Assembly: GCF_023023025.1 (NCBI RefSeq)
Contig: NZ_CP095481.1
Coordinates: 8,817,001-8,881,000, forward strand
Reading direction: 5' to 3'
DNA: 64,000 nucleotides
Source of the DNA: Amycolatopsis sp. WQ 127309
Lineage (GTDB): Bacteria; Actinomycetota; Actinomycetes; Mycobacteriales; Pseudonocardiaceae
Positions 1 to 64,000 of this stretch are shown here, one piece after another. The notes under the pieces were generated by a model. That model was not told where the DNA came from and did no database searches. It saw only the letters and a list, made by a program, of their open reading frames with translations. A program made the position numbers and the translations under genes. Every line of letters begins with the position of its first letter. Position 1 is the stretch's first letter.

Positions 1-13
1 GCGTACCCTGTAA

Positions 14-27
14 TGGGAGCGCTCCCA
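14..27. promoter_or_regulatory. CebR-type operator upstream of the LPMO gene
   Basis: A perfect 14-bp palindrome, TGGGAGCGCTCCCA, lies 34 bp before the LPMO start. It matches the operator known for CebR/CelR repressors of cellulose genes in Streptomyces and Thermobifida. The same core recurs at five or more sites before the other cellulose genes here, which supports the assignment. Confidence 0.9.
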
Positions 28-61
28 GTCTTCGACGCACGTACCCGACGAAGGGACCGAC

Positions 62-1123
62 GTGACCAGGAGACGAAGTACGATCCTCGCCGCCGTCACC
101 GTGTTGCTGGCGAGCCTGACCGCCGTGCTGCTGACCACGGGCACCGCCGAAGCGCACGGCGCGCTGATGAAACCGGGCAGCCGGACGTTCCTGTGCTGGC
201 AGGACGGGCTGAGCTCGACCGGCCAGATCATCCCGCAGAACCCCGCCTGCTCGGCCGCGGTGACCACCAGCGGGGCCAACTCGCTGTACAACTGGTTCGC
301 CGTGCTGCGCTCCGACGGCGCCGGCCGCACCCGCGGCTTCATCCCGGACGGGAAGCTGTGCTCCGGCGGGAACCCGGGCTACGCCGGGTTCGACCAGGTC
401 GGCGACTGGCCGCTGACCCACCTCACCGCCGGGGCGGCGTTCGACTTCTCCTACAACGCGTGGGCCGCCCACCCGGGCTGGTTCTACACCTACGTGACGA
501 AGGACGGCTGGGACCCGTCGCAGCCGCTGACCTGGGACTCGCTGGAGGACCAGCCGTTCCTGACCATCGACCACCCGCCGGTGACCGGCACCGTCGGGAC
601 CGTCGACGGCCAGTACAAGTGGACCGGCGCGCTCCCCTCGAACAAGTCGGGGCGGCACATCGTCTACTCGGTCTGGAAGCGCTCCGACAGCGCCGAGACG
701 TTCTACGGCTGTTCGGACGTCACCTTCGACGGCGGGCACGGCGAGGTCACCGGGGTGCACGCCCCGGGCACCCCGACCACCACGCCGACGACCCCGACGT
801 CTCCCCCGCCCACCGGCGGCTCGTGCATGGCGATGTACGAGATCACCAACACCTGGAGCGGCGGCTACCAGGCCACGGTGACGATCATGAACCACAGCAC
901 CACGGCGTACTCCGGCTGGCAGGCGGGCTGGACGCTGCCCGCGGGCCAGACGGTCGGCAGCGTCTGGAACGGCACGCTGAGCCAGTCCGGCTCGGTGGTC
1001 ACGGTCCGCAGCGCGGACTGGAACGGCCGGATCCCGCCGGACGGCGAGACGACCTTCGGCCTGGTCGTCAACACCACCGGCACCAACCCGGCCCAGCCGT
1101 CGCCCACCTGCCAGGGCACCTGA
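62..1123 (+). CDS. Secreted AA10 lytic polysaccharide monooxygenase with C-terminal CBM2
   Basis: A copper enzyme that oxidatively cleaves cellulose or chitin outside the cell. The GTG start gives a signal peptide of about 31 residues ending AEA. The mature chain then begins with His32, the first ligand of the copper histidine brace. The second brace histidine fits the segment AAHPGW near residue 138, within a typical AA10 core of about 190 residues. A Pro/Thr linker (about residues 233-250) leads to a family 2 carbohydrate-binding module that starts at a Cys and ends at a Cys. A CebR operator sits just upstream, so it should be co-induced with the cellulases by cello-oligosaccharides. The CBM2 and the context favour cellulose over chitin, but the substrate is inferred. 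Confidence 0.93.
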   Translation: MTRRRSTILAAVTVLLASLTAVLLTTGTAEAHGALMKPGSRTFLCWQDGLSSTGQIIPQNPACSAAVTTSGANSLYNWFAVLRSDGAGRTRGFIPDGKLCSGGNPGYAGFDQVGDWPLTHLTAGAAFDFSYNAWAAHPGWFYTYVTKDGWDPSQPLTWDSLEDQPFLTIDHPPVTGTVGTVDGQYKWTGALPSNKSGRHIVYSVWKRSDSAETFYGCSDVTFDGGHGEVTGVHAPGTPTTTPTTPTSPPPTGGSCMAMYEITNTWSGGYQATVTIMNHSTTAYSGWQAGWTLPAGQTVGSVWNGTLSQSGSVVTVRSADWNGRIPPDGETTFGLVVNTTGTNPAQPSPTCQGT

Positions 1124-1130
1124 CGCCGAA

Positions 1131-1185
1131 GTCCGTGCATGCCACATCGAGGGACATCACGTCCCTCGATGTGGCATTCACGGAC
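1131..1185. terminator. Long stem-loop between convergent genes (hairpin family member 1)
   Basis: Two 25-bp arms (1131-1155 and 1161-1185) pair with a single mismatch around a 5-nt loop. The element separates the convergent LPMO and LacI genes, and the LacI stop codon lies inside the right arm. The shape suits a bidirectional terminator. Related stem-loops with different arm sequences occur at 17730, 41276, 57639 and 62188. Confidence 0.75.
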
Positions 1186-2194
1186 TCGACGGGGCCGGGC
1201 CGGTGCTGCCGCGGGTGATCAGCGCCGACGGGGCCGTGCGGACGTCGCCCGCGTCGCCGCCCGTCAGCAGGTCCCGCAGCACCGACACCGCGAGCGCGCC
1301 GAACTCCGCGACCGGGCGCCGCACCGCCGTCAGCGCCGGGCGGACCAGGCGGCAGAGCACCGAGTCGTCCCACGCCACCACCGAGACGTCGCCCGGCACG
1401 GCCAGGCCCCGTTCGCGCAGCGCGGCGAGCCCGGCGACGGCGAGGACGTCGGTGTCGAACAGCAGCGCGGTCGGCGGCCGGGCCGCGGCCAGCAGCCGGG
1501 CGGTGGCAGCCGCGCCGGCCTCGGCCGAGTGGTCCGTGTGGACGGTCCGGGCGGCGGGCAGGCCCAGCCGCTCCGCCGCCGCGGCGAACGCCTCGGCCCG
1601 CACCCGCGTCTGCACCAGCACCGCCGGCCCGGTGACCCACGCGACCCGGCGGTGCCCGAGCGCGGCGAGGTAGCCGAGGACCTCACCGACCGCGGCGGTG
1701 TCGTCCACCCGCACCGACGGGACGCCCGGGCGGCCGAGCGGGCCGCCCAGCGCCACCGCCGGCAGGCCGATCCGCAGCAGCTCGGCGATCCGGTCGTCGT
1801 CACGGCGCGGGCCGGTCAGCAGCACGCCGTCGGCCCGGCGCTCGCCGTGCCAGCGGCGGTAGACCTCCAGCTCGGCGGCGTGGTCCGGCGCGACCTGCAG
1901 GATCAGCGACGCCGACCCGAGCTCGCGCTGGATCCCGGTGAGCAGGGCCAGGAAGAGCGGTTCGACGCCGAGGACGTCCGCGGGCCGGTCCAGCACCATC
2001 CCGACCGCCCCGGCCCGGCCGCCGGACAAGGCCCGCGCGGACTCGTTCGGCGCCCAGCCCAGCTCCCGGGCGATCGCGGTGATCCGGTGCCGGGTCGCCT
2101 CCGAGACGCCGGGACGGCCGTTGAGGGCGTAGGAAACGGCCCCTTTGGACACCCCGGCCTCGCGGGCGATGTCGGTGATCGTCGGACGCTTCAT
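1178..2194 (-). CDS. LacI-family transcriptional repressor (338 aa)
   Basis: The N-terminal LacI helix-turn-helix is clear (residues about 3-50: TITDIAREAGVSKGAVSYAL, then NGRPGVS). A periplasmic-binding-protein-like effector domain follows and fills the rest of the usual LacI length. The ATG at 2194 is chosen because GGAGG precedes it by 6 nt; longer readings would put untypical Arg/Ser-rich sequence ahead of the HTH. It is divergent from the orphan substrate-binding protein at 2391 and probably controls it. Its recognition helix (SKGAVSYA) differs from that of the CebR-like protein at 11872 (SRSTASRA). It may therefore read a different operator from the TGGGAGCGCTCCCA site between it and the SBP gene. 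The ligand is unknown. Confidence 0.88.
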   Translation of the reverse strand: MKRPTITDIAREAGVSKGAVSYALNGRPGVSEATRHRITAIARELGWAPNESARALSGGRAGAVGMVLDRPADVLGVEPLFLALLTGIQRELGSASLILQVAPDHAAELEVYRRWHGERRADGVLLTGPRRDDDRIAELLRIGLPAVALGGPLGRPGVPSVRVDDTAAVGEVLGYLAALGHRRVAWVTGPAVLVQTRVRAEAFAAAAERLGLPAARTVHTDHSAEAGAAATARLLAAARPPTALLFDTDVLAVAGLAALRERGLAVPGDVSVVAWDDSVLCRLVRPALTAVRRPVAEFGALAVSVLRDLLTGGDAGDVRTAPSALITRGSTGPAPSSP

Positions 2195-2296
2195 CGCGCT
2201 CCTCCACTGGACCCGTTGCGCCACAAGAACTCGACCCCAGGGCTTGACCGATTCATCGCGTGCCCGTGTCCGTCCGGACACCCGCAGTCGCCCACC

Positions 2297-2326
2297 TTGA
2301 CACCCGTCGGCCGCGGAAACAAGACT
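2297..2326 (+). promoter_or_regulatory. Sigma-70-like promoter of the orphan sugar-binding protein gene
   Basis: TTGACA (2297-2302) and AAGACT (2321-2326) are spaced 18 bp apart. The CebR-type operator begins 8 bp after the -10 box, over the expected start site. The cebE promoter at 13010 has the same layout. Confidence 0.6.
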
Positions 2327-2333
2327 CCCGTCC

Positions 2334-2347
2334 CGGGAGCGCTCCCA
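2334..2347. promoter_or_regulatory. CebR-type operator (CGGGAGCGCTCCCA)
   Basis: One base differs from the perfect palindrome at position 14. It lies in the LacI/SBP divergent region at the likely transcription start of the SBP gene, so repressor binding should block initiation. Confidence 0.82.
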
Positions 2348-2390
2348 TACTCGTGTGCGAGCGCGAGTCGCGAACCGGGAGTGCGCAGAC

Positions 2391-3662
2391 GTGCGGAAGA
2401 TCCGAAGAACACTGGCGGCCGCCACGGCCGCCGTCCTGCTGGTCCTGACCGGGGGCTGCGGCCCCGCCACGCCCGAGCGCTTCACGCTCACGCTGGCGAC
2501 GTTCGGGCAGTTCGGCTACGACGACCTGATCCCGGGGTACGAGTTCACCCACCCCGGGCTCACCATCCGCCAGGTCCGGACCGAGCAGGGCGGCCCGTAC
2601 CACCAGGACCTGCTGGCCGAGCTGCGGAGCGGACAGGGCCTCGCCGACGTCCAGGCCGTCGAGGAAGGCCACCTCGCCGACGTGCTCGCGCAGTCGGCGA
2701 AGTTCGCCGACCTGGCCGCGATCGGCCCGCCCGACGTCAAGCCCGGCCGCTGGCTGGAGTGGAAGTACGAAGCCGGGCTCGCCAAGGACGGCAAGCTCGT
2801 CGGCTACGGGACCGACATCGGCCCGCTCGCCATGTGCTACCGCAAGGACCTCCTCGAAGCCGCCGGGCTGCCGACCGACCCCGGCTCGGTGAAGACGATG
2901 TTCGCGACCTGGGACAGCTACTTCCAGGCGGGCGAGCGGTACGTCAAGCGCACGAAGGGCAAGGCGTGGTTCGACTCCGCCGCCCAGAACTTCAACGCCA
3001 TGGTCAACCAGCTCCCGGTCGGCTACCTCGACCGGCAGGACCGCCCCACGTTCGAGACGAACACCGCGCTCGCGGCCGCCTGGAACCAGGTCACCACCGC
3101 CGTCCGGCAGGGCCAGTCGGCCGGGCTGACGGCCTTCGCCGACGACGGGAACGCCGGCCTGCGCGCCGGGACGTTCGCGACGAAGGTCTGTCCTTCGTGG
3201 ATGCTCGGCGCCATCGAGCAGCAGGCCGGGCTGGCCAACGCGGGCAAGTGGGCGATCACCGACGCCTTCCCGGACGGCGGCGGCAACTGGGGCGGCTCCT
3301 ACCTGACCGTGCCGGCGACCAGCCCGCACCAGCGGGAGGCCGCCGCGCTGGCCGCCTGGCTCACCGCGCCGGAGCAGCAGCTGCACGCGTTCCGGGCCAG
3401 CGGGAACTTCCCCAGCCAGGTCGACGCCTTCACCTCGCCGGACCTGCTCAGCGAGATGAACGGCTACTTCGGCGGCGCGCTGAGCGGGCAGGTCTTCGTC
3501 GCGCAGGCCCGCAAGGTCGGGAAACCGCAGTACAAGGGCCCCGGCGACGGGAAGATCCAGGAGACGGTCGTCGCGCCGGCGCTCAAGGCCGTCGAGCGGG
3601 GCGCCGACCCCGCCGCGGTCTGGCAGCAGGTGAAGCTGGGCGCGGCCGGGGTCGTGCCCTGA
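2391..3662 (+). CDS. Orphan ABC sugar-binding lipoprotein, CebE paralogue
   Basis: An extracellular solute-binding protein (family 1), expected to capture cellobiose or cello-oligosaccharides. The GTG at 2391 starts a basic-hydrophobic signal of 22 residues followed by Cys23, the likely lipidation site; GGGAG lies about 9 nt upstream. Long identical blocks are shared with the CebE at 13117, for example GQGGPYHQDL, GYGTDIGPLAMCYRKD, AWFDSAAQNFNAMVNQLP and GGGNWGGSYLTVP. Unlike cebE it has no permease genes beside it: the next gene is an acetyltransferase. It could feed the CebFG permease or act as a sensor. A CebR operator and a divergent LacI gene flank it. Confidence 0.9.
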   Translation: MRKIRRTLAAATAAVLLVLTGGCGPATPERFTLTLATFGQFGYDDLIPGYEFTHPGLTIRQVRTEQGGPYHQDLLAELRSGQGLADVQAVEEGHLADVLAQSAKFADLAAIGPPDVKPGRWLEWKYEAGLAKDGKLVGYGTDIGPLAMCYRKDLLEAAGLPTDPGSVKTMFATWDSYFQAGERYVKRTKGKAWFDSAAQNFNAMVNQLPVGYLDRQDRPTFETNTALAAAWNQVTTAVRQGQSAGLTAFADDGNAGLRAGTFATKVCPSWMLGAIEQQAGLANAGKWAITDAFPDGGGNWGGSYLTVPATSPHQREAAALAAWLTAPEQQLHAFRASGNFPSQVDAFTSPDLLSEMNGYFGGALSGQVFVAQARKVGKPQYKGPGDGKIQETVVAPALKAVERGADPAAVWQQVKLGAAGVVP

Positions 3663-3710
3663 CCGGAAATCCGGTGGAACGGACGCACCGGAGCGGGCAG
3701 GGTGCCGGGT

Positions 3711-4247
3711 ATGACGACTCCCCTGCCCGCGCCCTGGCCGCACCTCGGGATCCGGCGTCCCGGCCCGGCCGACCACCTGCCCGTGCTGGCCGTCCTCGAC
3801 GACTGGTGGGGCGGCCTCGGTGGCGAGGAGGGCATGCGGCAACGGGCCCTCCTCCTGCCGAAGCTGATGTTCCAGCACTTCGGCGACAGCAGTTTCCTGG
3901 TGACGGCCGACGAGCGGATCGTCGCGTTCCTGATCGGGTTCCTGTCGCAGTCGCGGCCGGACGAGAGCTACATCCACTTCGTCGGCGTCGACCCCGCGGA
4001 GCGCGGGAGCGGGCTGGGCGCGGAGCTCTACGAGCGGTTCTTCGCCCACAGCCGGGCGCACGGGCGCACGGTGGTGCGGGCGATCACGTCGCCGCAGAAC
4101 AGTGGTTCGCACGCGTTCCACACCAGGATGGGGTTCGTCACCGAACCCGGGCCGGCGGAGTACGAAGGGCGGCCGGTCCAGCCCGACTACGACGGGCCCG
4201 GGCTGGACCGGATGACGTTCCGGAAGGACCTCAGCCCGACAGGCTGA
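3711..4247 (+). CDS. GNAT-family N-acetyltransferase (178 aa)
   Basis: A complete GNAT fold is visible. The acetyl-CoA-binding segment near residues 91-105 reads VDPAERGSGLGAELY (the R/Q-x-x-G-x-G/A signature). A C-terminal part with SHAFHTRMGF follows, where GNATs carry the N-x-A-x-x-x-Y-x-x-x-G-F motif. The ATG at 3711 is preferred; an in-frame GTG at 3702 would add MPG. Its last 17 bases overlap the end of the convergent GH12 gene. The acceptor substrate cannot be told. It follows the orphan SBP gene by 48 bp on the same strand and may simply be transcribed with it. Confidence 0.8.
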   Translation: MTTPLPAPWPHLGIRRPGPADHLPVLAVLDDWWGGLGGEEGMRQRALLLPKLMFQHFGDSSFLVTADERIVAFLIGFLSQSRPDESYIHFVGVDPAERGSGLGAELYERFFAHSRAHGRTVVRAITSPQNSGSHAFHTRMGFVTEPGPAEYEGRPVQPDYDGPGLDRMTFRKDLSPTG

Positions 4248-4992
4248 ACGTCTTCACACCCAGCCCGGTCTGGCCCTGCCACGGCTCGAAGCCGAACTGG
4301 ACACTCGTCAGGTACCAGGCGTCGCTGATCTTGCCCCGGTTCACCGCGTCGCGGGTGAAGTCGGTGAGGTTGACGCCGAGGCTGTCGGTGCCGGACGTCC
4401 GGACGTAGGAGATGACGTTCCAGCCGATGGTGCCGAACCAGACGTTCCACGTCGCGCCCGCGAGCTGCGCGGTGCCGATGACGCTGCCGACCGGCTGCGG
4501 GGCCCCGCGGTGGTTGCCCCAGATCATCACCTCGGCGCCGGTGTTCTGCCCGGCCGGATTCGGCGCCGGGTCGTACCAGACGTCGTAGGAGGCGTCCCAC
4601 TGTCCGGCTTGGACGGTCGTGTAGTCCACCCGGGACGTCAGCGAGCCGAGCGAGCGGACCTGGCGGGGCAGGCCGCTGCCGGTGCTGCAGTTGCCGTAGT
4701 GGCAGCCGGCGTAGACCGACGGGTAGCTGCCGGGCGCGCCGTTCGTCGGCCGGTTGTGCGACGCCGTCGTCACGCTGAAGCCGGTGCCCGACACCGAGAG
4801 GCACTGGGTCGTGTCGTCACCCCAGTTGTTGTTCTGCACGATGTAGCGGCCACCTTGGATGCGCAGCGAGCCGTACTTGTCGCACAGCTGCGTGTCCGCG
4901 GCCGCCGGTGGGGCGGTGAGCACGGCACCGCCGGACAGCAGCACGGCCGTGGCTCCGAACGACGCCATTGTGGCTCGTAGCCGGTTCTTCAT
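4231..4992 (-). CDS. Secreted GH12 endoglucanase
   Basis: A signal peptide (about 32 residues, ending AAAD) precedes a catalytic domain of about 220 residues and no binding module. The family 12 hallmarks are present: ASYDVWYDPAPN, the nucleophile Glu154 in AEVMIWGNH, and the acid/base Glu236 in FGFEPWQG. The enzyme should cut beta-1,4-glucan or xyloglucan internally with retention. It is the last gene of the GH48-GH5-GH6-GH12 cellulase operon, 82 bp after GH6. GGAGT lies just upstream of the ATG. The short size and missing CBM suggest attack on soluble or amorphous glucan. Confidence 0.93.
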   Translation of the reverse strand: MKNRLRATMASFGATAVLLSGGAVLTAPPAAADTQLCDKYGSLRIQGGRYIVQNNNWGDDTTQCLSVSGTGFSVTTASHNRPTNGAPGSYPSVYAGCHYGNCSTGSGLPRQVRSLGSLTSRVDYTTVQAGQWDASYDVWYDPAPNPAGQNTGAEVMIWGNHRGAPQPVGSVIGTAQLAGATWNVWFGTIGWNVISYVRTSGTDSLGVNLTDFTRDAVNRGKISDAWYLTSVQFGFEPWQGQTGLGVKTFSLSG

Positions 4993-5074
4993 GGAGACTC
5001 CTTCCGGTTGCGGACAGGTGGAAACCCGGGCCGGACGGCGGCTGCGCAGGCACCGCCCGGCCCGGGAGATCGGG

Positions 5075-6877
5075 TTACTGAACGGCCGGGTAGGCGTTCT
5101 GGACCAGCTGCTCGAACTGGGCCTCGAACCACTTGCCCGACAGCGGCGAGTTCGGCAGGGCGCCGGTCAGGTTGCCGCCGTTGGCCTGGTCGCTGCCGTG
5201 GTAGGCCGGGTCGCACATCCCGTCGAAGCCCTTGCCCTCGTCGTTCGGGATCTGCTGGCTCGCGCCGTCGGACTCACCCGGCGGCTTGATCCAGACGTAG
5301 GCGTCGAAGTGCGCCGCGGGCGACGCGGTGGGCCGCACGCCCAGGCCGGCCCCGCTCTGGTTGCACCAGTTGCCGCGGTGCAGCCGCCGGTCGATCCGGC
5401 CGGAGTTCACGTAGCTGTCCACAGTGGACCCCGACGCGCCGGTGGGCCGGGCCGAGCCGCCCCAGCCGTTGCGGGAGGTGTCGATCAGCATGCCGATGCC
5501 GCTCGGCAGGCCCGCGGCGACGAACGCGGTGTACATCGCCGTGGCGAACGGCACCTCGGCGAAGTACGGGTTCCACTGGTAGAACGTCGCCGACTTGATC
5601 TGCTGGCCGCCGACGGTCAGGTTCGGGTCCGGCAGGTTCGGCTCGGTGAGCGGGGTGTAGTTCGCCGTGTCGCTGATGAAGCCGTCGATGCTGTTCACCC
5701 CGGCGGTCGTCCCCTGGAGCGTCTGCTTGACCAGGTTGACGAACGGGCCGAAGTTGCTGTCCCAGCCCAGCCACGCCGAGTGCGCGATGTCGAGGTAGTT
5801 GTAGACGTTCGAGATCGCGTGCAGCTTGTTCAGCGCGTACTGGATGCCCTGGGTGTAGGCCCCGGTCGACTGCGCTTCGGCGCACTTGGCCGTCGCGGTG
5901 TTGGTGATCAGGTTGGGCAGCGAGTCCGGCTCGACGACCGCCACGACCCGCAGCGGCGCGTACTTCGAGTCCGACAGGATCGAGGCGATCGGGTCGATGT
6001 ACTCGCTCTTGTACCGGGCCAGACCGCCCGAGCCCGCCTGCAGCTCACCGTTGGACGCCAGCGCCGCGCAGTCGCGGTTGGGCAGGTCGTAGACGACGAT
6101 CTGGATCGTCACCGGCGTCCCGCCGCCGCTCTGGGCGAGCGCCGCGTCGAGGTGCCCGCGCAGCCCGCGGGCGCTCGACGTGCCCTCGATCGCCGCGATC
6201 CGGTCCAGCCAGACGGCGGTGGACGTGTTGGCCACCTTGGCCATCTGGGTGCCGAGCGTGCCGCCCTTGGCCGCGGCCGCCGCGGTCACCGACGCCGACC
6301 AGTCCGGGTTCACGTACCCCTTGGCCCCGGCGTACGGGTTGTCCACGTGCGAGCCCGCCGGGGGCGGTGTGGTCGTCGTGGTCGGGGTGGTGGGCGTCGT
6401 CGGTGTCGTCGGGGTCGTGGGCGTGGTGGTCGGGGTGCCGGTGCTGCCGTCACAGTGGACGCCGTTGAGGGAGAACGAGCCCGGGACGGCGTTGCTGCCG
6501 TTGTACGTGCCGTTGAAGCCCAGGCTCGCGGTCGCGTTGGTGGCCAGCGTGGGACCCCAGCTGGGGCTTTTCGCGCTGACGTGCTTGCCGGACTGGCTGA
6601 ACGTCGCGCTCCAGCCCTGCGTGACCTGCTGGTTGCCGCCGAAGTCCCATTCGAGGTTCCAGCCGGACGTGATGGTGTCCCCGAGGTTGGTCACCGTGAT
6701 GTTCGCGGTGAACCCGGGCTCGTACTGGTTGACGCTGTAGGTGACCTTGCAGCCGGTGGCGGCGGCCGCCGGGCTGCCGCCCGCCACCACCAGACCGGCC
6801 ACGACGGCCGCGGCCGTCACCGAGGACGCCACGGCGAGCCGCGACTTCCTCTTGGCGGACCAGAAACCACTCTTCAT
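5075..6877 (-). CDS. Secreted CBM2-GH6 exo-cellobiohydrolase
   Basis: The 600-residue protein carries a long signal peptide, then a family 2 CBM (about residues 42-145, Cys to Cys). A threonine-proline linker made of PTT repeats follows (about 148-172), then a GH6 catalytic domain of about 425 residues. The catalytic acid lies in VVEPDSLPNL (Asp318). Family GH6 cellobiohydrolases with extra active-site loops (T. fusca Cel6B, C. fimi CbhA type) are about this size, and the GNWCNQSGAGLG and YVWIKPPGESDG segments fit them. It should release cellobiose from non-reducing ends, complementing GH48. It lies 24 bp after GH5 in the operon. Confidence 0.94.
   Translation of the reverse strand: MKSGFWSAKRKSRLAVASSVTAAAVVAGLVVAGGSPAAAATGCKVTYSVNQYEPGFTANITVTNLGDTITSGWNLEWDFGGNQQVTQGWSATFSQSGKHVSAKSPSWGPTLATNATASLGFNGTYNGSNAVPGSFSLNGVHCDGSTGTPTTTPTTPTTPTTPTTPTTTTTPPPAGSHVDNPYAGAKGYVNPDWSASVTAAAAAKGGTLGTQMAKVANTSTAVWLDRIAAIEGTSSARGLRGHLDAALAQSGGGTPVTIQIVVYDLPNRDCAALASNGELQAGSGGLARYKSEYIDPIASILSDSKYAPLRVVAVVEPDSLPNLITNTATAKCAEAQSTGAYTQGIQYALNKLHAISNVYNYLDIAHSAWLGWDSNFGPFVNLVKQTLQGTTAGVNSIDGFISDTANYTPLTEPNLPDPNLTVGGQQIKSATFYQWNPYFAEVPFATAMYTAFVAAGLPSGIGMLIDTSRNGWGGSARPTGASGSTVDSYVNSGRIDRRLHRGNWCNQSGAGLGVRPTASPAAHFDAYVWIKPPGESDGASQQIPNDEGKGFDGMCDPAYHGSDQANGGNLTGALPNSPLSGKWFEAQFEQLVQNAYPAVQ
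5417..5429. repeat. Iterated palindrome GTCCACAGTGGAC, copy 1
   Basis: A perfect 6-1-6 palindrome inside the GH6 gene, in frame as Ser-Thr-Val-Asp. It is one of four complete copies in the window. Confidence 0.75.
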
Positions 6878-6901
6878 CGAGTGCTCCTTCGTGTTGTGGG
6901 A

Positions 6902-11366
<4,465 letters not shown>

Positions 11367-11404
11367 GGCTGCGGAACTCCTTTGTCCGTAGGGAGCCAGC
11401 GATC

Positions 11405-11418
11405 TGGGAGCGCTTCCA
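11405..11418. promoter_or_regulatory. CebR-type operator of the cellulase operon
   Basis: TGGGAGCGCTTCCA has one mismatch in the palindrome. It sits 7 bp beyond the -10 box of the promoter at 11426-11455, covering the expected start site of the GH48-led operon. Confidence 0.85.
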
Positions 11419-11425
11419 GGCGCAG

Positions 11426-11455
11426 ACGGTAGCCAGCGGGAAACACCCCTGTAAA
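11426..11455 (-). promoter_or_regulatory. Sigma-70-like promoter of the cellulase operon
   Basis: Read on the minus strand, TTTACA (11450-11455) and TACCGT (11426-11431) are 18 bp apart. The CebR operator follows the -10 box directly. The untranslated leader before the GH48 ATG is about 50 nt. Confidence 0.5.
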
Positions 11456-11638
11456 GAATCGAGTCAGAAGCACACCGTCATCGACGGCCTCGACGTTGCC
11501 GACCCGCGAGTAGTCAGCCCGCTGAACACTCCTGAACGGCCCCACCCGTTCGTCACCCCGTCACCCGACCGGCCCAGCCGCCCGGTCACCCGCCGTGCGT
11601 TTCGGACGCCGGTTTGCGCCAAAGGCGTACACCTGGAC

Positions 11639-11652
11639 TAGGAGCGCTCCCA
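11639..11652. promoter_or_regulatory. Second CebR-type operator upstream of the cellulase operon
   Basis: TAGGAGCGCTCCCA, one base off the consensus, lies 221 bp upstream of the first operator and beside the repeat-rich spacer. It could allow looping between two repressor dimers. It could also be the remains of a promoter directed towards the repeats. Confidence 0.65.
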
Positions 11653-11722
11653 GGCTCCACAGCCCACTACCCGCCACCGTGTCGTCCTCCCCGGTGCGCG
11701 TGTCGTCGGTCCCGGTGCGCCG

Positions 11723-11862
11723 TGTCGTCTCCCGGATCACGCGTGTCGACCCTCCGGGTACGCGAACCGACCCTTCCGGCCGCGCGGGAAGGGGCATCAC
11801 CCGTGATCAGCCGGGCATCACCCGTGATCAGGAGGTCGACACGCGTGATCCGGGAGACGACA
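11723..11862. repeat. 29-bp perfect inverted repeat enclosing a direct repeat
   Basis: The arms 11723-11751 and 11834-11862 are perfect reverse complements of 29 bp, separated by 82 bp. The right arm ends 9 bp before the 3' end of the CebR-like gene. Upstream of the left arm, two further copies of a CGTGTCGTC-led unit (from about 11677 and 11698) repeat at about 22 bp. The 505-bp stretch 11367-11871 has no convincing gene. It holds the operon promoter, two operators and this element. Confidence 0.85.
11792..11831. repeat. 19-bp direct repeat, two copies at 21-bp period
   Basis: The unit GGGCATCACCCGTGATCAG occurs at 11792-11810 and again at 11813-11831, in the loop of the 29-bp inverted repeat. 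Each unit contains ATCACCCGTGAT, itself nearly palindromic. Confidence 0.8.
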
Positions 11863-11871
11863 AGGCCGGGG

Positions 11872-12930
11872 TCAGCTGGAGCCGCGGATGGCCAGGGAGA
11901 CCGGGAGGACCTGCTGGCGGGGCTTCAAGGCCTGGTCGTCGAGGAGCTGCAGCATGGTCTCGACCATGGCGTGGACCTGCTCGCGGGGGTCCTGGTGCAC
12001 GGACGTCAGGGGTGGGTCCATGGCCGGGGCGAGGGTGGCGTTGTCGTCGAAGCTGACCACCGCGATGTCGGCCGGGATGCGGCGGCCGGCCGCGTCCAGC
12101 GTGCGCAACGCGCCCACCGCCATCATGTCGCTCGCGACGAAGACTGCGTCGAGGTCCGGGTGGCGGGCTAGCAGCGCGGACATCGCGTTCGCGCCGCCCG
12201 AGAGGGTGAAGTCGGCCTCCGCGGCCAGGTCGACGGGGTCGAGGCCCGCATCGAGCAGGGTCTTGCGCCAGCCGGCGAGCCGGTCGATCGCGGCGCTCTG
12301 GTCCTGGGGGCCGGCGATCGTGCCGATCCTCCGCCGACCGGCCGCGACCAGGTGTTCCACGGCCAAGCGCGCGCCGCCCTCGTTGTCGAAGTCGACGACG
12401 TGGACGCCGCGGCGGATGCCCGCCGCCTGGCCGCCGAACACGACCGGGATGCGCAGCAGCCGCAACGCCTTGGGCAGCGGGTCGGAGCGGTGCGGCGCGA
12501 ACACCAGCGCGCCGTCGACGTGGCCGCCTTCGAGGAAGCGGACCGTGCGGCTGAGGTCCTCACGGGTGTCGCTGAAGATCAGCACCATCTGCCGGCCGAT
12601 GTCGGCGAGCTCGCGGTAACCGGCGCGCATGACGGCCGTGCGGTACGGGTCGTCGAGCAGCCGGGCCTCCGGCTCCGAGAGCACCACCGCGATCGCCCCG
12701 GTCCGCCGGGTGACCAGCGAACGGGCCGCCTGGTTCGGGGAATAGCCCAGGTCACGGGCCGCGGCCTGGACCTTCTCCCGCGCCGCCGCGCTGACGTACG
12801 CGTCGTCGTTCAGCGCCCGCGACGCCGTCGACCGCGACACGCCGGCGAACGCCGCGACGTCCTCCAGCGTCGGCCGCTCTTCATCCCCTGCTCGAGGCCC
12901 CACGGCACCGCCCTCGCTCACCACATCCAC
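11872..12930 (-). CDS. cebR: LacI-family cellulose-utilisation repressor, CebR-like
   Basis: The 352-residue protein has a LacI HTH (about residues 20-70: TLEDVAAFAGVSRSTASRAL) and a ligand-binding core ending LAIRGSS. The gene is divergent from cebEFG-bgl, as cebR is in streptomycetes. The canonical operators around it, before the cellulases and before the LPMO point to cellobiose-responsive repression. The GTG at 12930 is used; a GTG at 12921 is possible, since the first 18 residues precede the HTH and are not conserved in type. Three operator-like palindromes lie in the divergent region, so autoregulation is likely. The gene symbol rests on context and operator identity. Confidence 0.88.
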   Translation of the reverse strand: MDVVSEGGAVGPRAGDEERPTLEDVAAFAGVSRSTASRALNDDAYVSAAAREKVQAAARDLGYSPNQAARSLVTRRTGAIAVVLSEPEARLLDDPYRTAVMRAGYRELADIGRQMVLIFSDTREDLSRTVRFLEGGHVDGALVFAPHRSDPLPKALRLLRIPVVFGGQAAGIRRGVHVVDFDNEGGARLAVEHLVAAGRRRIGTIAGPQDQSAAIDRLAGWRKTLLDAGLDPVDLAAEADFTLSGGANAMSALLARHPDLDAVFVASDMMAVGALRTLDAAGRRIPADIAVVSFDDNATLAPAMDPPLTSVHQDPREQVHAMVETMLQLLDDQALKPRQQVLPVSLAIRGSS

Positions 12931-12969
12931 CCGGACGCCCCCAGCTTATCGCCCGCGCGTCCCAGGGTC

Positions 12970-12983
12970 CGGGAGCGCTCCTC
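12970..12983. promoter_or_regulatory. CebR-like operator near the cebR start
   Basis: CGGGAGCGCTCCTC keeps the 10-bp core GGAGCGCTCC but differs at the edges. It is 40 bp upstream of the cebR start codon, a position suited to autorepression. Confidence 0.6.
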
Positions 12984-13009
12984 GCAGGAAACGCTCCGGT
13001 TACGGCCCC

Positions 13010-13038
13010 TTGACACCGCCGGAGGCCGCAAGCAGACT
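13010..13038 (+). promoter_or_regulatory. Sigma-70-like promoter of cebEFG-bgl
   Basis: TTGACA (13010-13015) and CAGACT (13033-13038) are spaced 17 bp apart. A perfect CebR operator starts 11 bp later. Confidence 0.65.
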
Positions 13039-13048
13039 CTGCGACACC

Positions 13049-13062
13049 TGGGAGCGCTCCCA
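13049..13062. promoter_or_regulatory. CebR operator of the cellobiose transport operon
   Basis: A perfect TGGGAGCGCTCCCA palindrome placed over the expected start site of cebE. It is identical to the LPMO site at position 14. Confidence 0.92.
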
Positions 13063-13078
13063 GAACGGCTCCCAGCAG

Positions 13079-13092
13079 TGAGAGCGCTCATT
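13079..13092. promoter_or_regulatory. Degenerate CebR-like site
   Basis: TGAGAGCGCTCATT keeps the central GAGCGCTC but loses the flanks. It lies 17 bp after the perfect site and 25 bp before the cebE start, and may be an auxiliary site. Confidence 0.45.
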
Positions 13093-13116
13093 CCCGTCAA
13101 CAAGGTGGTTGAACAC

Positions 13117-14418
13117 GTGAGAACGATCCGGAACGGCCTGGTCCTCGCACTGGGCATCACGATGACGGCGCTCGGCGCCACGGCCTGCGGTGGCGGCGGT
13201 GACGAGACGCCGGCCGCGGCGGGCCCGAACGAACACGTCGACCTGACGCTGGCGACGTTCACCGAGTTCGGCTACGAGGCACTCATCCCGGAGTACGAGC
13301 GGCTGCACCCCAACATCAAGATCACCCACCGCAAGACCGGCCAGGGCGGGCCCTACCACCAGGACCTGATCACCAAGCTGGCCGCGGGCTCGGGCCTCGC
13401 CGACGTCACGGCGGTCGAGGAGGGTCACCTGTCCGACGTCCTCGACAAGGGCTCGAAGTTCAACGACCTGACCAAGATCGGCCCCGCCGACGCCTCCCCC
13501 GACCGCTGGCTCGGCTGGAAGTACGACGCCGCGAAGACCAAGGACGGCAAGGTCATCGGCTACGGCACGGACATCGGGCCGCTCGCCATGTGCTACCGCA
13601 AGGACATGTTCGCCGCGGCCGGCCTGCCGACCGACCCCGAGCAGGTCAAGCCGCTGTTCGCCACCTGGGACAGCTACTTCGCCGCCGGCGCCGACTACGT
13701 GGGCAAGAGCAAGGGCAAGGCCTGGTTCGACTCCGCCGCGCAGAACTTCAACGCGATGGTCAACCAGCTCCCGCAGGGCTACATCGGCAGCGACGACAAG
13801 CTCGCCGTCGAGGGCAACCAGGGCATCAAGGACGCCTGGACGAAGGTCACCGACGCCGTCGCCAAGGGCGAGTCGGCCAAGCTCACCGCGTTCAGCAACG
13901 AGTGGAACTCCGGCTTCAAGCAGGGCGCGTTCGCCACGAAGGTCTGCCCGGCGTGGATGCTCGGCGTGATCAAGGAGCAGGCCGGCCCGGAGAACGCCGG
14001 CAAGTGGGCGGTCACCGCGGCCTTCCCCGGTGGCGGCGGCAACTGGGGCGGGTCGTACCTGACCGTGCCGACGCAGTCGAAGCACCCGAAGGAGGCCGCC
14101 GAGCTCGCGTCCTGGCTGACCGCCCCGGAGCAGCAGATCAAGGCGTTCCAGGCCAAGGGCACTTTCCCGAGCCAGGTCAAGGCGCTCTCGGACCCCGCGC
14201 TGCTGAGCCAGACCGACGCCTACTTCGGTGACGCCAAGGTCGGCGAGCTGTTCGCCGAGCAGGCCAAGAAGGTCCAGAAGCCGCAGTACAAGGGCCCCGG
14301 CGACGGCCAGATCCAGGAGAACGCGTCGAGCCCCGCGCTGCAGGCGGTCGAGCAGGGCAAGCCGGCGGCGGACGGCTGGCAGCAACTGGTCGACGCGGCG
14401 AAGAAGATCACGCGCTGA
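13117..14418 (+). CDS. cebE: Cellobiose/cello-oligosaccharide ABC transporter, substrate-binding lipoprotein
   Basis: The 433-residue lipoprotein has a signal ending TAC at Cys24, then a family 1 solute-binding fold. The GTG at 13117 follows AAGGTGG by about 9 nt. It heads an operon with two permease genes and a beta-glucosidase, the known Ceb arrangement in streptomycetes. No ATPase gene is present; in that system a shared MsiK ATPase, encoded elsewhere, drives import. Its close paralogue at 2391 shares long identical blocks, pointing to recent duplication. Confidence 0.93.
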   Translation: MRTIRNGLVLALGITMTALGATACGGGGDETPAAAGPNEHVDLTLATFTEFGYEALIPEYERLHPNIKITHRKTGQGGPYHQDLITKLAAGSGLADVTAVEEGHLSDVLDKGSKFNDLTKIGPADASPDRWLGWKYDAAKTKDGKVIGYGTDIGPLAMCYRKDMFAAAGLPTDPEQVKPLFATWDSYFAAGADYVGKSKGKAWFDSAAQNFNAMVNQLPQGYIGSDDKLAVEGNQGIKDAWTKVTDAVAKGESAKLTAFSNEWNSGFKQGAFATKVCPAWMLGVIKEQAGPENAGKWAVTAAFPGGGGNWGGSYLTVPTQSKHPKEAAELASWLTAPEQQIKAFQAKGTFPSQVKALSDPALLSQTDAYFGDAKVGELFAEQAKKVQKPQYKGPGDGQIQENASSPALQAVEQGKPAADGWQQLVDAAKKITR

Positions 14419-14422
14419 CCTC

Positions 14423-15424
14423 ATGACCGTCATCGACAAGATCGCGCCGGAAGGGAGCCCGGAAGAGGGCACGGCCGGGGAGCGCACGTCTCCCCGGCCC
14501 ACCTTCCGGCACAAGCTGAGCCGGTGGGACGTCAAGGCATCGCCGTACCTCTACGTCGCACCGTTCTTCATCGTCTTCGGTGTCGTCGGGCTGTTCCCGC
14601 TGCTCTACACCGCGTACGTGTCGCTGTTCAAGTGGAAGGCCGGGGACGACAACCCCGACTTCATCGGCATCGACAACTACAAGGAGCTGTTCGCCGACGG
14701 GCAGTTCTGGAACGCGCTGGCCAACACCGTCAGCATCTTCCTGCTCTCCAGCATCCCGCAGCTCATCATCGCGATGGCGCTCGCGGCGCTGCTCGGCGGC
14801 CGGCTGCGCGGCGCGACCGGCTGGCGCGTCGGCATCCTGCTGCCGTACGCGGCCAGCCTCGTCGCGATCGGCATCATCTTCGCCAACCTGTTCGGCCCGA
14901 AGTACGGGCTGATCAACGGCGTGCTGCAGACGATCGGCCTCGACCCGGTCGACTGGCAGGCCAGCCGCTTCGGCAGCCACGTCGCGATCGCGATCATGGT
15001 GAACTGGCGCTGGACCGGCTACAACGCGCTGATCGTGCTGGCCGCGATGCAGGCCATCCCGAAGGAACTGCACGAGGCCGCGCTGATCGACGGCGCGGGG
15101 ATGTGGCGGCGGTTCACCGCCGTCACGCTGCCGCTGCTGAAGCCGACGCTGATCTTCGTCACCATCACCTCCACGATCGGCGGGCTGCAGATCTTCACCG
15201 AGCCCAAGCTGTTCGACGCCATGCCCGGGTCGAACAACGGCGGTTCCACCAACCAGTTCCAGACCGTGACGCTGTACCTGTACCAATCCGCGTTCGAGAA
15301 CTTCAACCTCGGGTACGCCTCGGCGATCGCCTGGGTGCTGTTCCTGATCATCGTGCTCATCGCGCTGGTGAACTTCTTCCTCACCGGCCGGCTGGCCCGC
15401 ACCCCGGCGGTGAAGAAGAGATGA
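14423..15424 (+). CDS. cebF: Cellobiose ABC transporter permease
   Basis: The 333-residue integral membrane protein has six predicted helices after a hydrophilic N-terminus of about 40 residues. The permease EAA loop, EAALIDGAGMWRRF followed by TLPLLKP, contacts the ATPase. The ATG at 14423 lies 4 nt after the cebE stop. The last four bases, ATGA, overlap the cebG start, implying translational coupling. Confidence 0.93.
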   Translation: MTVIDKIAPEGSPEEGTAGERTSPRPTFRHKLSRWDVKASPYLYVAPFFIVFGVVGLFPLLYTAYVSLFKWKAGDDNPDFIGIDNYKELFADGQFWNALANTVSIFLLSSIPQLIIAMALAALLGGRLRGATGWRVGILLPYAASLVAIGIIFANLFGPKYGLINGVLQTIGLDPVDWQASRFGSHVAIAIMVNWRWTGYNALIVLAAMQAIPKELHEAALIDGAGMWRRFTAVTLPLLKPTLIFVTITSTIGGLQIFTEPKLFDAMPGSNNGGSTNQFQTVTLYLYQSAFENFNLGYASAIAWVLFLIIVLIALVNFFLTGRLARTPAVKKR

Positions 15425-16278
15425 CCACCATCCACAGTGGACTCCGCAAGAGCGTCGCGACGCTCGGCAAGCCGCGCAGGGCGACCTACTGGGTGCTCGC
15501 CGTCTTCGTGCTCGGCTCGCTGTTCCCGTTCTACTGGTCGTTCCTGGTCGCCAGCCGCGACAACGGGATGCTCACCGAGCGCATCCCGCCGTTCTTCCCC
15601 GGCGGCAACTTCTTCGCCAACGCGGCCCGGGTGTTCGACACCGTGCCGTTCTGGAAGGCGCTGGCCAACAGCGTCATCGTGTCCGGCACGGTCACGCTCA
15701 CCACGGTGCTGTTCTCCTCGCTGGCCGGGTTCGCCTTCGCGAAACTCCGGTTCCGCGGCCGCAACGGGCTGTTCGTGTTCATCGTCATCACCCTCGCCGT
15801 GCCCACCCAGCTCGGCATCATCCCGCTGTTCATCGCCATGTCGAAGCTCGGCTGGGCCGGCGGGCTGCAGTCGGTGATCGTGCCCAACCTGGTCACCGCG
15901 TTCGGCGTGTTCTGGATGCGCCAGTACACCGTGGACGCGTTGCCGTACGAGCTGATCGAGGCCGCGCGCGTCGACGGCTGCAGCATGATCCGCATCTTCT
16001 GGAACGTCTGCCTGCCCGCGGTGCGCCCGGCGGCGGCGATCCTGGCGATGTTCACGTTCATGACGTCCTGGAACGACTTCCTGTGGCCGCTGGTGGTCCT
16101 GGACGCGGGCAACCCGACCGTCCAGGTGGCGCTGGAGAAGCTGCAGAGCGGTTACTACGTCGACTACTCGCTGGTGCTGGCCGGCACGACCCTGGCCACC
16201 ATCCCGATCCTCATCGTCTTCCTCCTCCTCGGCCGCCAGATCGTGGCCGGGATCATGCAAGGTGCCGTGAAAGGGTGA
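15421..16278 (+). CDS. cebG: Cellobiose ABC transporter permease
   Basis: The 285-residue second permease has six predicted membrane spans and the EAA motif EAARVDGCSMIRIFWNVCLP. It belongs to the MalG-type carbohydrate permeases and should pair with CebF. The start overlaps the cebF stop (ATGA). Only 2 nt separate its stop from the preferred beta-glucosidase start. Confidence 0.93.
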   Translation: MTTIHSGLRKSVATLGKPRRATYWVLAVFVLGSLFPFYWSFLVASRDNGMLTERIPPFFPGGNFFANAARVFDTVPFWKALANSVIVSGTVTLTTVLFSSLAGFAFAKLRFRGRNGLFVFIVITLAVPTQLGIIPLFIAMSKLGWAGGLQSVIVPNLVTAFGVFWMRQYTVDALPYELIEAARVDGCSMIRIFWNVCLPAVRPAAAILAMFTFMTSWNDFLWPLVVLDAGNPTVQVALEKLQSGYYVDYSLVLAGTTLATIPILIVFLLLGRQIVAGIMQGAVKG

Positions 16279-16280
16279 AC

Positions 16281-17702
16281 ATGTCCGTACATCCCGACAG
16301 CGTTCGGGCGGAAAACGTTCGGGCGGAGACCGCGTTGATGTTCCCGCCCGCCTTCGTCTGGGGCGCCGCCACCGCGGCCTTCCAGGTGGAAGGGGCGACC
16401 ACGGCCGACGGGCGCACCGACTCGGTCTGGGACGTCTTCGCGCGCCGTCCGGGTGCGGTCGTGGGCGGCGACACCGGGGACCCGGCGGCCGACCACTACC
16501 GCCGCTACGGCGAGGACGTCGACCTGATGCGCCGCCTGGGCCTGGGCGCCTACCGGTTCTCGCTGGCCTGGCCGCGGGTGCGGCCCGACGGCGGCGCCGC
16601 CAACGCCGCCGGGCTCGCCTTCTACGACCGGCTCGTCGACCGGCTCCTCGAGGCCGGGATCGAGCCGTGGGCGACGCTCTACCACTGGGACCTGCCGCAG
16701 GCGCTGGAAGCCCAAGGCGGCTGGACGTCCCGGGACACCGCGTACCGCTTCGCCGAGTACGCCGAGACCGTGCTGGCCCGCCTCGGCGACCGCGTCGCCA
16801 GCTGGTCGACGCTCAACGAGCCGTGGTGCGCGGCGATGCTCGGCTACGCGGGCGGCATCCACGCGCCGGGCCGCACCGACCACACCGCCGCCGTCGCCGC
16901 CACGCACCACCTGCTGCTGGGGCACGGGCTGGCGATGGACCTCATCCGGCGGCACGCGCCGGGCGTCCCGGCCGGGATCACGCTCAACCTGTACCCGGTC
17001 GCCCCGCACGACCCGGCGAACGCGAGCGACGTCTCGGCGGCCCGGCGGATCGACGGCCTGCAGAACCGGCTGTTCCTCGACCCGGTGCTGCGCGGCGGCT
17101 ACCCGGACGACCTGGTCGAGGACCTCGCGCCGTTCGGGCTCGGCGAGGTCGTGCGGCCCGAGGACAGCGCGGTCATCGCGGCGCACGTCGACTGGCTCGG
17201 CGTGAACTACTACCGCGACTACCGCGTCGCGGGCCGCCCGGTGCCGGGCAGCGAGCCGGCGGGCCCGGAGTGGGTCGGCGCGGGCGACGTCCACTTCGTG
17301 CCGGACCCGGCCGCGCCCCGCACGGACTCCGGCTGGGAGGTCCAGCCGGCCGGGCTGACGGAGTCGCTGCTGCAGGTCCACCGGGGCTACCGCCAGATCC
17401 CGCTGTACATCACGGAGAACGGCGCGGCCTACCCGGACGTCGTCTCCGACGGCGGCGAGATCGTCGACACCGACCGCATCGCGTTCCTGGACTCCCACCT
17501 GCGCGCGGCCCACGAGGCCCTGGCGGCGGGCGTCGACCTGCGGGGCTACTTCTACTGGTCGCTGCTGGACAACTTCGAGTGGGCGGAGGGCTACGCCAAG
17601 CGGTTCGGCCTGGTCCACGTCGACTACGAGACGCAGACGCGGACACCGAAGCGCAGCGCGCACTGGTACTCGCGGGTGATCGGCCTCAACGGCCTGGGCT
17701 GA
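16281..17702 (+). CDS. Intracellular GH1 beta-glucosidase
   Basis: The 473-residue protein has no signal peptide and a complete GH1 barrel. The acid/base is Glu180 in STLNEPWC and the nucleophile is Glu379 in YITENGAAY. The late motif WSLLDNFEW is also typical. It should split imported cellobiose to glucose in the cytoplasm, like BglC at the end of Ceb operons. ATG 16281 has AAAGGG 5 nt upstream; a GTG at 16275 overlapping the cebG stop is the alternative. A long stem-loop 28 bp downstream ends the operon. Confidence 0.94.
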
Positions 17703-17729
17703 CACCTCCGGGCCGCACCACGAGGAGGC

Positions 17730-17786
17730 ACGCCGTGAGGGGCACCTTCAGGGACACCACGTCCCTGAAGGTGCCCCTCACGGCGT
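17730..17786. terminator. 26-bp perfect stem-loop after the cellobiose operon (hairpin family member 2)
   Basis: Arms 17730-17755 and 17761-17786 pair perfectly around the 5-nt loop ACCAC. The inner GGGAC/GTCCC and the loop resemble the stem-loop at 1131, while the middle of the arms differs but stays paired. It lies between two genes on the same strand and probably ends the cebEFG-bgl transcript. Confidence 0.75.
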
Positions 17787-17829
17787 TCACGCGACCGCGT
17801 CGGGGCGCGCGAGTGACAGACTGGCCGGT

Positions 17830-19596
17830 ATGGGACTGCGCAGTGAAGCTTGGTTCAACAACCCCGCCGACCCCGGGATGACCGCGCTCTACCTCGAGCG
17901 GTACATGAACTGGGGTCTGACCAGGGAAGAGCTGCAGTCCGGGAAGCCGATCATCGGGATCGCGCAGACCGGCTCGGACCTCACCCCGTGCAACCGGCAC
18001 CACCTGCAGCTGGCCGACCGGACGCGCGAAGGGATCCGCGAGGCCGGCGGGATCGCGATCGAGTTCCCGGTGCACCCCATCCAGGAGACCGGCAAGCGCC
18101 CGACCGCCGCGCTGGATCGGAACCTCGCCTACCTCGGGCTCGTCGAGACGCTCTACGGCTACCCCATCGACGGCGTCGTGCTGACCACCGGCTGTGACAA
18201 GACGACGCCGGCGTGCCTGATGGCCGCCGCGACCGTGGACATCCCCGCCATCGTGCTGTCCGGCGGGCCGATGCTCAACGGCTGGCACAACGGCGAGCGC
18301 ACCGGGTCGGGCACCATCGTCTGGAAAGCGCGTGAGCTGCTCGCCGCCGGGGAGATCGACGACGCCGGGTTCATGGAGCTGGTCGCGTCGTCGGCGCCGT
18401 CGCCCGGGCACTGCAACACGATGGGCACGGCCTCGACGATGAACGCGCTCGCCGAGGCGCTCGGGATGAGCCTGCCCGGCTGCGCGGCCATCCCGGCGCC
18501 GCACCGCGACCGGGCGCGGATGGCCTACCGCACCGGGCTGCGGATCGTCGAGCTGGTGCGGGAAGACCTGAAACCCTCGGACATCCTGACGCGGGCGGCG
18601 TTCGAGAACGCCATCGTCGTCAGCTCGGCCATCGGCGGGTCCACCAACGCGCCGATCCACCTCTCCGCGATCGCCCGGCACATCGGCGTCGACCTGCCGC
18701 TGACCGACTGGCAGCGGCTCGGGCACGCCGTGCCGCTGCTGGTCGACCTGCAGCCGGCCGGCAAGTACCTCGGCGAGGAGTTCCACCGCGCCGGCGGGGT
18801 GCCGGCCGTGGTGCACGAGCTGATGCGGCACGGGCTGATCCACGAGGACGCGCCCACGGTCAACGGCCGCACGCTCGGCGACAACTGCCGCGACGCCGAG
18901 GCGGGCGACCGCGACGTCATCCGGACGTTCGACACCGCGCTGGTGGCCGACGCCGGGTTCCTCGTGCTGCACGGCAACCTGTTCGACGCCGCGATCATGA
19001 AGTCCAGCGTGATCTCGCCGGAGTTCCGGCGCCGCTACCTGGCCGGCGGGGTGTACGAGGGCACCGCGGTCGTGTTCGACGGCCCGGAGGACTACCACGC
19101 CCGCATCGACGACCCGGACCTCGGCGTCGACGAGGAGTCGCTGCTCGTCATGCGCGGGACCGGCCCGCTCGGCTACCCGGGCTCGGCCGAGGTGGTCAAC
19201 ATGCGCCCGCCGGCCGAGCTGATCAAGCGCGGGGTGCACGAGCTGCCGTGCCTCGGCGACGGCCGCCAGTCGGGCACCTCCGGCTCGCCGTCGATCCTCA
19301 ACGCCTCCCCCGAGGCCGCGGCGGGCGGCGGGCTCGCCGTGCTGCGGACGGGCGACCGGGTGCGCATCGACCTCACGGCGGGCACCGCGGACGTCCTGAT
19401 CACCGACGACGAGCTCGCGCTGCGGCACAAGGAGCTCGAAGAGGCGGGCGGGTACCGGGTGCCCGAATCGCAGACGCCGTGGCAGGAGATCCAGCGCTCG
19501 ATGGTCGACCAGCTCTGCGACGGCATGGTGCTGCGCCCGGCGGTGGCCTACCAACGGGTGGCCGCGACGAAAGGGATCCCCCGTGACAACCACTGA
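17830..19596 (+). CDS. Sugar-acid dehydratase, IlvD/Edd family
   Basis: The 588-residue protein has the iron-sulfur-enzyme layout of this family: LTPCNRH near residue 57, [15 protein letters not shown] near 120, [13 protein letters not shown] near 197 and the C-terminal [12 protein letters not shown]. The three cysteine positions are those that hold the cluster in this family. The sequence style ([16 protein letters not shown] start, NGRTLGDNC) fits the pentonate/hexonate dehydratase branch, such as arabonate or xylonate dehydratase, rather than housekeeping dihydroxyacid dehydratase. It would convert an aldonic acid to a 2-keto-3-deoxy acid. Placement after the cellulose island suggests use of oxidised sugars, possibly LPMO or pentose products. 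The exact substrate is inferred only. Confidence 0.8.
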
Positions 19597-19634
19597 CGGT
19601 AGTGCCCGAACGCGGCACGTTCCCCGAAAGCGCT

Positions 19635-19660
19635 GCTTGGAAGCAGCGTCGCGGGGGTAC
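19635..19660 (+). promoter_or_regulatory. Candidate SigB/SigF-type promoter of the DUF3040 gene
   Basis: GCTT (19635-19638), a 16-bp spacer and GGGTAC (19655-19660) fit the actinobacterial stress-sigma consensus GNNT-N14-16-GGGTAY. The -35 is weaker than at Ku. Confidence 0.5.
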
Positions 19661-19694
19661 CTGTGGGATAAGCCGAGGCCGAGGAGGACCCCCG

Positions 19695-19997
19695 ATGCTG
19701 CCGGACCGTGAACGCCATGCCCTTCGCGAGATCGAGGCGGAACTGCTGGCGAGCGACCCCACGCTCGCCGACGTGTTCAGCGGTCGCGACATGCGGCAAG
19801 CCCGGCGCTGGAGCCTCCTGCTCATCCTGTGCGACATCACGGCGGTGGTGATGCTCGTCGTCGGCCTGTTCGCCCGGGACGCCTCGCTGGTGCTCTGGGG
19901 CACGGTCAGCGCGGGCGCGCTGGTGGCGTGGCACATCGCCCGCTCGGAGACGACCCGCAAGGCCACCACCGGCGACGCCGAGCCCGCCGCCCACTGA
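19695..19997 (+). CDS. Small DUF3040 membrane protein (100 aa)
   Basis: An N-terminal charged helix (LPDRERHALREIEAELLASD) typical of DUF3040 is followed by two membrane helices (about residues 38-57 and 62-80) and a short polar tail. ATG 19695 is preceded by GAGGAGG at ideal spacing. The function of the family is unknown; many actinomycetes carry several copies. The promoter-like sequence upstream suggests stress-sigma control. It converges on ku across a strong terminator hairpin. Confidence 0.8.
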   Translation: MLPDRERHALREIEAELLASDPTLADVFSGRDMRQARRWSLLLILCDITAVVMLVVGLFARDASLVLWGTVSAGALVAWHIARSETTRKATTGDAEPAAH

Positions 19998-20008
19998 GCG
20001 CGTTTCCC

Positions 20009-20039
20009 CCGCCTCGGTGGTCCCGGACCACCGAGGCGG
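20009..20039. terminator. Bidirectional terminator hairpin between DUF3040 and ku
   Basis: Two perfect 15-bp arms (20009-20023, 20025-20039) with a 1-nt centre lie between convergent genes. Short T runs flank both sides. Confidence 0.75.
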
Positions 20040-20045
20040 TTCTCG

Positions 20046-20990
20046 TCAGGACGCCTTGAGCGCCTTCTCCAGCTGGGTCCGCGACATCTTCGACCGGCCC
20101 TTGACGTTCTTCTCCCGCGCCAGCTTGTCCAGCTCGGTCTTGGACAGCTCCCCCAGATCGGCCTGCTTCTTCGCGGCCTTCTTCTTGCCCTTCGCCGCCG
20201 GCTTGCCGCCACCCTTGCGGCTCTTCACGCTGCGCGAAAGGGCCTCGAACAGGTCGACGACGTCGGCCGACTGCGCCGGCTCCTCCTCGTGGGCGATCTC
20301 CTTGCCGGACTCCTTGGCCTTGATCAGCTCCTCGACGCGCTCGGAGTACTCGTCGCGGAAGTCCTCCGGGCGCCACGGCGCGGTCATCTCGTCGACCAGC
20401 GACAGGGCCATGTCGAGCTCCTTCGGCCGGGCCTTGGGCACCTTGGGCAGCCCGCCCATGACGTCCTTCGGCTTCCGGAGGTCCGCGACGAAGTGCAGCG
20501 TGTTGAGGACCATCACGTCCTCGCCCGCGCGGATCGCGCAGAGGTACTCCTTGCCGCGCAGCACGAACTTCGCCACGCCGGCCTTCTCGCTGCGGTCCAT
20601 CGCCTGCAGCAGCAGCCCGTACGCCTTGGCGAAGTCCTCCTTCGCCGGCTTCAGCCAGTACGTCCGGTCGTAGAACCACGGGTCGATCTCGTCGAGCTCG
20701 ACGAACTGCTCGATGTCGATCCGCCGCGACCGCTCGGGCGCGATCTCGTCCAGCTCGTCCGGCTCGACGAGCACGTGGTCGCCGCCGCCGACGTCGTAGC
20801 CCTTGACGATCTCGTCCTGGGTGACCTCGTCGCCGGTCCGCTCGTTGACCTTGCGGTTGCGGATCCGGTCGGACGTCTCGCGTTCGAACTGGTGGAAGTG
20901 GATCGTGTGGTCCGCCACCGCGGGGTACAGCTCCACCGGAACGGTGACCAGCCCCAGGCTCAGCGCACCACTCCATACCGGTCTGGCCAT
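20046..20990 (-). CDS. ku: Ku protein, non-homologous end joining
   Basis: The 314-residue bacterial Ku starts MARPVWSGALSLGLVTVPVELY. Its bridge/core domain (about residues 10-255) matches the family. Ku homodimers thread onto DNA ends and recruit ligase D; no ligD is in the window. The C-terminal extension is basic (about 258-283, GKKKAAKK) and ends in a SAP/Rho_N-like helix pair with the signature GRSKM (about 285-314). The same terminal motif is in the small protein at 23918. A near-perfect SigF-type promoter precedes it. Confidence 0.95.
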   Translation of the reverse strand: MARPVWSGALSLGLVTVPVELYPAVADHTIHFHQFERETSDRIRNRKVNERTGDEVTQDEIVKGYDVGGGDHVLVEPDELDEIAPERSRRIDIEQFVELDEIDPWFYDRTYWLKPAKEDFAKAYGLLLQAMDRSEKAGVAKFVLRGKEYLCAIRAGEDVMVLNTLHFVADLRKPKDVMGGLPKVPKARPKELDMALSLVDEMTAPWRPEDFRDEYSERVEELIKAKESGKEIAHEEEPAQSADVVDLFEALSRSVKSRKGGGKPAAKGKKKAAKKQADLGELSKTELDKLAREKNVKGRSKMSRTQLEKALKAS

Positions 20991-21012
20991 GACGACCTCC
21001 TCAGCGCCTCCG

Positions 21013-21038
21013 ATACCCGCGCACGGTCGTCCCGAAAC
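21013..21038 (-). promoter_or_regulatory. Candidate SigB/SigF-type promoter of ku
   Basis: On the minus strand GTTT (21035-21038), a 16-bp spacer and GGGTAT (21013-21018) match the SigF/SigB consensus exactly. The leader to the ATG is about 15-20 nt and contains GAGGAGG. Confidence 0.75.
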
Positions 21039-21041
21039 CGC

Positions 21042-21239
21042 TCAGGCCACTTCGGTGCTCTTGCTGTCGCCGCGGTGCAGGCCCAGCATCTCGAGCAGCA
21101 ACGCGCAGTCGTCGGCGTCCTTGGCCCCCGCCGCGACGGCCAGTGCCGCCTTCCGGCGCAGCCGCTGCCGCTCCGGCGTGTCCTCGCCGTCGACCAGCAG
21201 GTCGACGACCGGTCGCAGATCATTCCGCTTGTCCCTCAT
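21042..21239 (-). CDS. Small hypothetical protein (65 aa)
   Basis: A short soluble protein rich in Arg, Asp and Leu (start MRDKRNDLRPVVDLLVDGED), predicted helical, with no membrane segment or known motif. GGGGAG precedes the ATG. It is 51 bp upstream of the ku start on the same strand and has its own GTGT-N16-GGGTAG promoter. It may be co-expressed with ku under stress. No function can be assigned. Confidence 0.6.
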   Translation of the reverse strand: MRDKRNDLRPVVDLLVDGEDTPERQRLRRKAALAVAAGAKDADDCALLLEMLGLHRGDSKSTEVA

Positions 21240-21277
21240 CCCGTGCTCCCCTTTTCCCGGTTCCTTCCCCAGCCCGG

Positions 21278-21303
21278 CTACCCCGCATCACCGGACGGAA
21301 CAC
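21278..21303 (-). promoter_or_regulatory. Candidate SigB/SigF-type promoter of the 65-aa gene
   Basis: GTGT (21300-21303), a 16-bp spacer and GGGTAG (21278-21283) on the minus strand, about 40 bp before the start codon. Confidence 0.55.
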
Positions 21304-21421
21304 AGGAGTCACCGGACCGGACGCCGGAGACACCGATCATTGGGCCGAACGAGTGAAATCGCCCGGTTCCGGCGCCGGACCCGGCAAGGTAGGTGAGACC
21401 CACGTCACACCAGGAGGCCGC

Positions 21422-21628
21422 ATGGGCACACAGATCCGCATCAGCCGCGAGGACGGCTCGCTGCCCTGCGAGGTCTGCGGCTTCCCCACGATGCACGTCG
21501 CGCAGGTCGTCGCCGACGACGGCCGGGTGCTCGGCCGCACCCTGGTCTGCACGACGTGCACGCGCAGCCGGCAGCCGGACCCGGTGCCCCAGGCCGACGC
21601 GCCCCCGGACGAGGTCCCCGCGAACTAA
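21422..21628 (+). CDS. Small two-CxxC protein, putative zinc ribbon (68 aa)
   Basis: ATG 21422 follows AGGAGG by 6 nt. The protein has CEVC near residue 16 and CTTC near residue 42, about 26 residues apart, a layout suited to a small zinc ribbon. The tail is acidic and proline-rich. Candidate roles are nucleic-acid or protein binding. The upstream region lacks a clear GGGTA box; the closest is AAGGTAGG. A strong stem-loop follows 2 bp after the stop. Confidence 0.7.
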   Translation: MGTQIRISREDGSLPCEVCGFPTMHVAQVVADDGRVLGRTLVCTTCTRSRQPDPVPQADAPPDEVPAN

Positions 21629-21630
21629 CT

Positions 21631-21685
21631 GTCCGTGAAGGCCTCCTTACCGGCCTTAAGAGCCGGTAAGGAGGCCTTCACGGAC
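21631..21685. terminator. 24-bp perfect stem-loop between convergent genes (hairpin family member 3)
   Basis: Arms 21631-21654 and 21662-21685 pair perfectly around the loop CTTAAGA. The outer GTCCGTGAA resembles other family members, but the interior is a different paired sequence. It separates the zinc-ribbon gene from the convergent GAF-ANTAR gene. Confidence 0.8.
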
Positions 21686-21695
21686 GTTCGAAGCC

Positions 21696-22427
21696 TCAGT
21701 TGCTCGTCGTCGCCACCGCCGCGACGAACTCGGCGGCCACCTCGTGGAGCTTGCGGTTGCCGTCCTGGGAGCGCTTGACCAGGCGCTGGAACGCGTCCTC
21801 CGCCGTGATCCGGTGTGCCGCCATCAGGATCCCCTTGGCCTGCTCGATCACCGCGCGCGTCTCCAGCGCGCGGTTGAGCTGTTCGATCAGCTCCTGCGCC
21901 GCGAAGTAGCGGCGCGCGCTGCGCAGCCCCAGCACCACCGTCGCGGTGTACAGCTCGAGGATCTTCGTGCCCAGCTCGCTGAACCCGTGCTCGCCGAACC
22001 CGAACAGGTTGACCGCGCCGGACATGTCGTCGTCCACCGTCAGCGGCGCGGCGAGGAAACTCGCGACGCCCAGCTGCTCGGCCTTCGTCACGAACTGCGG
22101 CCACAGGTCCCCGACCGCGCCGACGCCGACCCGCACCGGCTGCCCGGTTTCGGCGGCGCGCAGGCACGGTCCGTCCCCGATGCGATACTGCTCGCGGTCG
22201 AAGTTGACCGCCCGCTGGTCGGTGCTGGCGACCGTCTCCGGTTCCCCGTCCCGGACCAGGGTGATGCTCGCCATGTCGGCCCCCGGCACCACCTGCACGG
22301 CGTGGTCGCAGACGGCCTGCAACATCTGGCCGAGATCCAGCTTCGTGTCGAGCATCGCGGTCAGCGACTCCATCGCGACCGTCACATCGTCGAGCCGCGC
22401 GGTGAGCTGTTCATGCCCGCCCGTCAT
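21696..22427 (-). CDS. GAF-ANTAR sensor/antiterminator
   Basis: The 243-residue protein has an N-terminal helix, a GAF domain (about residues 30-170, with DGPCLRAAETG) and a C-terminal ANTAR domain (about 180-235, with AVIEQAKGILMAAHRITAEDAF). ANTAR domains bind paired RNA hairpins and stop termination; GAF domains sense small ligands or redox state. This fused form is common in actinomycetes. No kinase lies next to it. A second GAF-ANTAR gene is at 27879. The RNA target is unknown. Confidence 0.88.
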   Translation of the reverse strand: MTGGHEQLTARLDDVTVAMESLTAMLDTKLDLGQMLQAVCDHAVQVVPGADMASITLVRDGEPETVASTDQRAVNFDREQYRIGDGPCLRAAETGQPVRVGVGAVGDLWPQFVTKAEQLGVASFLAAPLTVDDDMSGAVNLFGFGEHGFSELGTKILELYTATVVLGLRSARRYFAAQELIEQLNRALETRAVIEQAKGILMAAHRITAEDAFQRLVKRSQDGNRKLHEVAAEFVAAVATTSN

Positions 22428-22763
22428 CCTGGTGACGCCCCTTACTTTCTTGTGCTAAGGGCGCTCTAAGACCAGGGAGGACCCGGGCGCGCGCCACAGT
22501 GGGCCGCTAGCGCTTTAACGGGTCCAGCGCGAGATTACTGCATCCCCGCGGCGGCGGGCACAAGCGGTCACCACCTCCGCGCGCCGCACGTCCGTTCGGA
22601 GCAACGGCGGTCGCGGGGCCCGCGCGGTCGTCCGGCCGCGGCCCGACGACCGGTGGCCCGTGCGGGGCGACCTCGGCGGCGCGACCGCGCCGACGTCGCT
22701 CTGTCCGAAGTGGACTGCCCGGGCGCCGGTCCACGCCGTGCTGGAAGCCGGGCAGGCCGGGTG
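22428..22763. other. Gene-free spacer
   Basis: About 340 bp with no convincing gene. Short Arg/Pro-rich readings here have no ribosome site or codon bias. Near the GAF-ANTAR start there is a GCCCCTTA/TAAGGGC-type inverted repeat (about 22436-22463). One CCACAGTGG palindrome core sits at 22494-22502. Confidence 0.6.
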
Positions 22764-22843
22764 CTAGGCGGTGTCCTGCAAGTCAAGCTCGCGGTCTTCG
22801 CGCCCAGGCGGCCCATCGAGCAGACTTACAGGACACCGCCTAG
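22764..22843. repeat. 80-bp element with IS-like inverted ends, MITE-like
   Basis: The ends 22764-22784 and 22823-22843 are inverted repeats of 21 bp with one mismatch. Each end starts with CTAG, which could be a 4-bp target duplication of the YTAR type made by IS5-family transposons. The 38-bp centre has no coding capacity. The right end contains the TAG stop codon of the LLM oxidoreductase gene. It may be a short non-autonomous element or an IS remnant; it may also act as a terminator. Confidence 0.6.
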
Positions 22844-23811
22844 TCCAGTTCGGCGGCCAGGGCCGGCAGCAGCTCCTTCTCGGCGAAGTCGAGGAAGCCG
22901 TCCTGCTGGTCGCCGCCGATCTGGATCAGCGCGACGTCGGTGAAGCCCGCCTTCGCGAACTCGCGCACGCCCTCGACGATCGGCTCGACGTCCGGGCCGC
23001 ACGGGATCGACCCGGCGACGTCGTCCTCGCGGACGAACCGGGTGGCGCCGGCGAACCCGGCCGGGCCCGGCAGCTCGGCGTTGACCTTCCAGCCGCCGGC
23101 GAACCAGCGGAACTGCTCGTGGGCGCGCTTCACCGCGGCGTCGCGGTCGGTGCCCCACGACACCGGCAGCTGGGCGATCTTGCGGGACGCCGGACCGGGC
23201 CGGGCGGCGTCCCACTCCCGCGCCAGGTCCGCCTTCGGCTCGACGGCGATCATCGCGTCGGCGACCGGGGCGAACCGGCGCACCGACTGCGCGCCGGACA
23301 CCGCGACGCCGATCGGCGTGCGCGTCTCCGGCAGGTCCCACAGCTTCGCGGAGTCGACGCGGAAGTGCTTGCCCTCGTAGCTGAAGTAGCCGCCGTCGAA
23401 GAGGCCGCCGATGATCTGGACGGCCTCGGCGAGCATGTCGTGGCGGACGTTCGCCCCCGGCCAGCCGCGCCCGACGACGTGCTCGTTGAGGTTCTCGCCC
23501 GCGCCGAGCCCGAGGGTGAACCGCCCGCCGGACAGCGCCTGGATCGTCGCCGCCTTCTGCGCCACCACCGCGGGGTGGTAGCGCATGGTCGGGCAGGTCA
23601 CGAACGTCATCAGCTCGGCGCGTTCGGTGACCTGCGTGACCGCGCCCAGCACGCTCCAGGCGTACGGCGAGTGGCCCTGTTCGGCCAGCCACGGCGAGTA
23701 GTGGTCGCTCATGACCTCGAACGCGAAACCCGCTCGTTCCGCGCCGGCGGCGTAGCGCACCAGGTCGTTCGGACCCGTCTGCTCGGTCATCAGGGTGTAG
23801 CCGATCCGCAT
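22840..23811 (-). CDS. F420-dependent LLM-class oxidoreductase
   Basis: A 323-residue luciferase-like (LLM) barrel. Features are the N-terminal MRIGYTLMTEQ, MSDHYSPWL and the cofactor-region segment GRFTLGLGAGENLNEHV. These fit the F420-dependent glucose-6-phosphate dehydrogenase-related subgroup (TIGR03557 type). It should use F420 for a hydride transfer; the substrate is unknown. Its promoter is back-to-back with that of the gene at 23918, and both have GGGTA -10 boxes. The stop codon lies inside the IS-like inverted repeat. Confidence 0.88.
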   Translation of the reverse strand: MRIGYTLMTEQTGPNDLVRYAAGAERAGFAFEVMSDHYSPWLAEQGHSPYAWSVLGAVTQVTERAELMTFVTCPTMRYHPAVVAQKAATIQALSGGRFTLGLGAGENLNEHVVGRGWPGANVRHDMLAEAVQIIGGLFDGGYFSYEGKHFRVDSAKLWDLPETRTPIGVAVSGAQSVRRFAPVADAMIAVEPKADLAREWDAARPGPASRKIAQLPVSWGTDRDAAVKRAHEQFRWFAGGWKVNAELPGPAGFAGATRFVREDDVAGSIPCGPDVEPIVEGVREFAKAGFTDVALIQIGGDQQDGFLDFAEKELLPALAAELD

Positions 23812-23836
23812 CGGAACTCCTTTCGTCCCGCGCCGC

Positions 23837-23861
23837 TTACCCGGCCCCGATAATGATCAAC
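23837..23861 (-). promoter_or_regulatory. Candidate SigB/SigF-type promoter of the LLM gene
   Basis: GTTG (23858-23861), a 15-bp spacer and GGGTAA (23837-23842) on the minus strand. Confidence 0.55.
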
Positions 23862-23867
23862 CGCGAC

Positions 23868-23892
23868 GTTTGCCCGGTCGCGGACCGGGTAT
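23868..23892 (+). promoter_or_regulatory. Candidate SigB/SigF-type promoter of the Ku-tail-like gene
   Basis: GTTT (23868-23871), a 15-bp spacer and GGGTAT (23887-23892), a full match to the consensus. It is 6 bp from the divergent LLM promoter. Confidence 0.75.
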
Positions 23893-23917
23893 CCGTCGAT
23901 CATCGAAGGGAGCGGTC

Positions 23918-24247
23918 ATGCCTCAGGCCTGGAGCGGCAAGCGCGAACGTCAGTACGAGCACATCAAGGACGCGCAGGAAGACCGCGGCGCGAGCACCAA
24001 GCGGGCCAAGGAGATCGCGGCCCGCACGGTGAACAAGAACCGGGCCCAGTCGGGTGAATCGCGTGAGGCGAGCCCGTCCTCTCTCAACGACAAGTCCCCG
24101 CAGGAGCGCGGCGGTGAGCGCTCCGGGAACGGCAAGGGCCCGGGCGGCCCGACCAGGGACCAGCTCTACAACGAAGCCAAGAAGCGGAACATCGACGGTC
24201 GCTCCAAGATGACCAAGAAAGAGCTCGAACGGGCCCTCGGCCGGTGA
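23918..24247 (+). CDS. Small basic protein with a Ku-type C-terminal SAP/Rho_N-like motif (109 aa)
   Basis: A lysine/arginine-rich soluble protein. The N-terminal half (MPQAWSGKRERQYEHIKD, then ARTVNKNRAQ) is conserved in actinobacterial proteins often labelled plasmid stabilisation protein. A disordered Ser/Gly middle follows. The C-terminus (about residues 80-109) carries DGRSKM and KKELERAL, matching the end of Ku here (KGRSKM, RTQLEKAL). The shared helix pair suggests DNA-end or nucleic-acid binding. ATG 23918 follows AAGGGA. A perfect SigF-type promoter supports stress expression. The database label is not evidence of a plasmid role. Confidence 0.8.
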   Translation: MPQAWSGKRERQYEHIKDAQEDRGASTKRAKEIAARTVNKNRAQSGESREASPSSLNDKSPQERGGERSGNGKGPGGPTRDQLYNEAKKRNIDGRSKMTKKELERALGR

Positions 24248-24273
24248 CGGCGTCCTCGAGTCCGGATCGCGAA

Positions 24274-24299
24274 GTGTCAGGGTTCCCCCAGATGGGTAG
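24274..24299 (+). promoter_or_regulatory. Candidate SigB/SigF-type promoter of the anti-sigma/sigma operon
   Basis: GTGT (24274-24277), a 16-bp spacer and GGGTAG (24294-24299). The expected start site is only a few bases before ATG 24310, so the message would be leaderless or nearly so. It implies positive autoregulation of the sigma factor. Confidence 0.65.
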
Positions 24300-24309
24300 A
24301 CAGTCCGGT

Positions 24310-24756
24310 ATGGAAGAAACACGAAGTGGCCCGTCCGGCGGGCAGCCGTCGGCCGACGGCCTGCTCGACGAGGTGGTGGAGCTGCGGTTGCCCGCCATGG
24401 CCGAGCAGATCCCCCTGGTCCGGATGCTCACCCACGGCATGGTGTCCCGCGCGGACTTCGGCCTGGACGCCATCGCCGACGCCAAGATGGCGGTCGACGA
24501 GGCCTGCGCGCAGCTGGTCCAGCTCGCGGAGCTCGGCACCCAGCTGCACTGCCGCTTCCGGCAGACGCCCGACGCGCTGCACGTCGTGGTCTCGGCCCGG
24601 TCGACCGACCCCCGGCCGCCCAGCGACCGGACGTTCGGCTGGCACGTGCTGACCACCCTGAGCCGGTCGGTGACCGCGCACTGCGACGTCCTGCCGGGCG
24701 GGGGCGCGGGCATCATCACGATCGAGCTGGTGCTCAACCCGGGAACGAGCGCGTGA
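24310..24756 (+). CDS. RsbW-like anti-sigma factor (serine kinase, HATPase fold)
   Basis: The 148-residue protein has the compact ATP-binding fold of anti-sigma kinases. The N-box region reads AKMAVDEACAQLVQLA (about residues 56-71). The usual Asn of that motif is replaced by Gln, and the later glycine-rich lid is weak, with a GGGAGI segment near the end. It should bind the sigma factor encoded next; the genes overlap by GTGA. A STAS-domain protein at 31298 could be the matching antagonist. ATG 24310 is chosen for its position after the promoter; no Shine-Dalgarno is visible. ATG 24292 overlaps the -10 box. Confidence 0.82.
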   Translation: MEETRSGPSGGQPSADGLLDEVVELRLPAMAEQIPLVRMLTHGMVSRADFGLDAIADAKMAVDEACAQLVQLAELGTQLHCRFRQTPDALHVVVSARSTDPRPPSDRTFGWHVLTTLSRSVTAHCDVLPGGGAGIITIELVLNPGTSA

Positions 24757-25544
24757 GCGCCGAGCGCAAAACCCTCCTCCACCGCCCCGACGAATACGCC
24801 CACTGCGAGCCGCTGTTCGAGGAGCTGGGCGAGCTCGCGGCGGACGACCTGCGGCGTGACGTGGTCCGGGGCCGGCTCGTGACCGAGCTGCTGCCGCTGG
24901 CCGAGCACATCGCGACCCGGTTCTCCGGGCGCGGGGAACCGCGGGAAGACCTGGTCCAGGTGGCCCGGATCGGGCTGATCAACGCCGTCGACCGCTTCGA
25001 CCCGGCGCGCGGGCACGACTTCCTGTCCTTCGCGGTGCCGACGATCATGGGTGAGGTCCGGCGCCACTTCCGCGACACCGGCTGGTCCGTCCGCGTGCCG
25101 CGCCGGCTCAAGGAACTGCACCTCTCGCTCAGCCAGGGGTCCGCCACGCTGTCGCAGCGCCTCGGCCGCGCGCCGACGCCGTCGGAGCTGGCCGAGCACC
25201 TGAGCCTGGACGTCGACGAGGTCCGCGAGGGCCTGCTCGCCGGGAACGCCTACCAGGCGCTGTCGGTGGACAAGCCGGTGCACGACGACGCCGAGGCGCT
25301 CTCACTGGCCGACACCATGGGCGAGCCGGACCACGAGATGGCCATGGTGGAGAACCACGAAGCCCTCCAGCCGCTGCTGCAGGAGCTGCCGCCCCGCGAG
25401 CGCGCGATCCTCGTGATGCGCTTCTTCGGCGGCCTGACGCAGACCCAGATCGCCGACCGCGTCGGCATCTCCCAGATGCACGTCTCCCGCCTGCTGTCGC
25501 AGACGCTGGAGCAGCTGCGCGGCAAGCTCACCGGCGACGCCTGA
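24753..25544 (+). CDS. RNA polymerase sigma factor, SigB/SigF/SigG stress family
   Basis: 263 residues with sigma region 2 (about 45-115: EDLVQVARIGLINAVDRFDP), region 3 (about 120-190) and region 4 (about 200-260: LTQTQIADRVGISQMHVSRL). It lacks region 1.1, as expected for group 3 sigma factors of the SigB/SigF type. This class recognises GTTT-N15-17-GGGTA promoters. Many genes within 6 kb on either side have such promoters, including its own operon, which suggests a local regulon. It starts with GTG inside the anti-sigma gene end. Confidence 0.92.
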   Translation: MSAERKTLLHRPDEYAHCEPLFEELGELAADDLRRDVVRGRLVTELLPLAEHIATRFSGRGEPREDLVQVARIGLINAVDRFDPARGHDFLSFAVPTIMGEVRRHFRDTGWSVRVPRRLKELHLSLSQGSATLSQRLGRAPTPSELAEHLSLDVDEVREGLLAGNAYQALSVDKPVHDDAEALSLADTMGEPDHEMAMVENHEALQPLLQELPPRERAILVMRFFGGLTQTQIADRVGISQMHVSRLLSQTLEQLRGKLTGDA

Positions 25545-25554
25545 CGCCGTCCCG

Positions 25555-25580
25555 GGCGGCGGCCCTTCCGAGCCGCCGCC
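25555..25580. terminator. Hairpin between sigma factor and CHAD genes
   Basis: Perfect 9-bp arms GGCGGCGGC/GCCGCCGCC (25555-25563, 25572-25580) with an 8-nt loop, between convergent genes. Confidence 0.6.
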
Positions 25581-25597
25581 GGTACCGGCGCGAACGG

Positions 25598-27115
25598 CTA
25601 GCCGAGCCAGCCGGGGCGGTCGCCCTTCCGGAGCCGCCGCCACTGTCCCGCGAACTCCTCCCGCAGCCGCGCCGCCTTCGCGGCGTCCTGGCCGTGCAGG
25701 ATCCCGAACGTGAACGTGTTCTGGCCCTCGCCGTGCCCGTCGACGGCGAGGTGGTGCAGCACCTCCCGGCCGACCACGGTGTCCTGGTGCGCGCCCAGCG
25801 TCTGCTGCACGGCCTTGACGTTCTTGCGCCACGCGCGCAGCTTCTTCCCGTACACCGGCTTCACGGTGTCGGCGGCGTAGCGGGCCCGCTTGGCCTTCTT
25901 GCGGACGTCGTGCAGGGCCGTCTCGAGGTCTGCGCCCTTCAGCCCGCGGGTCGCGGCCTGGGCGCGGCGCAGCTTCTTCGCGGCCTTGCGGACGGACTTG
26001 CGCAGCGCGGACTTCGCGGGCTTGCGCCCGCCGTCGGTCAGCGCCGGCTCCGCCAGCACGGCGTCGAGCGCCCGCAGCAGGTTCCGGTACCGCTTGCCGG
26101 TCAGCGCCTCCAGCGCCCGGGTCCGGCCCTGCTCCTCCTCGCGCGCGAAGTAGCGCGTCAGGTACTGGCGCAGCGGTCCGAGCACCAGCTCCGGCGGCAA
26201 GCCGTCCAGCTGCTCGCCCAGCCGGTCCTGCGTGACCTCGGTGTCGCGGGCCGGCGCCAGCTCGTGGCCGAGCCACTTCAGCTCGGCGGCGACCGGCGCC
26301 GTCGCCTCTTCGTCCACAATGGACCCGAAGGTGCGCAGGGCGCTGCGGAGCTTCCGGCTCGCCACGCGCATCTGGTGCACCGAGTCCGCGACGTCCAGCC
26401 GGACGCCGACGTCGGCGCGGCGCAGGTCGTCGAAGTGCGCGCGCAGGGACGCCAGCACGACGTCCGCGGCGGCGGGCTTCTTGCGGGCGCGGCGCGGTGC
26501 GGGCACGCGGTCGCCGATCAGGCGCCGCAGCTTCGACGGCCACGGCGACGCGGTCGCGCCGGCCCCGGCCAGCGCCCGGTCGAACTCGGCCAGCAGGCCC
26601 GGCTCCGTGCCGGGGTCGAGCTCCAGTTCCAGCTCCCGCCACTCGTCGAGCCGCGCGGACTCGCCGCCGGCCTCGCCGGTCACGTGGTCGTCGGTCAGGA
26701 CGGCGACGGTCCGGCCCTCGGCGTCGGCGAGGCGGTGGGCGAAGCGGTCGGTGCGCAGGTGCGCGATCGGCACCAGCTTCTCCCCCAGCGTGTAGGCCCG
26801 GACCAGGCGCTTGAGCCGGCCGGGCACCTGGTGGGCGTCCCCGCCGAGCGGCAGCTGGATCTCCCGGCGCTCGTCGGCCGAGACGGGCAGCTTGACGTGC
26901 CAGCCCGCGTCGTGTCCGCCGACCCGGCGGCGCAGGGTGATACCGGCCTGGGCCAGCCGGAAGGTCCGGGTGTCGTAGTACGACGCGTCGAGGACCTGCT
27001 CCACGGGATCGTCCTGCGTCGCGACGCCGGCGACACCGAGCAGCCGCGGCACCCCGCTGCCCGGGACGATCTCGTACTTGCGTTCGCGCTCGATCACCAT
27101 CGACGGCGCAGCCAT
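25598..27115 (-). CDS. CYTH-CHAD domain protein
   Basis: The 505-residue protein has an N-terminal CYTH domain (about residues 7-200) with the metal/triphosphate motif ERERKYE. The C-terminal CHAD domain (about 220-500) contains conserved histidine helices such as VHQMRVASRKLRSALRTF and LHDVRKKAKRARYA. CYTH domains hydrolyse or bind triphosphates, and CHAD domains bind polyphosphate. A polyphosphate-related role is therefore likely, perhaps granule binding or turnover. It is divergent from the hemerythrin gene, and both promoters are GGGTA-type. The DAHQDT segment near residue 445 is typical of CHAD in spirit, here GAHQDT. Confidence 0.9.
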   Translation of the reverse strand: MAAPSMVIERERKYEIVPGSGVPRLLGVAGVATQDDPVEQVLDASYYDTRTFRLAQAGITLRRRVGGHDAGWHVKLPVSADERREIQLPLGGDAHQVPGRLKRLVRAYTLGEKLVPIAHLRTDRFAHRLADAEGRTVAVLTDDHVTGEAGGESARLDEWRELELELDPGTEPGLLAEFDRALAGAGATASPWPSKLRRLIGDRVPAPRRARKKPAAADVVLASLRAHFDDLRRADVGVRLDVADSVHQMRVASRKLRSALRTFGSIVDEEATAPVAAELKWLGHELAPARDTEVTQDRLGEQLDGLPPELVLGPLRQYLTRYFAREEEQGRTRALEALTGKRYRNLLRALDAVLAEPALTDGGRKPAKSALRKSVRKAAKKLRRAQAATRGLKGADLETALHDVRKKAKRARYAADTVKPVYGKKLRAWRKNVKAVQQTLGAHQDTVVGREVLHHLAVDGHGEGQNTFTFGILHGQDAAKAARLREEFAGQWRRLRKGDRPGWLG

Positions 27116-27152
27116 GGACGTCCTTCCTGGTGGCGGTGGGTTTCCTCACCGG

Positions 27153-27178
27153 CTACCCGGTGGGCCCGGTGCCGACAC
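27153..27178 (-). promoter_or_regulatory. Candidate SigB/SigF-type promoter of the CYTH-CHAD gene
   Basis: GTGT (27175-27178), a 16-bp spacer and GGGTAG (27153-27158) on the minus strand. Confidence 0.6.
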
Positions 27179-27180
27179 GG

Positions 27181-27205
27181 GATTCGGCGCACGGGCAGCG
27201 GGTAA
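27181..27205 (+). promoter_or_regulatory. Candidate SigB/SigF-type promoter of the hemerythrin gene
   Basis: GATT (27181-27184), a 15-bp spacer and GGGTAA (27200-27205). It lies 2 bp from the divergent CHAD promoter. Confidence 0.5.
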
Positions 27206-27239
27206 CCCGGAAGAAATCGAATCCGGAACAGGAGCGTGC

Positions 27240-27776
27240 ATGAACCACCGCCGGCCCGCAACCGACCTCACCACCGTCCTCGACGGCGACCACCGGGAGC
27301 TCGAGCGGCTGTGTACCGAGCTGGAGCTCGGCCAAGGCAGCCCGGAGAACCGCAAGGACCTCGCCGATCACCTCATCGGGGCGCTGGTCCGCCACACCGT
27401 CGCCGAGGAGCCCTACCTCGACGGCGCCTGGGACCTCGCCGAGGCGGACGGGCTGATGCGGCAGCTGGAGGGGGCCGGGCCGCAGGAGACGCGCTTCGAG
27501 CGGCTGCTGGGCGGGCTGATCCGCACCGTCCGGCGGCACGTGCGTGACGAAGGCGCCGAAGCGGTGGCGCGGATCCGGCGGGACTGGTCCCCGGACCGCC
27601 GCGGCGAGCTCGGCCGGGAGCTGGTCGAGGCCCGCGATGCCGCGGCGACCCTGCCGCACCCCGGCCTGTCCGACCGGATGCCCCAGGCCGACCAGCTCCG
27701 GCCGGGCCCCGGGTTCGTCGACCGGGTCCGCGGCGCGCTCGACCCGGCGTCCGGGGGAACCACCACCGCCGGTTGA
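27240..27776 (+). CDS. Hemerythrin HHE-domain protein (178 aa)
   Basis: Helical protein with metal-ligand candidates in the hemerythrin order: GDHREL near residue 17, LVRHTVAEEPYL near 50 and RRHVRDEG near 97. Hemerythrin-like proteins bind a di-iron centre and sense or handle oxygen, iron or reactive species. ATG 27240 follows CAGGAG. The C-terminal 60 residues are proline- and glycine-rich and probably disordered. The stress-type promoter fits a redox role. Metal occupancy is inferred. Confidence 0.82.
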   Translation: MNHRRPATDLTTVLDGDHRELERLCTELELGQGSPENRKDLADHLIGALVRHTVAEEPYLDGAWDLAEADGLMRQLEGAGPQETRFERLLGGLIRTVRRHVRDEGAEAVARIRRDWSPDRRGELGRELVEARDAAATLPHPGLSDRMPQADQLRPGPGFVDRVRGALDPASGGTTTAG

Positions 27777-27878
27777 CGCCACCCGCGACGGGGATCACGC
27801 CCGGCCCGGCCGGGGTGCACACTGGGATCGGGTTGAATGGGAAGGACCGCATCACGAGGGACGAAGGCAGCGAGGGAA

Positions 27879-28682
27879 ATGAGCGTCGGCGAAGACGAAC
27901 GGGCCGGAGAGCGCACCTGGACCGGTCTGGACGACCCGCGCCCGGAGGCCGGTCCGCTGGCGCGGCAGTTCGCCGACCTGACGCGCACGCTGCTCGACGC
28001 GACCCCGACGGTCGGTGGCGTGCTCAAGCTGGTCGTCGGCGCGGCCGTCGAGATCATCCCGGACGCCGACCTGGTGAGCATCACCCTGCGCGACCCGGAC
28101 GGCCGGTTCCACACCCCGGTCGAGACCGACCCGATCGCCCTGACGCTCGACGAGCTGCAGTACCAGCACGGTGAGGGCCCCTGCGTCGAGTCCGCCTGCC
28201 CGGACGGGCCGGCGATCGGCTGGTCGCAGGACGTCGGCCGGGACCCGCGGTGGCCGTCGTTCGGCCCCGGCACCGCGGCGCACGGCTTCCACTCGGTGCT
28301 GGCGACCACGCTGATCCCCGACGCCCGGCCGCCCCGGCTGTCCGGCGCGCTGAACATCTACTCGCGCAAGCCCGGCGCGTTCGACGCCGCCGCCATCGAC
28401 GCCGCGCTGCTGCTCGCGACGCACGCGTCCCTGGCCCTGGCCCACACCGAGTCCGTCGTGTCCGCCGAGCTCGAGGCGACCCACCTGCGCACGGCGGTCG
28501 ACAGCCGCGACGTGATCGGGCAGGCGAAGGGCATCCTGATGCAGCGCCGCGGCATCACGGCCGACGAGGCCTTCGACGTCCTACGCAAGGCCTCGCAGGA
28601 CCTGAACGTCAAGCTGGCCGACCTGGCCAGAACCCTGGCGACTCGCCACACCGAGGTGGACCTGCCGGTCCCCGGGCCCTGA
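27879..28682 (+). CDS. GAF-ANTAR sensor/antiterminator
   Basis: The 267-residue protein has a GAF domain (about residues 35-195, including HGEGPCVESACPDGPAIG) and an ANTAR domain (about 205-262: DSRDVIGQAKGILMQRRGIT, then ADEAFDVLRKASQ). It is the second such regulator in 6 kb, and the two share the domain order but differ widely. CGAGGGA precedes ATG 27879. No GGGTA promoter is visible. A perfect hairpin immediately downstream separates it from the convergent membrane protein gene. Confidence 0.88.
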   Translation: MSVGEDERAGERTWTGLDDPRPEAGPLARQFADLTRTLLDATPTVGGVLKLVVGAAVEIIPDADLVSITLRDPDGRFHTPVETDPIALTLDELQYQHGEGPCVESACPDGPAIGWSQDVGRDPRWPSFGPGTAAHGFHSVLATTLIPDARPPRLSGALNIYSRKPGAFDAAAIDAALLLATHASLALAHTESVVSAELEATHLRTAVDSRDVIGQAKGILMQRRGITADEAFDVLRKASQDLNVKLADLARTLATRHTEVDLPVPGP

Positions 28683-28686
28683 CACG

Positions 28687-28724
28687 CCGAAAGCGTCACT
28701 TCCACGTGGAAGTGACGCTTTCGG
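28687..28724. terminator. Perfect 38-bp palindrome between convergent genes
   Basis: Two 19-bp arms (28687-28705 and 28706-28724) pair perfectly with no spacer bases. It is just after the GAF-ANTAR stop and before the end of the convergent gene at 28738. Confidence 0.8.
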
Positions 28725-28737
28725 TGCGGGCGTGAGC

Positions 28738-29202
28738 TTACGGCGCCGTGTAAGGCGGCCGCTGGTCCAGCGACGGGCTGACGTCCGGGTACCGGCCGTC
28801 CTGGCCCGTCACCGGCGTGACCGTGGGGCCCTGCTGCTCCGGTTCGATCCGCTGCCGACCGCCCCGCTGGACGACGGCTTCGACCTCCTGCTCGCCGCGG
28901 ATGCGGGCCAGCGCGCCGAGCGTGATCGCGTGGGCCAGCGCCAGGATCAGCAGCAGCACGCCGATCCGGGCGATGATGCTGGGCAGGTCACCGCCGATGT
29001 TGATGGTCGAGACGAGCGCCAGCACACCCAGCGTCGCCAGGTGGAACAGCACCGTGACCAGCCGGGCCATCGACGCCCCGGCCGCCGGGTCGCCGTAGGA
29101 GTTTTCGAGGTAACGGCGGCCGCTGCGGTAGATGATCTGGCCGTCCGCGACGACCAGCAGCGCGCCGATCAAGAGAAACGCGAGGTATGCGTTCGTGCTC
29201 AT
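28738..29202 (-). CDS. Small integral membrane protein, function unknown (154 aa)
   Basis: Three hydrophobic helices are visible (about residues 5-22, 45-65 and 72-95). A basic stretch and a proline/glutamine-rich cytoplasmic-type tail ending PPYTAP follow. No family is recognised. The GTTT-N16-GGGTAC promoter upstream is one of the best in the region, so stress control is likely. GAAGGAG precedes the ATG. Confidence 0.78.
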   Translation of the reverse strand: MSTNAYLAFLLIGALLVVADGQIIYRSGRRYLENSYGDPAAGASMARLVTVLFHLATLGVLALVSTINIGGDLPSIIARIGVLLLILALAHAITLGALARIRGEQEVEAVVQRGGRQRIEPEQQGPTVTPVTGQDGRYPDVSPSLDQRPPYTAP

Positions 29203-29239
29203 GCCGGACGCTCCTTCCTGGGGGACCTCTCCGGAAGAG

Positions 29240-29265
29240 GTACCCGGCGGGTAGCGCAGGGAAAC
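29240..29265 (-). promoter_or_regulatory. Candidate SigB/SigF-type promoter of the 154-aa membrane protein
   Basis: GTTT (29262-29265), a 16-bp spacer and GGGTAC (29240-29245) on the minus strand, a full consensus match. Confidence 0.75.
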
Positions 29266-29272
29266 GCGTCCG

Positions 29273-30112
29273 TCACCCGGTGAAGGTGTCGGGGTCGGGC
29301 CCCGTGCGGTGGCCGTCGTCGAGCCCGCCGATCGCCGCCATGTCCTCTTCGCCGAGTTCGAAGCCGAAGACGTCGATGTTCTGCCGGATCCGCTCCGGCG
29401 TCGACGACTTGGGGAACACGATGTTCCCGAGCTGGATGTGCCAGCGGAGGACGACCTGCGCGGCGGTGCGGTCGTACTTCTCGGCGAGCCCGGTCAGCAC
29501 CGGGTCCTCGAGCACCTCGGCCCGGGCCAGCGGGCTCCACGCCTCGGTCGCGATGCCGTGGGCGCGGTGGTATTCGCGCAGTTCCGCCTGCTGCAGCGCC
29601 GGGTGCAGCTCGATCTGGTTGACTGCGGGCACCGTGCCGGTCTCCTCGGCGAGCCGGTCGAGGTGCTCGGGCTGGAAGTTCGAGACGCCGATCGCGCGGG
29701 CCTTCCCGGCCCGCAGGATGTCCTCGAAGCCCTGCCACGTCTTGACGTACTTGCCGGTCTTCGGCAGCGGCCAGTGGATCAGGTACAGGTCGACGTGGTC
29801 GAGCCCGAGCCGCCGCAGGCTGCCCTCCAGCGCGGTGATCGCGTTGTCGTAACCCTGGGCGTCGTTGGCGAGCTTCGTGGTGACGAAGACGTCCTCGCGC
29901 GCCAGGCCGGACTCCGCGATGGCCGCGCCGACCCCCGCCTCGTTCCGGTACATCTGCGCGGTGTCGATGTGCCGGTAGCCCGCGTCCAGCGCCGTCCGCA
30001 CGGCGTTCGCCGTGGCGTCGGCCGGGATCTGGAACACCCCGAACCCGAACTGCGGGATCCGGACGCCGTTGTTCAGTTCCACAGAGGGGACATTGGCTGT
30101 CGTGGTGGTCAT
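29273..30112 (-). CDS. Aldo/keto reductase
   Basis: The 279-residue AKR barrel belongs to the 2,5-diketo-gluconate reductase-like branch. The catalytic tetrad is visible: Asp and Tyr in DAGYRHIDTAQMY, Lys in VTTKLAND and His in LYLIHWPLP. The NADPH site near the end includes FPKSSTPERIRQN. It should reduce aldehydes or ketones, useful against stress-derived carbonyls. A full-consensus SigF-type promoter precedes it. The end of the gene abuts the promoter of the membrane protein at 29202. Confidence 0.92.
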   Translation of the reverse strand: MTTTTANVPSVELNNGVRIPQFGFGVFQIPADATANAVRTALDAGYRHIDTAQMYRNEAGVGAAIAESGLAREDVFVTTKLANDAQGYDNAITALEGSLRRLGLDHVDLYLIHWPLPKTGKYVKTWQGFEDILRAGKARAIGVSNFQPEHLDRLAEETGTVPAVNQIELHPALQQAELREYHRAHGIATEAWSPLARAEVLEDPVLTGLAEKYDRTAAQVVLRWHIQLGNIVFPKSSTPERIRQNIDVFGFELGEEDMAAIGGLDDGHRTGPDPDTFTG

Positions 30113-30121
30113 GCGTCCGGC

Positions 30122-30147
30122 CTACCCGAGGCGTCCGGACGCGAAAC
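30122..30147 (-). promoter_or_regulatory. Candidate SigB/SigF-type promoter of the aldo/keto reductase
   Basis: GTTT (30144-30147), a 16-bp spacer and GGGTAG (30122-30127) on the minus strand. The -10 box ends about 10 bp before the ATG, so the leader would be very short. Confidence 0.7.
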
Positions 30148-30233
30148 GCCACGGGCCGGTACCCACCCCACGGTTTCACTCTTCCGAGTGACCTTCCGCA
30201 GGACAGCGCGGTTACCCGGGCAAATCCGGCGTG

Positions 30234-30258
30234 GTTATCCACGCCGGAACGCGGGTAG
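30234..30258 (+). promoter_or_regulatory. Candidate SigB/SigF-type promoter of the holin-DUF3618-DUF4235 operon
   Basis: GTTA (30234-30237), a 15-bp spacer and GGGTAG (30253-30258), followed by AGGAGGT and a GTG start at 30280. Confidence 0.6.
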
Positions 30259-30279
30259 CCCGGCCCCAGGAGGTATTCC

Positions 30280-30693
30280 GTGATCGAAGAAGTGAACAAG
30301 AAGCCCGCGGCCGAACGCTCGGTCGGCGAGCTGGTGTCGGACCTGTCCGACGAGGTCAAGCGCCTCGTCCGGGACGAGATCCGGCTCGGGGTCATCGAGC
30401 TGCAGCACAAGGGCAAGAAAATGGGCTTCGGCGCCGGGTTGTTCGGCGCCGCCGGGCTGTTCGCGCTGTTCGGCGTCGGGGCGCTGGTCGCCACCGCGAT
30501 CCTCGCACTGGCGCTCGTGGTCCCCGCCTGGCTGGCGGCGCTGATCGTCGCCGTGGCACTGTTCCTGATCGCCGGGGTCGCCGCCCTGGTCGGCAAGAAG
30601 GAAGTCACGCAGGCGGTGCCGCCGGTGCCGGAGGAAGCCATCGCCGGTGTCCGCGAAGACGTGGACACCGTGAAACAGGGAGTGCACTCATGA
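30280..30693 (+). CDS. Phage holin-superfamily III / DUF1469 membrane protein
   Basis: 137 residues: an amphipathic N-terminal helix (SVGELVSDLSDEVKRLVRDE), then two strongly hydrophobic helices (about residues 50-75 and 80-105) and a charged C-terminus. This is the actinobacterial putative phage holin family, which is chromosomal and usually sits with DUF3618 and DUF4235, as here. The role is probably envelope stress or membrane organisation rather than lysis. It starts with GTG after AGGAGG and overlaps the next gene by ATGA. Confidence 0.87.
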   Translation: MIEEVNKKPAAERSVGELVSDLSDEVKRLVRDEIRLGVIELQHKGKKMGFGAGLFGAAGLFALFGVGALVATAILALALVVPAWLAALIVAVALFLIAGVAALVGKKEVTQAVPPVPEEAIAGVREDVDTVKQGVHS

Positions 30694-30995
30694 GCGGGGA
30701 CTTCCCGAAGAACGCGGAAGAGGCGCGGCTCGACCGCGACGCCACCCGTGAAGAGCTGACCGAGACCCTGGACGCGCTCGGGCAGAAGCTCGACGTGAAG
30801 ACCCGGGTCACCGAGAACATCGACGGCAAGCTCGACCAGGCCACGCTGAAGGTCGCCGACGTCACGAACGAGCCGACCGCGGTGAAGTTCCGCCAAGGCG
30901 CCGACGCCGTGCGCAGCAACCCGCTGCCGGTCTTCGCGGGCGTGCTGGGCCTGGTGATCGTGATCCGGCTGATCGCGCGACGGAGGAACTCGTGA
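30690..30995 (+). CDS. DUF3618 single-span membrane protein (101 aa)
   Basis: A charged coiled N-terminal segment (EARLDRDATREELTETLDAL, the DUF3618 hallmark) is followed by one C-terminal membrane helix (about residues 78-95) and a basic RRR end. It is translationally coupled to both neighbours (ATGA before, GTGA after). The function is unknown; the conserved operon suggests an envelope complex. Confidence 0.87.
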   Translation: MSGDFPKNAEEARLDRDATREELTETLDALGQKLDVKTRVTENIDGKLDQATLKVADVTNEPTAVKFRQGADAVRSNPLPVFAGVLGLVIVIRLIARRRNS

Positions 30996-31255
30996 ACAAG
31001 GTCGTCTACAAACCGCTCAGCTGGGGTGTCGGTGCCCTCGGCGGGCTCCTCGCGGGCCAGGTCTTCAAGCAGGTCTGGAAGCGCGCGGCCGGCGAAGAAG
31101 ACGCCCCGGACGCGATCGACCGCGACTACACCTGGACCCAGGTGATCATCGCGGCCGCCGTCCAGGGCGCGATCTTCGGTGCCGTCAAGGCCGCTACCGA
31201 ACGAGCCGGCGCGGTCGGTTACCGCAAGGCGACCGGCGACTGGCCGGACGACTGA
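30992..31255 (+). CDS. DUF4235 membrane protein (87 aa)
   Basis: The N-terminal helix contains VYKPLSWGVGALGGLLAGQV, the DUF4235 signature. A second hydrophobic helix lies near residues 48-68, and the tail is charged. It is the last gene of the stress-type envelope operon and starts with GTG overlapping the DUF3618 stop. Confidence 0.87.
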   Translation: MNKVVYKPLSWGVGALGGLLAGQVFKQVWKRAAGEEDAPDAIDRDYTWTQVIIAAAVQGAIFGAVKAATERAGAVGYRKATGDWPDD

Positions 31256-31297
31256 ACCCGAGCCGACCGGCCACAGTGGACGGCCGGGCCGGTGCGC

Positions 31298-31684
31298 TCA
31301 CGCGTCCGGACCGGCTTCCGCGGCGGGCAGGCCCACGGCCGCCAGCGCGGCGAGCGCGTCGCCCGTGCGGCGGTGCAGCTTCAGCAGCAGGTCGGCACCG
31401 GTCACTTCCAGCGACCGGGTGACCGCGTGCCCGCCGGCGACGACGGCCAGTTCGGTGCGGTCGTCCGCCTCGAGCAGGGACCGGACGCCGGCGCAGCTGA
31501 GGAAGCCGACCCGCGACAGGTCGGCGACCAGGCGGTCACCGGTGGCGAGGGCCTCGTCGAGGACGCCGACGGTGGCGGCGTCGATGTCCCCCACCAGGGT
31601 GAGGACGCGGACACCACCAGGGCGTTCGGTGGTCGTGACGGTCAACCCGCCGGCTTCGTCGATCGTGCGGAACAAGTGGTACAT
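31298..31684 (-). CDS. STAS-domain protein, possible anti-anti-sigma factor (128 aa)
   Basis: A STAS fold spans residues about 12-110. The phospho-acceptor region reads VADLSRVGFLSCAGVRSL, where SpoIIAA-type proteins have Asp-Leu-Ser and a downstream Ser. The residue at the usual phosphoserine place appears to be Ser or Cys (LSCAG), so regulation may be altered. It is a candidate partner for the RsbW-like kinase at 24310, 6.5 kb away. ATG 31684 follows GAAGGGAG. Confidence 0.8.
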   Translation of the reverse strand: MYHLFRTIDEAGGLTVTTTERPGGVRVLTLVGDIDAATVGVLDEALATGDRLVADLSRVGFLSCAGVRSLLEADDRTELAVVAGGHAVTRSLEVTGADLLLKLHRRTGDALAALAAVGLPAAEAGPDA

Positions 31685-31850
31685 GGCGCTCCCTTCGCGG
31701 CTTTCAGGGGCGCTGACCGGAGCACGTGTCTGAACAACAGCCAACCACCCGACCGTACGCCCCTGCGCCGACAGGTCAACCCCGCGGGTTTTCTTCCCCC
31801 GACCTGGGGGAATCCGCCAGGACCAAGATCGGTGCCCCGGAAGGAGATCC

Positions 31851-33137
31851 ATGCGTGTCGTGATCGTCGGCGGCGGGTTCGCCGGGTACCACGCGGCGAA
31901 GAGCCTGCGGAAGGAAGCCGAGGACGTCGAGATCGTCGTGCTCAACCCGACGGACTACTTCCTCTACCTGCCGTTGCTGCCGGAGGTGGCGGCCGGGATC
32001 CTCGACCCGCGGCGGGTGACCGTGTCGATCCCGGAGACGCTGCCGGGGGTCCGGTTGCTGCTCGGCAAAGCGACGGCGGTCGACTTCGACGCGCGGGCCG
32101 TCACGTACACCGATCCCGAGGACGAAGAGCACCGGATCGGGTACGACCGGCTGGTGCTGGCCGCGGGCAGTGTCAACAAGCTGTTGCCGATCCCGGGGGT
32201 GCCGGAGTACGCGCACGGCTTCCGCGGCGTGCCCGAGGCGTTGTACCTGCGGGACCACGTCACCCGGCAGATCGAGCTGGCCGCGGCGGCCGAGGACCCG
32301 GCCGAACGCGACGCGCGCTGCACGTTCGTGGTCGTCGGCGCGGGGTACACCGGCACCGAGGTGGCCGCGCAGGGCCCGGCCTTCACCGACGCGCTGGCCG
32401 CGCGGCACCCCGAGCTCGCCGGGCAGCGGATCCGCTGGCTGCTGGTGGACGTCGCCGAGCGCGTCCTGCCCGAGCTCGACCGGCGGCTCGGGAAGACGGC
32501 CGACGAGGTGCTGCGCTCGCGCGGGGTCGAGGTGCTGACGAAGACGTCGGTCGACCACGCGGACGCCAAGGGCGTCACCCTCACCACCGGCGACCTGGTA
32601 CCGACCCGCACCCTCGTGTGGTGCGTCGGCGTCCGGCCCGACCCGCTGGTCTCGGACCTCGGCCTGGAGACCGCGAAGGGCCGGGTCGTCGTCACGGCCC
32701 AGCTGACCGTGCCGGGCCGCGACGACGTGTTCGCCTGCGGTGACGCGGCCGCGGTGCCCGACCTCACCCGGCCGGGCCGCTACACGGCGATGACCGCGCA
32801 GCACGCCGAACGCCAGGGCACGCTCGCCGGGCGCAACGTCGCGGCGTCACTCGGCCAGGGCCGCACCCGCAGCTACCGCCACCACGACCTCGGGTTCGTC
32901 GTCGACCTCGGCGCCGGGGCCGCGGCGGCGAACCCGCTGCACATCCCGCTCTCCGGCCGCCTGGCCAAAGCCGTGACGCGCGGCTACCACCTGAGCGCGA
33001 TGCCGGGGAACCGCGTGCGCACAGTCGCCGACTGGGTCCTGGAGTCGCTGACCGGCCGCCAGACCGTCCAGCTCGGACTGGTGCGCGCGCGCTCGGTGCC
33101 GCTGGACACGGACTCCCCCGAGCTGCCCCGGCGCTGA
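31851..33137 (+). CDS. ndh: Type II NADH dehydrogenase (NDH-2)
   Basis: The 428-residue flavoprotein has two Rossmann motifs, the FAD site at the start (VVIVGGGFAGYHAAKSL) and the NADH site near residue 160 (TFVVVGAGYTGTEVAAQ). The C-terminal VFACGDAAAVPD segment binds FAD. It should pass electrons from NADH to menaquinone without pumping protons, at the membrane face. GGAAGGAG precedes ATG 31851. The family length is about 400-460, in agreement. Confidence 0.9.
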   Translation: MRVVIVGGGFAGYHAAKSLRKEAEDVEIVVLNPTDYFLYLPLLPEVAAGILDPRRVTVSIPETLPGVRLLLGKATAVDFDARAVTYTDPEDEEHRIGYDRLVLAAGSVNKLLPIPGVPEYAHGFRGVPEALYLRDHVTRQIELAAAAEDPAERDARCTFVVVGAGYTGTEVAAQGPAFTDALAARHPELAGQRIRWLLVDVAERVLPELDRRLGKTADEVLRSRGVEVLTKTSVDHADAKGVTLTTGDLVPTRTLVWCVGVRPDPLVSDLGLETAKGRVVVTAQLTVPGRDDVFACGDAAAVPDLTRPGRYTAMTAQHAERQGTLAGRNVAASLGQGRTRSYRHHDLGFVVDLGAGAAAANPLHIPLSGRLAKAVTRGYHLSAMPGNRVRTVADWVLESLTGRQTVQLGLVRARSVPLDTDSPELPRR

Positions 33138-33143
33138 GCCGCG

Positions 33144-33338
33144 CTATTCGTCGTCGAACACGGACAGGGCCTGGCGGCGGTGCAGCAGCTCGAGGGCCGA
33201 GTCCAGCTGGCGCTCGAGGTCCTTGAGCCGGACGCGGTCGTCCGCGGTGAGCCCACCGTGGTGGAGGGCGCCGGTGCGCAGCCGGTGTTCTTCGTCGATC
33301 AGGTCGGCGATGCGGTCGGTGATCTCGTGGCCTGCCAT
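33144..33338 (-). CDS. DUF2630-like small helical protein (64 aa)
   Basis: Charged, helical and coiled-coil-like: AGHEITDRIADLIDEEHRLR, then LKDLERQLDSALELLHRRQA. This is the pattern of the DUF2630 family. ATG 33338 is preceded by GAAGGG. It is convergent with ndh, with 6 bp between. No function is known. Confidence 0.78.
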   Translation of the reverse strand: MAGHEITDRIADLIDEEHRLRTGALHHGGLTADDRVRLKDLERQLDSALELLHRRQALSVFDDE

Positions 33339-33397
33339 GGAATACCCTTCGACGGGAGCCTCCGAGAGCATAGCCCGGCCGGCCGGTGGGCGGATCT

Positions 33398-34279
33398 TCA
33401 CGGCGTTCCCGCCGCGAGGTCCACGAACGCCCGCACCACCGAGGACACCGACCCCGCGCGCCAGGCCAGGCCCAGGTCGATGCGCGGCACCGGTTCCTCC
33501 AGCCGGCGCAGCACCACGCCCTTGCGGCGCAACGCGCGGGCCCGGTGTTCCGGCACCGCGGCGATGCCCGCGCCCTCGGCGACCGCGCGCATCAGCTGCT
33601 CGTCCTCCGGCTCCTCGCGCACGATCGGCGGGACGCCGGCCGGCCAGACCTGGGCGCTGATCGCGTCGTACTGGCCCGGGCCGTTCTCGCGCGGCCAGAA
33701 GACCACCGGCTCGGCCGCGATCCAGGCCCGCCGCAGGCGGCCGCGGCGGCGGGCGAGGTCGTGGCCGGACGGCAGCGCGATCAGCACCTCCTCCGACCCG
33801 ACCGCCGCCACCGCGACACCCGGGTGGGTGACCGGCGGGCGCACGAAGCCGAGGTCGATCTCGCCCGCGGCCAGGCGGGCCAGGTTGAAGCTCGTCCAGC
33901 CCGTCTCCAGGGCCAGCTCGACACCCGGGAAGCGGGCGCGGTAGGCCGCGACCAGGTCACCGGCCAGCGGGCCGGGTGCCGAGCGCGTGTACGCGATCCG
34001 GAGCCGTCCCGAGTCGCCGCGCCCGGCCGCGGTGATCACGCCCCGCGCCCGGTCCAACCGGTCCAGCAGCTCCCGGGCCTCCGTCGCGGCGACGCGGCCC
34101 GCGTCCGTCAACGCGAACCGCGGGCCCGACCGGTCCAGCAGCGCGACGCCCAGCTCGGCCTCGAAGGCGCGAATCTGCTGGCTCAGCGACGGCTGCGACA
34201 CGAACAGCCGGGCGGCCGCCCTGGTGAAGTGCATCTCTTCGACGAGCACGGCGAAGTAGTGCCAGCGGCGCAGGTCCAC
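33398..34279 (-). CDS. LysR-family transcriptional regulator
   Basis: 293 residues with an N-terminal winged HTH (LRRWHYFAVLVEEMHFTRAA, then SQPSLSQQIRAFE) and a LysR substrate-binding domain (about residues 90-290). The GTG at 34279 is used. It is divergent from the PLP-dependent decarboxylase gene. The 81-bp spacer contains a palindromic LysR-type box, so it probably controls that gene and itself. Confidence 0.9.
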   Translation of the reverse strand: MDLRRWHYFAVLVEEMHFTRAAARLFVSQPSLSQQIRAFEAELGVALLDRSGPRFALTDAGRVAATEARELLDRLDRARGVITAAGRGDSGRLRIAYTRSAPGPLAGDLVAAYRARFPGVELALETGWTSFNLARLAAGEIDLGFVRPPVTHPGVAVAAVGSEEVLIALPSGHDLARRRGRLRRAWIAAEPVVFWPRENGPGQYDAISAQVWPAGVPPIVREEPEDEQLMRAVAEGAGIAAVPEHRARALRRKGVVLRRLEEPVPRIDLGLAWRAGSVSSVVRAFVDLAAGTP

Positions 34280-34288
34280 CCCGCCATT

Positions 34289-34303
34289 ATAGGCGCGTCC
34301 TAT
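34289..34303. promoter_or_regulatory. LysR-type operator in the divergent spacer
   Basis: ATAGG-CGCGT-CCTAT is a perfect 5-5-5 palindrome containing T-N11-A. It lies 10 bp before the LysR start and 58 bp before the decarboxylase start. Confidence 0.65.
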
Positions 34304-34360
34304 GGTCTCATCGGGTCTGCGTCTTGGACCGGTACGGCCGTCCGCTGCTGTCCTGGGAAC

Positions 34361-35689
34361 ATGACCACGACCAGCGCCTCCCCGGCCCGCACCGACCGCC
34401 GGCTGCTCGCCCTCACCGCCGCGGCGGACCGGCGGCTCGTCGACCCGATGGCCGGGTTCGTCGACCTCGCCGGCCTCCGCGCGGCCGTCGAGGAGCTGAC
34501 CGAGGCCTTCGCCCCGCTCGGGCACGTCCAGCACACCGTCGCCGCCAAGGCGTGCGGCCTCGCGCCGCTGCTGCGGTTCCTCGGCGACCTCGGGATCGAC
34601 GCCGAGGTCGCCAGCCCCGGCGAGACGGCGGTCGCGGAGGCCGCCGGGCTCCGCGGGCCCCGGCTGGTGCTCGACTCCCCCGCCAAGACCGTCGGCGAGC
34701 TCGCCCACGCCCTGGCCGAGGGCACCGCGATCAACGCCGACAACTTCCAGGAGCTGGCCCGGCTCGACCGGCTCGTCGGCGCGGCGCCGCCCCGCTCGGT
34801 GCTGGGCCTGCGGATCAACCCGCAGGTCGGGGCCGGCCGGATCGGTGACACGAGCACGGCGACGGCGGCGTCGAAGTTCGGTATCCCGTTGCGGGACCAC
34901 GGGTATCGCGCGCTGCTGCTCGAGGCGTTCGCGCACCGGCCGTGGCTGAGCCGGCTGCACGTCCACGTCGGGTCGCAGGGCTGCCCGCCCGGGCTGATGG
35001 CCGACGGCGTCGCCGCCGTGCACGCGCTCGCCGAGGAGATCAACGCCGAAGCCGGGTACCGGCAGGTCACCAGCATCGACCTCGGCGGCGGCCTGCCGGT
35101 GAACTTCGACTCCGACGAACCCGGACCGACCTACGCCGACTACGTCGAGACGCTGCTCGCGCGGGTCCCGGCGCTCGGCGACGGGCGCTACACCTACGTC
35201 ACCGAGTTCGGCCGGTCCCTGCTGGCGAAGAACGGTTTCCTCGTCAGCGCCGTCGAGTACACGAAGGTCGCGGGCGGGCGGCACATCGCCGTGACGCACG
35301 CGGGGGCCCAGGTGGCCGCGCGCACGGTGCTGCAGCCGGAGCACTGGCCGTTGCGGCTCAGCGCGTACGACGCCGCAGGCGTGCCGAAGACCGGCCCCGA
35401 CGTGCCGCAGGACGTCGCCGGGCCGCTGTGCTTCGCGGGCGACCTGCTCGCCAGGGAACGGCCGCTGCCGCTGCTGGAGCCCGGCGACCTCGTCGTCGCC
35501 CACGACACCGGCGCGTACTACTTCGGCGCGCACTACGCGTACAACACGCTGCCGCGCCCGGCCGTCCACGGCTTCGACATCGGCGTGGCCGGCGACGTCC
35601 GGTTCACCCCGATCCGCCGGGCGCAGTCCCTCGAAGAGCTGGTCGCGGACGCCGGCGGCGAATACGTCGGAGCGCTCCCGATCGGGTGA
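34361..35689 (+). CDS. PLP-dependent decarboxylase, alanine-racemase fold (LysA-like)
   Basis: The 442-residue protein fits fold-type III PLP decarboxylases (diaminopimelate/ornithine decarboxylase group). The Schiff-base lysine is Lys63 in HTVAAKACG. The phosphate-binding glycines are in SIDLGGGLPVNF. The C-terminal active-site segment is PLCFAGDLLA, where true LysA and Odc enzymes have C-E-S-x-D. The Glu-to-Phe and Ser-to-Ala changes suggest another substrate than meso-DAP. The divergent LysR regulator and the isolation from lysine genes support a specialised role. ATG 34361 is chosen; GGGA precedes it. Confidence 0.82.
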   Translation: MTTTSASPARTDRRLLALTAAADRRLVDPMAGFVDLAGLRAAVEELTEAFAPLGHVQHTVAAKACGLAPLLRFLGDLGIDAEVASPGETAVAEAAGLRGPRLVLDSPAKTVGELAHALAEGTAINADNFQELARLDRLVGAAPPRSVLGLRINPQVGAGRIGDTSTATAASKFGIPLRDHGYRALLLEAFAHRPWLSRLHVHVGSQGCPPGLMADGVAAVHALAEEINAEAGYRQVTSIDLGGGLPVNFDSDEPGPTYADYVETLLARVPALGDGRYTYVTEFGRSLLAKNGFLVSAVEYTKVAGGRHIAVTHAGAQVAARTVLQPEHWPLRLSAYDAAGVPKTGPDVPQDVAGPLCFAGDLLARERPLPLLEPGDLVVAHDTGAYYFGAHYAYNTLPRPAVHGFDIGVAGDVRFTPIRRAQSLEELVADAGGEYVGALPIG

Positions 35690-35729
35690 TCAAGAGCGTA
35701 CGATCCTCGGACGCCGAGGGGAGACTGCC

Positions 35730-37229
35730 ATGGGGGCCGGTCGCGAATCCGGGTCATTGTCACGTTTTGCCGCATTGCCGGTCGGTCTCGTCGTCGCTGT
35801 CCAGGCCGTGGTGCTGACGCTGTTGTCCGGCCGGTACGGCTTCCACCGCGACGAGCTGTACTTCCTCGCCGCGGGCAAGCGACCGGCCTGGGGCTACGTC
35901 GACCAGCCGCCGATCACGCCGTGGCTCGCGCGGGCGTCGACGGCGTTGTTCGGCGAGACCCCGATGAGTCTGCGGGTCGCCGCGACCCTGCTGGGCATGG
36001 CGACGGTCGTGGTCGTCGTGCTGATCGCCCGCGAGTTCGGCGGCGGCCGCGGTGTCCAGGTGTTCACCGCGGTGGCGACGGCGCTCTCGACGTACGTGCT
36101 GGTCGTGTCGCACATGCTCGCGACGAACTCGGCCGACACGCTGCTGTGGTCGCTGATCGCGTTCACCGGCCTGCGGCTGCTGCGCACCGGCGACGGCCGC
36201 TGGTGGCTCGCCGTCGGCGCAGCGGCCGGGCTCGGCATGATGAACAAGTGGCTGGTGCTGCTCGTGCTGTCCGGGCTCGGCATCGGCGTGGCCGTCGCCG
36301 GGCCGCGCCGGGTCTTCCGGACGTGGTGGCTCGCGGCGGGCATCGGCGTCGCCGCCGTGCTGACCGCGCCGGTGGTGCTCTGGCAGGCGTCGCACGGCTG
36401 GCCGATGCTCACCGTCGCGGGCGGGATCAGCGACGACGACGGCGGCGAGAACCGCGTGCTGTTCGTGCCGATGCAGCTGGTCTACCTGTCGCCGGTGCTG
36501 GTGCCGGTGTGGATCGCCGGGCTCGTCCGGCCGTGGCGTGACGCCGGCGTGCGCTGGGCCCGCGCGCTCGTGATCGCCTACCCCGTGGTCTGCGTGGAAC
36601 TCCTGGCGCTGGGCGGGAAGCCGTACTACTCGGTGCCGTTGCTGCTGCCGCTGGTGGCGCTCGGCGCCGAACCCGCGTTGCGGTGGCTGACGCGGACCGG
36701 GACGGTGCTGCGGGCGTCGATCGGCGTGGTGACGGCGGTGTGCGTGGTCGTGTCCGTCCTCATCGGACTCCCGGTGGTGCCGGCCACCGCACTGAACGGC
36801 GTGCTGCTGGCGGTGAACAAGGAACCCGGCGAGCAGGTCGGCTGGCCGGGGTTCGCCGACACGGTCGCGACGGCGTGGGCTCAGGTTCCGGACAAGGACA
36901 CCGCCGTCATCCTCACCGACAACTACGGCGAGGCCGGCGCGCTCGAGTACTACGGGCCCGAACGCGGACTGCCGCAGCCGTATTCGCCGCACATGTCCTA
37001 CGCCGACTGGGGACCGCCGCCGGATCGCATGGTCGGGCCGGTGCTGGTCATCGGCCGGATCGAGCGCGGCTCCCCCGCGTCGCGGCTGATCACCGGCTGC
37101 CACGCCGTGGCGACGCACCACAACGCCGAAGGCGTCGACAACGACGAGGACGGCGTCACGATCTCGCTGTGCGACACGCTGACCCGGCCGTGGTCGGCGG
37201 CGTGGCCGCAGCTGCGGCGCTTTTACTGA
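35730..37229 (+). CDS. GT39/ArnT-like membrane glycosyltransferase
   Basis: The 499-residue protein has about ten hydrophobic helices in its first 370 residues and a soluble C-terminal part. The first extracytoplasmic loop carries GFHRDELYFLAAGKRPAWGY, with the acidic pair expected in PMT/ArnT-type enzymes that use lipid-linked sugars. The C-terminal domain (about 380-499) contains YGEAGALEYYGPERGLP. It probably transfers a sugar from polyprenyl phosphate to a cell-wall or protein acceptor. Acceptor and donor are unknown. It stands alone between unrelated genes. Confidence 0.85.
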   Translation: MGAGRESGSLSRFAALPVGLVVAVQAVVLTLLSGRYGFHRDELYFLAAGKRPAWGYVDQPPITPWLARASTALFGETPMSLRVAATLLGMATVVVVVLIAREFGGGRGVQVFTAVATALSTYVLVVSHMLATNSADTLLWSLIAFTGLRLLRTGDGRWWLAVGAAAGLGMMNKWLVLLVLSGLGIGVAVAGPRRVFRTWWLAAGIGVAAVLTAPVVLWQASHGWPMLTVAGGISDDDGGENRVLFVPMQLVYLSPVLVPVWIAGLVRPWRDAGVRWARALVIAYPVVCVELLALGGKPYYSVPLLLPLVALGAEPALRWLTRTGTVLRASIGVVTAVCVVVSVLIGLPVVPATALNGVLLAVNKEPGEQVGWPGFADTVATAWAQVPDKDTAVILTDNYGEAGALEYYGPERGLPQPYSPHMSYADWGPPPDRMVGPVLVIGRIERGSPASRLITGCHAVATHHNAEGVDNDEDGVTISLCDTLTRPWSAAWPQLRRFY

Positions 37230-37256
37230 ATTGCCCGGTTCGCTACCCTCGGGCGC

Positions 37257-38441
37257 ATGGTGGCGACGCGCACGGCGGTGGTCGTGGTGGGGGCGGGTCC
37301 GGCCGGGTTGACGGTGGCGAACCTCCTGCGGCGCGCGGGGATCGCCTGCGTGCTGCTGGAAGAGCGGAGCCGGGGGTTCATCGAACAGCGGCCGCGCGCC
37401 GGGTTCATCGAGGAGTGGGCGGTCCGCGGGCTCGAAGCGCGCGGCCTGGGCGACAAGCTCGTCGCGACGGCCCCGCGGCACGAGGAGTTCGAGTTCCGCT
37501 TCGCCGGGCAACGGCACGTCGTGCGCTACGGCGACGTCACCGGCCAGCGGCATTTCGTGTACCCGCAACAGCTTCTGGTGACCGACCTGGTCGCGCAGTA
37601 CACCGACGCGGGCGGCGAAGCGGTGTTCGGGGCGCGCGACGTCCGGCTGCACGACCTGACGTCGGACTCGCCGGCGGTGACATTTCGGACCGCCGACGGC
37701 GAGCACCGCGTCGACTGCGACTTCGTAGCGGGCTGCGACGGCGCGCGCGGGGTGTCACAAGGCCACCTGCCGCCGGAAACCACGGTGAAAGCCCACCACG
37801 ACTACGGAATCGGCTGGCTGGCGCTGCTCGCGGAAGCGCCGCCGTCCGCCGACGGCGTCCTGTTCGGCATCCACCCGCGCGGGTTCGCCGCACACATGGC
37901 CCGCACCCCGACGGTGACCCGGTTCTACCTGCAGACCGCACCGGGCGAGACCGAGGCGGACTGGCCGCACGAGCGCGTCTGGGAAGAGCTGCACGCGCGC
38001 CTCACCGTGCCGGGCGGCGACATCGTCGAAGGCGAGCTGATCGAGAAGCGGATCCTCGACATGCACAACTACGTCGTCGAGCCGATGTCCCACGGCCGGC
38101 TGCACCTGGCGGGCGAGTCAGCGCACCTGGTCGCACCGATCGCCGCGAAGGGCATGAACCTGGCCCTGCACGACGCTTTCCTGCTCACGGAGGCGCTGCA
38201 GGCGCACTACGCCGGCGATCCGACGCGGCTGGCCGGGTACTCCGCCGCGTGCCTGCCGCTGGTCTGGCAGTACCAGGAGTTCTCGCTGTGGCTGTCGGAG
38301 ATCTTCCACAACACCGCCGCCGCGACGGACAACCCGTTCCTGGCGCGCATCGCGGAAGCCCGGATGCGCCGCCTGCTGGGATCGCCCGCCGCGGTGGCGG
38401 CGTTCGCGGAGCTGTACATCGGCAAGAACGCCGACTTCTAG
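37257..38441 (+). CDS. pobA: 4-Hydroxybenzoate 3-monooxygenase-like flavoprotein
   Basis: At 394 residues it has exactly the usual PobA length. The FAD Rossmann motif is VVVVGAGPAGLTVANLL. The RPRAGFIEEW, CDGARGVSQGH and HLVAPIAAKGMNLALHDAF segments are those of class A aromatic hydroxylases of the PobA branch. It would hydroxylate 4-hydroxybenzoate to protocatechuate with NAD(P)H and oxygen. No ring-cleavage genes lie nearby and no regulator is adjacent, so the pathway continues elsewhere. Its last four bases overlap the end of the convergent GH29 gene. Confidence 0.88.
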   Translation: MVATRTAVVVVGAGPAGLTVANLLRRAGIACVLLEERSRGFIEQRPRAGFIEEWAVRGLEARGLGDKLVATAPRHEEFEFRFAGQRHVVRYGDVTGQRHFVYPQQLLVTDLVAQYTDAGGEAVFGARDVRLHDLTSDSPAVTFRTADGEHRVDCDFVAGCDGARGVSQGHLPPETTVKAHHDYGIGWLALLAEAPPSADGVLFGIHPRGFAAHMARTPTVTRFYLQTAPGETEADWPHERVWEELHARLTVPGGDIVEGELIEKRILDMHNYVVEPMSHGRLHLAGESAHLVAPIAAKGMNLALHDAFLLTEALQAHYAGDPTRLAGYSAACLPLVWQYQEFSLWLSEIFHNTAAATDNPFLARIAEARMRRLLGSPAAVAAFAELYIGKNADF

Positions 38442-40780
38442 CTCCAGGCGATCTTGAACACCCAGGCAAAGCGGCCCGCCTGCCGGGCCGCGTCCGGGAC
38501 GTCGATCACCAGGGCGCCGTTTTCGACGCTCCAGTGCAGGTTTCCGCGGTAACCCAGCAGCGTCACGCGGTCGCCGGAGCGGACCGGGACCGGCGCGTCG
38601 ACCACCAAGCGGCTGCCCGGCGCGGCGAGCGAATGCACGTAGAACGCCTCGTTCTGCTTGACCGTGAACCGCAGGTCGCCGAGCTGGGCCATCCGCGACC
38701 AGTACGTCGTGCCGTAGATCGCCTCGCCGTTGACCTTCAGCCAGGCACCCGCGTCGCGCAAGTGCTGCTGCATCACCGCCGGGATGGTGCCGTCGTAGTC
38801 CGGGCCGATGTCGAGCAGGAAATTGCCGTTCTTCGACACGATGTCGACGAGCGTGCGGACGACCTCCTCGGCCGTCATGTACTCGTCGTCCGGGGTCGCG
38901 CGGTTGTAGCCGTAGGAGAACGGGTCCAGGCCGCGGCTCGCCTCCCACTTCGCCACCACCGTGTTCGGGTACGTCGTGTACTCCGGCGTGGTGAAGTCGT
39001 GGTCCGGGATGCCGCCGCGATCGTTGTAGGTGACGTCCTTGGGGTGCCGTCGGTTCTTCGCGCGGTTGAAGTACTCCGTGAGCACGTCGCGGCTGTCGTT
39101 GTCGCCGCCGATGTCGAACCACAGGACGTCCGGGTCGAACTCGCGGATCAGCTCGAGCACCTGCGGCGCCTGGTAGTCGCGGACGAAGTCCTTGCCCGCG
39201 GTGTAGCCGGTGTAGGGCACCGGCGCGCCGGTGTACGGGTTGCGCGGCGCGTGGCCCATCCACGGGTTGTCCGGGTTGAACCACTCCGGCAGCGAGAAGT
39301 ACAGGCCGTTGCGCAGCTGCGGCGTGTACTTGCGGGACGCCGCGAACAGCTCGGCGATGACGTTCCGCTTCGGGCCGAGCTTGACCGAGTTGCGGTCGCT
39401 GACCTTGGTGTCCCACAACGCGAAGCCGTCGTGGTGCTTGGACGTCAGGACGTAGTACTCGGCGCCCGCGTCCGCGATCAGCTTCAGCCAGGCGCGCGGG
39501 TCGAACTTCTTCGCCGTGAACATCGGGATGAAGTCGTCGTAGCCGAAGTTCTCGCCGTACTTCTGGGCGTGGTAGGCGTAGGTCGCGCCGTTGGGGTCCT
39601 GCTGGTTCTGCCAGTACCACTCGGCGTACTGCTGCCCGACCGGCGCCCACGCGGGCACGGCGTAGACGCCCCAGTGGATGAAGATGCCGAACTTGCTGTC
39701 GGTGAACCAATAAGGCGCGCGGTGCGTCGAGAGCGACGCGTCGGTCGGCCGGAAGTCCGGGACGCCGAGGGTGATCGGCACCTGCTGGGTGGCGAGCGTG
39801 CCGCGCCCGGCCGTCACGCGCAGCTGGCCGTTCGTGGTCGTGCCGGGCGGGACGGACGCGTTCGGCGCCAGGCCGAGCCGGACGGTCGCCTGCTCCCCCG
39901 GCGCGAGCGCACGGATGGTCGCCGGGACCGTGGTGCGGCCGCCGGGGACGTCGAGGGTCACCGTGACGCGGTCGCGGGCCCCGAGCCAGACGGTGCCGGC
40001 GTTCACCACGGTCGCCTCGGCGGCCTGCGGCCCGCCGTCGGTGAGCAGGTTCGCCGTCGAGCGGCCGTCCAGCACCAGCGCGGACCGGCCGACGGCGACG
40101 GGCTGCAGGGTGAGCGCGAAGACGTGCAGGCTGGAGACGTTCGGCGCGGGTGCCGCGGTCGTCGGCAGGGTCAGCGCGACGGCGTCGCGGGCCGGGTCGA
40201 CCCAGACCTGGCCGGTGGCCAGGGAAACCGGGTTGGCGTCGACGACGCCGCCCGGCGCGTAGCGGAACGACGAGACCAGCGCGCCGCTGCCGGTGTACCA
40301 GTCCGGGCCGGAGAGCGAGCCGGTGCTGGTGCTGCCGTCGGCGTAGTGCACGGTCGCCGTGCCGCCGGTGGTGCCGTAGCTGGCGGCGACCAGGAAGTAC
40401 GCGACGAAGTAGCGGCCCTTCGGCAGGTCGAGCGTCTGGCCGGTGGCGACGACGTTGTTCTTCGCCCCGGCGGCCGCGGAGCCGAGCAGGAACGGGACGC
40501 CGCCGACGGTCGCCGTCCGCCCGACCGGCAGCTGCTCGGCCGGGAAGGTGTAGCCGGACCCGTCGAAGTCGCCGCCGGTGGCGGCCGCGCTGTCGATGCC
40601 GTCGTTGGAGAACCAGGCGTCGAGCGCCACCGGGACGGGCGGCGGTGGCGGCACGATCGGGGTGTCGGGCGTGTCGCCGGCGGCGTCCGAAGCCGCGGCG
40701 GGCGTCAGGCCGGCCGCACTCAGCGCCACGGCGGCGCCGGCGGCCATGCCGAGTGCTTGACGGCGAGGGAAGGTCGTCAC
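38438..40780 (-). CDS. Secreted GH29 alpha-L-fucosidase
   Basis: 780 residues. The signal has a Tat-like start (RRQALGMAAGAAVALSAAGL). An N-terminal beta-rich region follows (about residues 50-340), including a galactose-binding or NPCBM-like part and an NEW3/CARDB-like part. The GH29 barrel lies at about 345-690 and a beta-sandwich ends the protein. The nucleophile is predicted as Asp556 in DVLWFDIGGDN, and the motif FGIFIHWGVYAVPAW is typical. It should remove fucose from glycans or plant hemicellulose. It is not in the cellulase island and has no CebR site. Confidence 0.9.
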   Translation of the reverse strand: MTTFPRRQALGMAAGAAVALSAAGLTPAAASDAAGDTPDTPIVPPPPPVPVALDAWFSNDGIDSAAATGGDFDGSGYTFPAEQLPVGRTATVGGVPFLLGSAAAGAKNNVVATGQTLDLPKGRYFVAYFLVAASYGTTGGTATVHYADGSTSTGSLSGPDWYTGSGALVSSFRYAPGGVVDANPVSLATGQVWVDPARDAVALTLPTTAAPAPNVSSLHVFALTLQPVAVGRSALVLDGRSTANLLTDGGPQAAEATVVNAGTVWLGARDRVTVTLDVPGGRTTVPATIRALAPGEQATVRLGLAPNASVPPGTTTNGQLRVTAGRGTLATQQVPITLGVPDFRPTDASLSTHRAPYWFTDSKFGIFIHWGVYAVPAWAPVGQQYAEWYWQNQQDPNGATYAYHAQKYGENFGYDDFIPMFTAKKFDPRAWLKLIADAGAEYYVLTSKHHDGFALWDTKVSDRNSVKLGPKRNVIAELFAASRKYTPQLRNGLYFSLPEWFNPDNPWMGHAPRNPYTGAPVPYTGYTAGKDFVRDYQAPQVLELIREFDPDVLWFDIGGDNDSRDVLTEYFNRAKNRRHPKDVTYNDRGGIPDHDFTTPEYTTYPNTVVAKWEASRGLDPFSYGYNRATPDDEYMTAEEVVRTLVDIVSKNGNFLLDIGPDYDGTIPAVMQQHLRDAGAWLKVNGEAIYGTTYWSRMAQLGDLRFTVKQNEAFYVHSLAAPGSRLVVDAPVPVRSGDRVTLLGYRGNLHWSVENGALVIDVPDAARQAGRFAWVFKIAWS

Positions 40781-40997
40781 TGAACCTCCAGGGATCGGAT
40801 GAGTACGGGCAGACTGGCCCCCCAGTGGGCCGATCTGTGGTTACTGAAGCTGATTCATCCGATGACTGACCCTGCTCGTCCGGGTTCGCCGTGTCAAGAG
40901 GGACGATCAAAGTGAACCGGGCTCACGTCCGGCGCGTGGTTCTCAGTGACGAGCTGCAGCACTCGCACCAGACCCAGCCGGACCGAGAGGCCAGACC

Positions 40998-41261
40998 ATG
41001 TCCACCCACCCGAGCGCGCTGAGCCGCCGCGCGATCGCCATGCTCAAAGCGGTCGGCGAGGGCCGTGCCGAACTCCGCTGCAGCTGCGAACCCGACCTCC
41101 GCGTCGACGGATTGTCGTGCTGCGACCAGAACGCCGCCCACGACCTGGCCCGCGCCGGCCTGATCCGCGCCGCGGTCCTGGCGGCGCCCGGCCAGTGGAC
41201 ACCGGCCGAACTGACCGACGCCGGGCACCGCGCACTGGACGTGGTCCCCGCCGCCGCTTGA
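40998..41261 (+). CDS. Small cysteine-containing protein of unknown function (87 aa)
   Basis: ATG 40998 follows GAGAGG. The protein is soluble and helical, with CSCEPDLRVDGLSCCD in the middle: four cysteines in 15 residues, which could bind a metal. A winged-helix-like end (WTPAELTDAGHRAL) follows. Codon use fits a real gene. No family is recognised. A hairpin-family stem-loop starts 15 bp downstream. Confidence 0.6.
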   Translation: MSTHPSALSRRAIAMLKAVGEGRAELRCSCEPDLRVDGLSCCDQNAAHDLARAGLIRAAVLAAPGQWTPAELTDAGHRALDVVPAAA

Positions 41262-41275
41262 GCTTGCTGTTCCCC

Positions 41276-41330
41276 AGCCGTGGATGGCACATCGAGGGCC
41301 TTGAAGTCTCTCGATGTGCCATTCACGGCT
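41276..41330. terminator. Stem-loop (hairpin family member 4)
   Basis: Arms 41276-41296 and 41310-41330 pair over 21 bp with one mismatch around a 13-nt loop. The arm centre GGCACATCGAG resembles the element at 1131 (GCCACATCGAG), but the flank differs in a paired way. Confidence 0.7.
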
Positions 41331-41402
41331 TTCGGGGGTTACTCGCCGGTGACGAGAATCCCGGCACGCGCGCCCCTCAACGGGCCGACGCCTCCGCCGG
41401 AA

Positions 41403-41790
41403 CGGCCAACTCAGCGCCCGGAGCAGCCAACACGGCGCCCGGAATGGCCGACACAGCGCCCGGAACGACCAACACGCCCGGGATTCCGGGATAGACCCTG
41501 CGGCCGTGTTGGCCATTCCGGGCAGTGTGTTGGCCACTCCGGCGAGCGTGTTGGCCACTCCGGACGGCGAGTTAGCCGTCGCGAGCGACGTGTTGGCCAC
41601 TCCACGGGCATGTCGGCCGCTCCAGCGGCCGTGTTGGCCATTCCGGGCAGTGTGTTGGCCATTCCGGGCAGTGTGTTGGCCACTCTGGCGAGCGTGTTGG
41701 CCGCTCCGGGCGGCGAGTTAGCCGTCGCGAACGACGTGTTGGCCACTCCGGCGGGCGGGTTGGCCACCCGCGGGCGGTGGGTTGGCGCTT
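41403..41790. repeat. 21-bp-period repeat array with inverted halves
   Basis: About four units (41403-41485) read as GGCCAACACGGCGCCCGGAA-like. From 41503 at least eleven units read in the opposite sense, typified by GTGTTGGCCATTCCGGGCA. The strictest neighbours repeat every 21 bp (two identical tandem units from about 41631). Two diverged units, GTTAGCCGTCGCGA-like, recur at about 41570 and 41717, suggesting a higher-order repeat of about 147 bp. The period is a multiple of three, so several frames stay open, but there is no ribosome site or conserved start. The two halves could form a large cruciform or RNA hairpin. Confidence 0.85.
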
Positions 41791-42136
41791 GCGGGCAAAA
41801 AGCCAGTGGTCTGGGTGAACCGGGTCAGGGTGGCGGCCGTGCTTGGGGGTGAGGGCGTTCTCGCACACGCCCTCCGGGGTTGCCCCGACGCAACGATCCG
41901 GGCCAGCCTCCGCTTCGGATCGGGACCGGGGCACTCCGGCGAGCGGCCGTCGCGGCAACGGCCACCTCGCGCGGGCCCGCCCGGCATCCCCAGAATCCCG
42001 GGCGGGTCCGCCCAGGGGGAACCCTAGGGAAACTGCCGGCGAAACAGCAACTTGCCGTTACTGTCCGGGATCTTGTCCGGTCCGCTCACCTGATCAGCGG
42101 TCGCTGGTTCGAGTGACAGGCGCGACCGTGTGGGGC
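41791..42136. other. Spacer before the SGNH hydrolase gene
   Basis: About 350 bp without a convincing gene. It contains a hairpin with 8-bp arms GAGGGCGT/ACGCCCTC (41851-41874) and a short GGGCGG/CCGCCC palindrome near 42001-42014. The AT-richer part near 42030-42070 is the likely promoter zone of the hydrolase. Confidence 0.55.
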
Positions 42137-43357
42137 ATGCGACGCTTTCTGGCCGTGGGCACGGCCGTCTTGGCGGGGTTGGCCATCCTCACGACGTCCG
42201 GTGGTGCGAACCCGGAAAGCGCTGTCCCGGCCCTCGCTCAACAGTCCGTCGGCGGCTGGGCCGGCACCTGGGCCGCGGCTCCCGCGTCCGGCGTGCCGAA
42301 CACCCCGGACGGCTACCCCGGTTACTCGATCCGCAACGTCGTGCACACCAGCGTCGGCGGCGGGCGGGCCCGGATCCACCTCTCGAACGCCTTCGGCACC
42401 AGCGCCGTCACCTTCGGGCACGTCACCGTCGCGGTCGAGGCGACCGGGGCCGACGCCGTCCCCGGCACGCTGCGGTCGCTGACGTTCGGCGGCGCGCCCA
42501 GTGTCGTCGTCCCGAACGGTGCCGAGGTGCTGAGCGACCCGGTCGGCCTGCGGGTCCCGGCGGACGCCAACCTGCTCGTGACGACCTACGTGCCGACGAA
42601 GTCCGGGCCGGTGACCTACCACCCGGCCGCGGCGCAGACGTCGTACTTCACCCGCGCCGGCGACTTCACCGCCAGCGAGTCGGGCGCGCCCTACACCGAG
42701 CAGACGTCCGTGTGGCACTACGTGTCCGGCGTCGACGTCCAGGGTGGCGCCGAAGCCACTGTGGTGACGCTCGGCGACTCGATCACCGACGGCGTCGGCT
42801 CCACCACCGGGGCCAACCACCGCTGGCCGGACTACCTGGCCGACCGGCTGCACGGCCGGTTCGGCGTGCAGAACGCCGGTATCAGCGCCAACCGGCTGCT
42901 GCTCGACGTCCCGGGCAGCGGCGCGGGCCAGAACGCGCTCTCCCGGTTCGACCGCGACGTGCTCGGCGTCGGCGGCGTGCGGACGCTGATCGTGCTGGAA
43001 GGCATCAACGACATCCAGCAGGACCCGCACCAGACCGACCCGGACGCGATCACCTCGGCCTACCGCCAGCTGGTCGCGCAGGCCCACGCCCGCGGCATCC
43101 GGGTCCTCGGCGGCACGCTCACGCCGTTCAAGGGCTGGGGCGTCTACGACGAGACCCTGGAAGCCACCCGCACGGCGGTGAACCGGTTCATCCGCACCAG
43201 CAACGTCTTCGACGCCGTGGTCGACTTCGACGCGGCGGTCCGCGACCCGGCCGACCCGCTCCGGATGCTGCCCGCCTACGACTCCGGCGACCACCTCCAC
43301 CCCGGCGACGCCGGCTACGAGCGAATGGCCGCCGCGGTCCGCCTCGACCGGCTGTGA
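42137..43357 (+). CDS. Secreted SGNH/GDSL hydrolase
   Basis: 406 residues with a signal peptide (about 33 aa). The catalytic Ser is in VVTLGDSITDGVGS near residue 215. The block III Asn lies in LEGINDIQQ and the final Asp/His in SGDHLHPGDAGYE. A beta-rich N-terminal part (about 40-200) precedes the SGNH fold, as in extracellular esterases and lipases of actinomycetes. It should deacylate polysaccharides or lipids outside the cell. ATG 42137 is used; GTG 42128 would add three residues. It abuts the convergent MFS gene with no spacer. Confidence 0.88.
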   Translation: MRRFLAVGTAVLAGLAILTTSGGANPESAVPALAQQSVGGWAGTWAAAPASGVPNTPDGYPGYSIRNVVHTSVGGGRARIHLSNAFGTSAVTFGHVTVAVEATGADAVPGTLRSLTFGGAPSVVVPNGAEVLSDPVGLRVPADANLLVTTYVPTKSGPVTYHPAAAQTSYFTRAGDFTASESGAPYTEQTSVWHYVSGVDVQGGAEATVVTLGDSITDGVGSTTGANHRWPDYLADRLHGRFGVQNAGISANRLLLDVPGSGAGQNALSRFDRDVLGVGGVRTLIVLEGINDIQQDPHQTDPDAITSAYRQLVAQAHARGIRVLGGTLTPFKGWGVYDETLEATRTAVNRFIRTSNVFDAVVDFDAAVRDPADPLRMLPAYDSGDHLHPGDAGYERMAAAVRLDRL

Positions 43358-44632
43358 TCACTCACGCGGGATGAAGGCCACCGCGATCAAGCTCAGCACC
43401 GCCACTCCCACCAGGTAGAGCGACACCGACAACGACGTCCCCGTCGCGGTCTGCAGTGCCGTCGCGATCAACGGGGCGAAACCGCCGCCCAGTACCGCGC
43501 CCACGGCGTACGAGAACGACGCGCCGCTGTAGCGGAAGCGCGGTTCGAACAACTCCGCGAACAACGCCGACTGCGGGCCGTACGTCGCGCCGAGGCCGAT
43601 GTTCAGCACCACCACGGCGACGATCAGCCACACCGTCTGGCGGGTGTCGACCAGCAGGAAGAACGGGATCGGCCACACCACGAGCAGCACCGAACCCCAG
43701 AGGTACACCGGTTTGCGGCCGACGCGGTCCGACCACGCCGCCGTCACCAGGATGCTCACCAGCCACGTGACGCTGCCGGCGATCACCACCACCAGCAACG
43801 TGGTGCGGTCGATCTTCAGCACGGAAGTGCCGTAGGACAACAGGTACGCGAGGAAGATGTAGCCGATCGCGGTGTTGGCGATGAAACTCCCCGACGCCAC
43901 CAGCAGCGCTCGCGGCCGTTCGCGAAAGACGTCGACCATCGGCCGCCGGCTGCGTGCCGCCGAGTCCCGTAGCTGAGCGAACACCGGGCTTTCCTCGATC
44001 CGCAGCCGGATCACCAGGCCGACGCCGACGAGCACGATGCTCAGCAGGAACGGCACCCGCCAGCCCCACGCCGCGAACTGCGCGTCGGTCAGCGATTTGC
44101 CGAGGACGAAGAACACCAGCTGCGCGAGGATCAGCCCGGCCGGGACGCCGATCTGCGAGAACGCGCCGTAGCGGCCCCGCCGGCCCTCCGGCGCGTGCTC
44201 GACGGCCATCAGCGCCGCGCCGCCCCATTCGCCGCCCGCGCTCAGGCCCTGCAGCAGCCGCAGCACGAGGAGCAGGATCGGGGCCCACACGCCGATCGCG
44301 CTGTAGGTCGGGAGCAGGCCGACGCCGACGGTCGCCACGCCCATCAGGACCAGCGACAGCACGAGCATCGCCTTGCGGCCGACGCGGTCGCCGAAGTGAC
44401 CCCACAGGATCCCGCCGACCGGGCGGGCCAGGAAGCCCACCCCGAGCGTCGCGAACGCGGCCAGCGTGCCGGACGCCGGCGAGAGCGTCGTGAAGAAGAG
44501 CTTGCCGAAGACCAGCGCGGTCGCGGTGCTGTAGATGAAGTAGTCGTACCACTCGATCGTGGTCCCGATGGCGCTGGCCACGGCGACCCGCCGCAGCTGC
44601 CCGGGCGCGGCGGGCACCGCCTGCGTGCTCAC
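43358..44632 (-). CDS. MFS transporter, metabolite:H+ symporter (MHS/ShiA-like) type
   Basis: The 424-residue protein has twelve predicted helices. The N-terminus SAIGTTIEWYDYFIYSTATAL and the GDRVGRK loop after helix 2 (with the matching SDRVGRKPV loop later) mark the metabolite:H+ symporter subfamily. That group imports organic acids such as shikimate, alpha-ketoglutarate or aromatic acids. A role with the PobA-like enzyme is possible but the genes are 5 kb apart. The GTG start overlaps the acetyltransferase stop (GTGA). Confidence 0.9.
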   Translation of the reverse strand: MSTQAVPAAPGQLRRVAVASAIGTTIEWYDYFIYSTATALVFGKLFFTTLSPASGTLAAFATLGVGFLARPVGGILWGHFGDRVGRKAMLVLSLVLMGVATVGVGLLPTYSAIGVWAPILLLVLRLLQGLSAGGEWGGAALMAVEHAPEGRRGRYGAFSQIGVPAGLILAQLVFFVLGKSLTDAQFAAWGWRVPFLLSIVLVGVGLVIRLRIEESPVFAQLRDSAARSRRPMVDVFRERPRALLVASGSFIANTAIGYIFLAYLLSYGTSVLKIDRTTLLVVVIAGSVTWLVSILVTAAWSDRVGRKPVYLWGSVLLVVWPIPFFLLVDTRQTVWLIVAVVVLNIGLGATYGPQSALFAELFEPRFRYSGASFSYAVGAVLGGGFAPLIATALQTATGTSLSVSLYLVGVAVLSLIAVAFIPRE

Positions 44633-45171
44633 GAGCCGGCCATCGCGGCGACCGGCACCAGGTCCTCGGCGAGCAGGTCCATCAGCAGGCCGTCGTGCCA
44701 GCTGCCGTCCGGCCCGCGCTCGTAGGAGCGCATCGTGCCGACCGGCCGGAAGCCGAGTGCCTGGTAGAGCTTGATCGCGGACTCGTTGTCCGCGGCCGGG
44801 TCGATCACGACCCGGTGGTGGCCGCGCACCGTGAACAGGTGCTCGGCCAGCGCCCGGATGGCGTCCGAGCCGAGGCCGTGGCCCTGGAAGTCCGGGTGCA
44901 CGGCGATGTCGATCCCGGCGTGCCGGTACTGCGGATCGGCCTCCTCGAAGGCGAGTTCGATACCCACGACGACGTCGTCGTGTTCGATCGCGTAGGTCGT
45001 GGTGCCCTCGTCGGGGTCCAGCAGATAGGACACCTGGGCGGCCACCGGCTCCTCGGCGTCGGCCCACCAGCGGGCGACATCGGGATGCGACAGGATCTCC
45101 TCGAACCGGGCGGCGTCCGTGACTGCGGCGGGCCGCAGCCGGACACGGCTTCCGGTGATCAGGCCGGTCAT
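44629..45171 (-). CDS. GNAT acetyltransferase, RimJ/AAC(6')-like (180 aa)
   Basis: GNAT core with the acetyl-CoA loop IAVHPDFQGHGLGSDAIRAL and the late motif NESAIKLYQALGFRPVG. Its start region (RVRLRPAAVTDAARFEEIL) is RimJ-like, and the ARWW segment is seen in AAC(6')-type enzymes. The acceptor is unknown. It is 72 bp downstream of the RHS toxin gene on the same strand, the place where an immunity gene is expected, but the sequence is a standard acetyltransferase. ATG 45171 is preferred over an upstream in-frame start. Confidence 0.85.
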   Translation of the reverse strand: MTGLITGSRVRLRPAAVTDAARFEEILSHPDVARWWADAEEPVAAQVSYLLDPDEGTTTYAIEHDDVVVGIELAFEEADPQYRHAGIDIAVHPDFQGHGLGSDAIRALAEHLFTVRGHHRVVIDPAADNESAIKLYQALGFRPVGTMRSYERGPDGSWHDGLLMDLLAEDLVPVAAMAGS

Positions 45172-45243
45172 CGGCCCAGTGTCGACCCCCGGGCGCCCAC
45201 TGTCGAGCAACACCGCCCGGCTGGCCGCCGGGCGGTACCGCCG

Positions 45244-48200
45244 TCAGTCGTCCATGTCGACGTCGGAATCATCCCGGCGCGGCCGCTTGCCGGGCGGGGC
45301 GCCGTCCGGGGAGTCCAGCGGCGAGTGCACCGGTTTCGAGCCGGACGGGCCCGCCACGGGCGGACCGGACGGCCCGGCCTGCGGGCCACCGGGAGCCGGC
45401 TTGACCTCTTCCCAGGAGTGCCACGGACCGCCCTGCTTCGCGAACCCGGGGTCGTTGCGGTCCCAGTAGGCGCGGTTCGCGTTGTCACTGGGGTGCGGGC
45501 TCTTGTAGCGGTCCTCGCTGGCCCCGCTCGCGTTGGACCGCTCCTTGGATTCGATGCCGTGGTAGGTGCTGGTCTCGCGGTTGTGCTCCAGGTTCTCCTT
45601 GCGGGTCCGCCCCATCCCCTCCCGGTTCCAGTTCGAGCCCGCGGCCTCGTCGTGCCCGAGGACGCCGTTCTTGTGCCCCTTGATCTCGTTCCCGGACGTG
45701 CCGTTGTACGTCTCGCCGGGCTGCTTCGTGTCGAAGCGCCGGTTCGGGTCCATCAGCCACTTCTTGTCCGGCTTCTTCCCGGCGGGGACCGGCGACAACG
45801 CCGCATCCTGCCACAGCGGGAGCATCTTGCCGTGCTCGTGCTTGGGGTTCTCGTACCCGGCCGCGGTCCGCCGGTCGTACTTCTGCCCTTTGCCGCCGGC
45901 GTTCTTCTCGCCGTACTTCCCGGCCGGCGACATCTGCTGGTAGAGCCGGCCGCCCGGGGAGTGCTCGGTGACGACGTTGCCCGGCACGTTCGTGTTGATC
46001 TTCAGGTTCGGCTTCCCGCCGGACCCCGAGCCGCTCGCGCCCTGCGTGCTGGTGCCGCCGTTGCCCGTGCAGCTCTGCGGGGCGAGGCCGAGCGGGTCGA
46101 CCCAGGCGTGCGGGTTCCCGACGTAGGCGTGCGGGTTGGGCCCGGCGCCGATGCCGACCGGGTCGGGGCTGGCGTACCGCCCGGTGGCCGGGTCGTAGTA
46201 GCGGAAGAAGTTGTAGTGCAGCCCGCTCTCGGCGTCGGCGTACTGCCCGGCGAACCGCAACGGCGTGCCCGCCGCCGTGCGGGTCTCCTCGACGGTCTTG
46301 CCCCACAGGCTCAGCCGCGCGAACCAGGCGACGGCGCCGCTGTCGTCGACGAGCTCGGTGGGCGCGCCCGACGGATCGGCCACGACCAGGTGGAACTGCT
46401 CGCCGGCGAGCTCCTGCGGCGAGCGCAGCAGCCGGTCCCGCTGGATGAGCGGCTGGTGGGTGCCCGGTTCGTAGTCCCACACGGTGACCCGGGTGCCGGC
46501 GGCGTCCGAGTGGGACTGCTCGACGAGCACCTGGTCGTCCCAGGTGAACTCGACGCGTTCGGCCACCGTGGTGCCGTCCGCCTCGAGCCGTTCCTTGGCG
46601 GTCCGCCTGCCGAGCGCGTCGTAGGCGTAGCGCCACCGGACGCCGTCCGGGGTGCGCACCCCGGCGAGCCGGTCCTGCGGGCCCCAGGTGTACTGCCAGG
46701 TCCCGGCGGCGCTCTCCCGGAGCACGAGCCGGCCCCGCTCGTCGTGGGTGAAGCGGGTCCGCCCGGCCGACTGGACCACCGAGCCGGTGAACGACCGCGG
46801 GCCGAGCGCGTCCTGGTCGGCCGTGGTCGGCCACACCGCGTCGGTGACGTTGCCCGCGACGTCGTAGGCGTAGCGCTCGGACCAGCGCGGCGCCTGCACG
46901 CCGACGACGCGGGCGCGCTGGTCGAGGGTGAAGCCGCGCGGGCCGGTGAGCCGGTCCTGGACGCCGGTCAGCGCGCCGTCGGGCCGGTAGGCGTAGGTGC
47001 GCTGCTGGCCGAGCTGCCCCGCCGCGCCGGTGATCGTCTGGGACTGCAGCCGCCCGTCCGGCGTCCACGTCTGGCCGATCGCCGCGCCCGAGTCGAGCGC
47101 GCGCCGGACCTCGCGGCCGGCGGCGTCGTGGTCGAAGCGCAGTGTCCGGCCGGGCGTGTGCACGGCGAGCGGCCGGTCGAGCGCGGTGTACTCCCAGACG
47201 CTCTCCGCGCCGGAGGGGGTCCGGCGCCGGACCCGGCGGCCCTGCGCGTCGTAGGCCGATTCCACGGTGCGGCCGCCGACGGTCTCGGCGGTGATCCGGC
47301 CGGCGGGGTCGCGCTGGTAGGTCACCCGGCCGCGGCCGTCGTCGGCCTCCAGCAGGTGCCCGAGGGTGCTGTAGGTGTACCGCGTGGTGACCGGGCCGCA
47401 GGTGTGCTCGACGAGGTTGCCCACGAGGTCGTAGCGGAAGGTCGTCGTCTCCCCCGCGTGCGTCCGGGCGGCCAGCTGGCCGGCGGCGTCGTAGCGGTAG
47501 TCCACTGTGGACCCGGTGAAGTCCGTCTCCCGCACCAGGTTCCCGGCCGCGTCGTACTCGTAGCGCCAGACGAGCCCCTGCTCGTTGGTGACGGCGGTGA
47601 GCCGCAGCCGCGTGTCGTAGGCGAACTCCATCCGGGTGCCGTCCGGGCGGATCTCGGCCGCGGGCAGGTCGAAGTGCGTGGACTCGCCGCGGGTGACCGC
47701 CCCGGCCGCGTCGGTGTGCACGAGGTTGTTGCCCTCGCCGTCGAAGACCCAGCGCTCGACGGCGCCGGTCGCGTGCCGGTGCCAGGCGAGCCGGCCGTCG
47801 ACGGTGTACCCGAAGCGCTCGACGCCGCCGAGCGGGTCGGTGATGGCGCTGACGCGGCCGAAGAGGTCACGCTCGTAGCGCGTCACGCCGCCGAGCGGGT
47901 CCGTGGTCGCGACGGGCAGGCCGCTGGAGTCCGTCTCGACGCGCAGGGTGTTGCCCAGCGCGTCGGTGACGGCGGCGGTGTTGCCCCGGTCGTCGTAGGC
48001 GTAGCGGCGGACGGCGCCGGTCGGGTCGGTCACCGCGGTGACGTTGCCGCGCTCGTCGTACTCCCAGCGCGTGATCACCCCGGGGGCTTCGGACATCGTC
48101 AGCGGCAGGCCGAACCGGTTGCGCTCGAAGCCCGTCTCGGCGCCGTCCGGCCGGGTGATGGTGGCGAGGTTGCCGGCGTCGTCGTAGGTGTAGGCGGTGG

Positions 48201-50232
48201 TGCGGCCCAGCGCATCGGTCTGGCGCAACAGGCGGTCGCGGGCGTCCCACTCGTTGACGATCGTGCCGCCGAGGGGGTCGACCTCCTTGACCACCTGGCC
48301 GGCGTCGTTCAGGTGGAACGCGGTGCGGTGCCCCAGCGAGTCCGTCGAGTAGGTGACGCGGTTCGCGGTGTCGTACTCCATCGTGCCGGTGAAGAACCCG
48401 CCGGCCCCTTCGGTGCGGACGCAGCGTCCGTGCTGGTCGTAGGTGTAGCGGTACCACTCGCCGTTGCGGTCGGTCCAGGAGGTGATCCGCCCGGCCCCGT
48501 CGTAGGTGTACTGGAACGCCCGCCCGGAGGCGTTGGTCACCGCCGTCAGCCGGCCGTCGGTGTAGGCGTAGCGCATCAGCTCGACTTCGGTGCCGTCCGC
48601 GGCGACGGCGTGCAGCGCCGTGACCCGGCCGTCGGCGGTCTCCAGCCGGACGGTGTGCCCGCCGCTGTGCCGGATCTCCGCGGGCACGCCGTGCTCGTCG
48701 TGGACGAACTCGATCCGGTTCCCGCCCCGGTCGGTGACCGACCGCAGGGGCAGTTCCGCCGCACCCGGCGCGAAGTAGAGCACGAGCTCCTGCCCGTAGT
48801 CCTCCAGCAGGTAGCCGCCGTCGTCGGCGCGGGTCAGCCGCCGCTCGGGTCCCTCGGTGGCGGTGGTCCACGTGCCGACCGTCGGGTGCGGGTACTTCTG
48901 GATCGTGCCGTCGGCGGCGGCGAAGGTGAGCCCGGTGTCGTCGACGGCGAGCCGCTGGTCCACTGTGGACACCCAGCTCGCGCCGAACCAGCGCCCGGCC
49001 CGGCGGGCCGAGAAGTGCGCCCGCTCGACCAGCAGCGGCAGCACGCCCAGGAACTCCGCGTCGACCTCGCTCATCACCATCTGGCCGGTGGAGACGTCGA
49101 TCGGGTCGTTCTCGCAGCGCAGCTTGTCCGGCGGCCGGGGGTTGGGCTTCTCGTCCTTCAGCGGCGGCGGGCTGTCGGTGCCCTTGCCGCCGCCCTTGCC
49201 GCCCGAGCCGGGGCCGTCCAGCCCGCGCGAACCCGTCGGGCCGTCGGGCGTGGGGTCCGGGCTCTTCGGGGTGTTGTCCGGGCCCTTGGACGCGGGCGGC
49301 GGATCGGTCTTGGCCGGCGGCGCGTCCGCACCCGAGGAGTGGGTGCCGTCGCCGTCGCCCTTCGGCGGCGGATCCGTCTTCGCCGGCGGCGCGTCCGGCC
49401 CACCCTTGCCCTTGGGTCCGCCCAGGTCCTTGGGGTTGCCCTTGATGTCGATCTTGTTCGGCGGCGGAGAAGCCTTACCCGGCTTGATCTTCCGCAACGC
49501 CTTCGCCGCATCCGAGAACAGATCCCCGGCCCGCTTCAGCAACGGAACCAGCGCCTTCAACGCCGTCACCAGCCGCTTCACCAGGTTCGCGATCTTCGAC
49601 GCCGTCTTCGCGACCGCACCGATCACCTGCGGGACGACCCAGGTCAGCCCGATACCCAGGGTGAACACCACCTGCAGCGCCCAGCTGATCAGGTGCCCGA
49701 TCAGCTCCGCGATGATGTCCCGCACCAACGCCCGGACCGCGGCGACCACTTCACCGGCGGTCTTCACACCGCTGGAAGCGCCTTCACAGCCCTTCTGCGC
49801 CGTGTTCAGCAACGTCACAGTGTCATCGGCACGCTGGCGGTAGCTGTCACCAGCAGGTCCGGTCCACGACGCGGTGTCGGCCTTGACCATCCCGGTCAAG
49901 TCCTCACCGATACTGCCCAGCTCGGTCGCGATGTTCTTCCACGTCTCCGACTGCGCCGCGATCTCATCGGCGTTGCCGGTCAAGCCGTTGAGTGCTTCCT
50001 TGAGCGGCCCGACGTGCTCCATCAGCCAGCCGACGCCCGCGGCGAGGACCGCCCCGAACGGGTCCATCGCCATCGACAACGCGTCCAGCGCGGTCCCGAC
50101 CGCGCCCATCGCGACCGAAGCCCAGTCGCCCGACTCGATCGCGGACTTCAGGTCGGCCGCCGACTCCAGCAGCGACACCCCCGAATAGGCCTTGGTCGAG
50201 TCCTTCGTTTCCGCGACCAGCGGGTTCGCCAC
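45244..50232 (-). CDS. RHS-repeat polymorphic toxin with type VII-style N-terminus (1662 aa)
   Basis: The N-terminal 150 residues are helical and WXG100-like (WKNIATELGSIGEDLTGMV, then SWTGPAGDSYRQRA). Two hydrophobic helices (about 170-215) and a Pro/Lys/Gly-rich linker (about 245-370) follow. From residue about 375 (DPIDVSTGQM, a DUF6531-type start) to 1380 there are many RHS/YD repeats such as YRYDAAGQL and YAYDALGRR. The core ends YDPATGRYASPDPVG and then DPLGLAP near residue 1380. About 280 variable residues follow as the toxin tip. RHS shells encase a toxic tip that is cleaved after the DPxGL motif. No secretion core genes are present. The start is GTG. Confidence 0.92.
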   Translation of the reverse strand: MANPLVAETKDSTKAYSGVSLLESAADLKSAIESGDWASVAMGAVGTALDALSMAMDPFGAVLAAGVGWLMEHVGPLKEALNGLTGNADEIAAQSETWKNIATELGSIGEDLTGMVKADTASWTGPAGDSYRQRADDTVTLLNTAQKGCEGASSGVKTAGEVVAAVRALVRDIIAELIGHLISWALQVVFTLGIGLTWVVPQVIGAVAKTASKIANLVKRLVTALKALVPLLKRAGDLFSDAAKALRKIKPGKASPPPNKIDIKGNPKDLGGPKGKGGPDAPPAKTDPPPKGDGDGTHSSGADAPPAKTDPPPASKGPDNTPKSPDPTPDGPTGSRGLDGPGSGGKGGGKGTDSPPPLKDEKPNPRPPDKLRCENDPIDVSTGQMVMSEVDAEFLGVLPLLVERAHFSARRAGRWFGASWVSTVDQRLAVDDTGLTFAAADGTIQKYPHPTVGTWTTATEGPERRLTRADDGGYLLEDYGQELVLYFAPGAAELPLRSVTDRGGNRIEFVHDEHGVPAEIRHSGGHTVRLETADGRVTALHAVAADGTEVELMRYAYTDGRLTAVTNASGRAFQYTYDGAGRITSWTDRNGEWYRYTYDQHGRCVRTEGAGGFFTGTMEYDTANRVTYSTDSLGHRTAFHLNDAGQVVKEVDPLGGTIVNEWDARDRLLRQTDALGRTTAYTYDDAGNLATITRPDGAETGFERNRFGLPLTMSEAPGVITRWEYDERGNVTAVTDPTGAVRRYAYDDRGNTAAVTDALGNTLRVETDSSGLPVATTDPLGGVTRYERDLFGRVSAITDPLGGVERFGYTVDGRLAWHRHATGAVERWVFDGEGNNLVHTDAAGAVTRGESTHFDLPAAEIRPDGTRMEFAYDTRLRLTAVTNEQGLVWRYEYDAAGNLVRETDFTGSTVDYRYDAAGQLAARTHAGETTTFRYDLVGNLVEHTCGPVTTRYTYSTLGHLLEADDGRGRVTYQRDPAGRITAETVGGRTVESAYDAQGRRVRRRTPSGAESVWEYTALDRPLAVHTPGRTLRFDHDAAGREVRRALDSGAAIGQTWTPDGRLQSQTITGAAGQLGQQRTYAYRPDGALTGVQDRLTGPRGFTLDQRARVVGVQAPRWSERYAYDVAGNVTDAVWPTTADQDALGPRSFTGSVVQSAGRTRFTHDERGRLVLRESAAGTWQYTWGPQDRLAGVRTPDGVRWRYAYDALGRRTAKERLEADGTTVAERVEFTWDDQVLVEQSHSDAAGTRVTVWDYEPGTHQPLIQRDRLLRSPQELAGEQFHLVVADPSGAPTELVDDSGAVAWFARLSLWGKTVEETRTAAGTPLRFAGQYADAESGLHYNFFRYYDPATGRYASPDPVGIGAGPNPHAYVGNPHAWVDPLGLAPQSCTGNGGTSTQGASGSGSGGKPNLKINTNVPGNVVTEHSPGGRLYQQMSPAGKYGEKNAGGKGQKYDRRTAAGYENPKHEHGKMLPLWQDAALSPVPAGKKPDKKWLMDPNRRFDTKQPGETYNGTSGNEIKGHKNGVLGHDEAAGSNWNREGMGRTRKENLEHNRETSTYHGIESKERSNASGASEDRYKSPHPSDNANRAYWDRNDPGFAKQGGPWHSWEEVKPAPGGPQAGPSGPPVAGPSGSKPVHSPLDSPDGAPPGKRPRRDDSDVDMDD
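47500..47512. repeat. Iterated palindrome GTCCACTGTGGAC, copy 2
   Basis: Complete copy inside the RHS gene. On the coding strand it reads TCC-ACA-GTG-GAC (Ser-Thr-Val-Asp), using the A-ending Thr codon that is uncommon in this GC-rich DNA. Confidence 0.75.
48958..48970. repeat. Iterated palindrome GTCCACTGTGGAC, copy 3
   Basis: Second complete copy in the RHS gene, again in frame as Ser-Thr-Val-Asp with codon ACA. Confidence 0.75.
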
Positions 50233-50267
50233 TGAGTGACCTTCCTCGTGTCCAGGGGCGAATCAGT

Positions 50268-50837
50268 TCACCACGGGTTGTTGTCCTGCTCGTCCGGGTC
50301 GGCGCCCGGCCGGCGGCCCGGCGGCGGCGCGGCCTGCGGGCCCGGCAGGGTGCCGGTGCCGCCGGCCGCCGGGGCGGGCGGCACGGGCGGCGGGGCCGGA
50401 GCCGGCGGCGCGGCCGGGTCGTCGGGCTCGTCCGGGTCGGGGAACCGGCCGCGGAGCGAGTCGAGCATGAGTGTGCGGGTGTCGCGGTCCTCGTCGCCGA
50501 GGTTCTCGGCCATCACGCCGGCCACGCGCTCGGCGATGCCGGACTGCGCGCGGCGCATCGTGGTGAGGATCGCCCGCGACAGCTCTTCGAGGGGGAACGA
50601 CTTGACCTTGTTCGAGAACGTCAGGTCGGTGACGGTGCCGTCCGCGCCGACGGTGACGCTGACCGCGCCGTCGCCGCTCGTGGCGGTCAGCCGCAGCCGC
50701 TCGGTCTCCGCCTGGGCCGCCTGGTAGCGCTCGGCCTTGGCCGCGAACCCGGCCGCCCAGTCGTCCATCCGGCGGATCGTCTCGTCGGGGTCCCGCATCA
50801 GGTCCCCGAGCCCGTTCGAGCCGTTCGGGCTCGTCAT
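50268..50837 (-). CDS. YbaB/EbfC-family protein with proline-rich tail (189 aa)
   Basis: The first 115 residues show the YbaB fold, with a long helix (WAAGFAAKAERYQAAQAETE) then strands SVTVGADGTVTDLTF. YbaB proteins bind DNA in other contexts, but actinobacterial type VII loci often contain YbaB-like genes of unknown role. The C-terminal 60 residues are Pro/Ala/Asp-rich and disordered. It overlaps the EspC-like gene by ATGA and precedes the RHS gene by 35 bp, so it is part of the locus transcript. Confidence 0.82.
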   Translation of the reverse strand: MTSPNGSNGLGDLMRDPDETIRRMDDWAAGFAAKAERYQAAQAETERLRLTATSGDGAVSVTVGADGTVTDLTFSNKVKSFPLEELSRAILTTMRRAQSGIAERVAGVMAENLGDEDRDTRTLMLDSLRGRFPDPDEPDDPAAPPAPAPPPVPPAPAAGGTGTLPGPQAAPPPGRRPGADPDEQDNNPW

Positions 50838-51178
50838 GAGTTCACCCTCGCTTCAGCCTGTCGCGGCGCGGCCGTGAGCTGACGCTCGAACGGCTGCTTG
50901 TTGCCCTCTTCACCGTCGCGGTAGGACTGCGCGGCCGTCCGGACGTTGTCCGAAAGGCCCTGCACGCCCTCCACCGACGCCTTCAGCGTGTCCTGCGCCT
51001 GCTCACCCGTGGGACGGATGATCGGCGGCAGGAACGCGCACAGCAGCCCGTACGCGTGGTCCGACATCGCCGAGTCGGACGCGGAGACCGCCGTGTTCAG
51101 CCGGTCCACCAGGCCGTCGACGTGACTCGCGTGCGCGACCAGGTCGTCCGGTTCGACCTCGAAGCCACCCGCCGTCAT
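50834..51178 (-). CDS. EspC-like (DUF2580-type) type VII secretion-associated protein (114 aa)
   Basis: A short helical-hairpin protein: FEVEPDDLVAHASHVDGLVD, then a second helix with VQGLSDNVRTAAQSYRDGE. This is the pattern of EspC/ESX-secreted small proteins that partner larger effectors. ATG 51178 is 4 nt after the PPE-like gene stop. It is coupled to the YbaB-like gene. It may form a heterodimer that guides the PPE-like or RHS protein to an ESX machine. Confidence 0.78.
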   Translation of the reverse strand: MTAGGFEVEPDDLVAHASHVDGLVDRLNTAVSASDSAMSDHAYGLLCAFLPPIIRPTGEQAQDTLKASVEGVQGLSDNVRTAAQSYRDGEEGNKQPFERQLTAAPRQAEARVNS

Positions 51179-51182
51179 GTGC

Positions 51183-53261
51183 TCACTTCCAATCCTGGTT
51201 CTTCCAGTCACCGATCACCGGCGGCGCCACGACCTGCTCGCCGTCGAAGAAGTTCGGGTCGTCGTTCTCGACGTAGTCGGCCGACTTGTGTTCCTTGTCG
51301 TCTTCCTTCTTGCCGCCCTTGGCACCGGCGCCCATGCCGCCCATGCCCGGGGAGCCCGGCGCCCCGGCCTTGCCTCCGGCCGCCGCGTTGCGCGCCGCCA
51401 TCGCCTCGGCCTCGGCGGCCGCACCCGACGCGGCGCCGCCGCTGAGGTTGCCCGCCCCGGTGCCGCGCAGGCCCGCGCCGCCGGCCCCGGCACCGCCGGT
51501 GCCCGAGCCGCCGATCCCGCCGAGGGACCCGCCCCCGGCGCCGGAGCCGCCGCCGATGCCACCAAGGCCACCGAGGCGGCTCGCGATGCTCTCGCCGTTG
51601 ATCCCGCCGCCGCGGCCGATGGTCGGCATCTTGCCGAGCCCGCCGCTGCCGCCGGAGCCGCCGCCCGGGATGCCGTTGCCGCCGAGCCCGCCGCCCGTGG
51701 GCAGGCCGGTGATCGGGTCGATGCCGGGCGGGGTGAAGCCGCCGCCCAGGCCGCCGCCGCGGATGCCACCGCTGCCGCCGCCCGGGATGTCGGGCACGGA
51801 GAACGACGGCGGGGTGTACCCGCTGCCGCCGCCGGTGCCGCCGCCACCGCCGATGCCCGAGGGGGTGAAGCCGGACGACGACGTCGAGTCGCCGCCGCCG
51901 GGGATCGAGGAGCCGGGGATGCCCGCGCCGCTGAAGCTGCCGCCGCCGGGGGTCTCCGGCATGTCGAAGTTCGGCGGGGTGAAGCTCCCGCCACCGCCGC
52001 CCGACCCGCCCGCGCCGCTGCCCGGGATACCGCTGCCGGAGAAGCCCGAACCGCCGGTGCCGTCGCCCGGGATGCCGCTGCCGGAGAAGCCGGAACCCCC
52101 CGAGCCGGAGCCGCCGCCCGGGATGCCCGCGCCGCCGTACCCGCCGCTGCCGCCCGCTCCGCCGCCGACGGGCCGGCCGGTGGCCGGGTCGATGGGCAGG
52201 CCGGTGGCCGGGTCGATCGGGAAGCCGGTGGCCGGGTCGATGGCGGGCGCGCCGTTGGCCGAAGCGGCCGGCAGGCGCGCCAGCGACGGGTCGGTGCTGC
52301 CGTTCGGGTCCAGCTGCCCGTTGGGGAGCGTGCGGCCCATCAGGCCCTGCGACGTCCCGTCGGCCGACTGGCGGGTGCCCATGGTGCGCGCGCTCGCCGT
52401 CGCGGTCGGCAGCTTCGGCGGAGCCGGGAACTTCGGCGTCGCGATCGCGCCGGCGATGGTCTGGTCGTACTGGGTCATGATCTGCGCCGCGTGCTCGCGC
52501 GCGACCTGCTGCGCCCGGTAGGTCTGGATCGCCTCGCCGGCCGCCGACGCGTACTGCACCGGGTCGGTCATCGACTGCAGCTTCTGGTTGGTGGCCTGCA
52601 GGTCGAACTGCACCGGCGGGTTCGCGCCCATCTGCCGCTGCGTCTCGTTGAGCGCCTGGGAGTGGATCTCCTGCTGGCGGCCGGCGAGCGTCGCGCCCTG
52701 CGCGGTCGCGCCCAGCCACTTGCCGACGCCGGCGAGGTGCTCGCGGACGGCGTCACCCGCGTCGCCCTGCCAGTTGCTCGTGCTCGCGGTGATCGAGTCG
52801 GCCAGGTTCTTCTGGTGGGTGCCGAGGTCGTTGCCGACCTGCACCCACTCCTCCGACGTCTCCGCGACGGTCGCCGGGTTGGCGTCCAGCGTGATGGCGT
52901 CGTTCATCTGCTCGTGGCTGGCGTTGCTCCACAGCATGTGCGGTGGCTCGCCGGTCTCGCGCATGGACAGGCCCTCGTCGAGCCCGTTCTTCGAGTTGTC
53001 CAGGTGCTGCTGGTACAGCTCCTGGATCTTCTGGTCGCGCAGCACCGGGTCGACGGCCGGGCCGAGCCAGCCGGCCCGGATCTCGTCGTCGATCTGCTGG
53101 GTGGCCATCTCGCGGATCTCGTCGCCCGAGGGCGTGTCGTCGGTCTTCAGCGGCCCGACGTAGTACTTCGACGACGAGTCCGCCGTCGGGTCGTACAGCG
53201 GGCTGCGCCGGTTGTAGTCCGGGGACGACGGGTCCGACACGGACTCGGCGGTGGGTGCCAC
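51183..53261 (-). CDS. PPE-like glycine-rich type VII effector-type protein (692 aa)
   Basis: The N-terminal helical region (about residues 80-290) includes SEEWVQVGNDLGTHQKNLAD and STSNWQGDAGDAVREHLAGV, a WXG-type hairpin, in the PPE size range. A three-fold PIDPATG repeat (about 330-355) is followed by about 300 residues of Gly/Ser/Pro repeats such as GSGIPGDG and FTPPNFDMP. The final tail is acidic (ENDDPNFFDGEQ). The GTG start at 53261 has GAGGGAG 5 nt upstream. It is probably a surface or secreted scaffold; no enzyme domain is visible. Confidence 0.82.
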   Translation of the reverse strand: MAPTAESVSDPSSPDYNRRSPLYDPTADSSSKYYVGPLKTDDTPSGDEIREMATQQIDDEIRAGWLGPAVDPVLRDQKIQELYQQHLDNSKNGLDEGLSMRETGEPPHMLWSNASHEQMNDAITLDANPATVAETSEEWVQVGNDLGTHQKNLADSITASTSNWQGDAGDAVREHLAGVGKWLGATAQGATLAGRQQEIHSQALNETQRQMGANPPVQFDLQATNQKLQSMTDPVQYASAAGEAIQTYRAQQVAREHAAQIMTQYDQTIAGAIATPKFPAPPKLPTATASARTMGTRQSADGTSQGLMGRTLPNGQLDPNGSTDPSLARLPAASANGAPAIDPATGFPIDPATGLPIDPATGRPVGGGAGGSGGYGGAGIPGGGSGSGGSGFSGSGIPGDGTGGSGFSGSGIPGSGAGGSGGGGGSFTPPNFDMPETPGGGSFSGAGIPGSSIPGGGDSTSSSGFTPSGIGGGGGTGGGSGYTPPSFSVPDIPGGGSGGIRGGGLGGGFTPPGIDPITGLPTGGGLGGNGIPGGGSGGSGGLGKMPTIGRGGGINGESIASRLGGLGGIGGGSGAGGGSLGGIGGSGTGGAGAGGAGLRGTGAGNLSGGAASGAAAEAEAMAARNAAAGGKAGAPGSPGMGGMGAGAKGGKKEDDKEHKSADYVENDDPNFFDGEQVVAPPVIGDWKNQDWK

Positions 53262-53269
53262 GGTCTCCC

Positions 53270-53740
53270 TCAGCTCTGGTCGGCGGACGGGAGTGCGACG
53301 AGCGTGGCCCGTGTCTCCTCTTCCCGCGTCTTGTAGTTCTGCTTCGCCAGCTTGATCGCTTCGATGTAGGTCGGGAACTCCTGCCGCGCGGCCTGCAGCT
53401 GGGTGACCAGGCCGTGGTCGTCGGCCGCGGTGTTCACCATGTGGCCGGAGACCCACAGGCCGACCGCGGTCCGGCTGAGCGCCGGCTTGTCGTGCAGGCG
53501 CTGCAGCGCCGACCAGCGTGCTTCAAGCGACTCGAGCACGCCTTCGAGCGACTCGATCAGCCGGTTGCCGGTGGTGTCGTCGACCGCGAAGCTGCCGCTC
53601 TCGGCGAGCCGCTTCAGCTGGGCGCCGGCGAGGCCGACGCGGATCGCGGACATCGCCTGCAGCTGCGGGGTCTCCGCGGCCTGGAACTGCTGGGTCGCTT
53701 GCAGCGCGTCGGTGGTCGCCGCCGTCACTTCGTCGGTCAT
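53270..53740 (-). CDS. Helical protein of the type VII locus, function unknown (156 aa)
   Basis: A mostly alpha-helical soluble protein, rich in Ala, Gln and Leu, with no Cys or signal peptide. GLWVSGHMVNT near residue 95 is the only clear Trp/Gly motif. It lies 20 bp after the EspG-like gene and 8 bp before the PPE-like gene, so it is probably co-expressed and may pair with the PPE-like protein. No family is recognised. Confidence 0.68.
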   Translation of the reverse strand: MTDEVTAATTDALQATQQFQAAETPQLQAMSAIRVGLAGAQLKRLAESGSFAVDDTTGNRLIESLEGVLESLEARWSALQRLHDKPALSRTAVGLWVSGHMVNTAADDHGLVTQLQAARQEFPTYIEAIKLAKQNYKTREEETRATLVALPSADQS

Positions 53741-53760
53741 CAGGAGGGTTCCTTCCCGGG

Positions 53761-54603
53761 TCAGTAGACCGCAGCGATCGCGTCGCGGATGGCGCGGGCC
53801 AGCTCGGCGCGGCCCGCGGGCACGTACTCGGCCGTCAGCTCGCCGGCGTCGCCGCTCTTGGTGCGCACGAGGTAGCGGCCGTCGGCGGTGTCGAGCCAGC
53901 TCAGCGGGTCGCCCGCGAGCCGCTCGCCGCGGCGGCTCTGCGCGGTGACGGCGATGTGACCGCCACCGAGGCGCGGTTCGGCGAGCACGCGCTCCAGCAC
54001 GGCGACGTCGGACGTCGGCCGGGCCGGTGGGCGGCGGCCCGGCCGCACCACGGCCTTGACCTCGATCATGCCGAAGGCGTCGGTCTCTTCTTCGTCGAAC
54101 TCCGCGTCGGCGCGCCGCTTGGCCGTCATCGCCGAGACCTCGCGGCCGGCGGCGCGGTGCACGACGTGCCTGCCGGTCGTCGCGGCGGGCGCCGGGGGCA
54201 GCACGCCGGTGACGACCTCGACCAGGTCCTCGTCCGCGAAGAGCGAGAACAGCAGCTCGTCGGTGTCCGGGGCCTGGGTGATGCCGAGCGCCTGCGCGCC
54301 GTCGGTGACCACGAGGACGGCGACGTCGGCGCCGAGGCCGTCGATCCCGCTCACCGCGACCGACACGCGCGGGCTGGCCAGCAGCTCGAAAGCCGTGCGC
54401 ACACCCGGGTGCAGCTCACCCGACACCGAAAGACGCCGCTCCTCGAGCGCGTCGTAGACCTGCCGGGCGACGTGGACGAACCGCACCGGATCGGCCGGGA
54501 GGTACCCGGCCCGCAGTGGGTACCGCCGGACATCGCCACCGGTCGCCTGCCCGACAACCAGGGCTTCGACGACCTCGAGGACGAACTCGAATCTGTCCGC
54601 CAT
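53761..54603 (-). CDS. EspG-like type VII secretion chaperone (280 aa)
   Basis: An alpha/beta protein of the ESX secretion-associated EspG size and layout. It begins FEFVLEVVEALVVGQ and includes ARQVYDALEERRLSVSGELH. EspG proteins bind PE/PPE dimers and deliver them to the ESX ATPase. It is the first gene of the minus-strand locus, suggesting it serves the PPE-like and RHS proteins encoded downstream. ATG 54603 is used; TTG 54627 would add eight residues. Confidence 0.82.
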   Translation of the reverse strand: MADRFEFVLEVVEALVVGQATGGDVRRYPLRAGYLPADPVRFVHVARQVYDALEERRLSVSGELHPGVRTAFELLASPRVSVAVSGIDGLGADVAVLVVTDGAQALGITQAPDTDELLFSLFADEDLVEVVTGVLPPAPAATTGRHVVHRAAGREVSAMTAKRRADAEFDEEETDAFGMIEVKAVVRPGRRPPARPTSDVAVLERVLAEPRLGGGHIAVTAQSRRGERLAGDPLSWLDTADGRYLVRTKSGDAGELTAEYVPAGRAELARAIRDAIAAVY

Positions 54604-54786
54604 TTCCCCTCGCCTGATTCCACTCAAGTCAACCGCAAACGCCGGACATCCAAGACGTCAAACCTTCAAGCAAGTTCCCTTACGAAGAGTAGCAGTGCCG
54701 CATGATCGGGGTTCGGCACCGCCACCCGGATGCCCGAAAGACCACGATCCCTGTCCTGGGCGGGCAAGGGGCCCACAGTGGCCGTA

Positions 54787-55710
54787 TCACCCGATGCGGT
54801 GGTTGTGCACGCGGAGCTGCAGAGTGATGAGATCCAGCAGGGGCACGGAAACGCCCAGCTCACGGGCACGCGTGGTGAGGTCGCCGAAGATCTGGTCTCC
54901 CTCGACCGAGTGACCGCCGAGAAGGTCGCGATACAGCGAAGAACCACCCGTTCCGGGGTCGGTCACCGTTCGGCGTGTCGCCTCCAGATCCGCGGCGGGC
55001 ACGGGATATCCGGCGGCTTCGGCGACGGCCGCGGCCTCCGCCACGACGGCCTCGGCGAACGCCGCGCCGCCGGGCACCGCGACGACGTCGCCGGTCGTGC
55101 CGCGCATCAGGCTGTTCACCCCGCCGATCGACGCGATGAACACCCACTTCGCCCACATGGCCCCGGTGATCGCGTCGTCGCGGGCCGCCGGGAAGCCCGC
55201 GCCGGTCAGCGCCGCGTCCACGTCGGACAATCGCGGCGGGACGGGTTCGACGCGCGCGCCGTAGGTCAGGTTCTGCAGCGGCCCGAGCCGCCGGATGTCG
55301 CCGTCGTCGTCCACCGTGGTGACGACTTTCGCGACACCGCCCAGAACCGCCGCGTCACCGAAGCGCGCGGCGAGGGCGTCGATGTGCGCCATCCCGTTGA
55401 GGAACGGCAGAATCAGCGTTCCCGGGCCGACCGCGGGCGCGAAATCGTCGATGGCGCTCGTCAGCGCGGTGGCCTTCACCGCGAGCAGCACGAGGTCGTA
55501 GGTTTCGTCCAGGGCCCCGGTTTCCACCAGCGGCGGGTCGAGCACGGTCTCTTCGCCGAGCCCGACGATCCGCAGCCCGCGCTGCCGCAGCAGCTTCGCC
55601 CGCCCGGGCCGGACGAGGAACGTCACGTCCCGCCCCGCCTGCAGCAGCCGGCCGCCGAAGTACCCGCCGGTCGCACCGGCACCCACCACCAGGATCCGCA
55701 CGTCGTCCAC
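54787..55710 (-). CDS. ApbA/PanE-family 2-ketopantoate reductase-like enzyme
   Basis: The 307-residue protein has the Rossmann motif VRILVVGAGATGGYFGGRLL near the start. The all-helical C-terminal domain contains WAKWVFIASIGGVNSL, where PanE has its catalytic Lys. It should reduce a 2-keto acid with NADPH; ketopantoate is one option. Other pantothenate genes are not nearby. Several GTG starts are possible (55710, 55716); none has a clear ribosome site. Confidence 0.85.
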   Translation of the reverse strand: MDDVRILVVGAGATGGYFGGRLLQAGRDVTFLVRPGRAKLLRQRGLRIVGLGEETVLDPPLVETGALDETYDLVLLAVKATALTSAIDDFAPAVGPGTLILPFLNGMAHIDALAARFGDAAVLGGVAKVVTTVDDDGDIRRLGPLQNLTYGARVEPVPPRLSDVDAALTGAGFPAARDDAITGAMWAKWVFIASIGGVNSLMRGTTGDVVAVPGGAAFAEAVVAEAAAVAEAAGYPVPAADLEATRRTVTDPGTGGSSLYRDLLGGHSVEGDQIFGDLTTRARELGVSVPLLDLITLQLRVHNHRIG

Positions 55711-55974
55711 GACCACGACGCTACGCCGGGCGGGTCCCGATCCGCCGCCGTCCCGCTGGGTGGCCGGCGGTGGGACTCGCCACAGCGTCGCAGCGGCCCA
55801 GCCGGTCACCGTAAACCGCAGTCACGAACCCGGCCGAGCCCGGATTCCGCGACCGTGACCCGCTGTCACCACGCAACCCGCCGGCGCCGCGACCACAGCG
55901 TCCGCACAGCAAGACACAGCGAACGGACAGGTGGAATCGGCTGCCGAACGGGCACCGCGAGGCGTTGACCAGGC

Positions 55975-56886
55975 ATGGGAAGACCGATCCGGGACCTGGG
56001 CCTCGCCGCCGCGCTCGCCGCGACCCTGCTCGTGGCGGCCTGCGGGCAGGCGGTCACGCCCGCCGCGCAGAGCACCACGACGGCCCCGGATCCGCCGCAG
56101 GACACCGAGGTCGGGCCACCGGCTCCGAGCACCACCGCGGTCCCCTACCCCGACCTCTCCGGCGTCGCCGGCGGGGTCGCGGACGCCGTCGCCGCCGCCT
56201 CGCGCGGAACCGATGTCGGGTTCGTCCTCTTCGACCGGGAGTCCGGAAAGGAACTGGCCTCGCTGAACCGCGACACGCCGTACTACACGGCTTCGGTGGT
56301 GAAGCTGCTGATCGCCATCGACGAGGTGCGCGGCACCGACGGCGGCTGGGCGCTCCCCGACGCCGATACGGTCGACGACCTGACCGACATGCTCGCCGGC
56401 AGCGACGACGCGATCGCGTCGGAACTCTGGGAACGCAACGGCGGCAACGAGATCGTCACCCGCACCGCGGGCCTGATCGGCCTCACGCACACGACCCCGC
56501 CGGCCGACCCGACCCAGTGGGGCATGGCGAAGACGAGCGCCGCCGACGTCGTCGCGACCTACGAGTTCCTCGAGGACACCGTGCCCGACGACGTCGCGCA
56601 GCCGCTGCTCACCGCGCTCGGTGACGCCCGCAACCCCGCCGACGACGGCTGGGACCAGTACTTCGGCATCCCGGACGGGCTGCCGGGGACGTCGTGGCAG
56701 GTCAAGCAGGGCTGGATGATCCTGCGCACCGCCCTGGTCCTGAACACCACGGGTGTCGTCAACGACCGCTACGTCGTCGTGCTGCTGACCCAGCAGCCGC
56801 CGGTCGGCTCGGCGAAGGGCCGCGCCGCCGTGACCGCGGGGATCACGACGCTCGCTCCCCTGCTGAAGCAGCTGAGCGCGACGTGA
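55975..56886 (+). CDS. Lipoprotein of the class A beta-lactamase-like serine hydrolase fold (303 aa)
   Basis: A signal peptide ends VAAC at about Cys23 (lipobox), followed by a Pro/Thr-rich spacer to about residue 60. The penicillin-binding fold has the S-x-x-K motif at Ser107-Val-Val-Lys110 and a likely SDD segment (GSDDAIASELW). A late VKQGWM stands where K-T/S-G is expected; it deviates from the consensus, so beta-lactamase activity is doubtful. It is probably a cell-wall-linked hydrolase or remodelling protein. It overlaps the convergent flavin reductase gene by 44 bp. Confidence 0.82.
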   Translation: MGRPIRDLGLAAALAATLLVAACGQAVTPAAQSTTTAPDPPQDTEVGPPAPSTTAVPYPDLSGVAGGVADAVAAASRGTDVGFVLFDRESGKELASLNRDTPYYTASVVKLLIAIDEVRGTDGGWALPDADTVDDLTDMLAGSDDAIASELWERNGGNEIVTRTAGLIGLTHTTPPADPTQWGMAKTSAADVVATYEFLEDTVPDDVAQPLLTALGDARNPADDGWDQYFGIPDGLPGTSWQVKQGWMILRTALVLNTTGVVNDRYVVVLLTQQPPVGSAKGRAAVTAGITTLAPLLKQLSAT

Positions 56887-57583
56887 CGCCGGTGACGCCA
56901 CGGGCGCGGTCGATGTCGGGGCCCCGGTAGAGCCGTTCCGGGATCCGGGCCAGCGTCGACGGGTGGACCTGCGGGCCGAGGCCGTAGAGCTTCTGGAAGC
57001 TCATGATGAGCGGCCGCCAGGCGTCCGGGTCGATGCGGTCGTCGCTGCCGGGCAGGCGGATGTCGTCGTGCACGAACACGCGCTGCACGCGCACCTCGAT
57101 CGCGACGATCCCGCCGCGCTGCCGCTCGTCGGCGTCCGCGACCGGGTGCACGGCCTCGACGACCGCCTCCATCGCCACCGGGCATTCGGCGACGCGCGGC
57201 GGCGCCACGGTCTCCGACGCCACCGGCGTCAGCCCGGCCCGCTCGAACTTCTCCGCGAGGTGGAAGTAGCCGCGCTGCTGCTTCCCGGGCGGCACGGGGT
57301 CCGAGCCGGTGGTCATGGCGAGCCGGTCGACGTGCGCCGCGAGCGCGTCGGAGGGCAGGTTGAGCACGCATTCGCGGGTGCGCAGCAGGTTGTGGGTGGT
57401 GTGCGAGCGCGCGCTGAGCCCGAGCATCGCGCGCCAGCCGAGCCAGAACGCCGACGACATCGGGGCGAGGTTGGCCGAACCGTCCTCATTGGCGCTCGAA
57501 ATCAGCACCACGGGGGTGCCGAAGTAGAGGATCCCGGGCTCGATGGCCGAATGCGCAAGGGTTTCCGTCTTCACGCCGTCCAT
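56843..57583 (-). CDS. Flavin reductase-like FMN-binding split-barrel protein (246 aa)
   Basis: Split-barrel domain with PVVLISSANEDGSANLAPMS and LSARSHTTHNLLRTRECVLN, the FMN-binding pattern of the flavin reductase-like family. The C-terminus has PEKLYGLG-like content (SFQKLYGLGPQVHPS). It may reduce free FMN or act as an oxygenase partner. No partner oxygenase is adjacent. Its 3' end overlaps the serine hydrolase gene. Confidence 0.85.
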   Translation of the reverse strand: MDGVKTETLAHSAIEPGILYFGTPVVLISSANEDGSANLAPMSSAFWLGWRAMLGLSARSHTTHNLLRTRECVLNLPSDALAAHVDRLAMTTGSDPVPPGKQQRGYFHLAEKFERAGLTPVASETVAPPRVAECPVAMEAVVEAVHPVADADERQRGGIVAIEVRVQRVFVHDDIRLPGSDDRIDPDAWRPLIMSFQKLYGLGPQVHPSTLARIPERLYRGPDIDRARGVTGVTSRSAASAGERAS

Positions 57584-57638
57584 CGTCCCGCCCCGGCCAC
57601 CCTTCTCGCTGGCGGGAATCGGCCGTCGCGATCAAAGC

Positions 57639-57687
57639 CGTGAGGGGCACCCTGAGGGACTTATAAGCTCTGAGGGTGCCCCTCACG
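57639..57687. terminator. Stem-loop after the molybdenum-hydroxylase operon (hairpin family member 5)
   Basis: Arms CGTGAGGGGCACCCT (57639-57653) and its complement (57673-57687) pair perfectly over 15 bp. The arm start CGTGAGGGGCACC is the same as in the element at 17730. It lies 4 bp beyond the FAD-subunit stop on the minus strand. Confidence 0.7.
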
Positions 57688-57691
57688 CGCT

Positions 57692-58507
57692 TCAGGAACC
57701 GGCGGCCTGGGTGAGGGCGCGGCGGGTGAGGACGCGCGCGAGGTGACGGCGGTACTCCGCCGTCGCGTGGGGCTCGTCCGGCGGGTTCGTGTCCTCGGCC
57801 GCCAGGGCCGCCGCGTCCTCGATGGACGCGCCGGACGCCAACGCCGCTTCGGTCGCCGACGCGCGCAGCGGGACGCCGGCCATGTTGACCAGGCCCACCT
57901 GGCCGCCGACCACGGCCACGCCGACCATCGCCCAGTCGAGCGCGCGGCGGGTGAACTTCTCGAAGCCCCAGCCGAGGCCGGTCTGGCTCGGCAGCCGGAT
58001 CTCCGTCAGCAGCTCGTCCGGCTCCAGCGGCGTCGTGAACGGGCCGAGGAAGAACTCCGACGCCGGGATGCGGCGCTCGCCCGCCGGGCCGCGCGCGACC
58101 AGCACGGCGTCCGACGCCAGGATCGCCGCCGGGAGGTCGGCCGCGGAGTCGGCGTGCACCAGGGAACCGCCGAGGGTGCCGCGGTGGCGGACCTGGCGGT
58201 CGCCCACCTCCCCCGACGCGTGCGCCAGCAGCGGTGCGTGCTCCCGCAGCACCGGATCCTGCTCCAGGTCGCTGTAGCGGGTGAGGGCGCCGATGACGAC
58301 GTCGTCGCCGTCCAGCCGGACGTAGCGCAGCTCGTCGACCGGCCCGATGTCCACCAGGTACTCCGGCGCGGCCAGCCGCAGCTTCATCAGCGGCAGCAGG
58401 GAATGCCCGCCGGCCAGGACCTTGGCGTCGTCGCCGTGCTCGGCCAGCCGGGCCAGCGCTTCGTCCACTGTGGACACGCGCTCGTAGCGGAACTCGGCGG
58501 GGATCAC
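57692..58507 (-). CDS. Molybdenum hydroxylase FAD subunit (CoxM-like)
   Basis: 271 residues with the FAD-binding motifs of the xanthine dehydrogenase/CO dehydrogenase medium subunit: [14 protein letters not shown] near residue 32 and [15 protein letters not shown] near 111. It should pass electrons from the Fe-S subunit to FAD and an acceptor. The GTG start overlaps the CoxS-like gene by GTGA. Confidence 0.93.
58463..58475. repeat. Iterated palindrome GTCCACTGTGGAC, copy 4
   Basis: Complete copy in the CoxM-like gene, in frame as Ser-Thr-Val-Asp with codon ACA. Partial copies with the core CCACWGTGG are at 15432, 22494, 31271, 42756 and 54773. Confidence 0.75.
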
Positions 58508-58974
58508 CGGTCCACCTCCTGCCCCGAAGCGTCCATCACGGAGCTGACGATGTTGTGGTAACCCGTGCAGCGGCACAGGTTCCCTTCCAGCCCGACGCGC
58601 ACCTCGTCGCGCGTCGGCTTCGGGTTGTCCGCGAGCAGCGACACCGACGCCATGATCATCCCCGGGGTGCAGAACCCGCACTGCAGGCCGTGCTGCTCCC
58701 GGAACGCCCGCTGCACCGGGTGCAGCTCACCGCCGGCACCGGACAGCCCTTCGACGGTGGTGACGACGTGGCCGTCGGCCTGCGCGGCCAGCACCGTGCA
58801 CGACTTGACCGACTCGCCGTCCAGCAGCACCGTGCAGGCGCCGCACGACGTCGTGTCGCAGCCGATGTTCGTGCCGGTGAACCCGGCCGTGTCGCGCAGG
58901 AAGTGCACCAGCAGCGTCCGGTCCGGCACCTCCTCGGCCACCGGCCGTCCGTTGACCTCGATCGAGACCTTCAC
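58504..58974 (-). CDS. Molybdenum hydroxylase 2Fe-2S subunit (CoxS-like)
   Basis: 156 residues with two 2Fe-2S clusters. The ferredoxin-type cysteines are in [16 protein letters not shown], and the C-terminal helical cluster in [11 protein letters not shown] and [10 protein letters not shown]. It overlaps both neighbours by four bases. It completes the three-subunit enzyme. Confidence 0.95.
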
Positions 58975-61298
58975 CGTTCGTTCTCCTTGCGCGCTGTGAC
59001 AACCGTGGCTTCGCCCCGGGCCGGGGGCTCCGCCACCCGGAACCCCCGAAACGCCGCGTCTTCGAGTGCAGCCCAGACCCGGATCGGGGTCGTGGGCATG
59101 TCCAGGTGCCGGACGCCGCGCGTGGCCAGCGCGTCGACCACGGCGTTGTGCACCGCCGGCGTCGAGCCGATCGTCGCCGCCTCGCCGATCCCCTTGACGC
59201 CCAGCAGGTTCCGGTCGGTCGGGGTGGCCATGTCGACGAGCTCGAAGTCCGGCAGCTCGACGGCCGTGATGAACGAGTAGTCCGCCAGCGTCGCGGTGGT
59301 CGGGTTGGCGTCCTCGTCGTAGGTGACGACCTCCATGAGCGCCTGCGCGGCGCCCTGGCCGAGCCCGCCGTGGCGCTGGCCGCGGAAGGTCAGCGGGTTG
59401 ACGATCGGGCCGGCGTCGTCGACGGCGATGATCCGCCGCAGCACGACCTTGCCGGTCTCGGTGTCGACCTCGACGACGGCGAGGTGCGCGCCGAACGGGA
59501 ACGTCGGCTTGCCGCCGCCGAACCAGACGTCCGCGGTGAGCTTGCCGTCCCCGGCGGTTTCGGCGACCTGCGCCCAGCTGAGCACCGCGCTCGACGGCGC
59601 GCCGCGGACCTGCCAGACGCCGCGCTCGACGTCCAGCTCCAGGTCGTCGGCCGACGCTTCCAGCAGGTCGGCCGCCAGTTCGCGGGCCTCGGCGATCACC
59701 TCGTCAGCCGCCTGCCGGATGGCCGACCCGCCGAGCTGCAGCGAGCGGGAGCCGAAGGTGCCGATCGCCTTGGGCACCTCGTCGGTGTCGCCGTGGCGGA
59801 CCGTGATCTTCTCCAGCGGCACGCCCAGGCGGTCCGACAGCAGCATCGCCAGCGACGTGCCGAGGCCCTGCCCGTGCGGCGAGCTGCCGGTCCAGGCGAC
59901 GACCGAGCCGTCCGGGTGGATGTCGACGCGGCCGCTCTCGCCGCCCGCGTCACCGCCGGTGATCTCGACGTACGCGGCGATCCCGAGGCCCAGCTCGATC
60001 GGGTCACCGGCGTCCCGCCGTCGCTGCTGCTCGGCGCGGAGCCCGGCGTAGCCGCCCGCTTCGAGCACCTTGTCCAGCGCCGTCGCGTACTCGCCCGAGT
60101 CGTAGGACGCGCCGGTCGGCGTCTGGTACGGGAACTCCTCGGGCCGGATGAAGTTGACCCGGCGGACCTCGGCCGGGTCCAGCCCGATCTCGGCGGCGAA
60201 GACGTCCATCGCGCGCTCGAGCGCGGCCGTCGCCTCCGGGCGGCCCGCGCCGCGGTAGGCGGCGATCGGGGTGGTGTTGGTGACGACGCCGCGGCTGCGC
60301 GTCTCGACCGCGGGGAACCGGTAGACGCCGACGGCCATCAGCTCGGTGAGCGTCGGCAGGAACAGCGTCCGCGGGTAGGCGCCGGCGTCCTGGACGACGT
60401 CGAGGCGGTACGCGAGCACCGTGCCGTCGCGCTTCCCGCCGATGGTGACGGTGTTCTGCTGGGCGCGCCCGTGCGTCATCGACGTGAGGTTCTCGCTGCG
60501 CGTCTCGATCCAGCGCACCGCGCGGCCGATCCGCTTGGCGGCCCAGCCGAGGACGGTCGCCTCGGGGTCCGCGCCGATCTTCGCGCCGAAGCCGCCGCCG
60601 ACGTCCGGGGCGATGACGCGCACCGCCTCCTCGCCGACGCCGAGGCCGCCGGCCAGCTGCGACCGCGCGATCTGGGCGTTCTGCGTGGACAGCCACGCGG
60701 TGAGCCTGCCGTCCTCGCCCCACACGCACGACGCGCCGCGGACCTCGAGCGGCGCCGGGGCGACACGCTGGTTGACGATCGTCTGCGTGACGACCGCGTC
60801 GCAGCCGTCGAAGAGCGCGTCGTCGAACTCCTCGGCGCCGTGGACCTGCATGACGTTGCTGCCCGTTTCCGGGTGCAGCAGCGTTTCCCCGGCCAGCGCG
60901 GCGTCGATGGTCGCGACGGCGCCGAGCGGGTCGTAGTCGATGTCGACCAGCTCGGCCGCGTCGGCCAGCTGGTAGCGCTCCTCGGTGAGGACGAGCGCGA
61001 CGGGTTCGCCGACATAACGGACGATTCCGTCGGCCAGCCACGGCTCCTTCACCGGCCCGGCGTCGTGCGGCGCGAGCCCGAGGTCGGCGGCGGTGAACAC
61101 GCCGAGCACCCCGGGCGCCGCGAGCGCCTCGCTGACATCGATGCCGCCGATCCGCGCGTGCGCGATGGGACTGCGCACGAACACCGCGTGTGCGGCGCCG
61201 GAAAGCGCTTCCTCCCGCAGATCGTCGACGTAGGTCCCGCCCGCGGTGATCAGGTTCTGATCTTCTTGGCGGACCACCCTGGTCCCGACAATGCTCAT
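58971..61298 (-). CDS. Molybdenum hydroxylase large subunit, form II CoxL-like
   Basis: 775 residues with the molybdopterin-binding fold. The active-site loop is AYRGAGR (residues 347-353), the form II signature. True aerobic CO dehydrogenase (form I) has VAYRCSFR, so CO oxidation is unlikely. The base Glu706 lies in [10 protein letters not shown]. The usual MoCo motif GGGFGAK is present near residue 235. It should hydroxylate an aldehyde, purine or N-heterocycle. The order on the transcript is large, small, then medium subunit. No maturation (CoxD/XdhC) gene is in the window. Confidence 0.92.
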
Positions 61299-61364
61299 CT
61301 GGTCTCCTGCTCGCCGATACCCGCCCGATCATGCCCTCTCCGGCGGCCCGGCGGCAGCATGGAT

Positions 61365-62126
61365 CTAACCGAAGGCCTGCCAGCCGAGGACGACCGCCAG
61401 CGCGAGCCCGGCGACGCCGATCCCGATCCGCAACGGCGTCGCGGGCAGGTGCCGCACGATAGTCGCGCCGAGCCACGCCCCGCCGAGGGAGCCGAGGCAG
61501 ACGGCGAGCGCCGCCGTCCAGTCGACCTTGCCGGTCACCGCGAACACGAGCGCGGCGAGCAGGTTCGCCGACCCGGTGACCAGGTTCTTCGCCGCGTTGG
61601 TCCGGGCCAGCGGCTGGCTCCACACCGACACCAGCAGCGCGAGCATGAGCACGCCCGCGGCGGCGCCGAAGTAGCCGCCGTAGATGCCGATGACGAAGGC
61701 GAACGCGCCGGTCACCGGCCTGAGGCCGTGGTGCTCGGCGCCTTCGGCCAGCCGGCGCAACCGCGGTCCCACCATGAGCACCACCGACGCCCCGCCGATC
61801 AGCCACGGCACGATCACGGTGAAGGCGTCGGCCGGCGTCACCAGCAGCACGACGCCGCCGACCGCGCCGCCGATCGTGGTGATGACGCAGAGCGGGAGGA
61901 TCCGCTCGCGCTGCCCGGCGAGCTCGGGCCGCGCCCCGGCGGCCCCACCGGCGGTGGTCCCGAGCATGGCCACGGTGTTGGTCACGTTCGCGACGACGGG
62001 CGGCAGCCCGGCGGCGAGCAGCGCGGGGTAGGACACGAGCGACGCCAGCCCGGCGGTGGCCCCGGTCAGCCCGGCACCGACCCCGGCGAGAACGAGCAGG
62101 AGCAGCACCCCGGGGTCCGTGATCAC
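61365..62126 (-). CDS. TauE/SafE-family membrane permease (253 aa)
   Basis: About seven to eight hydrophobic helices. The repeated half-motifs typical of this family are visible: GATAGLASLVSYPALLAAGL in the first half and GIYGGYFGAAAGVLMLALL in the second, with NAAKNLVTG. Members export sulfite, sulfoacetate or other organic anions. The gene is 66 bp upstream of the molybdenum-hydroxylase large subunit on the same strand, so it may move that enzyme's substrate or product. The start is GTG. Confidence 0.88.
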   Translation of the reverse strand: MITDPGVLLLLVLAGVGAGLTGATAGLASLVSYPALLAAGLPPVVANVTNTVAMLGTTAGGAAGARPELAGQRERILPLCVITTIGGAVGGVVLLVTPADAFTVIVPWLIGGASVVLMVGPRLRRLAEGAEHHGLRPVTGAFAFVIGIYGGYFGAAAGVLMLALLVSVWSQPLARTNAAKNLVTGSANLLAALVFAVTGKVDWTAALAVCLGSLGGAWLGATIVRHLPATPLRIGIGVAGLALAVVLGWQAFG

Positions 62127-62187
62127 GTTGTCATCTCAACACGCCCCGGCCCGCGCCCGGCGGTGAGCTTGCTCCCACCGTTCACGT

Positions 62188-62238
62188 CCGTGAATGCCCC
62201 CTTCACGGACACTTGGTCCCTCGATGGGGCATTCACGG
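62188..62238. repeat. Stem-loop in a divergent promoter region (hairpin family member 6)
   Basis: Outer arms CCGTGAATGCCCC (62188-62200) and GGGGCATTCACGG (62226-62238) pair over 13 bp. The left part also contains a second, exclusive 9-bp stem GTCCGTGAA/TTCACGGAC (62186-62210). Unlike its relatives it lies between two divergent genes, so it is not at a gene end. Confidence 0.65.
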
Positions 62239-62403
62239 CTTTCCCTGGTCACCTGCGACCGGGCGGCGCGGGTATAGGCCGTTATACGAATTACCCAGGC
62301 CTTGTCCGAAACCGGACGAGATCCGCCGCCGGGGTTGCCGCGACGGCCGGGTCGTCCCAGAATCGCCGCGATGACAAGGTTGTCAGAGAGCGGAGGCCGG
62401 ACC

Positions 62404-64000
62404 ATGGGCGAGCTGAACCGGCGACGGGCCCTCGGCCTGCTGGGTGCGGGCAGTGCGGCGGCGATGCTGGCCTCCGGGCTGCTGCCGGGTGTCGCCGAGG
62501 CGGGCCCGGCGGGCGGGGCACCGAAGAGCGGCCCGCCGGACGCCGTGGCGGCGACCTACCTGCGGGTCCTGCTCCGGCACACGCGCTGGGCCGAGGCCCA
62601 GTTCGACAAGACGGCCGGGATCTACCCGGCCACGGACTTCACCTTCGCCGTCGTCCTCGGCAACGCCCTGCTGCTGACCCGCGACGGCTACGACGCGGCC
62701 GTCGCCGGGGTTGACCAGGCCACGCTGAAGACGCACACCCTCGACACGATCAAGCACTTCGCCGCGTCGAACCTGCTCACCGGCGGGACCGAGTGGGGCC
62801 GTCGGCTGTTCTTCGACACCACCTTCCAGTCGTACTTCCTGCTCGCCTCGCGTCTGCTGTGGACGGACCTGGACGCGGCCACGCGGGCGAACGTCGAGCG
62901 CATCACCACCGAACAGGCCGCCTACACCACGGCGCTGGGCACCAAGGACGACCCGGCGTCCGGCGGCTGGACGCCCGACGGCCTGCTCGGCGGGCACGTC
63001 GGCGACACCAAGCTGGAAGAGATGGGCGTCTACGCCCAGTCCCTCGCCCCCGCCCTCGCCTGGGCCCCCGGCGACGCCCGCGCCGCCGCTTGGCGGGACG
63101 CCTTCGGGTCGTGGAGCCGCAACGAGGGCGGGTTGCCGGCCGCCGACCTGGCCAACCCGCGGCTCATCGACGGTCACCCGATCAACGCGAACACCGCGAC
63201 CAACCTTTACGACACGTTCCTCGTCGAGAACCACGGCTCCTTCGGCCCGCACTACCAGGAGGAGCTGTGGCGCACGTCCGGCCGCAACTCGATGCACTTC
63301 CTGCTCGCCGGGAAGCCGCTGCCCGAGGTGCTCACCGCGCAGCCGAACGGCGAGCTGCTCTGGCGCACCATGCTGCTGATGACCAGCGACGCCGGCGAGC
63401 CGCTGATGCCGATGGTCGCCGACCGCGAGCACCTCTACGGCCGCGACGTCATCCCGCTGGCCTTCCGCGCGCAGGTGCTCGGCGACCGGTACGCCGCCCG
63501 CGCCGAGGCCGACCTGGCCACCCGGCTCGAGCCGTACCAGGCCTACGCGCCCGCCGACCGGATCACGAAGTTCTCCGGCGAACCGAAGTACGAGCCGGAG
63601 GCGCGGGCCGAGGTCGCCATCAGCTACCTGCTGCACGAGTGGCGCGCCGCGCACGGCGGCCCGGTCGTCCCGGTGAGCGGGACGGAGTTCGACGCGCACG
63701 CCGCCGGCGTCGCCGACTTCGGCGCCGGGCCGGGGCTGCTCGCCCACCGCTCCCCCGCCGCCTGGGCCGCGACGGTCAGCAAAGCGGGCTTCGTCAAGTT
63801 CGCCTGGCAGCCCCACCACGACGACTGGCTGTTCGCGCTCGGCGGTGCGACGCCGATGCTGCTGCCCGCGTCGAACCTCGCTGTCCGCGAGCGCCACGCC
63901 ACGACGTGGACGCGGGTCCGGGACGGCTTCGACGGCACGTTCGGCGTGCTGCGCTTCGACACCGGCTACGCCGCGTTCGCCACCCTGCCGACCGGCGCCG
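62404..64000 (+). CDS. Secreted Tat-signal protein, function unknown, cut by the window end
   Basis: ATG 62404 follows CGGAGG. The signal is of Tat type (NRRRALGLLGAGSAAAMLAS) and is about 32 residues long. The following 500 residues are helix-rich, with many Trp and His (HTRWAEAQFDKTAGIY, VENHGSFGPHYQEELWR, YLLHEWRAAHG). This resembles an alpha/alpha-barrel such as polysaccharide lyases have before a beta-sandwich (SFGPHYQEE, and FAWQPHHDDWLFAL entering the beta part). A polysaccharide-lyase or glycoside-processing role is possible but unproved. The reading frame is open to the last base, with no stop. The start and the secretion signal are secure. Confidence 0.75.
   Translation, partial: MGELNRRRALGLLGAGSAAAMLASGLLPGVAEAGPAGGAPKSGPPDAVAATYLRVLLRHTRWAEAQFDKTAGIYPATDFTFAVVLGNALLLTRDGYDAAVAGVDQATLKTHTLDTIKHFAASNLLTGGTEWGRRLFFDTTFQSYFLLASRLLWTDLDAATRANVERITTEQAAYTTALGTKDDPASGGWTPDGLLGGHVGDTKLEEMGVYAQSLAPALAWAPGDARAAAWRDAFGSWSRNEGGLPAADLANPRLIDGHPINANTATNLYDTFLVENHGSFGPHYQEELWRTSGRNSMHFLLAGKPLPEVLTAQPNGELLWRTMLLMTSDAGEPLMPMVADREHLYGRDVIPLAFRAQVLGDRYAARAEADLATRLEPYQAYAPADRITKFSGEPKYEPEARAEVAISYLLHEWRAAHGGPVVPVSGTEFDAHAAGVADFGAGPGLLAHRSPAAWAATVSKAGFVKFAWQPHHDDWLFALGGATPMLLPASNLAVRERHATTWTRVRDGFDGTFGVLRFDTGYAAFATLPTGA

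What the first reader, a model, noticed from the sequence alone, without database searches (positions are those of the whole stretch)
19635..31255. A stress-sigma island: eleven GGGTA-type promoters around a SigB/SigF operon
Reading upstream of each gene, I find GNNT-N15/16-GGGTA(C/T/A/G) at 19635, 21013, 21278, 23837, 23868, 24274, 27153, 27181, 29240, 30122 and 30234. Four have a full GTTT -35 (21013, 23868, 29240, 30122). They are oriented towards their genes, and two pairs are back-to-back (23837/23868 and 27153/27181). The centre of the set is the anti-sigma/sigma pair itself (24274). The controlled set would join DNA end repair (Ku), a Ku-tail-like protein, polyphosphate binding (CYTH-CHAD), hemerythrin, F420 and aldo/keto reductases and an envelope operon. 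The family consensus is established knowledge; the idea of a physically clustered regulon is inference.
Basis: partly seen in the sequence, partly recalled or inferred. Interest (0 to 1): 0.8.

Follow-up and report, generated by a model that had tools for sequence, protein, structure and literature searches.

The report
Stress-sigma regulon gathered around its gene
In this soil actinomycete (an Amycolatopsis or close kin) the gene for a stress-response sigma factor sits among genes, including a DNA-break-repair gene, most of which carry the start signal predicted for that kind of sigma factor, and related species mostly keep those signals even where the genes lie elsewhere.

Summary
In detail: all eleven GNNT-N15/16-GGGTA sites exist, outside genes, 15-44 bp before a start codon in the correct orientation. 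It is far beyond chance: 10 of 13 island genes with at least 60 bp of upstream space carry one, against 0 of 22 in the rest of the window and 5 of 387 in control stretches of the same genome. In five upstream regions compared across 16-17 loci, the boxes are more conserved than the other columns. Ku, CYTH-CHAD and hemerythrin homologues elsewhere mostly have a GGGTA box (28 loci of 33 less one: 27). Where ku lacks its own box it lies only 15-27 bp behind a small gene that has one (11 of 11). Best reading: a SigB/SigF-type regulon physically gathered around its sigma operon, as M. smegmatis expression data also suggest for SigF. What looks new is ku in such a regulon in Pseudonocardiales and Actinoplanes kin, and repeated assembly of the same families beside SigB/F genes. 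Not shown: that transcription starts at these boxes, or that this sigma rather than one of three paralogues reads them.

The parts
19635..19660 (+). GGGTA-type promoter, GCTT-N16-GGGTAC, 40 bp before DUF3040 gene
   Evidence: GCTT-16-GGGTA in 3 of 4 loci holding the gene, a poorer -35 in the fourth
19695..19997 (+). DUF3040 membrane protein
   Evidence: Pfam PF11239 60.3 bits
20046..20990 (-). Ku, DNA end-binding protein of NHEJ
   Evidence: TIGR02772 304.9 bits (cut-off 150)
21013..21038 (-). GGGTA-type promoter of ku, GTTT-N16-GGGTAT, 28 bp before start
   Evidence: own box in 8 of 19 ku loci of this clade (own included), the other 11 have ku 15-27 bp behind the 65-aa gene
21042..21239 (-). 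65-aa protein, no family; probable operon partner of ku in relatives
   Evidence: no hit; adjacency
21278..21303 (-). GGGTA-type promoter of the 65-aa gene, GTGT-N16-GGGTAG
   Evidence: GGGTA box in 17 of 17 loci; 19 of 19
21422..21628 (+). 68-aa protein, no GGGTA site found
   Evidence: no Pfam hit above cut-off
21696..22427 (-). GAF-ANTAR protein, no GGGTA site found
   Evidence: PF03861 77.1 bits
22840..23811 (-). F420-dependent LLM-class oxidoreductase
   Evidence: TIGR03557 477.4 bits (cut-off 210.4)
23837..23861 (-). GGGTA-type promoter of the F420 oxidoreductase, GTTG-N15-GGGTAA
   Evidence: a GGGTA site in 16 of 16 loci of window + L057-L072 holding the gene (at 97 bp in L057); boxes 95-96% vs 75% other columns
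23868..23892 (+). GGGTA-type promoter of the 109-aa gene, GTTT-N15-GGGTAT, divergent from the previous site
   Evidence: 17 of 17 loci of window + L057-L072 (spacer 17 in L060-L072) and L073; none before the homologues in L084-L086; 100% box conservation
23918..24247 (+). 109-aa protein with Ku-tail-like C-terminus, in the position of chaB in the mycobacterial sigF operon
   Evidence: no family; 32-residue match to Ku tail
24274..24299 (+). GGGTA-type promoter of the anti-sigma/sigma operon, GTGT-N16-GGGTAG, 16 bp before start (near-leaderless if used)
   Evidence: GTGT-N16-GGGTA also in L057-L059 and L073-L081, not in L060-L072
24310..24756 (+). RsbW-like anti-sigma factor (HATPase_c_2)
   Evidence: PF13581 29.6 bits (cut-off 27.4); RsbW equivalog models below cut-off
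24753..25544 (+). SigB/SigF/SigG-family sigma factor, start overlaps anti-sigma gene by 4 bp
   Evidence: TIGR02980 296.3 bits (cut-off 234.35), NF005514 SigF 377.5 (cut-off 372)
25598..27115 (-). CYTH-CHAD protein
   Evidence: PF05235 201.1 bits, PF01928 31.9 bits
27153..27178 (-). GGGTA-type promoter of CYTH-CHAD gene, GTGT-N16-GGGTAG
   Evidence: GGGTA box in 18 of 19 loci of this clade (own included)
27181..27205 (+). GGGTA-type promoter of hemerythrin gene, GATT-N15-GGGTAA, divergent from the previous site
   Evidence: 19 of 19 loci of this clade (own included)
27240..27776 (+). hemerythrin-domain protein
   Evidence: PF01814 32.8 bits (cut-off 25.3)
27837..28682 (+). GAF-ANTAR protein (start 27837 or 27879), no site of its own; may be read from the hemerythrin promoter (inference)
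   Evidence: PF03861 79.5 bits
28738..29202 (-). 154-aa membrane protein, no family
   Evidence: present in L057-L068 and L070-L072
29240..29265 (-). GGGTA-type promoter of the 154-aa membrane gene, GTTT-N16-GGGTAC
   Evidence: 15 of 16 loci of window + L057-L072 holding the gene
29273..30112 (-). aldo/keto reductase
   Evidence: PF00248 180.2 bits
30122..30147 (-). GGGTA-type promoter of the aldo/keto reductase, GTTT-N16-GGGTAG, 15 bp before start
   Evidence: 5 of 5 loci holding the gene
30234..30258 (+). GGGTA-type promoter of the three-gene envelope operon, GTTA-N15-GGGTAG
   Evidence: 17 of 17 loci of window + L057-L072; -10 box 100% conserved
30280..31255 (+). operon Holin-X family (30280-30693), DUF3618 (30690-30995), DUF4235 (30992-31255)
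   Evidence: PF07332, PF12277, PF14019

Best explanation
The region is a stress regulon gathered around the operon of the sigma factor that most likely reads it. An RsbW-like anti-sigma factor holds a SigB/SigF-family sigma; stress releases the sigma, and RNA polymerase carrying it starts at eleven GNN(T)-N15/16-GGGTA promoters, including its own. The products would be Ku (break repair), hemerythrin, CYTH-CHAD, F420 and aldo/keto reductases, and small and envelope proteins. The same promoter class serves further genes around the chromosome (superoxide dismutase, OsmC, a second hemerythrin, a LigD phosphoesterase-domain protein, STAS and anti-sigma-like proteins). Shown here: the boxes, their placement, local excess, conservation, and presence before homologues found elsewhere. 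Inferred: that the boxes are used, that this sigma rather than a paralogue uses them, that release is by partner switching, and what the genes do in stress.
For: Local excess: 10 of 13 island genes with >=60 bp upstream, 0 of 22 in the rest of the window, 5 of 387 in controls, Fisher P 3e-14. Genus: 52 strong sites within 6 kb of the best sigma match in 30 relatives against 2.0 expected; 8 of the 30 have none and the species are related. Conservation: -10 and -35 columns 95-100%, other upstream columns (last 18 bp left out) 68-76%, five regions, 16-17 loci. Beyond the window's clade: box before Ku in 10 of 11, CYTH-CHAD 7 of 11, hemerythrin 10 of 11 loci. In 19 of 19 clade loci ku has its own box or lies 15-27 bp behind the 65-aa gene, which has one. 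GTGT-N16-GGGTA before the anti-sigma gene persists in L073-L081, where most island genes are gone. Strong sites elsewhere precede STAS, anti-sigma-like, kinase, SOD, OsmC and hemerythrin genes. Mycobacterial SigF consensus GTTT-N14-19-GGGTA and a SigF-dependent promoter before chaB-rsbW-sigF are published (PMC4694148; PMC7693655; passages and one section part).
Against: No transcript data. Four SigB/F/G genes exceed the family cut-off in this genome, and the sites cannot be assigned to one of them by sequence. In L060-L072 the anti-sigma gene lacks the GTGT-N16-GGGTA box, and in L084-L086 the 109-aa homologue lacks one. CYTH-CHAD has no box in 4 of the 11 loci L226-L236, one of them (L229) beside sigF. 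The other two ku genes of this genome have none, and 0 of 15 Streptomycetaceae ku loci have one. Of 49 strong sites examined outside the window, 16 have no gene start within 250 bp by my gene caller.
Confidence: 0.8

Rival explanations
1. The promoters are real SigB/F-class promoters, but are read mainly by one or more of the three other SigB/F/G paralogues, or shared among all of them; nearness to this sigma gene is partly incidental.
For: Paralogues at 3.01, 6.24 and 6.90 Mb exceed the family cut-off. Strong sites also lie by two of them: 8 of 54 within 5 kb of any of the four, 0.19 expected. In several relatives CYTH-CHAD, hemerythrin or ku lie beside a SigB/F gene that is not the best match to this one. 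Nine Streptomyces SigB homologues share promoters (PMC8346170, passages).
Against: The largest set is here, four strong sites and eleven in all, and the box before this operon is kept in L073-L081 where most other genes are gone. The 3.01 Mb paralogue locus has GGGCA boxes near its operon, hinting at different preferences.
Confidence: 0.35
2. The clustering comes from shared ancestry of a gene block; the GGGTA boxes travelled with it and there is no selection for nearness.
For: L057-L059 keep all the genes and L060-L072 a subset in order. Hemerythrin, CYTH-CHAD and the 109-aa gene also occur together without SigF in the flanks read (all three at L227; two of them at L226, L258 and L259).
Against: The same families sit beside different SigB/F genes in other clades: Ku 5 of 26, CYTH-CHAD 5 of 22, hemerythrin 7 of 28 rows against 0.13-0.17 expected each; six of the seven hemerythrin and four of the five CYTH-CHAD cases look like one event each. 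Relatives carry other GGGTA-led genes there (SRPBCC-like, P450, LigD-like ligase).
Confidence: 0.4
3. The boxes are chance GGGTA matches in GC-rich intergenic DNA.
For: GGGTA with a loose -35 is short; the controls hold 47 promoter-positioned GGGTA for 664 genes when no -35 is required.
Against: Anagram, same-genome and conservation controls.
Confidence: 0.02

Closest known systems
SigF regulon of Mycobacterium smegmatis (chaB-rsbW-sigF, MSMEG_1802-1804)
   Same: SigB/F-type sigma behind an RsbW gene, a small gene in front (chaB there, the 109-aa gene here), GTTT-N-GGGTA promoters, hemerythrin members, and a dense run of dependent genes near sigF: 28 entries from MSMEG_1758 to MSMEG_1804 in part 1 of section 9, Table 1, plus MSMEG_1803 and 1807 in passages. 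A P450 is among them, as in 8 relatives here (P450 named by reading).
   Different: Most of the neighbours are not the same genes by name. Part 1 of the table names no Ku, and the tag I recall for its ku (MSMEG_5580) has 0 occurrences in the main text; part 2 was seen only in passages. The terms adjacent, vicinity, neighbo-, in close proximity and same locus have 0 occurrences, so I cannot say the authors noted the cluster.
SigB and its homologues (nine in all) of Streptomyces coelicolor
   Same: Same promoter class, including a less conserved GNNT -35, and several paralogues in one genome (PMC8346170, passages).
   Different: 0 of 15 Streptomycetaceae ku loci tested have the box. Whether the rest of the gene set agrees was not tested.
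Stress- or development-sigma control of NHEJ elsewhere: B. subtilis sigma-G (PMC5124664, section 30 read) and alphaproteobacterial EcfG (PMC7083833 passages; PMC6599016 passages)
   Same: ku placed under an alternative sigma factor.
   Different: Other sigma families and promoter sequences; here it is predicted for a SigB/F-type sigma in Actinomycetota.

Membership tests
SigB/SigF/SigG-family sigma factor | Match above the curated cut-off of the family model | tested here: met
   TIGR02980 296.3 bits, cut-off 234.35; NF005514 SigF 377.5, cut-off 372
RsbW-type anti-sigma factor | HATPase domain and gene next to its sigma gene | tested here: met
   PF13581 29.6 bits, cut-off 27.4; 4-bp overlap with sigma gene
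RsbW-type anti-sigma factor | Match above cut-off to an RsbW equivalog model | tested here: not met
   NF003144 46.8 bits, cut-off 145; TIGR01924 42.6, cut-off 155.05. Called RsbW-like only
RsbW-type anti-sigma factor | Binds and inhibits the neighbouring sigma; kinase on an antagonist | not testable with these tools
   needs protein work
SigB/SigF regulon | Promoters of the class GTTT/GNNT-N14-17-GGGTA | tested here: met
SigB/SigF regulon | Transcripts lost without the sigma factor | not testable with these tools
   needs a mutant and RNA
Autoregulated anti-sigma/sigma operon | Own-class promoter before the operon | tested here: met
   GTGT-N16-GGGTA at 24274-24299, also in L057-L059 and L073-L081; not before this gene in L060-L072
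Bacterial Ku (NHEJ) | Match above the Ku_bact cut-off | tested here: met
   TIGR02772 304.9 bits, cut-off 150
ChaB (for the 109-aa gene) | ChaB domain | tested here: not met
   no Pfam hit and no NCBIfam hit at E 0.01; same place in the operon only

The most novel reading that the evidence does not exclude
SigB/F-type sigma loci of Pseudonocardiales act as assembly points: genes of the stress regulon, among them non-homologous end joining, repeatedly come to lie beside one or other SigB/F gene while keeping or sharing a GGGTA promoter, so the regulon is held together in space as well as by sequence, perhaps because a sigma made beside its promoters reaches them first.
Probability: 0.3. Interest if true: 0.75.

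Novelty: new variant of a known kind. Interest (0 to 1): 0.55.

Why it matters
It turns a reading-level guess into a testable regulon map for an Amycolatopsis, a genus known for rifamycin and vancomycin (recalled). It offers a specific hypothesis for what switches on ku outside growth in Pseudonocardiales and Actinoplanes kin. The wider question is open: Streptomyces ambofaciens kuA rises about tenfold late in growth and the NHEJ-like genes are not induced by mitomycin C (PMC5124664, passages and section 30), with no regulator named in what I read; but the box is absent from the 15 Streptomycetaceae ku loci tested, so this answer does not carry over to them. It also gives a natural case for asking whether regulons are selected to sit next to their regulator.

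Tried and rejected
Chance match: rejected by same-genome, anagram and conservation controls. 'Each SigB/F paralogue of this genome has an equally dense island': not supported; the paralogue loci L094 and L095 have 3 and 1 strong sites but only 1-2 promoter-positioned sites each by my gene caller, and L349 has one GGGTA and two GGGCA sites. L096, with 3 strong sites, has no SigB/F/G gene over the cut-off. 'ku escaped regulation in 11 of 19 clade loci': rejected after finding the 65-aa gene 15-27 bp upstream with its own box. Generality for ku: 41 of 80 named ku loci have a GGGTA box before ku or a gene of its apparent operon, against 60 of 478 other genes in the same loci; longer operons give more chances, so this favours ku; 7 more have only GGGAA/GGGCA boxes. 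The 109-aa gene as ChaB: no family support. Structure prediction and the billion-protein search were not used. Literature: ten searches; in the rows listed I saw no paper on this locus or on a SigB/F-type sigma controlling ku, and (Amycolatopsis, GGGTA, sigma factor, promoter together) found 0. Several searches listed only part of their hits (for example 10 of 417), and only open-licence papers are held.

Selection in counts: of 35 genus relatives, I fetched the locus of 30; G017, G023, G024, G027 and G035 were left out. One search used the Ku rows at >=49% and CYTH-CHAD rows at >=50% identity in G001-G035 outside the window's clade. Its first hemerythrin count (7 of 25) had left out three qualifying rows, so I recounted all rows at E<=1e-9: 7 of 28. 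Sigma positions came from the truncated list. Whether the loci lie away from a SigB/F gene was checked for 7 of 11 Ku, 9 of 11 CYTH-CHAD (L229 is beside sigF) and 7 of 11 hemerythrin loci; for the others only the 1.5-kb flanks were seen, without SigF.
Full report
What is there. The window lies at 8.82-8.88 Mb of an 11.13-Mb single-contig genome; the eight best named loci in a ku search are Amycolatopsis species. A simple codon-based gene caller, written for this purpose and trained on 40 control stretches, returns 17 genes in 19400-31299; starts were chosen by score and are predictions. Families: DUF3040, Ku, two small proteins, two GAF-ANTAR proteins, an F420-dependent oxidoreductase, a 109-aa protein, an RsbW-like anti-sigma factor, a SigB/F/G sigma factor, CYTH-CHAD, hemerythrin, a 154-aa membrane protein, aldo/keto reductase and a Holin-X/DUF3618/DUF4235 operon.

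Is it more than chance? I compared the same motif at the same placement (GGGTA 8-100 bp before a same-strand start, not inside a gene). In the island there are 11 sites for 17 genes; in 40 evenly spaced 20-kb stretches of the same genome there are 7 for 664 genes. Restricting to genes with at least 60 bp of upstream space, to remove the effect of intergenic room, gives 10 of 13 in the island, 0 of 22 in the rest of the window and 5 of 387 in controls. Scrambling the box letters gives 0-2 sites for the 19 other anagrams against 11 for GGGTA. Genome-wide, GTTTN15/16GGGTA occurs 57 times against 3 for the reversed pattern; in 60 genomes of the genus, this one included, the sums are 3,234 against 605, with an excess in 60 of 60. 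So the motif is over-represented genome-wide and locally concentrated: four strong sites in 10 kb, P = 0.0007 for any such cluster; a 5-kb scan shows no excess.

Conservation. I fetched 20-kb stretches (two shorter) around the best sigma match in 30 of 35 genus relatives and at 7 loci of other families. Three relatives (L057-L059) have matches to all 18 genes searched; thirteen (L060-L072) keep the 65-aa gene, F420 oxidoreductase, 109-aa gene, anti-sigma, sigma, 154-aa gene and envelope operon, with absences in L067 and L069, but lack ku, DUF3040, CYTH-CHAD, hemerythrin and aldo/keto reductase there; the other fourteen keep fewer, some only the anti-sigma and sigma genes. At 64-75% sigma identity some of these may not be orthologues. 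Sites recur before orthologues at similar distance: 65-aa gene 17 of 17, F420 oxidoreductase 16 of 16, 109-aa gene 17 of 17 (but 0 of 3 in L084-L086), 154-aa gene 15 of 16, envelope operon 17 of 17, aldo/keto reductase 5 of 5. In five aligned upstream regions the -10 and -35 columns are 95-100% conserved, the other columns 68-76%, the last 18 bp left out.

Homologues beyond the window's clade. In 60 genus genomes I searched Ku, CYTH-CHAD and hemerythrin and read 30 loci of each. For each, 19 loci belong to the window's clade (own included). In the other 11, a GGGTA box with at least 3 of 4 -35 letters precedes Ku in 10, CYTH-CHAD in 7 (one of the four without is beside sigF) and hemerythrin in 10 (one at 3 bp, where the start is probably misplaced). 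None of these 33 has SigF in the 1.5-kb flanks read except that one CYTH-CHAD; one search confirms a distance above 10 kb, or a different contig, for those it covered. Many of these species are closely related, so the counts are not independent. Membership of the promoter class therefore appears not to depend on the present location.

The ku case. Of 19 ku loci of the window's clade, 8 have their own GTTT-N16-GGGTA box and lie 51-348 bp behind the 65-aa gene; 11 lack it and lie 15-27 bp behind that gene. The 65-aa gene has a GGGTA box in all 19. Either way ku is predicted to be under the same promoter class. The other two ku genes of this genome have no such box. In 80 named ku loci, 41 have a GGGTA box before ku or its apparent operon against 60 of 478 other genes in the same loci; examples outside Amycolatopsis include Prauserella, Lentzea, Paractinoplanes and Tamaricihabitans, while 0 of 15 Streptomycetaceae do. 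A LigD phosphoesterase-domain protein at 7.83 Mb also has a GTTT-GGGTA site, as do LigD-like ligases near the sigma matches of L083 and L085 (that name is from reading the sequence, not a family search).

Gathering at sigma genes. In 30 relatives there are 52 strong sites within 6 kb of the sigma match against 2.0 expected from each genome's total; 8 of 30 have none. Outside the window's clade, Ku lies within 10 kb of a SigB/F/G gene in 5 of 26 genomes, CYTH-CHAD in 5 of 22, hemerythrin in 7 of 28 rows, against 0.13-0.17 expected each. Allowing for clades this is perhaps eight separate cases, an estimate by eye; no tree was built. Relatives add other GGGTA-led genes at the locus, among them a 154-aa SRPBCC-like gene (17 loci) and a P450 (8 loci); the names are by reading, and the SRPBCC one is backed by the Pfam hit of a similar protein of this genome at 7.49 Mb, which also has a GTTT-GGGTA site.

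Rest of the regulon. Strong sites elsewhere precede superoxide dismutase, OsmC, a second hemerythrin, aldehyde dehydrogenase, a Na+/H+ exchanger, two STAS proteins, a MEDS-HATPase protein, a protein kinase and the 6.24-Mb sigma paralogue. Of 49 such sites examined outside the window (of 50), 33 have a start within 250 bp and 16 do not; some of the 16 probably serve genes the caller missed.

What it works like and what is known. The layout resembles the mycobacterial SigF operon: a small gene, RsbW, sigma, with an own-class promoter, and a published list of SigF-dependent genes that runs densely from MSMEG_1758 to MSMEG_1804 (PMC4694148: section 9 part 1 of 2 read, other passages). The nearest regulation of NHEJ by an alternative sigma that I read of is in other sigma families. 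In ten searches of an open-licence library, judged by the rows listed, I saw no report of SigB/F-type control of ku in Actinomycetota.

Verdict. Which sigma reads it is open because of three paralogues. Interest comes from ku and from the repeated gathering, not from the promoter family, which is established.

Noticed in passing
30112-30280: Relatives hold an SRPBCC-like gene between the aldo/keto reductase and the envelope operon; the window lacks it, and a GGGTAA box at 30217-30212 (-) may be the remnant of its promoter.
   Followed up: partly
31851-33137: Pyridine-nucleotide oxidoreductase whose counterparts in L057-L059 have GTTT-N15-GGGTAA 44-55 bp upstream; the window copy has no such site.
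   Followed up: partly
21696-22427 and 27837-28682: Two GAF-ANTAR proteins (ANTAR as an RNA-binding antiterminator domain is recalled) sit in the island without a GGGTA site.
   Followed up: no
L349 (own genome, 3.008-3.018 Mb): The SigB/F paralogue there has divergent GTTT-N16-GGGCA boxes near its operon, a possible paralogue-specific -10.
   Followed up: partly
L226, L227, L258, L259: Hemerythrin, CYTH-CHAD and the 109-aa gene occur together in pairs or threes without SigF in the flanks read, as if a sub-cluster moves as a unit.
   Followed up: partly
L096 (own genome, 4.508-4.528 Mb): Three strong GTTT-GGGTA sites within 6.3 kb but no SigB/F/G gene over the cut-off there.
   Followed up: partly
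21630-21682 and 28690-28725: Inverted repeats between genes, terminator-like (seen by eye).
   Followed up: no
G000:C1 5140, 3940978, 10230893: Three identical GTTT-N16-GGGTA matches that I take to be 16S rRNA copies (recalled); worth removing in any genome-wide scan with this motif.
   Followed up: no
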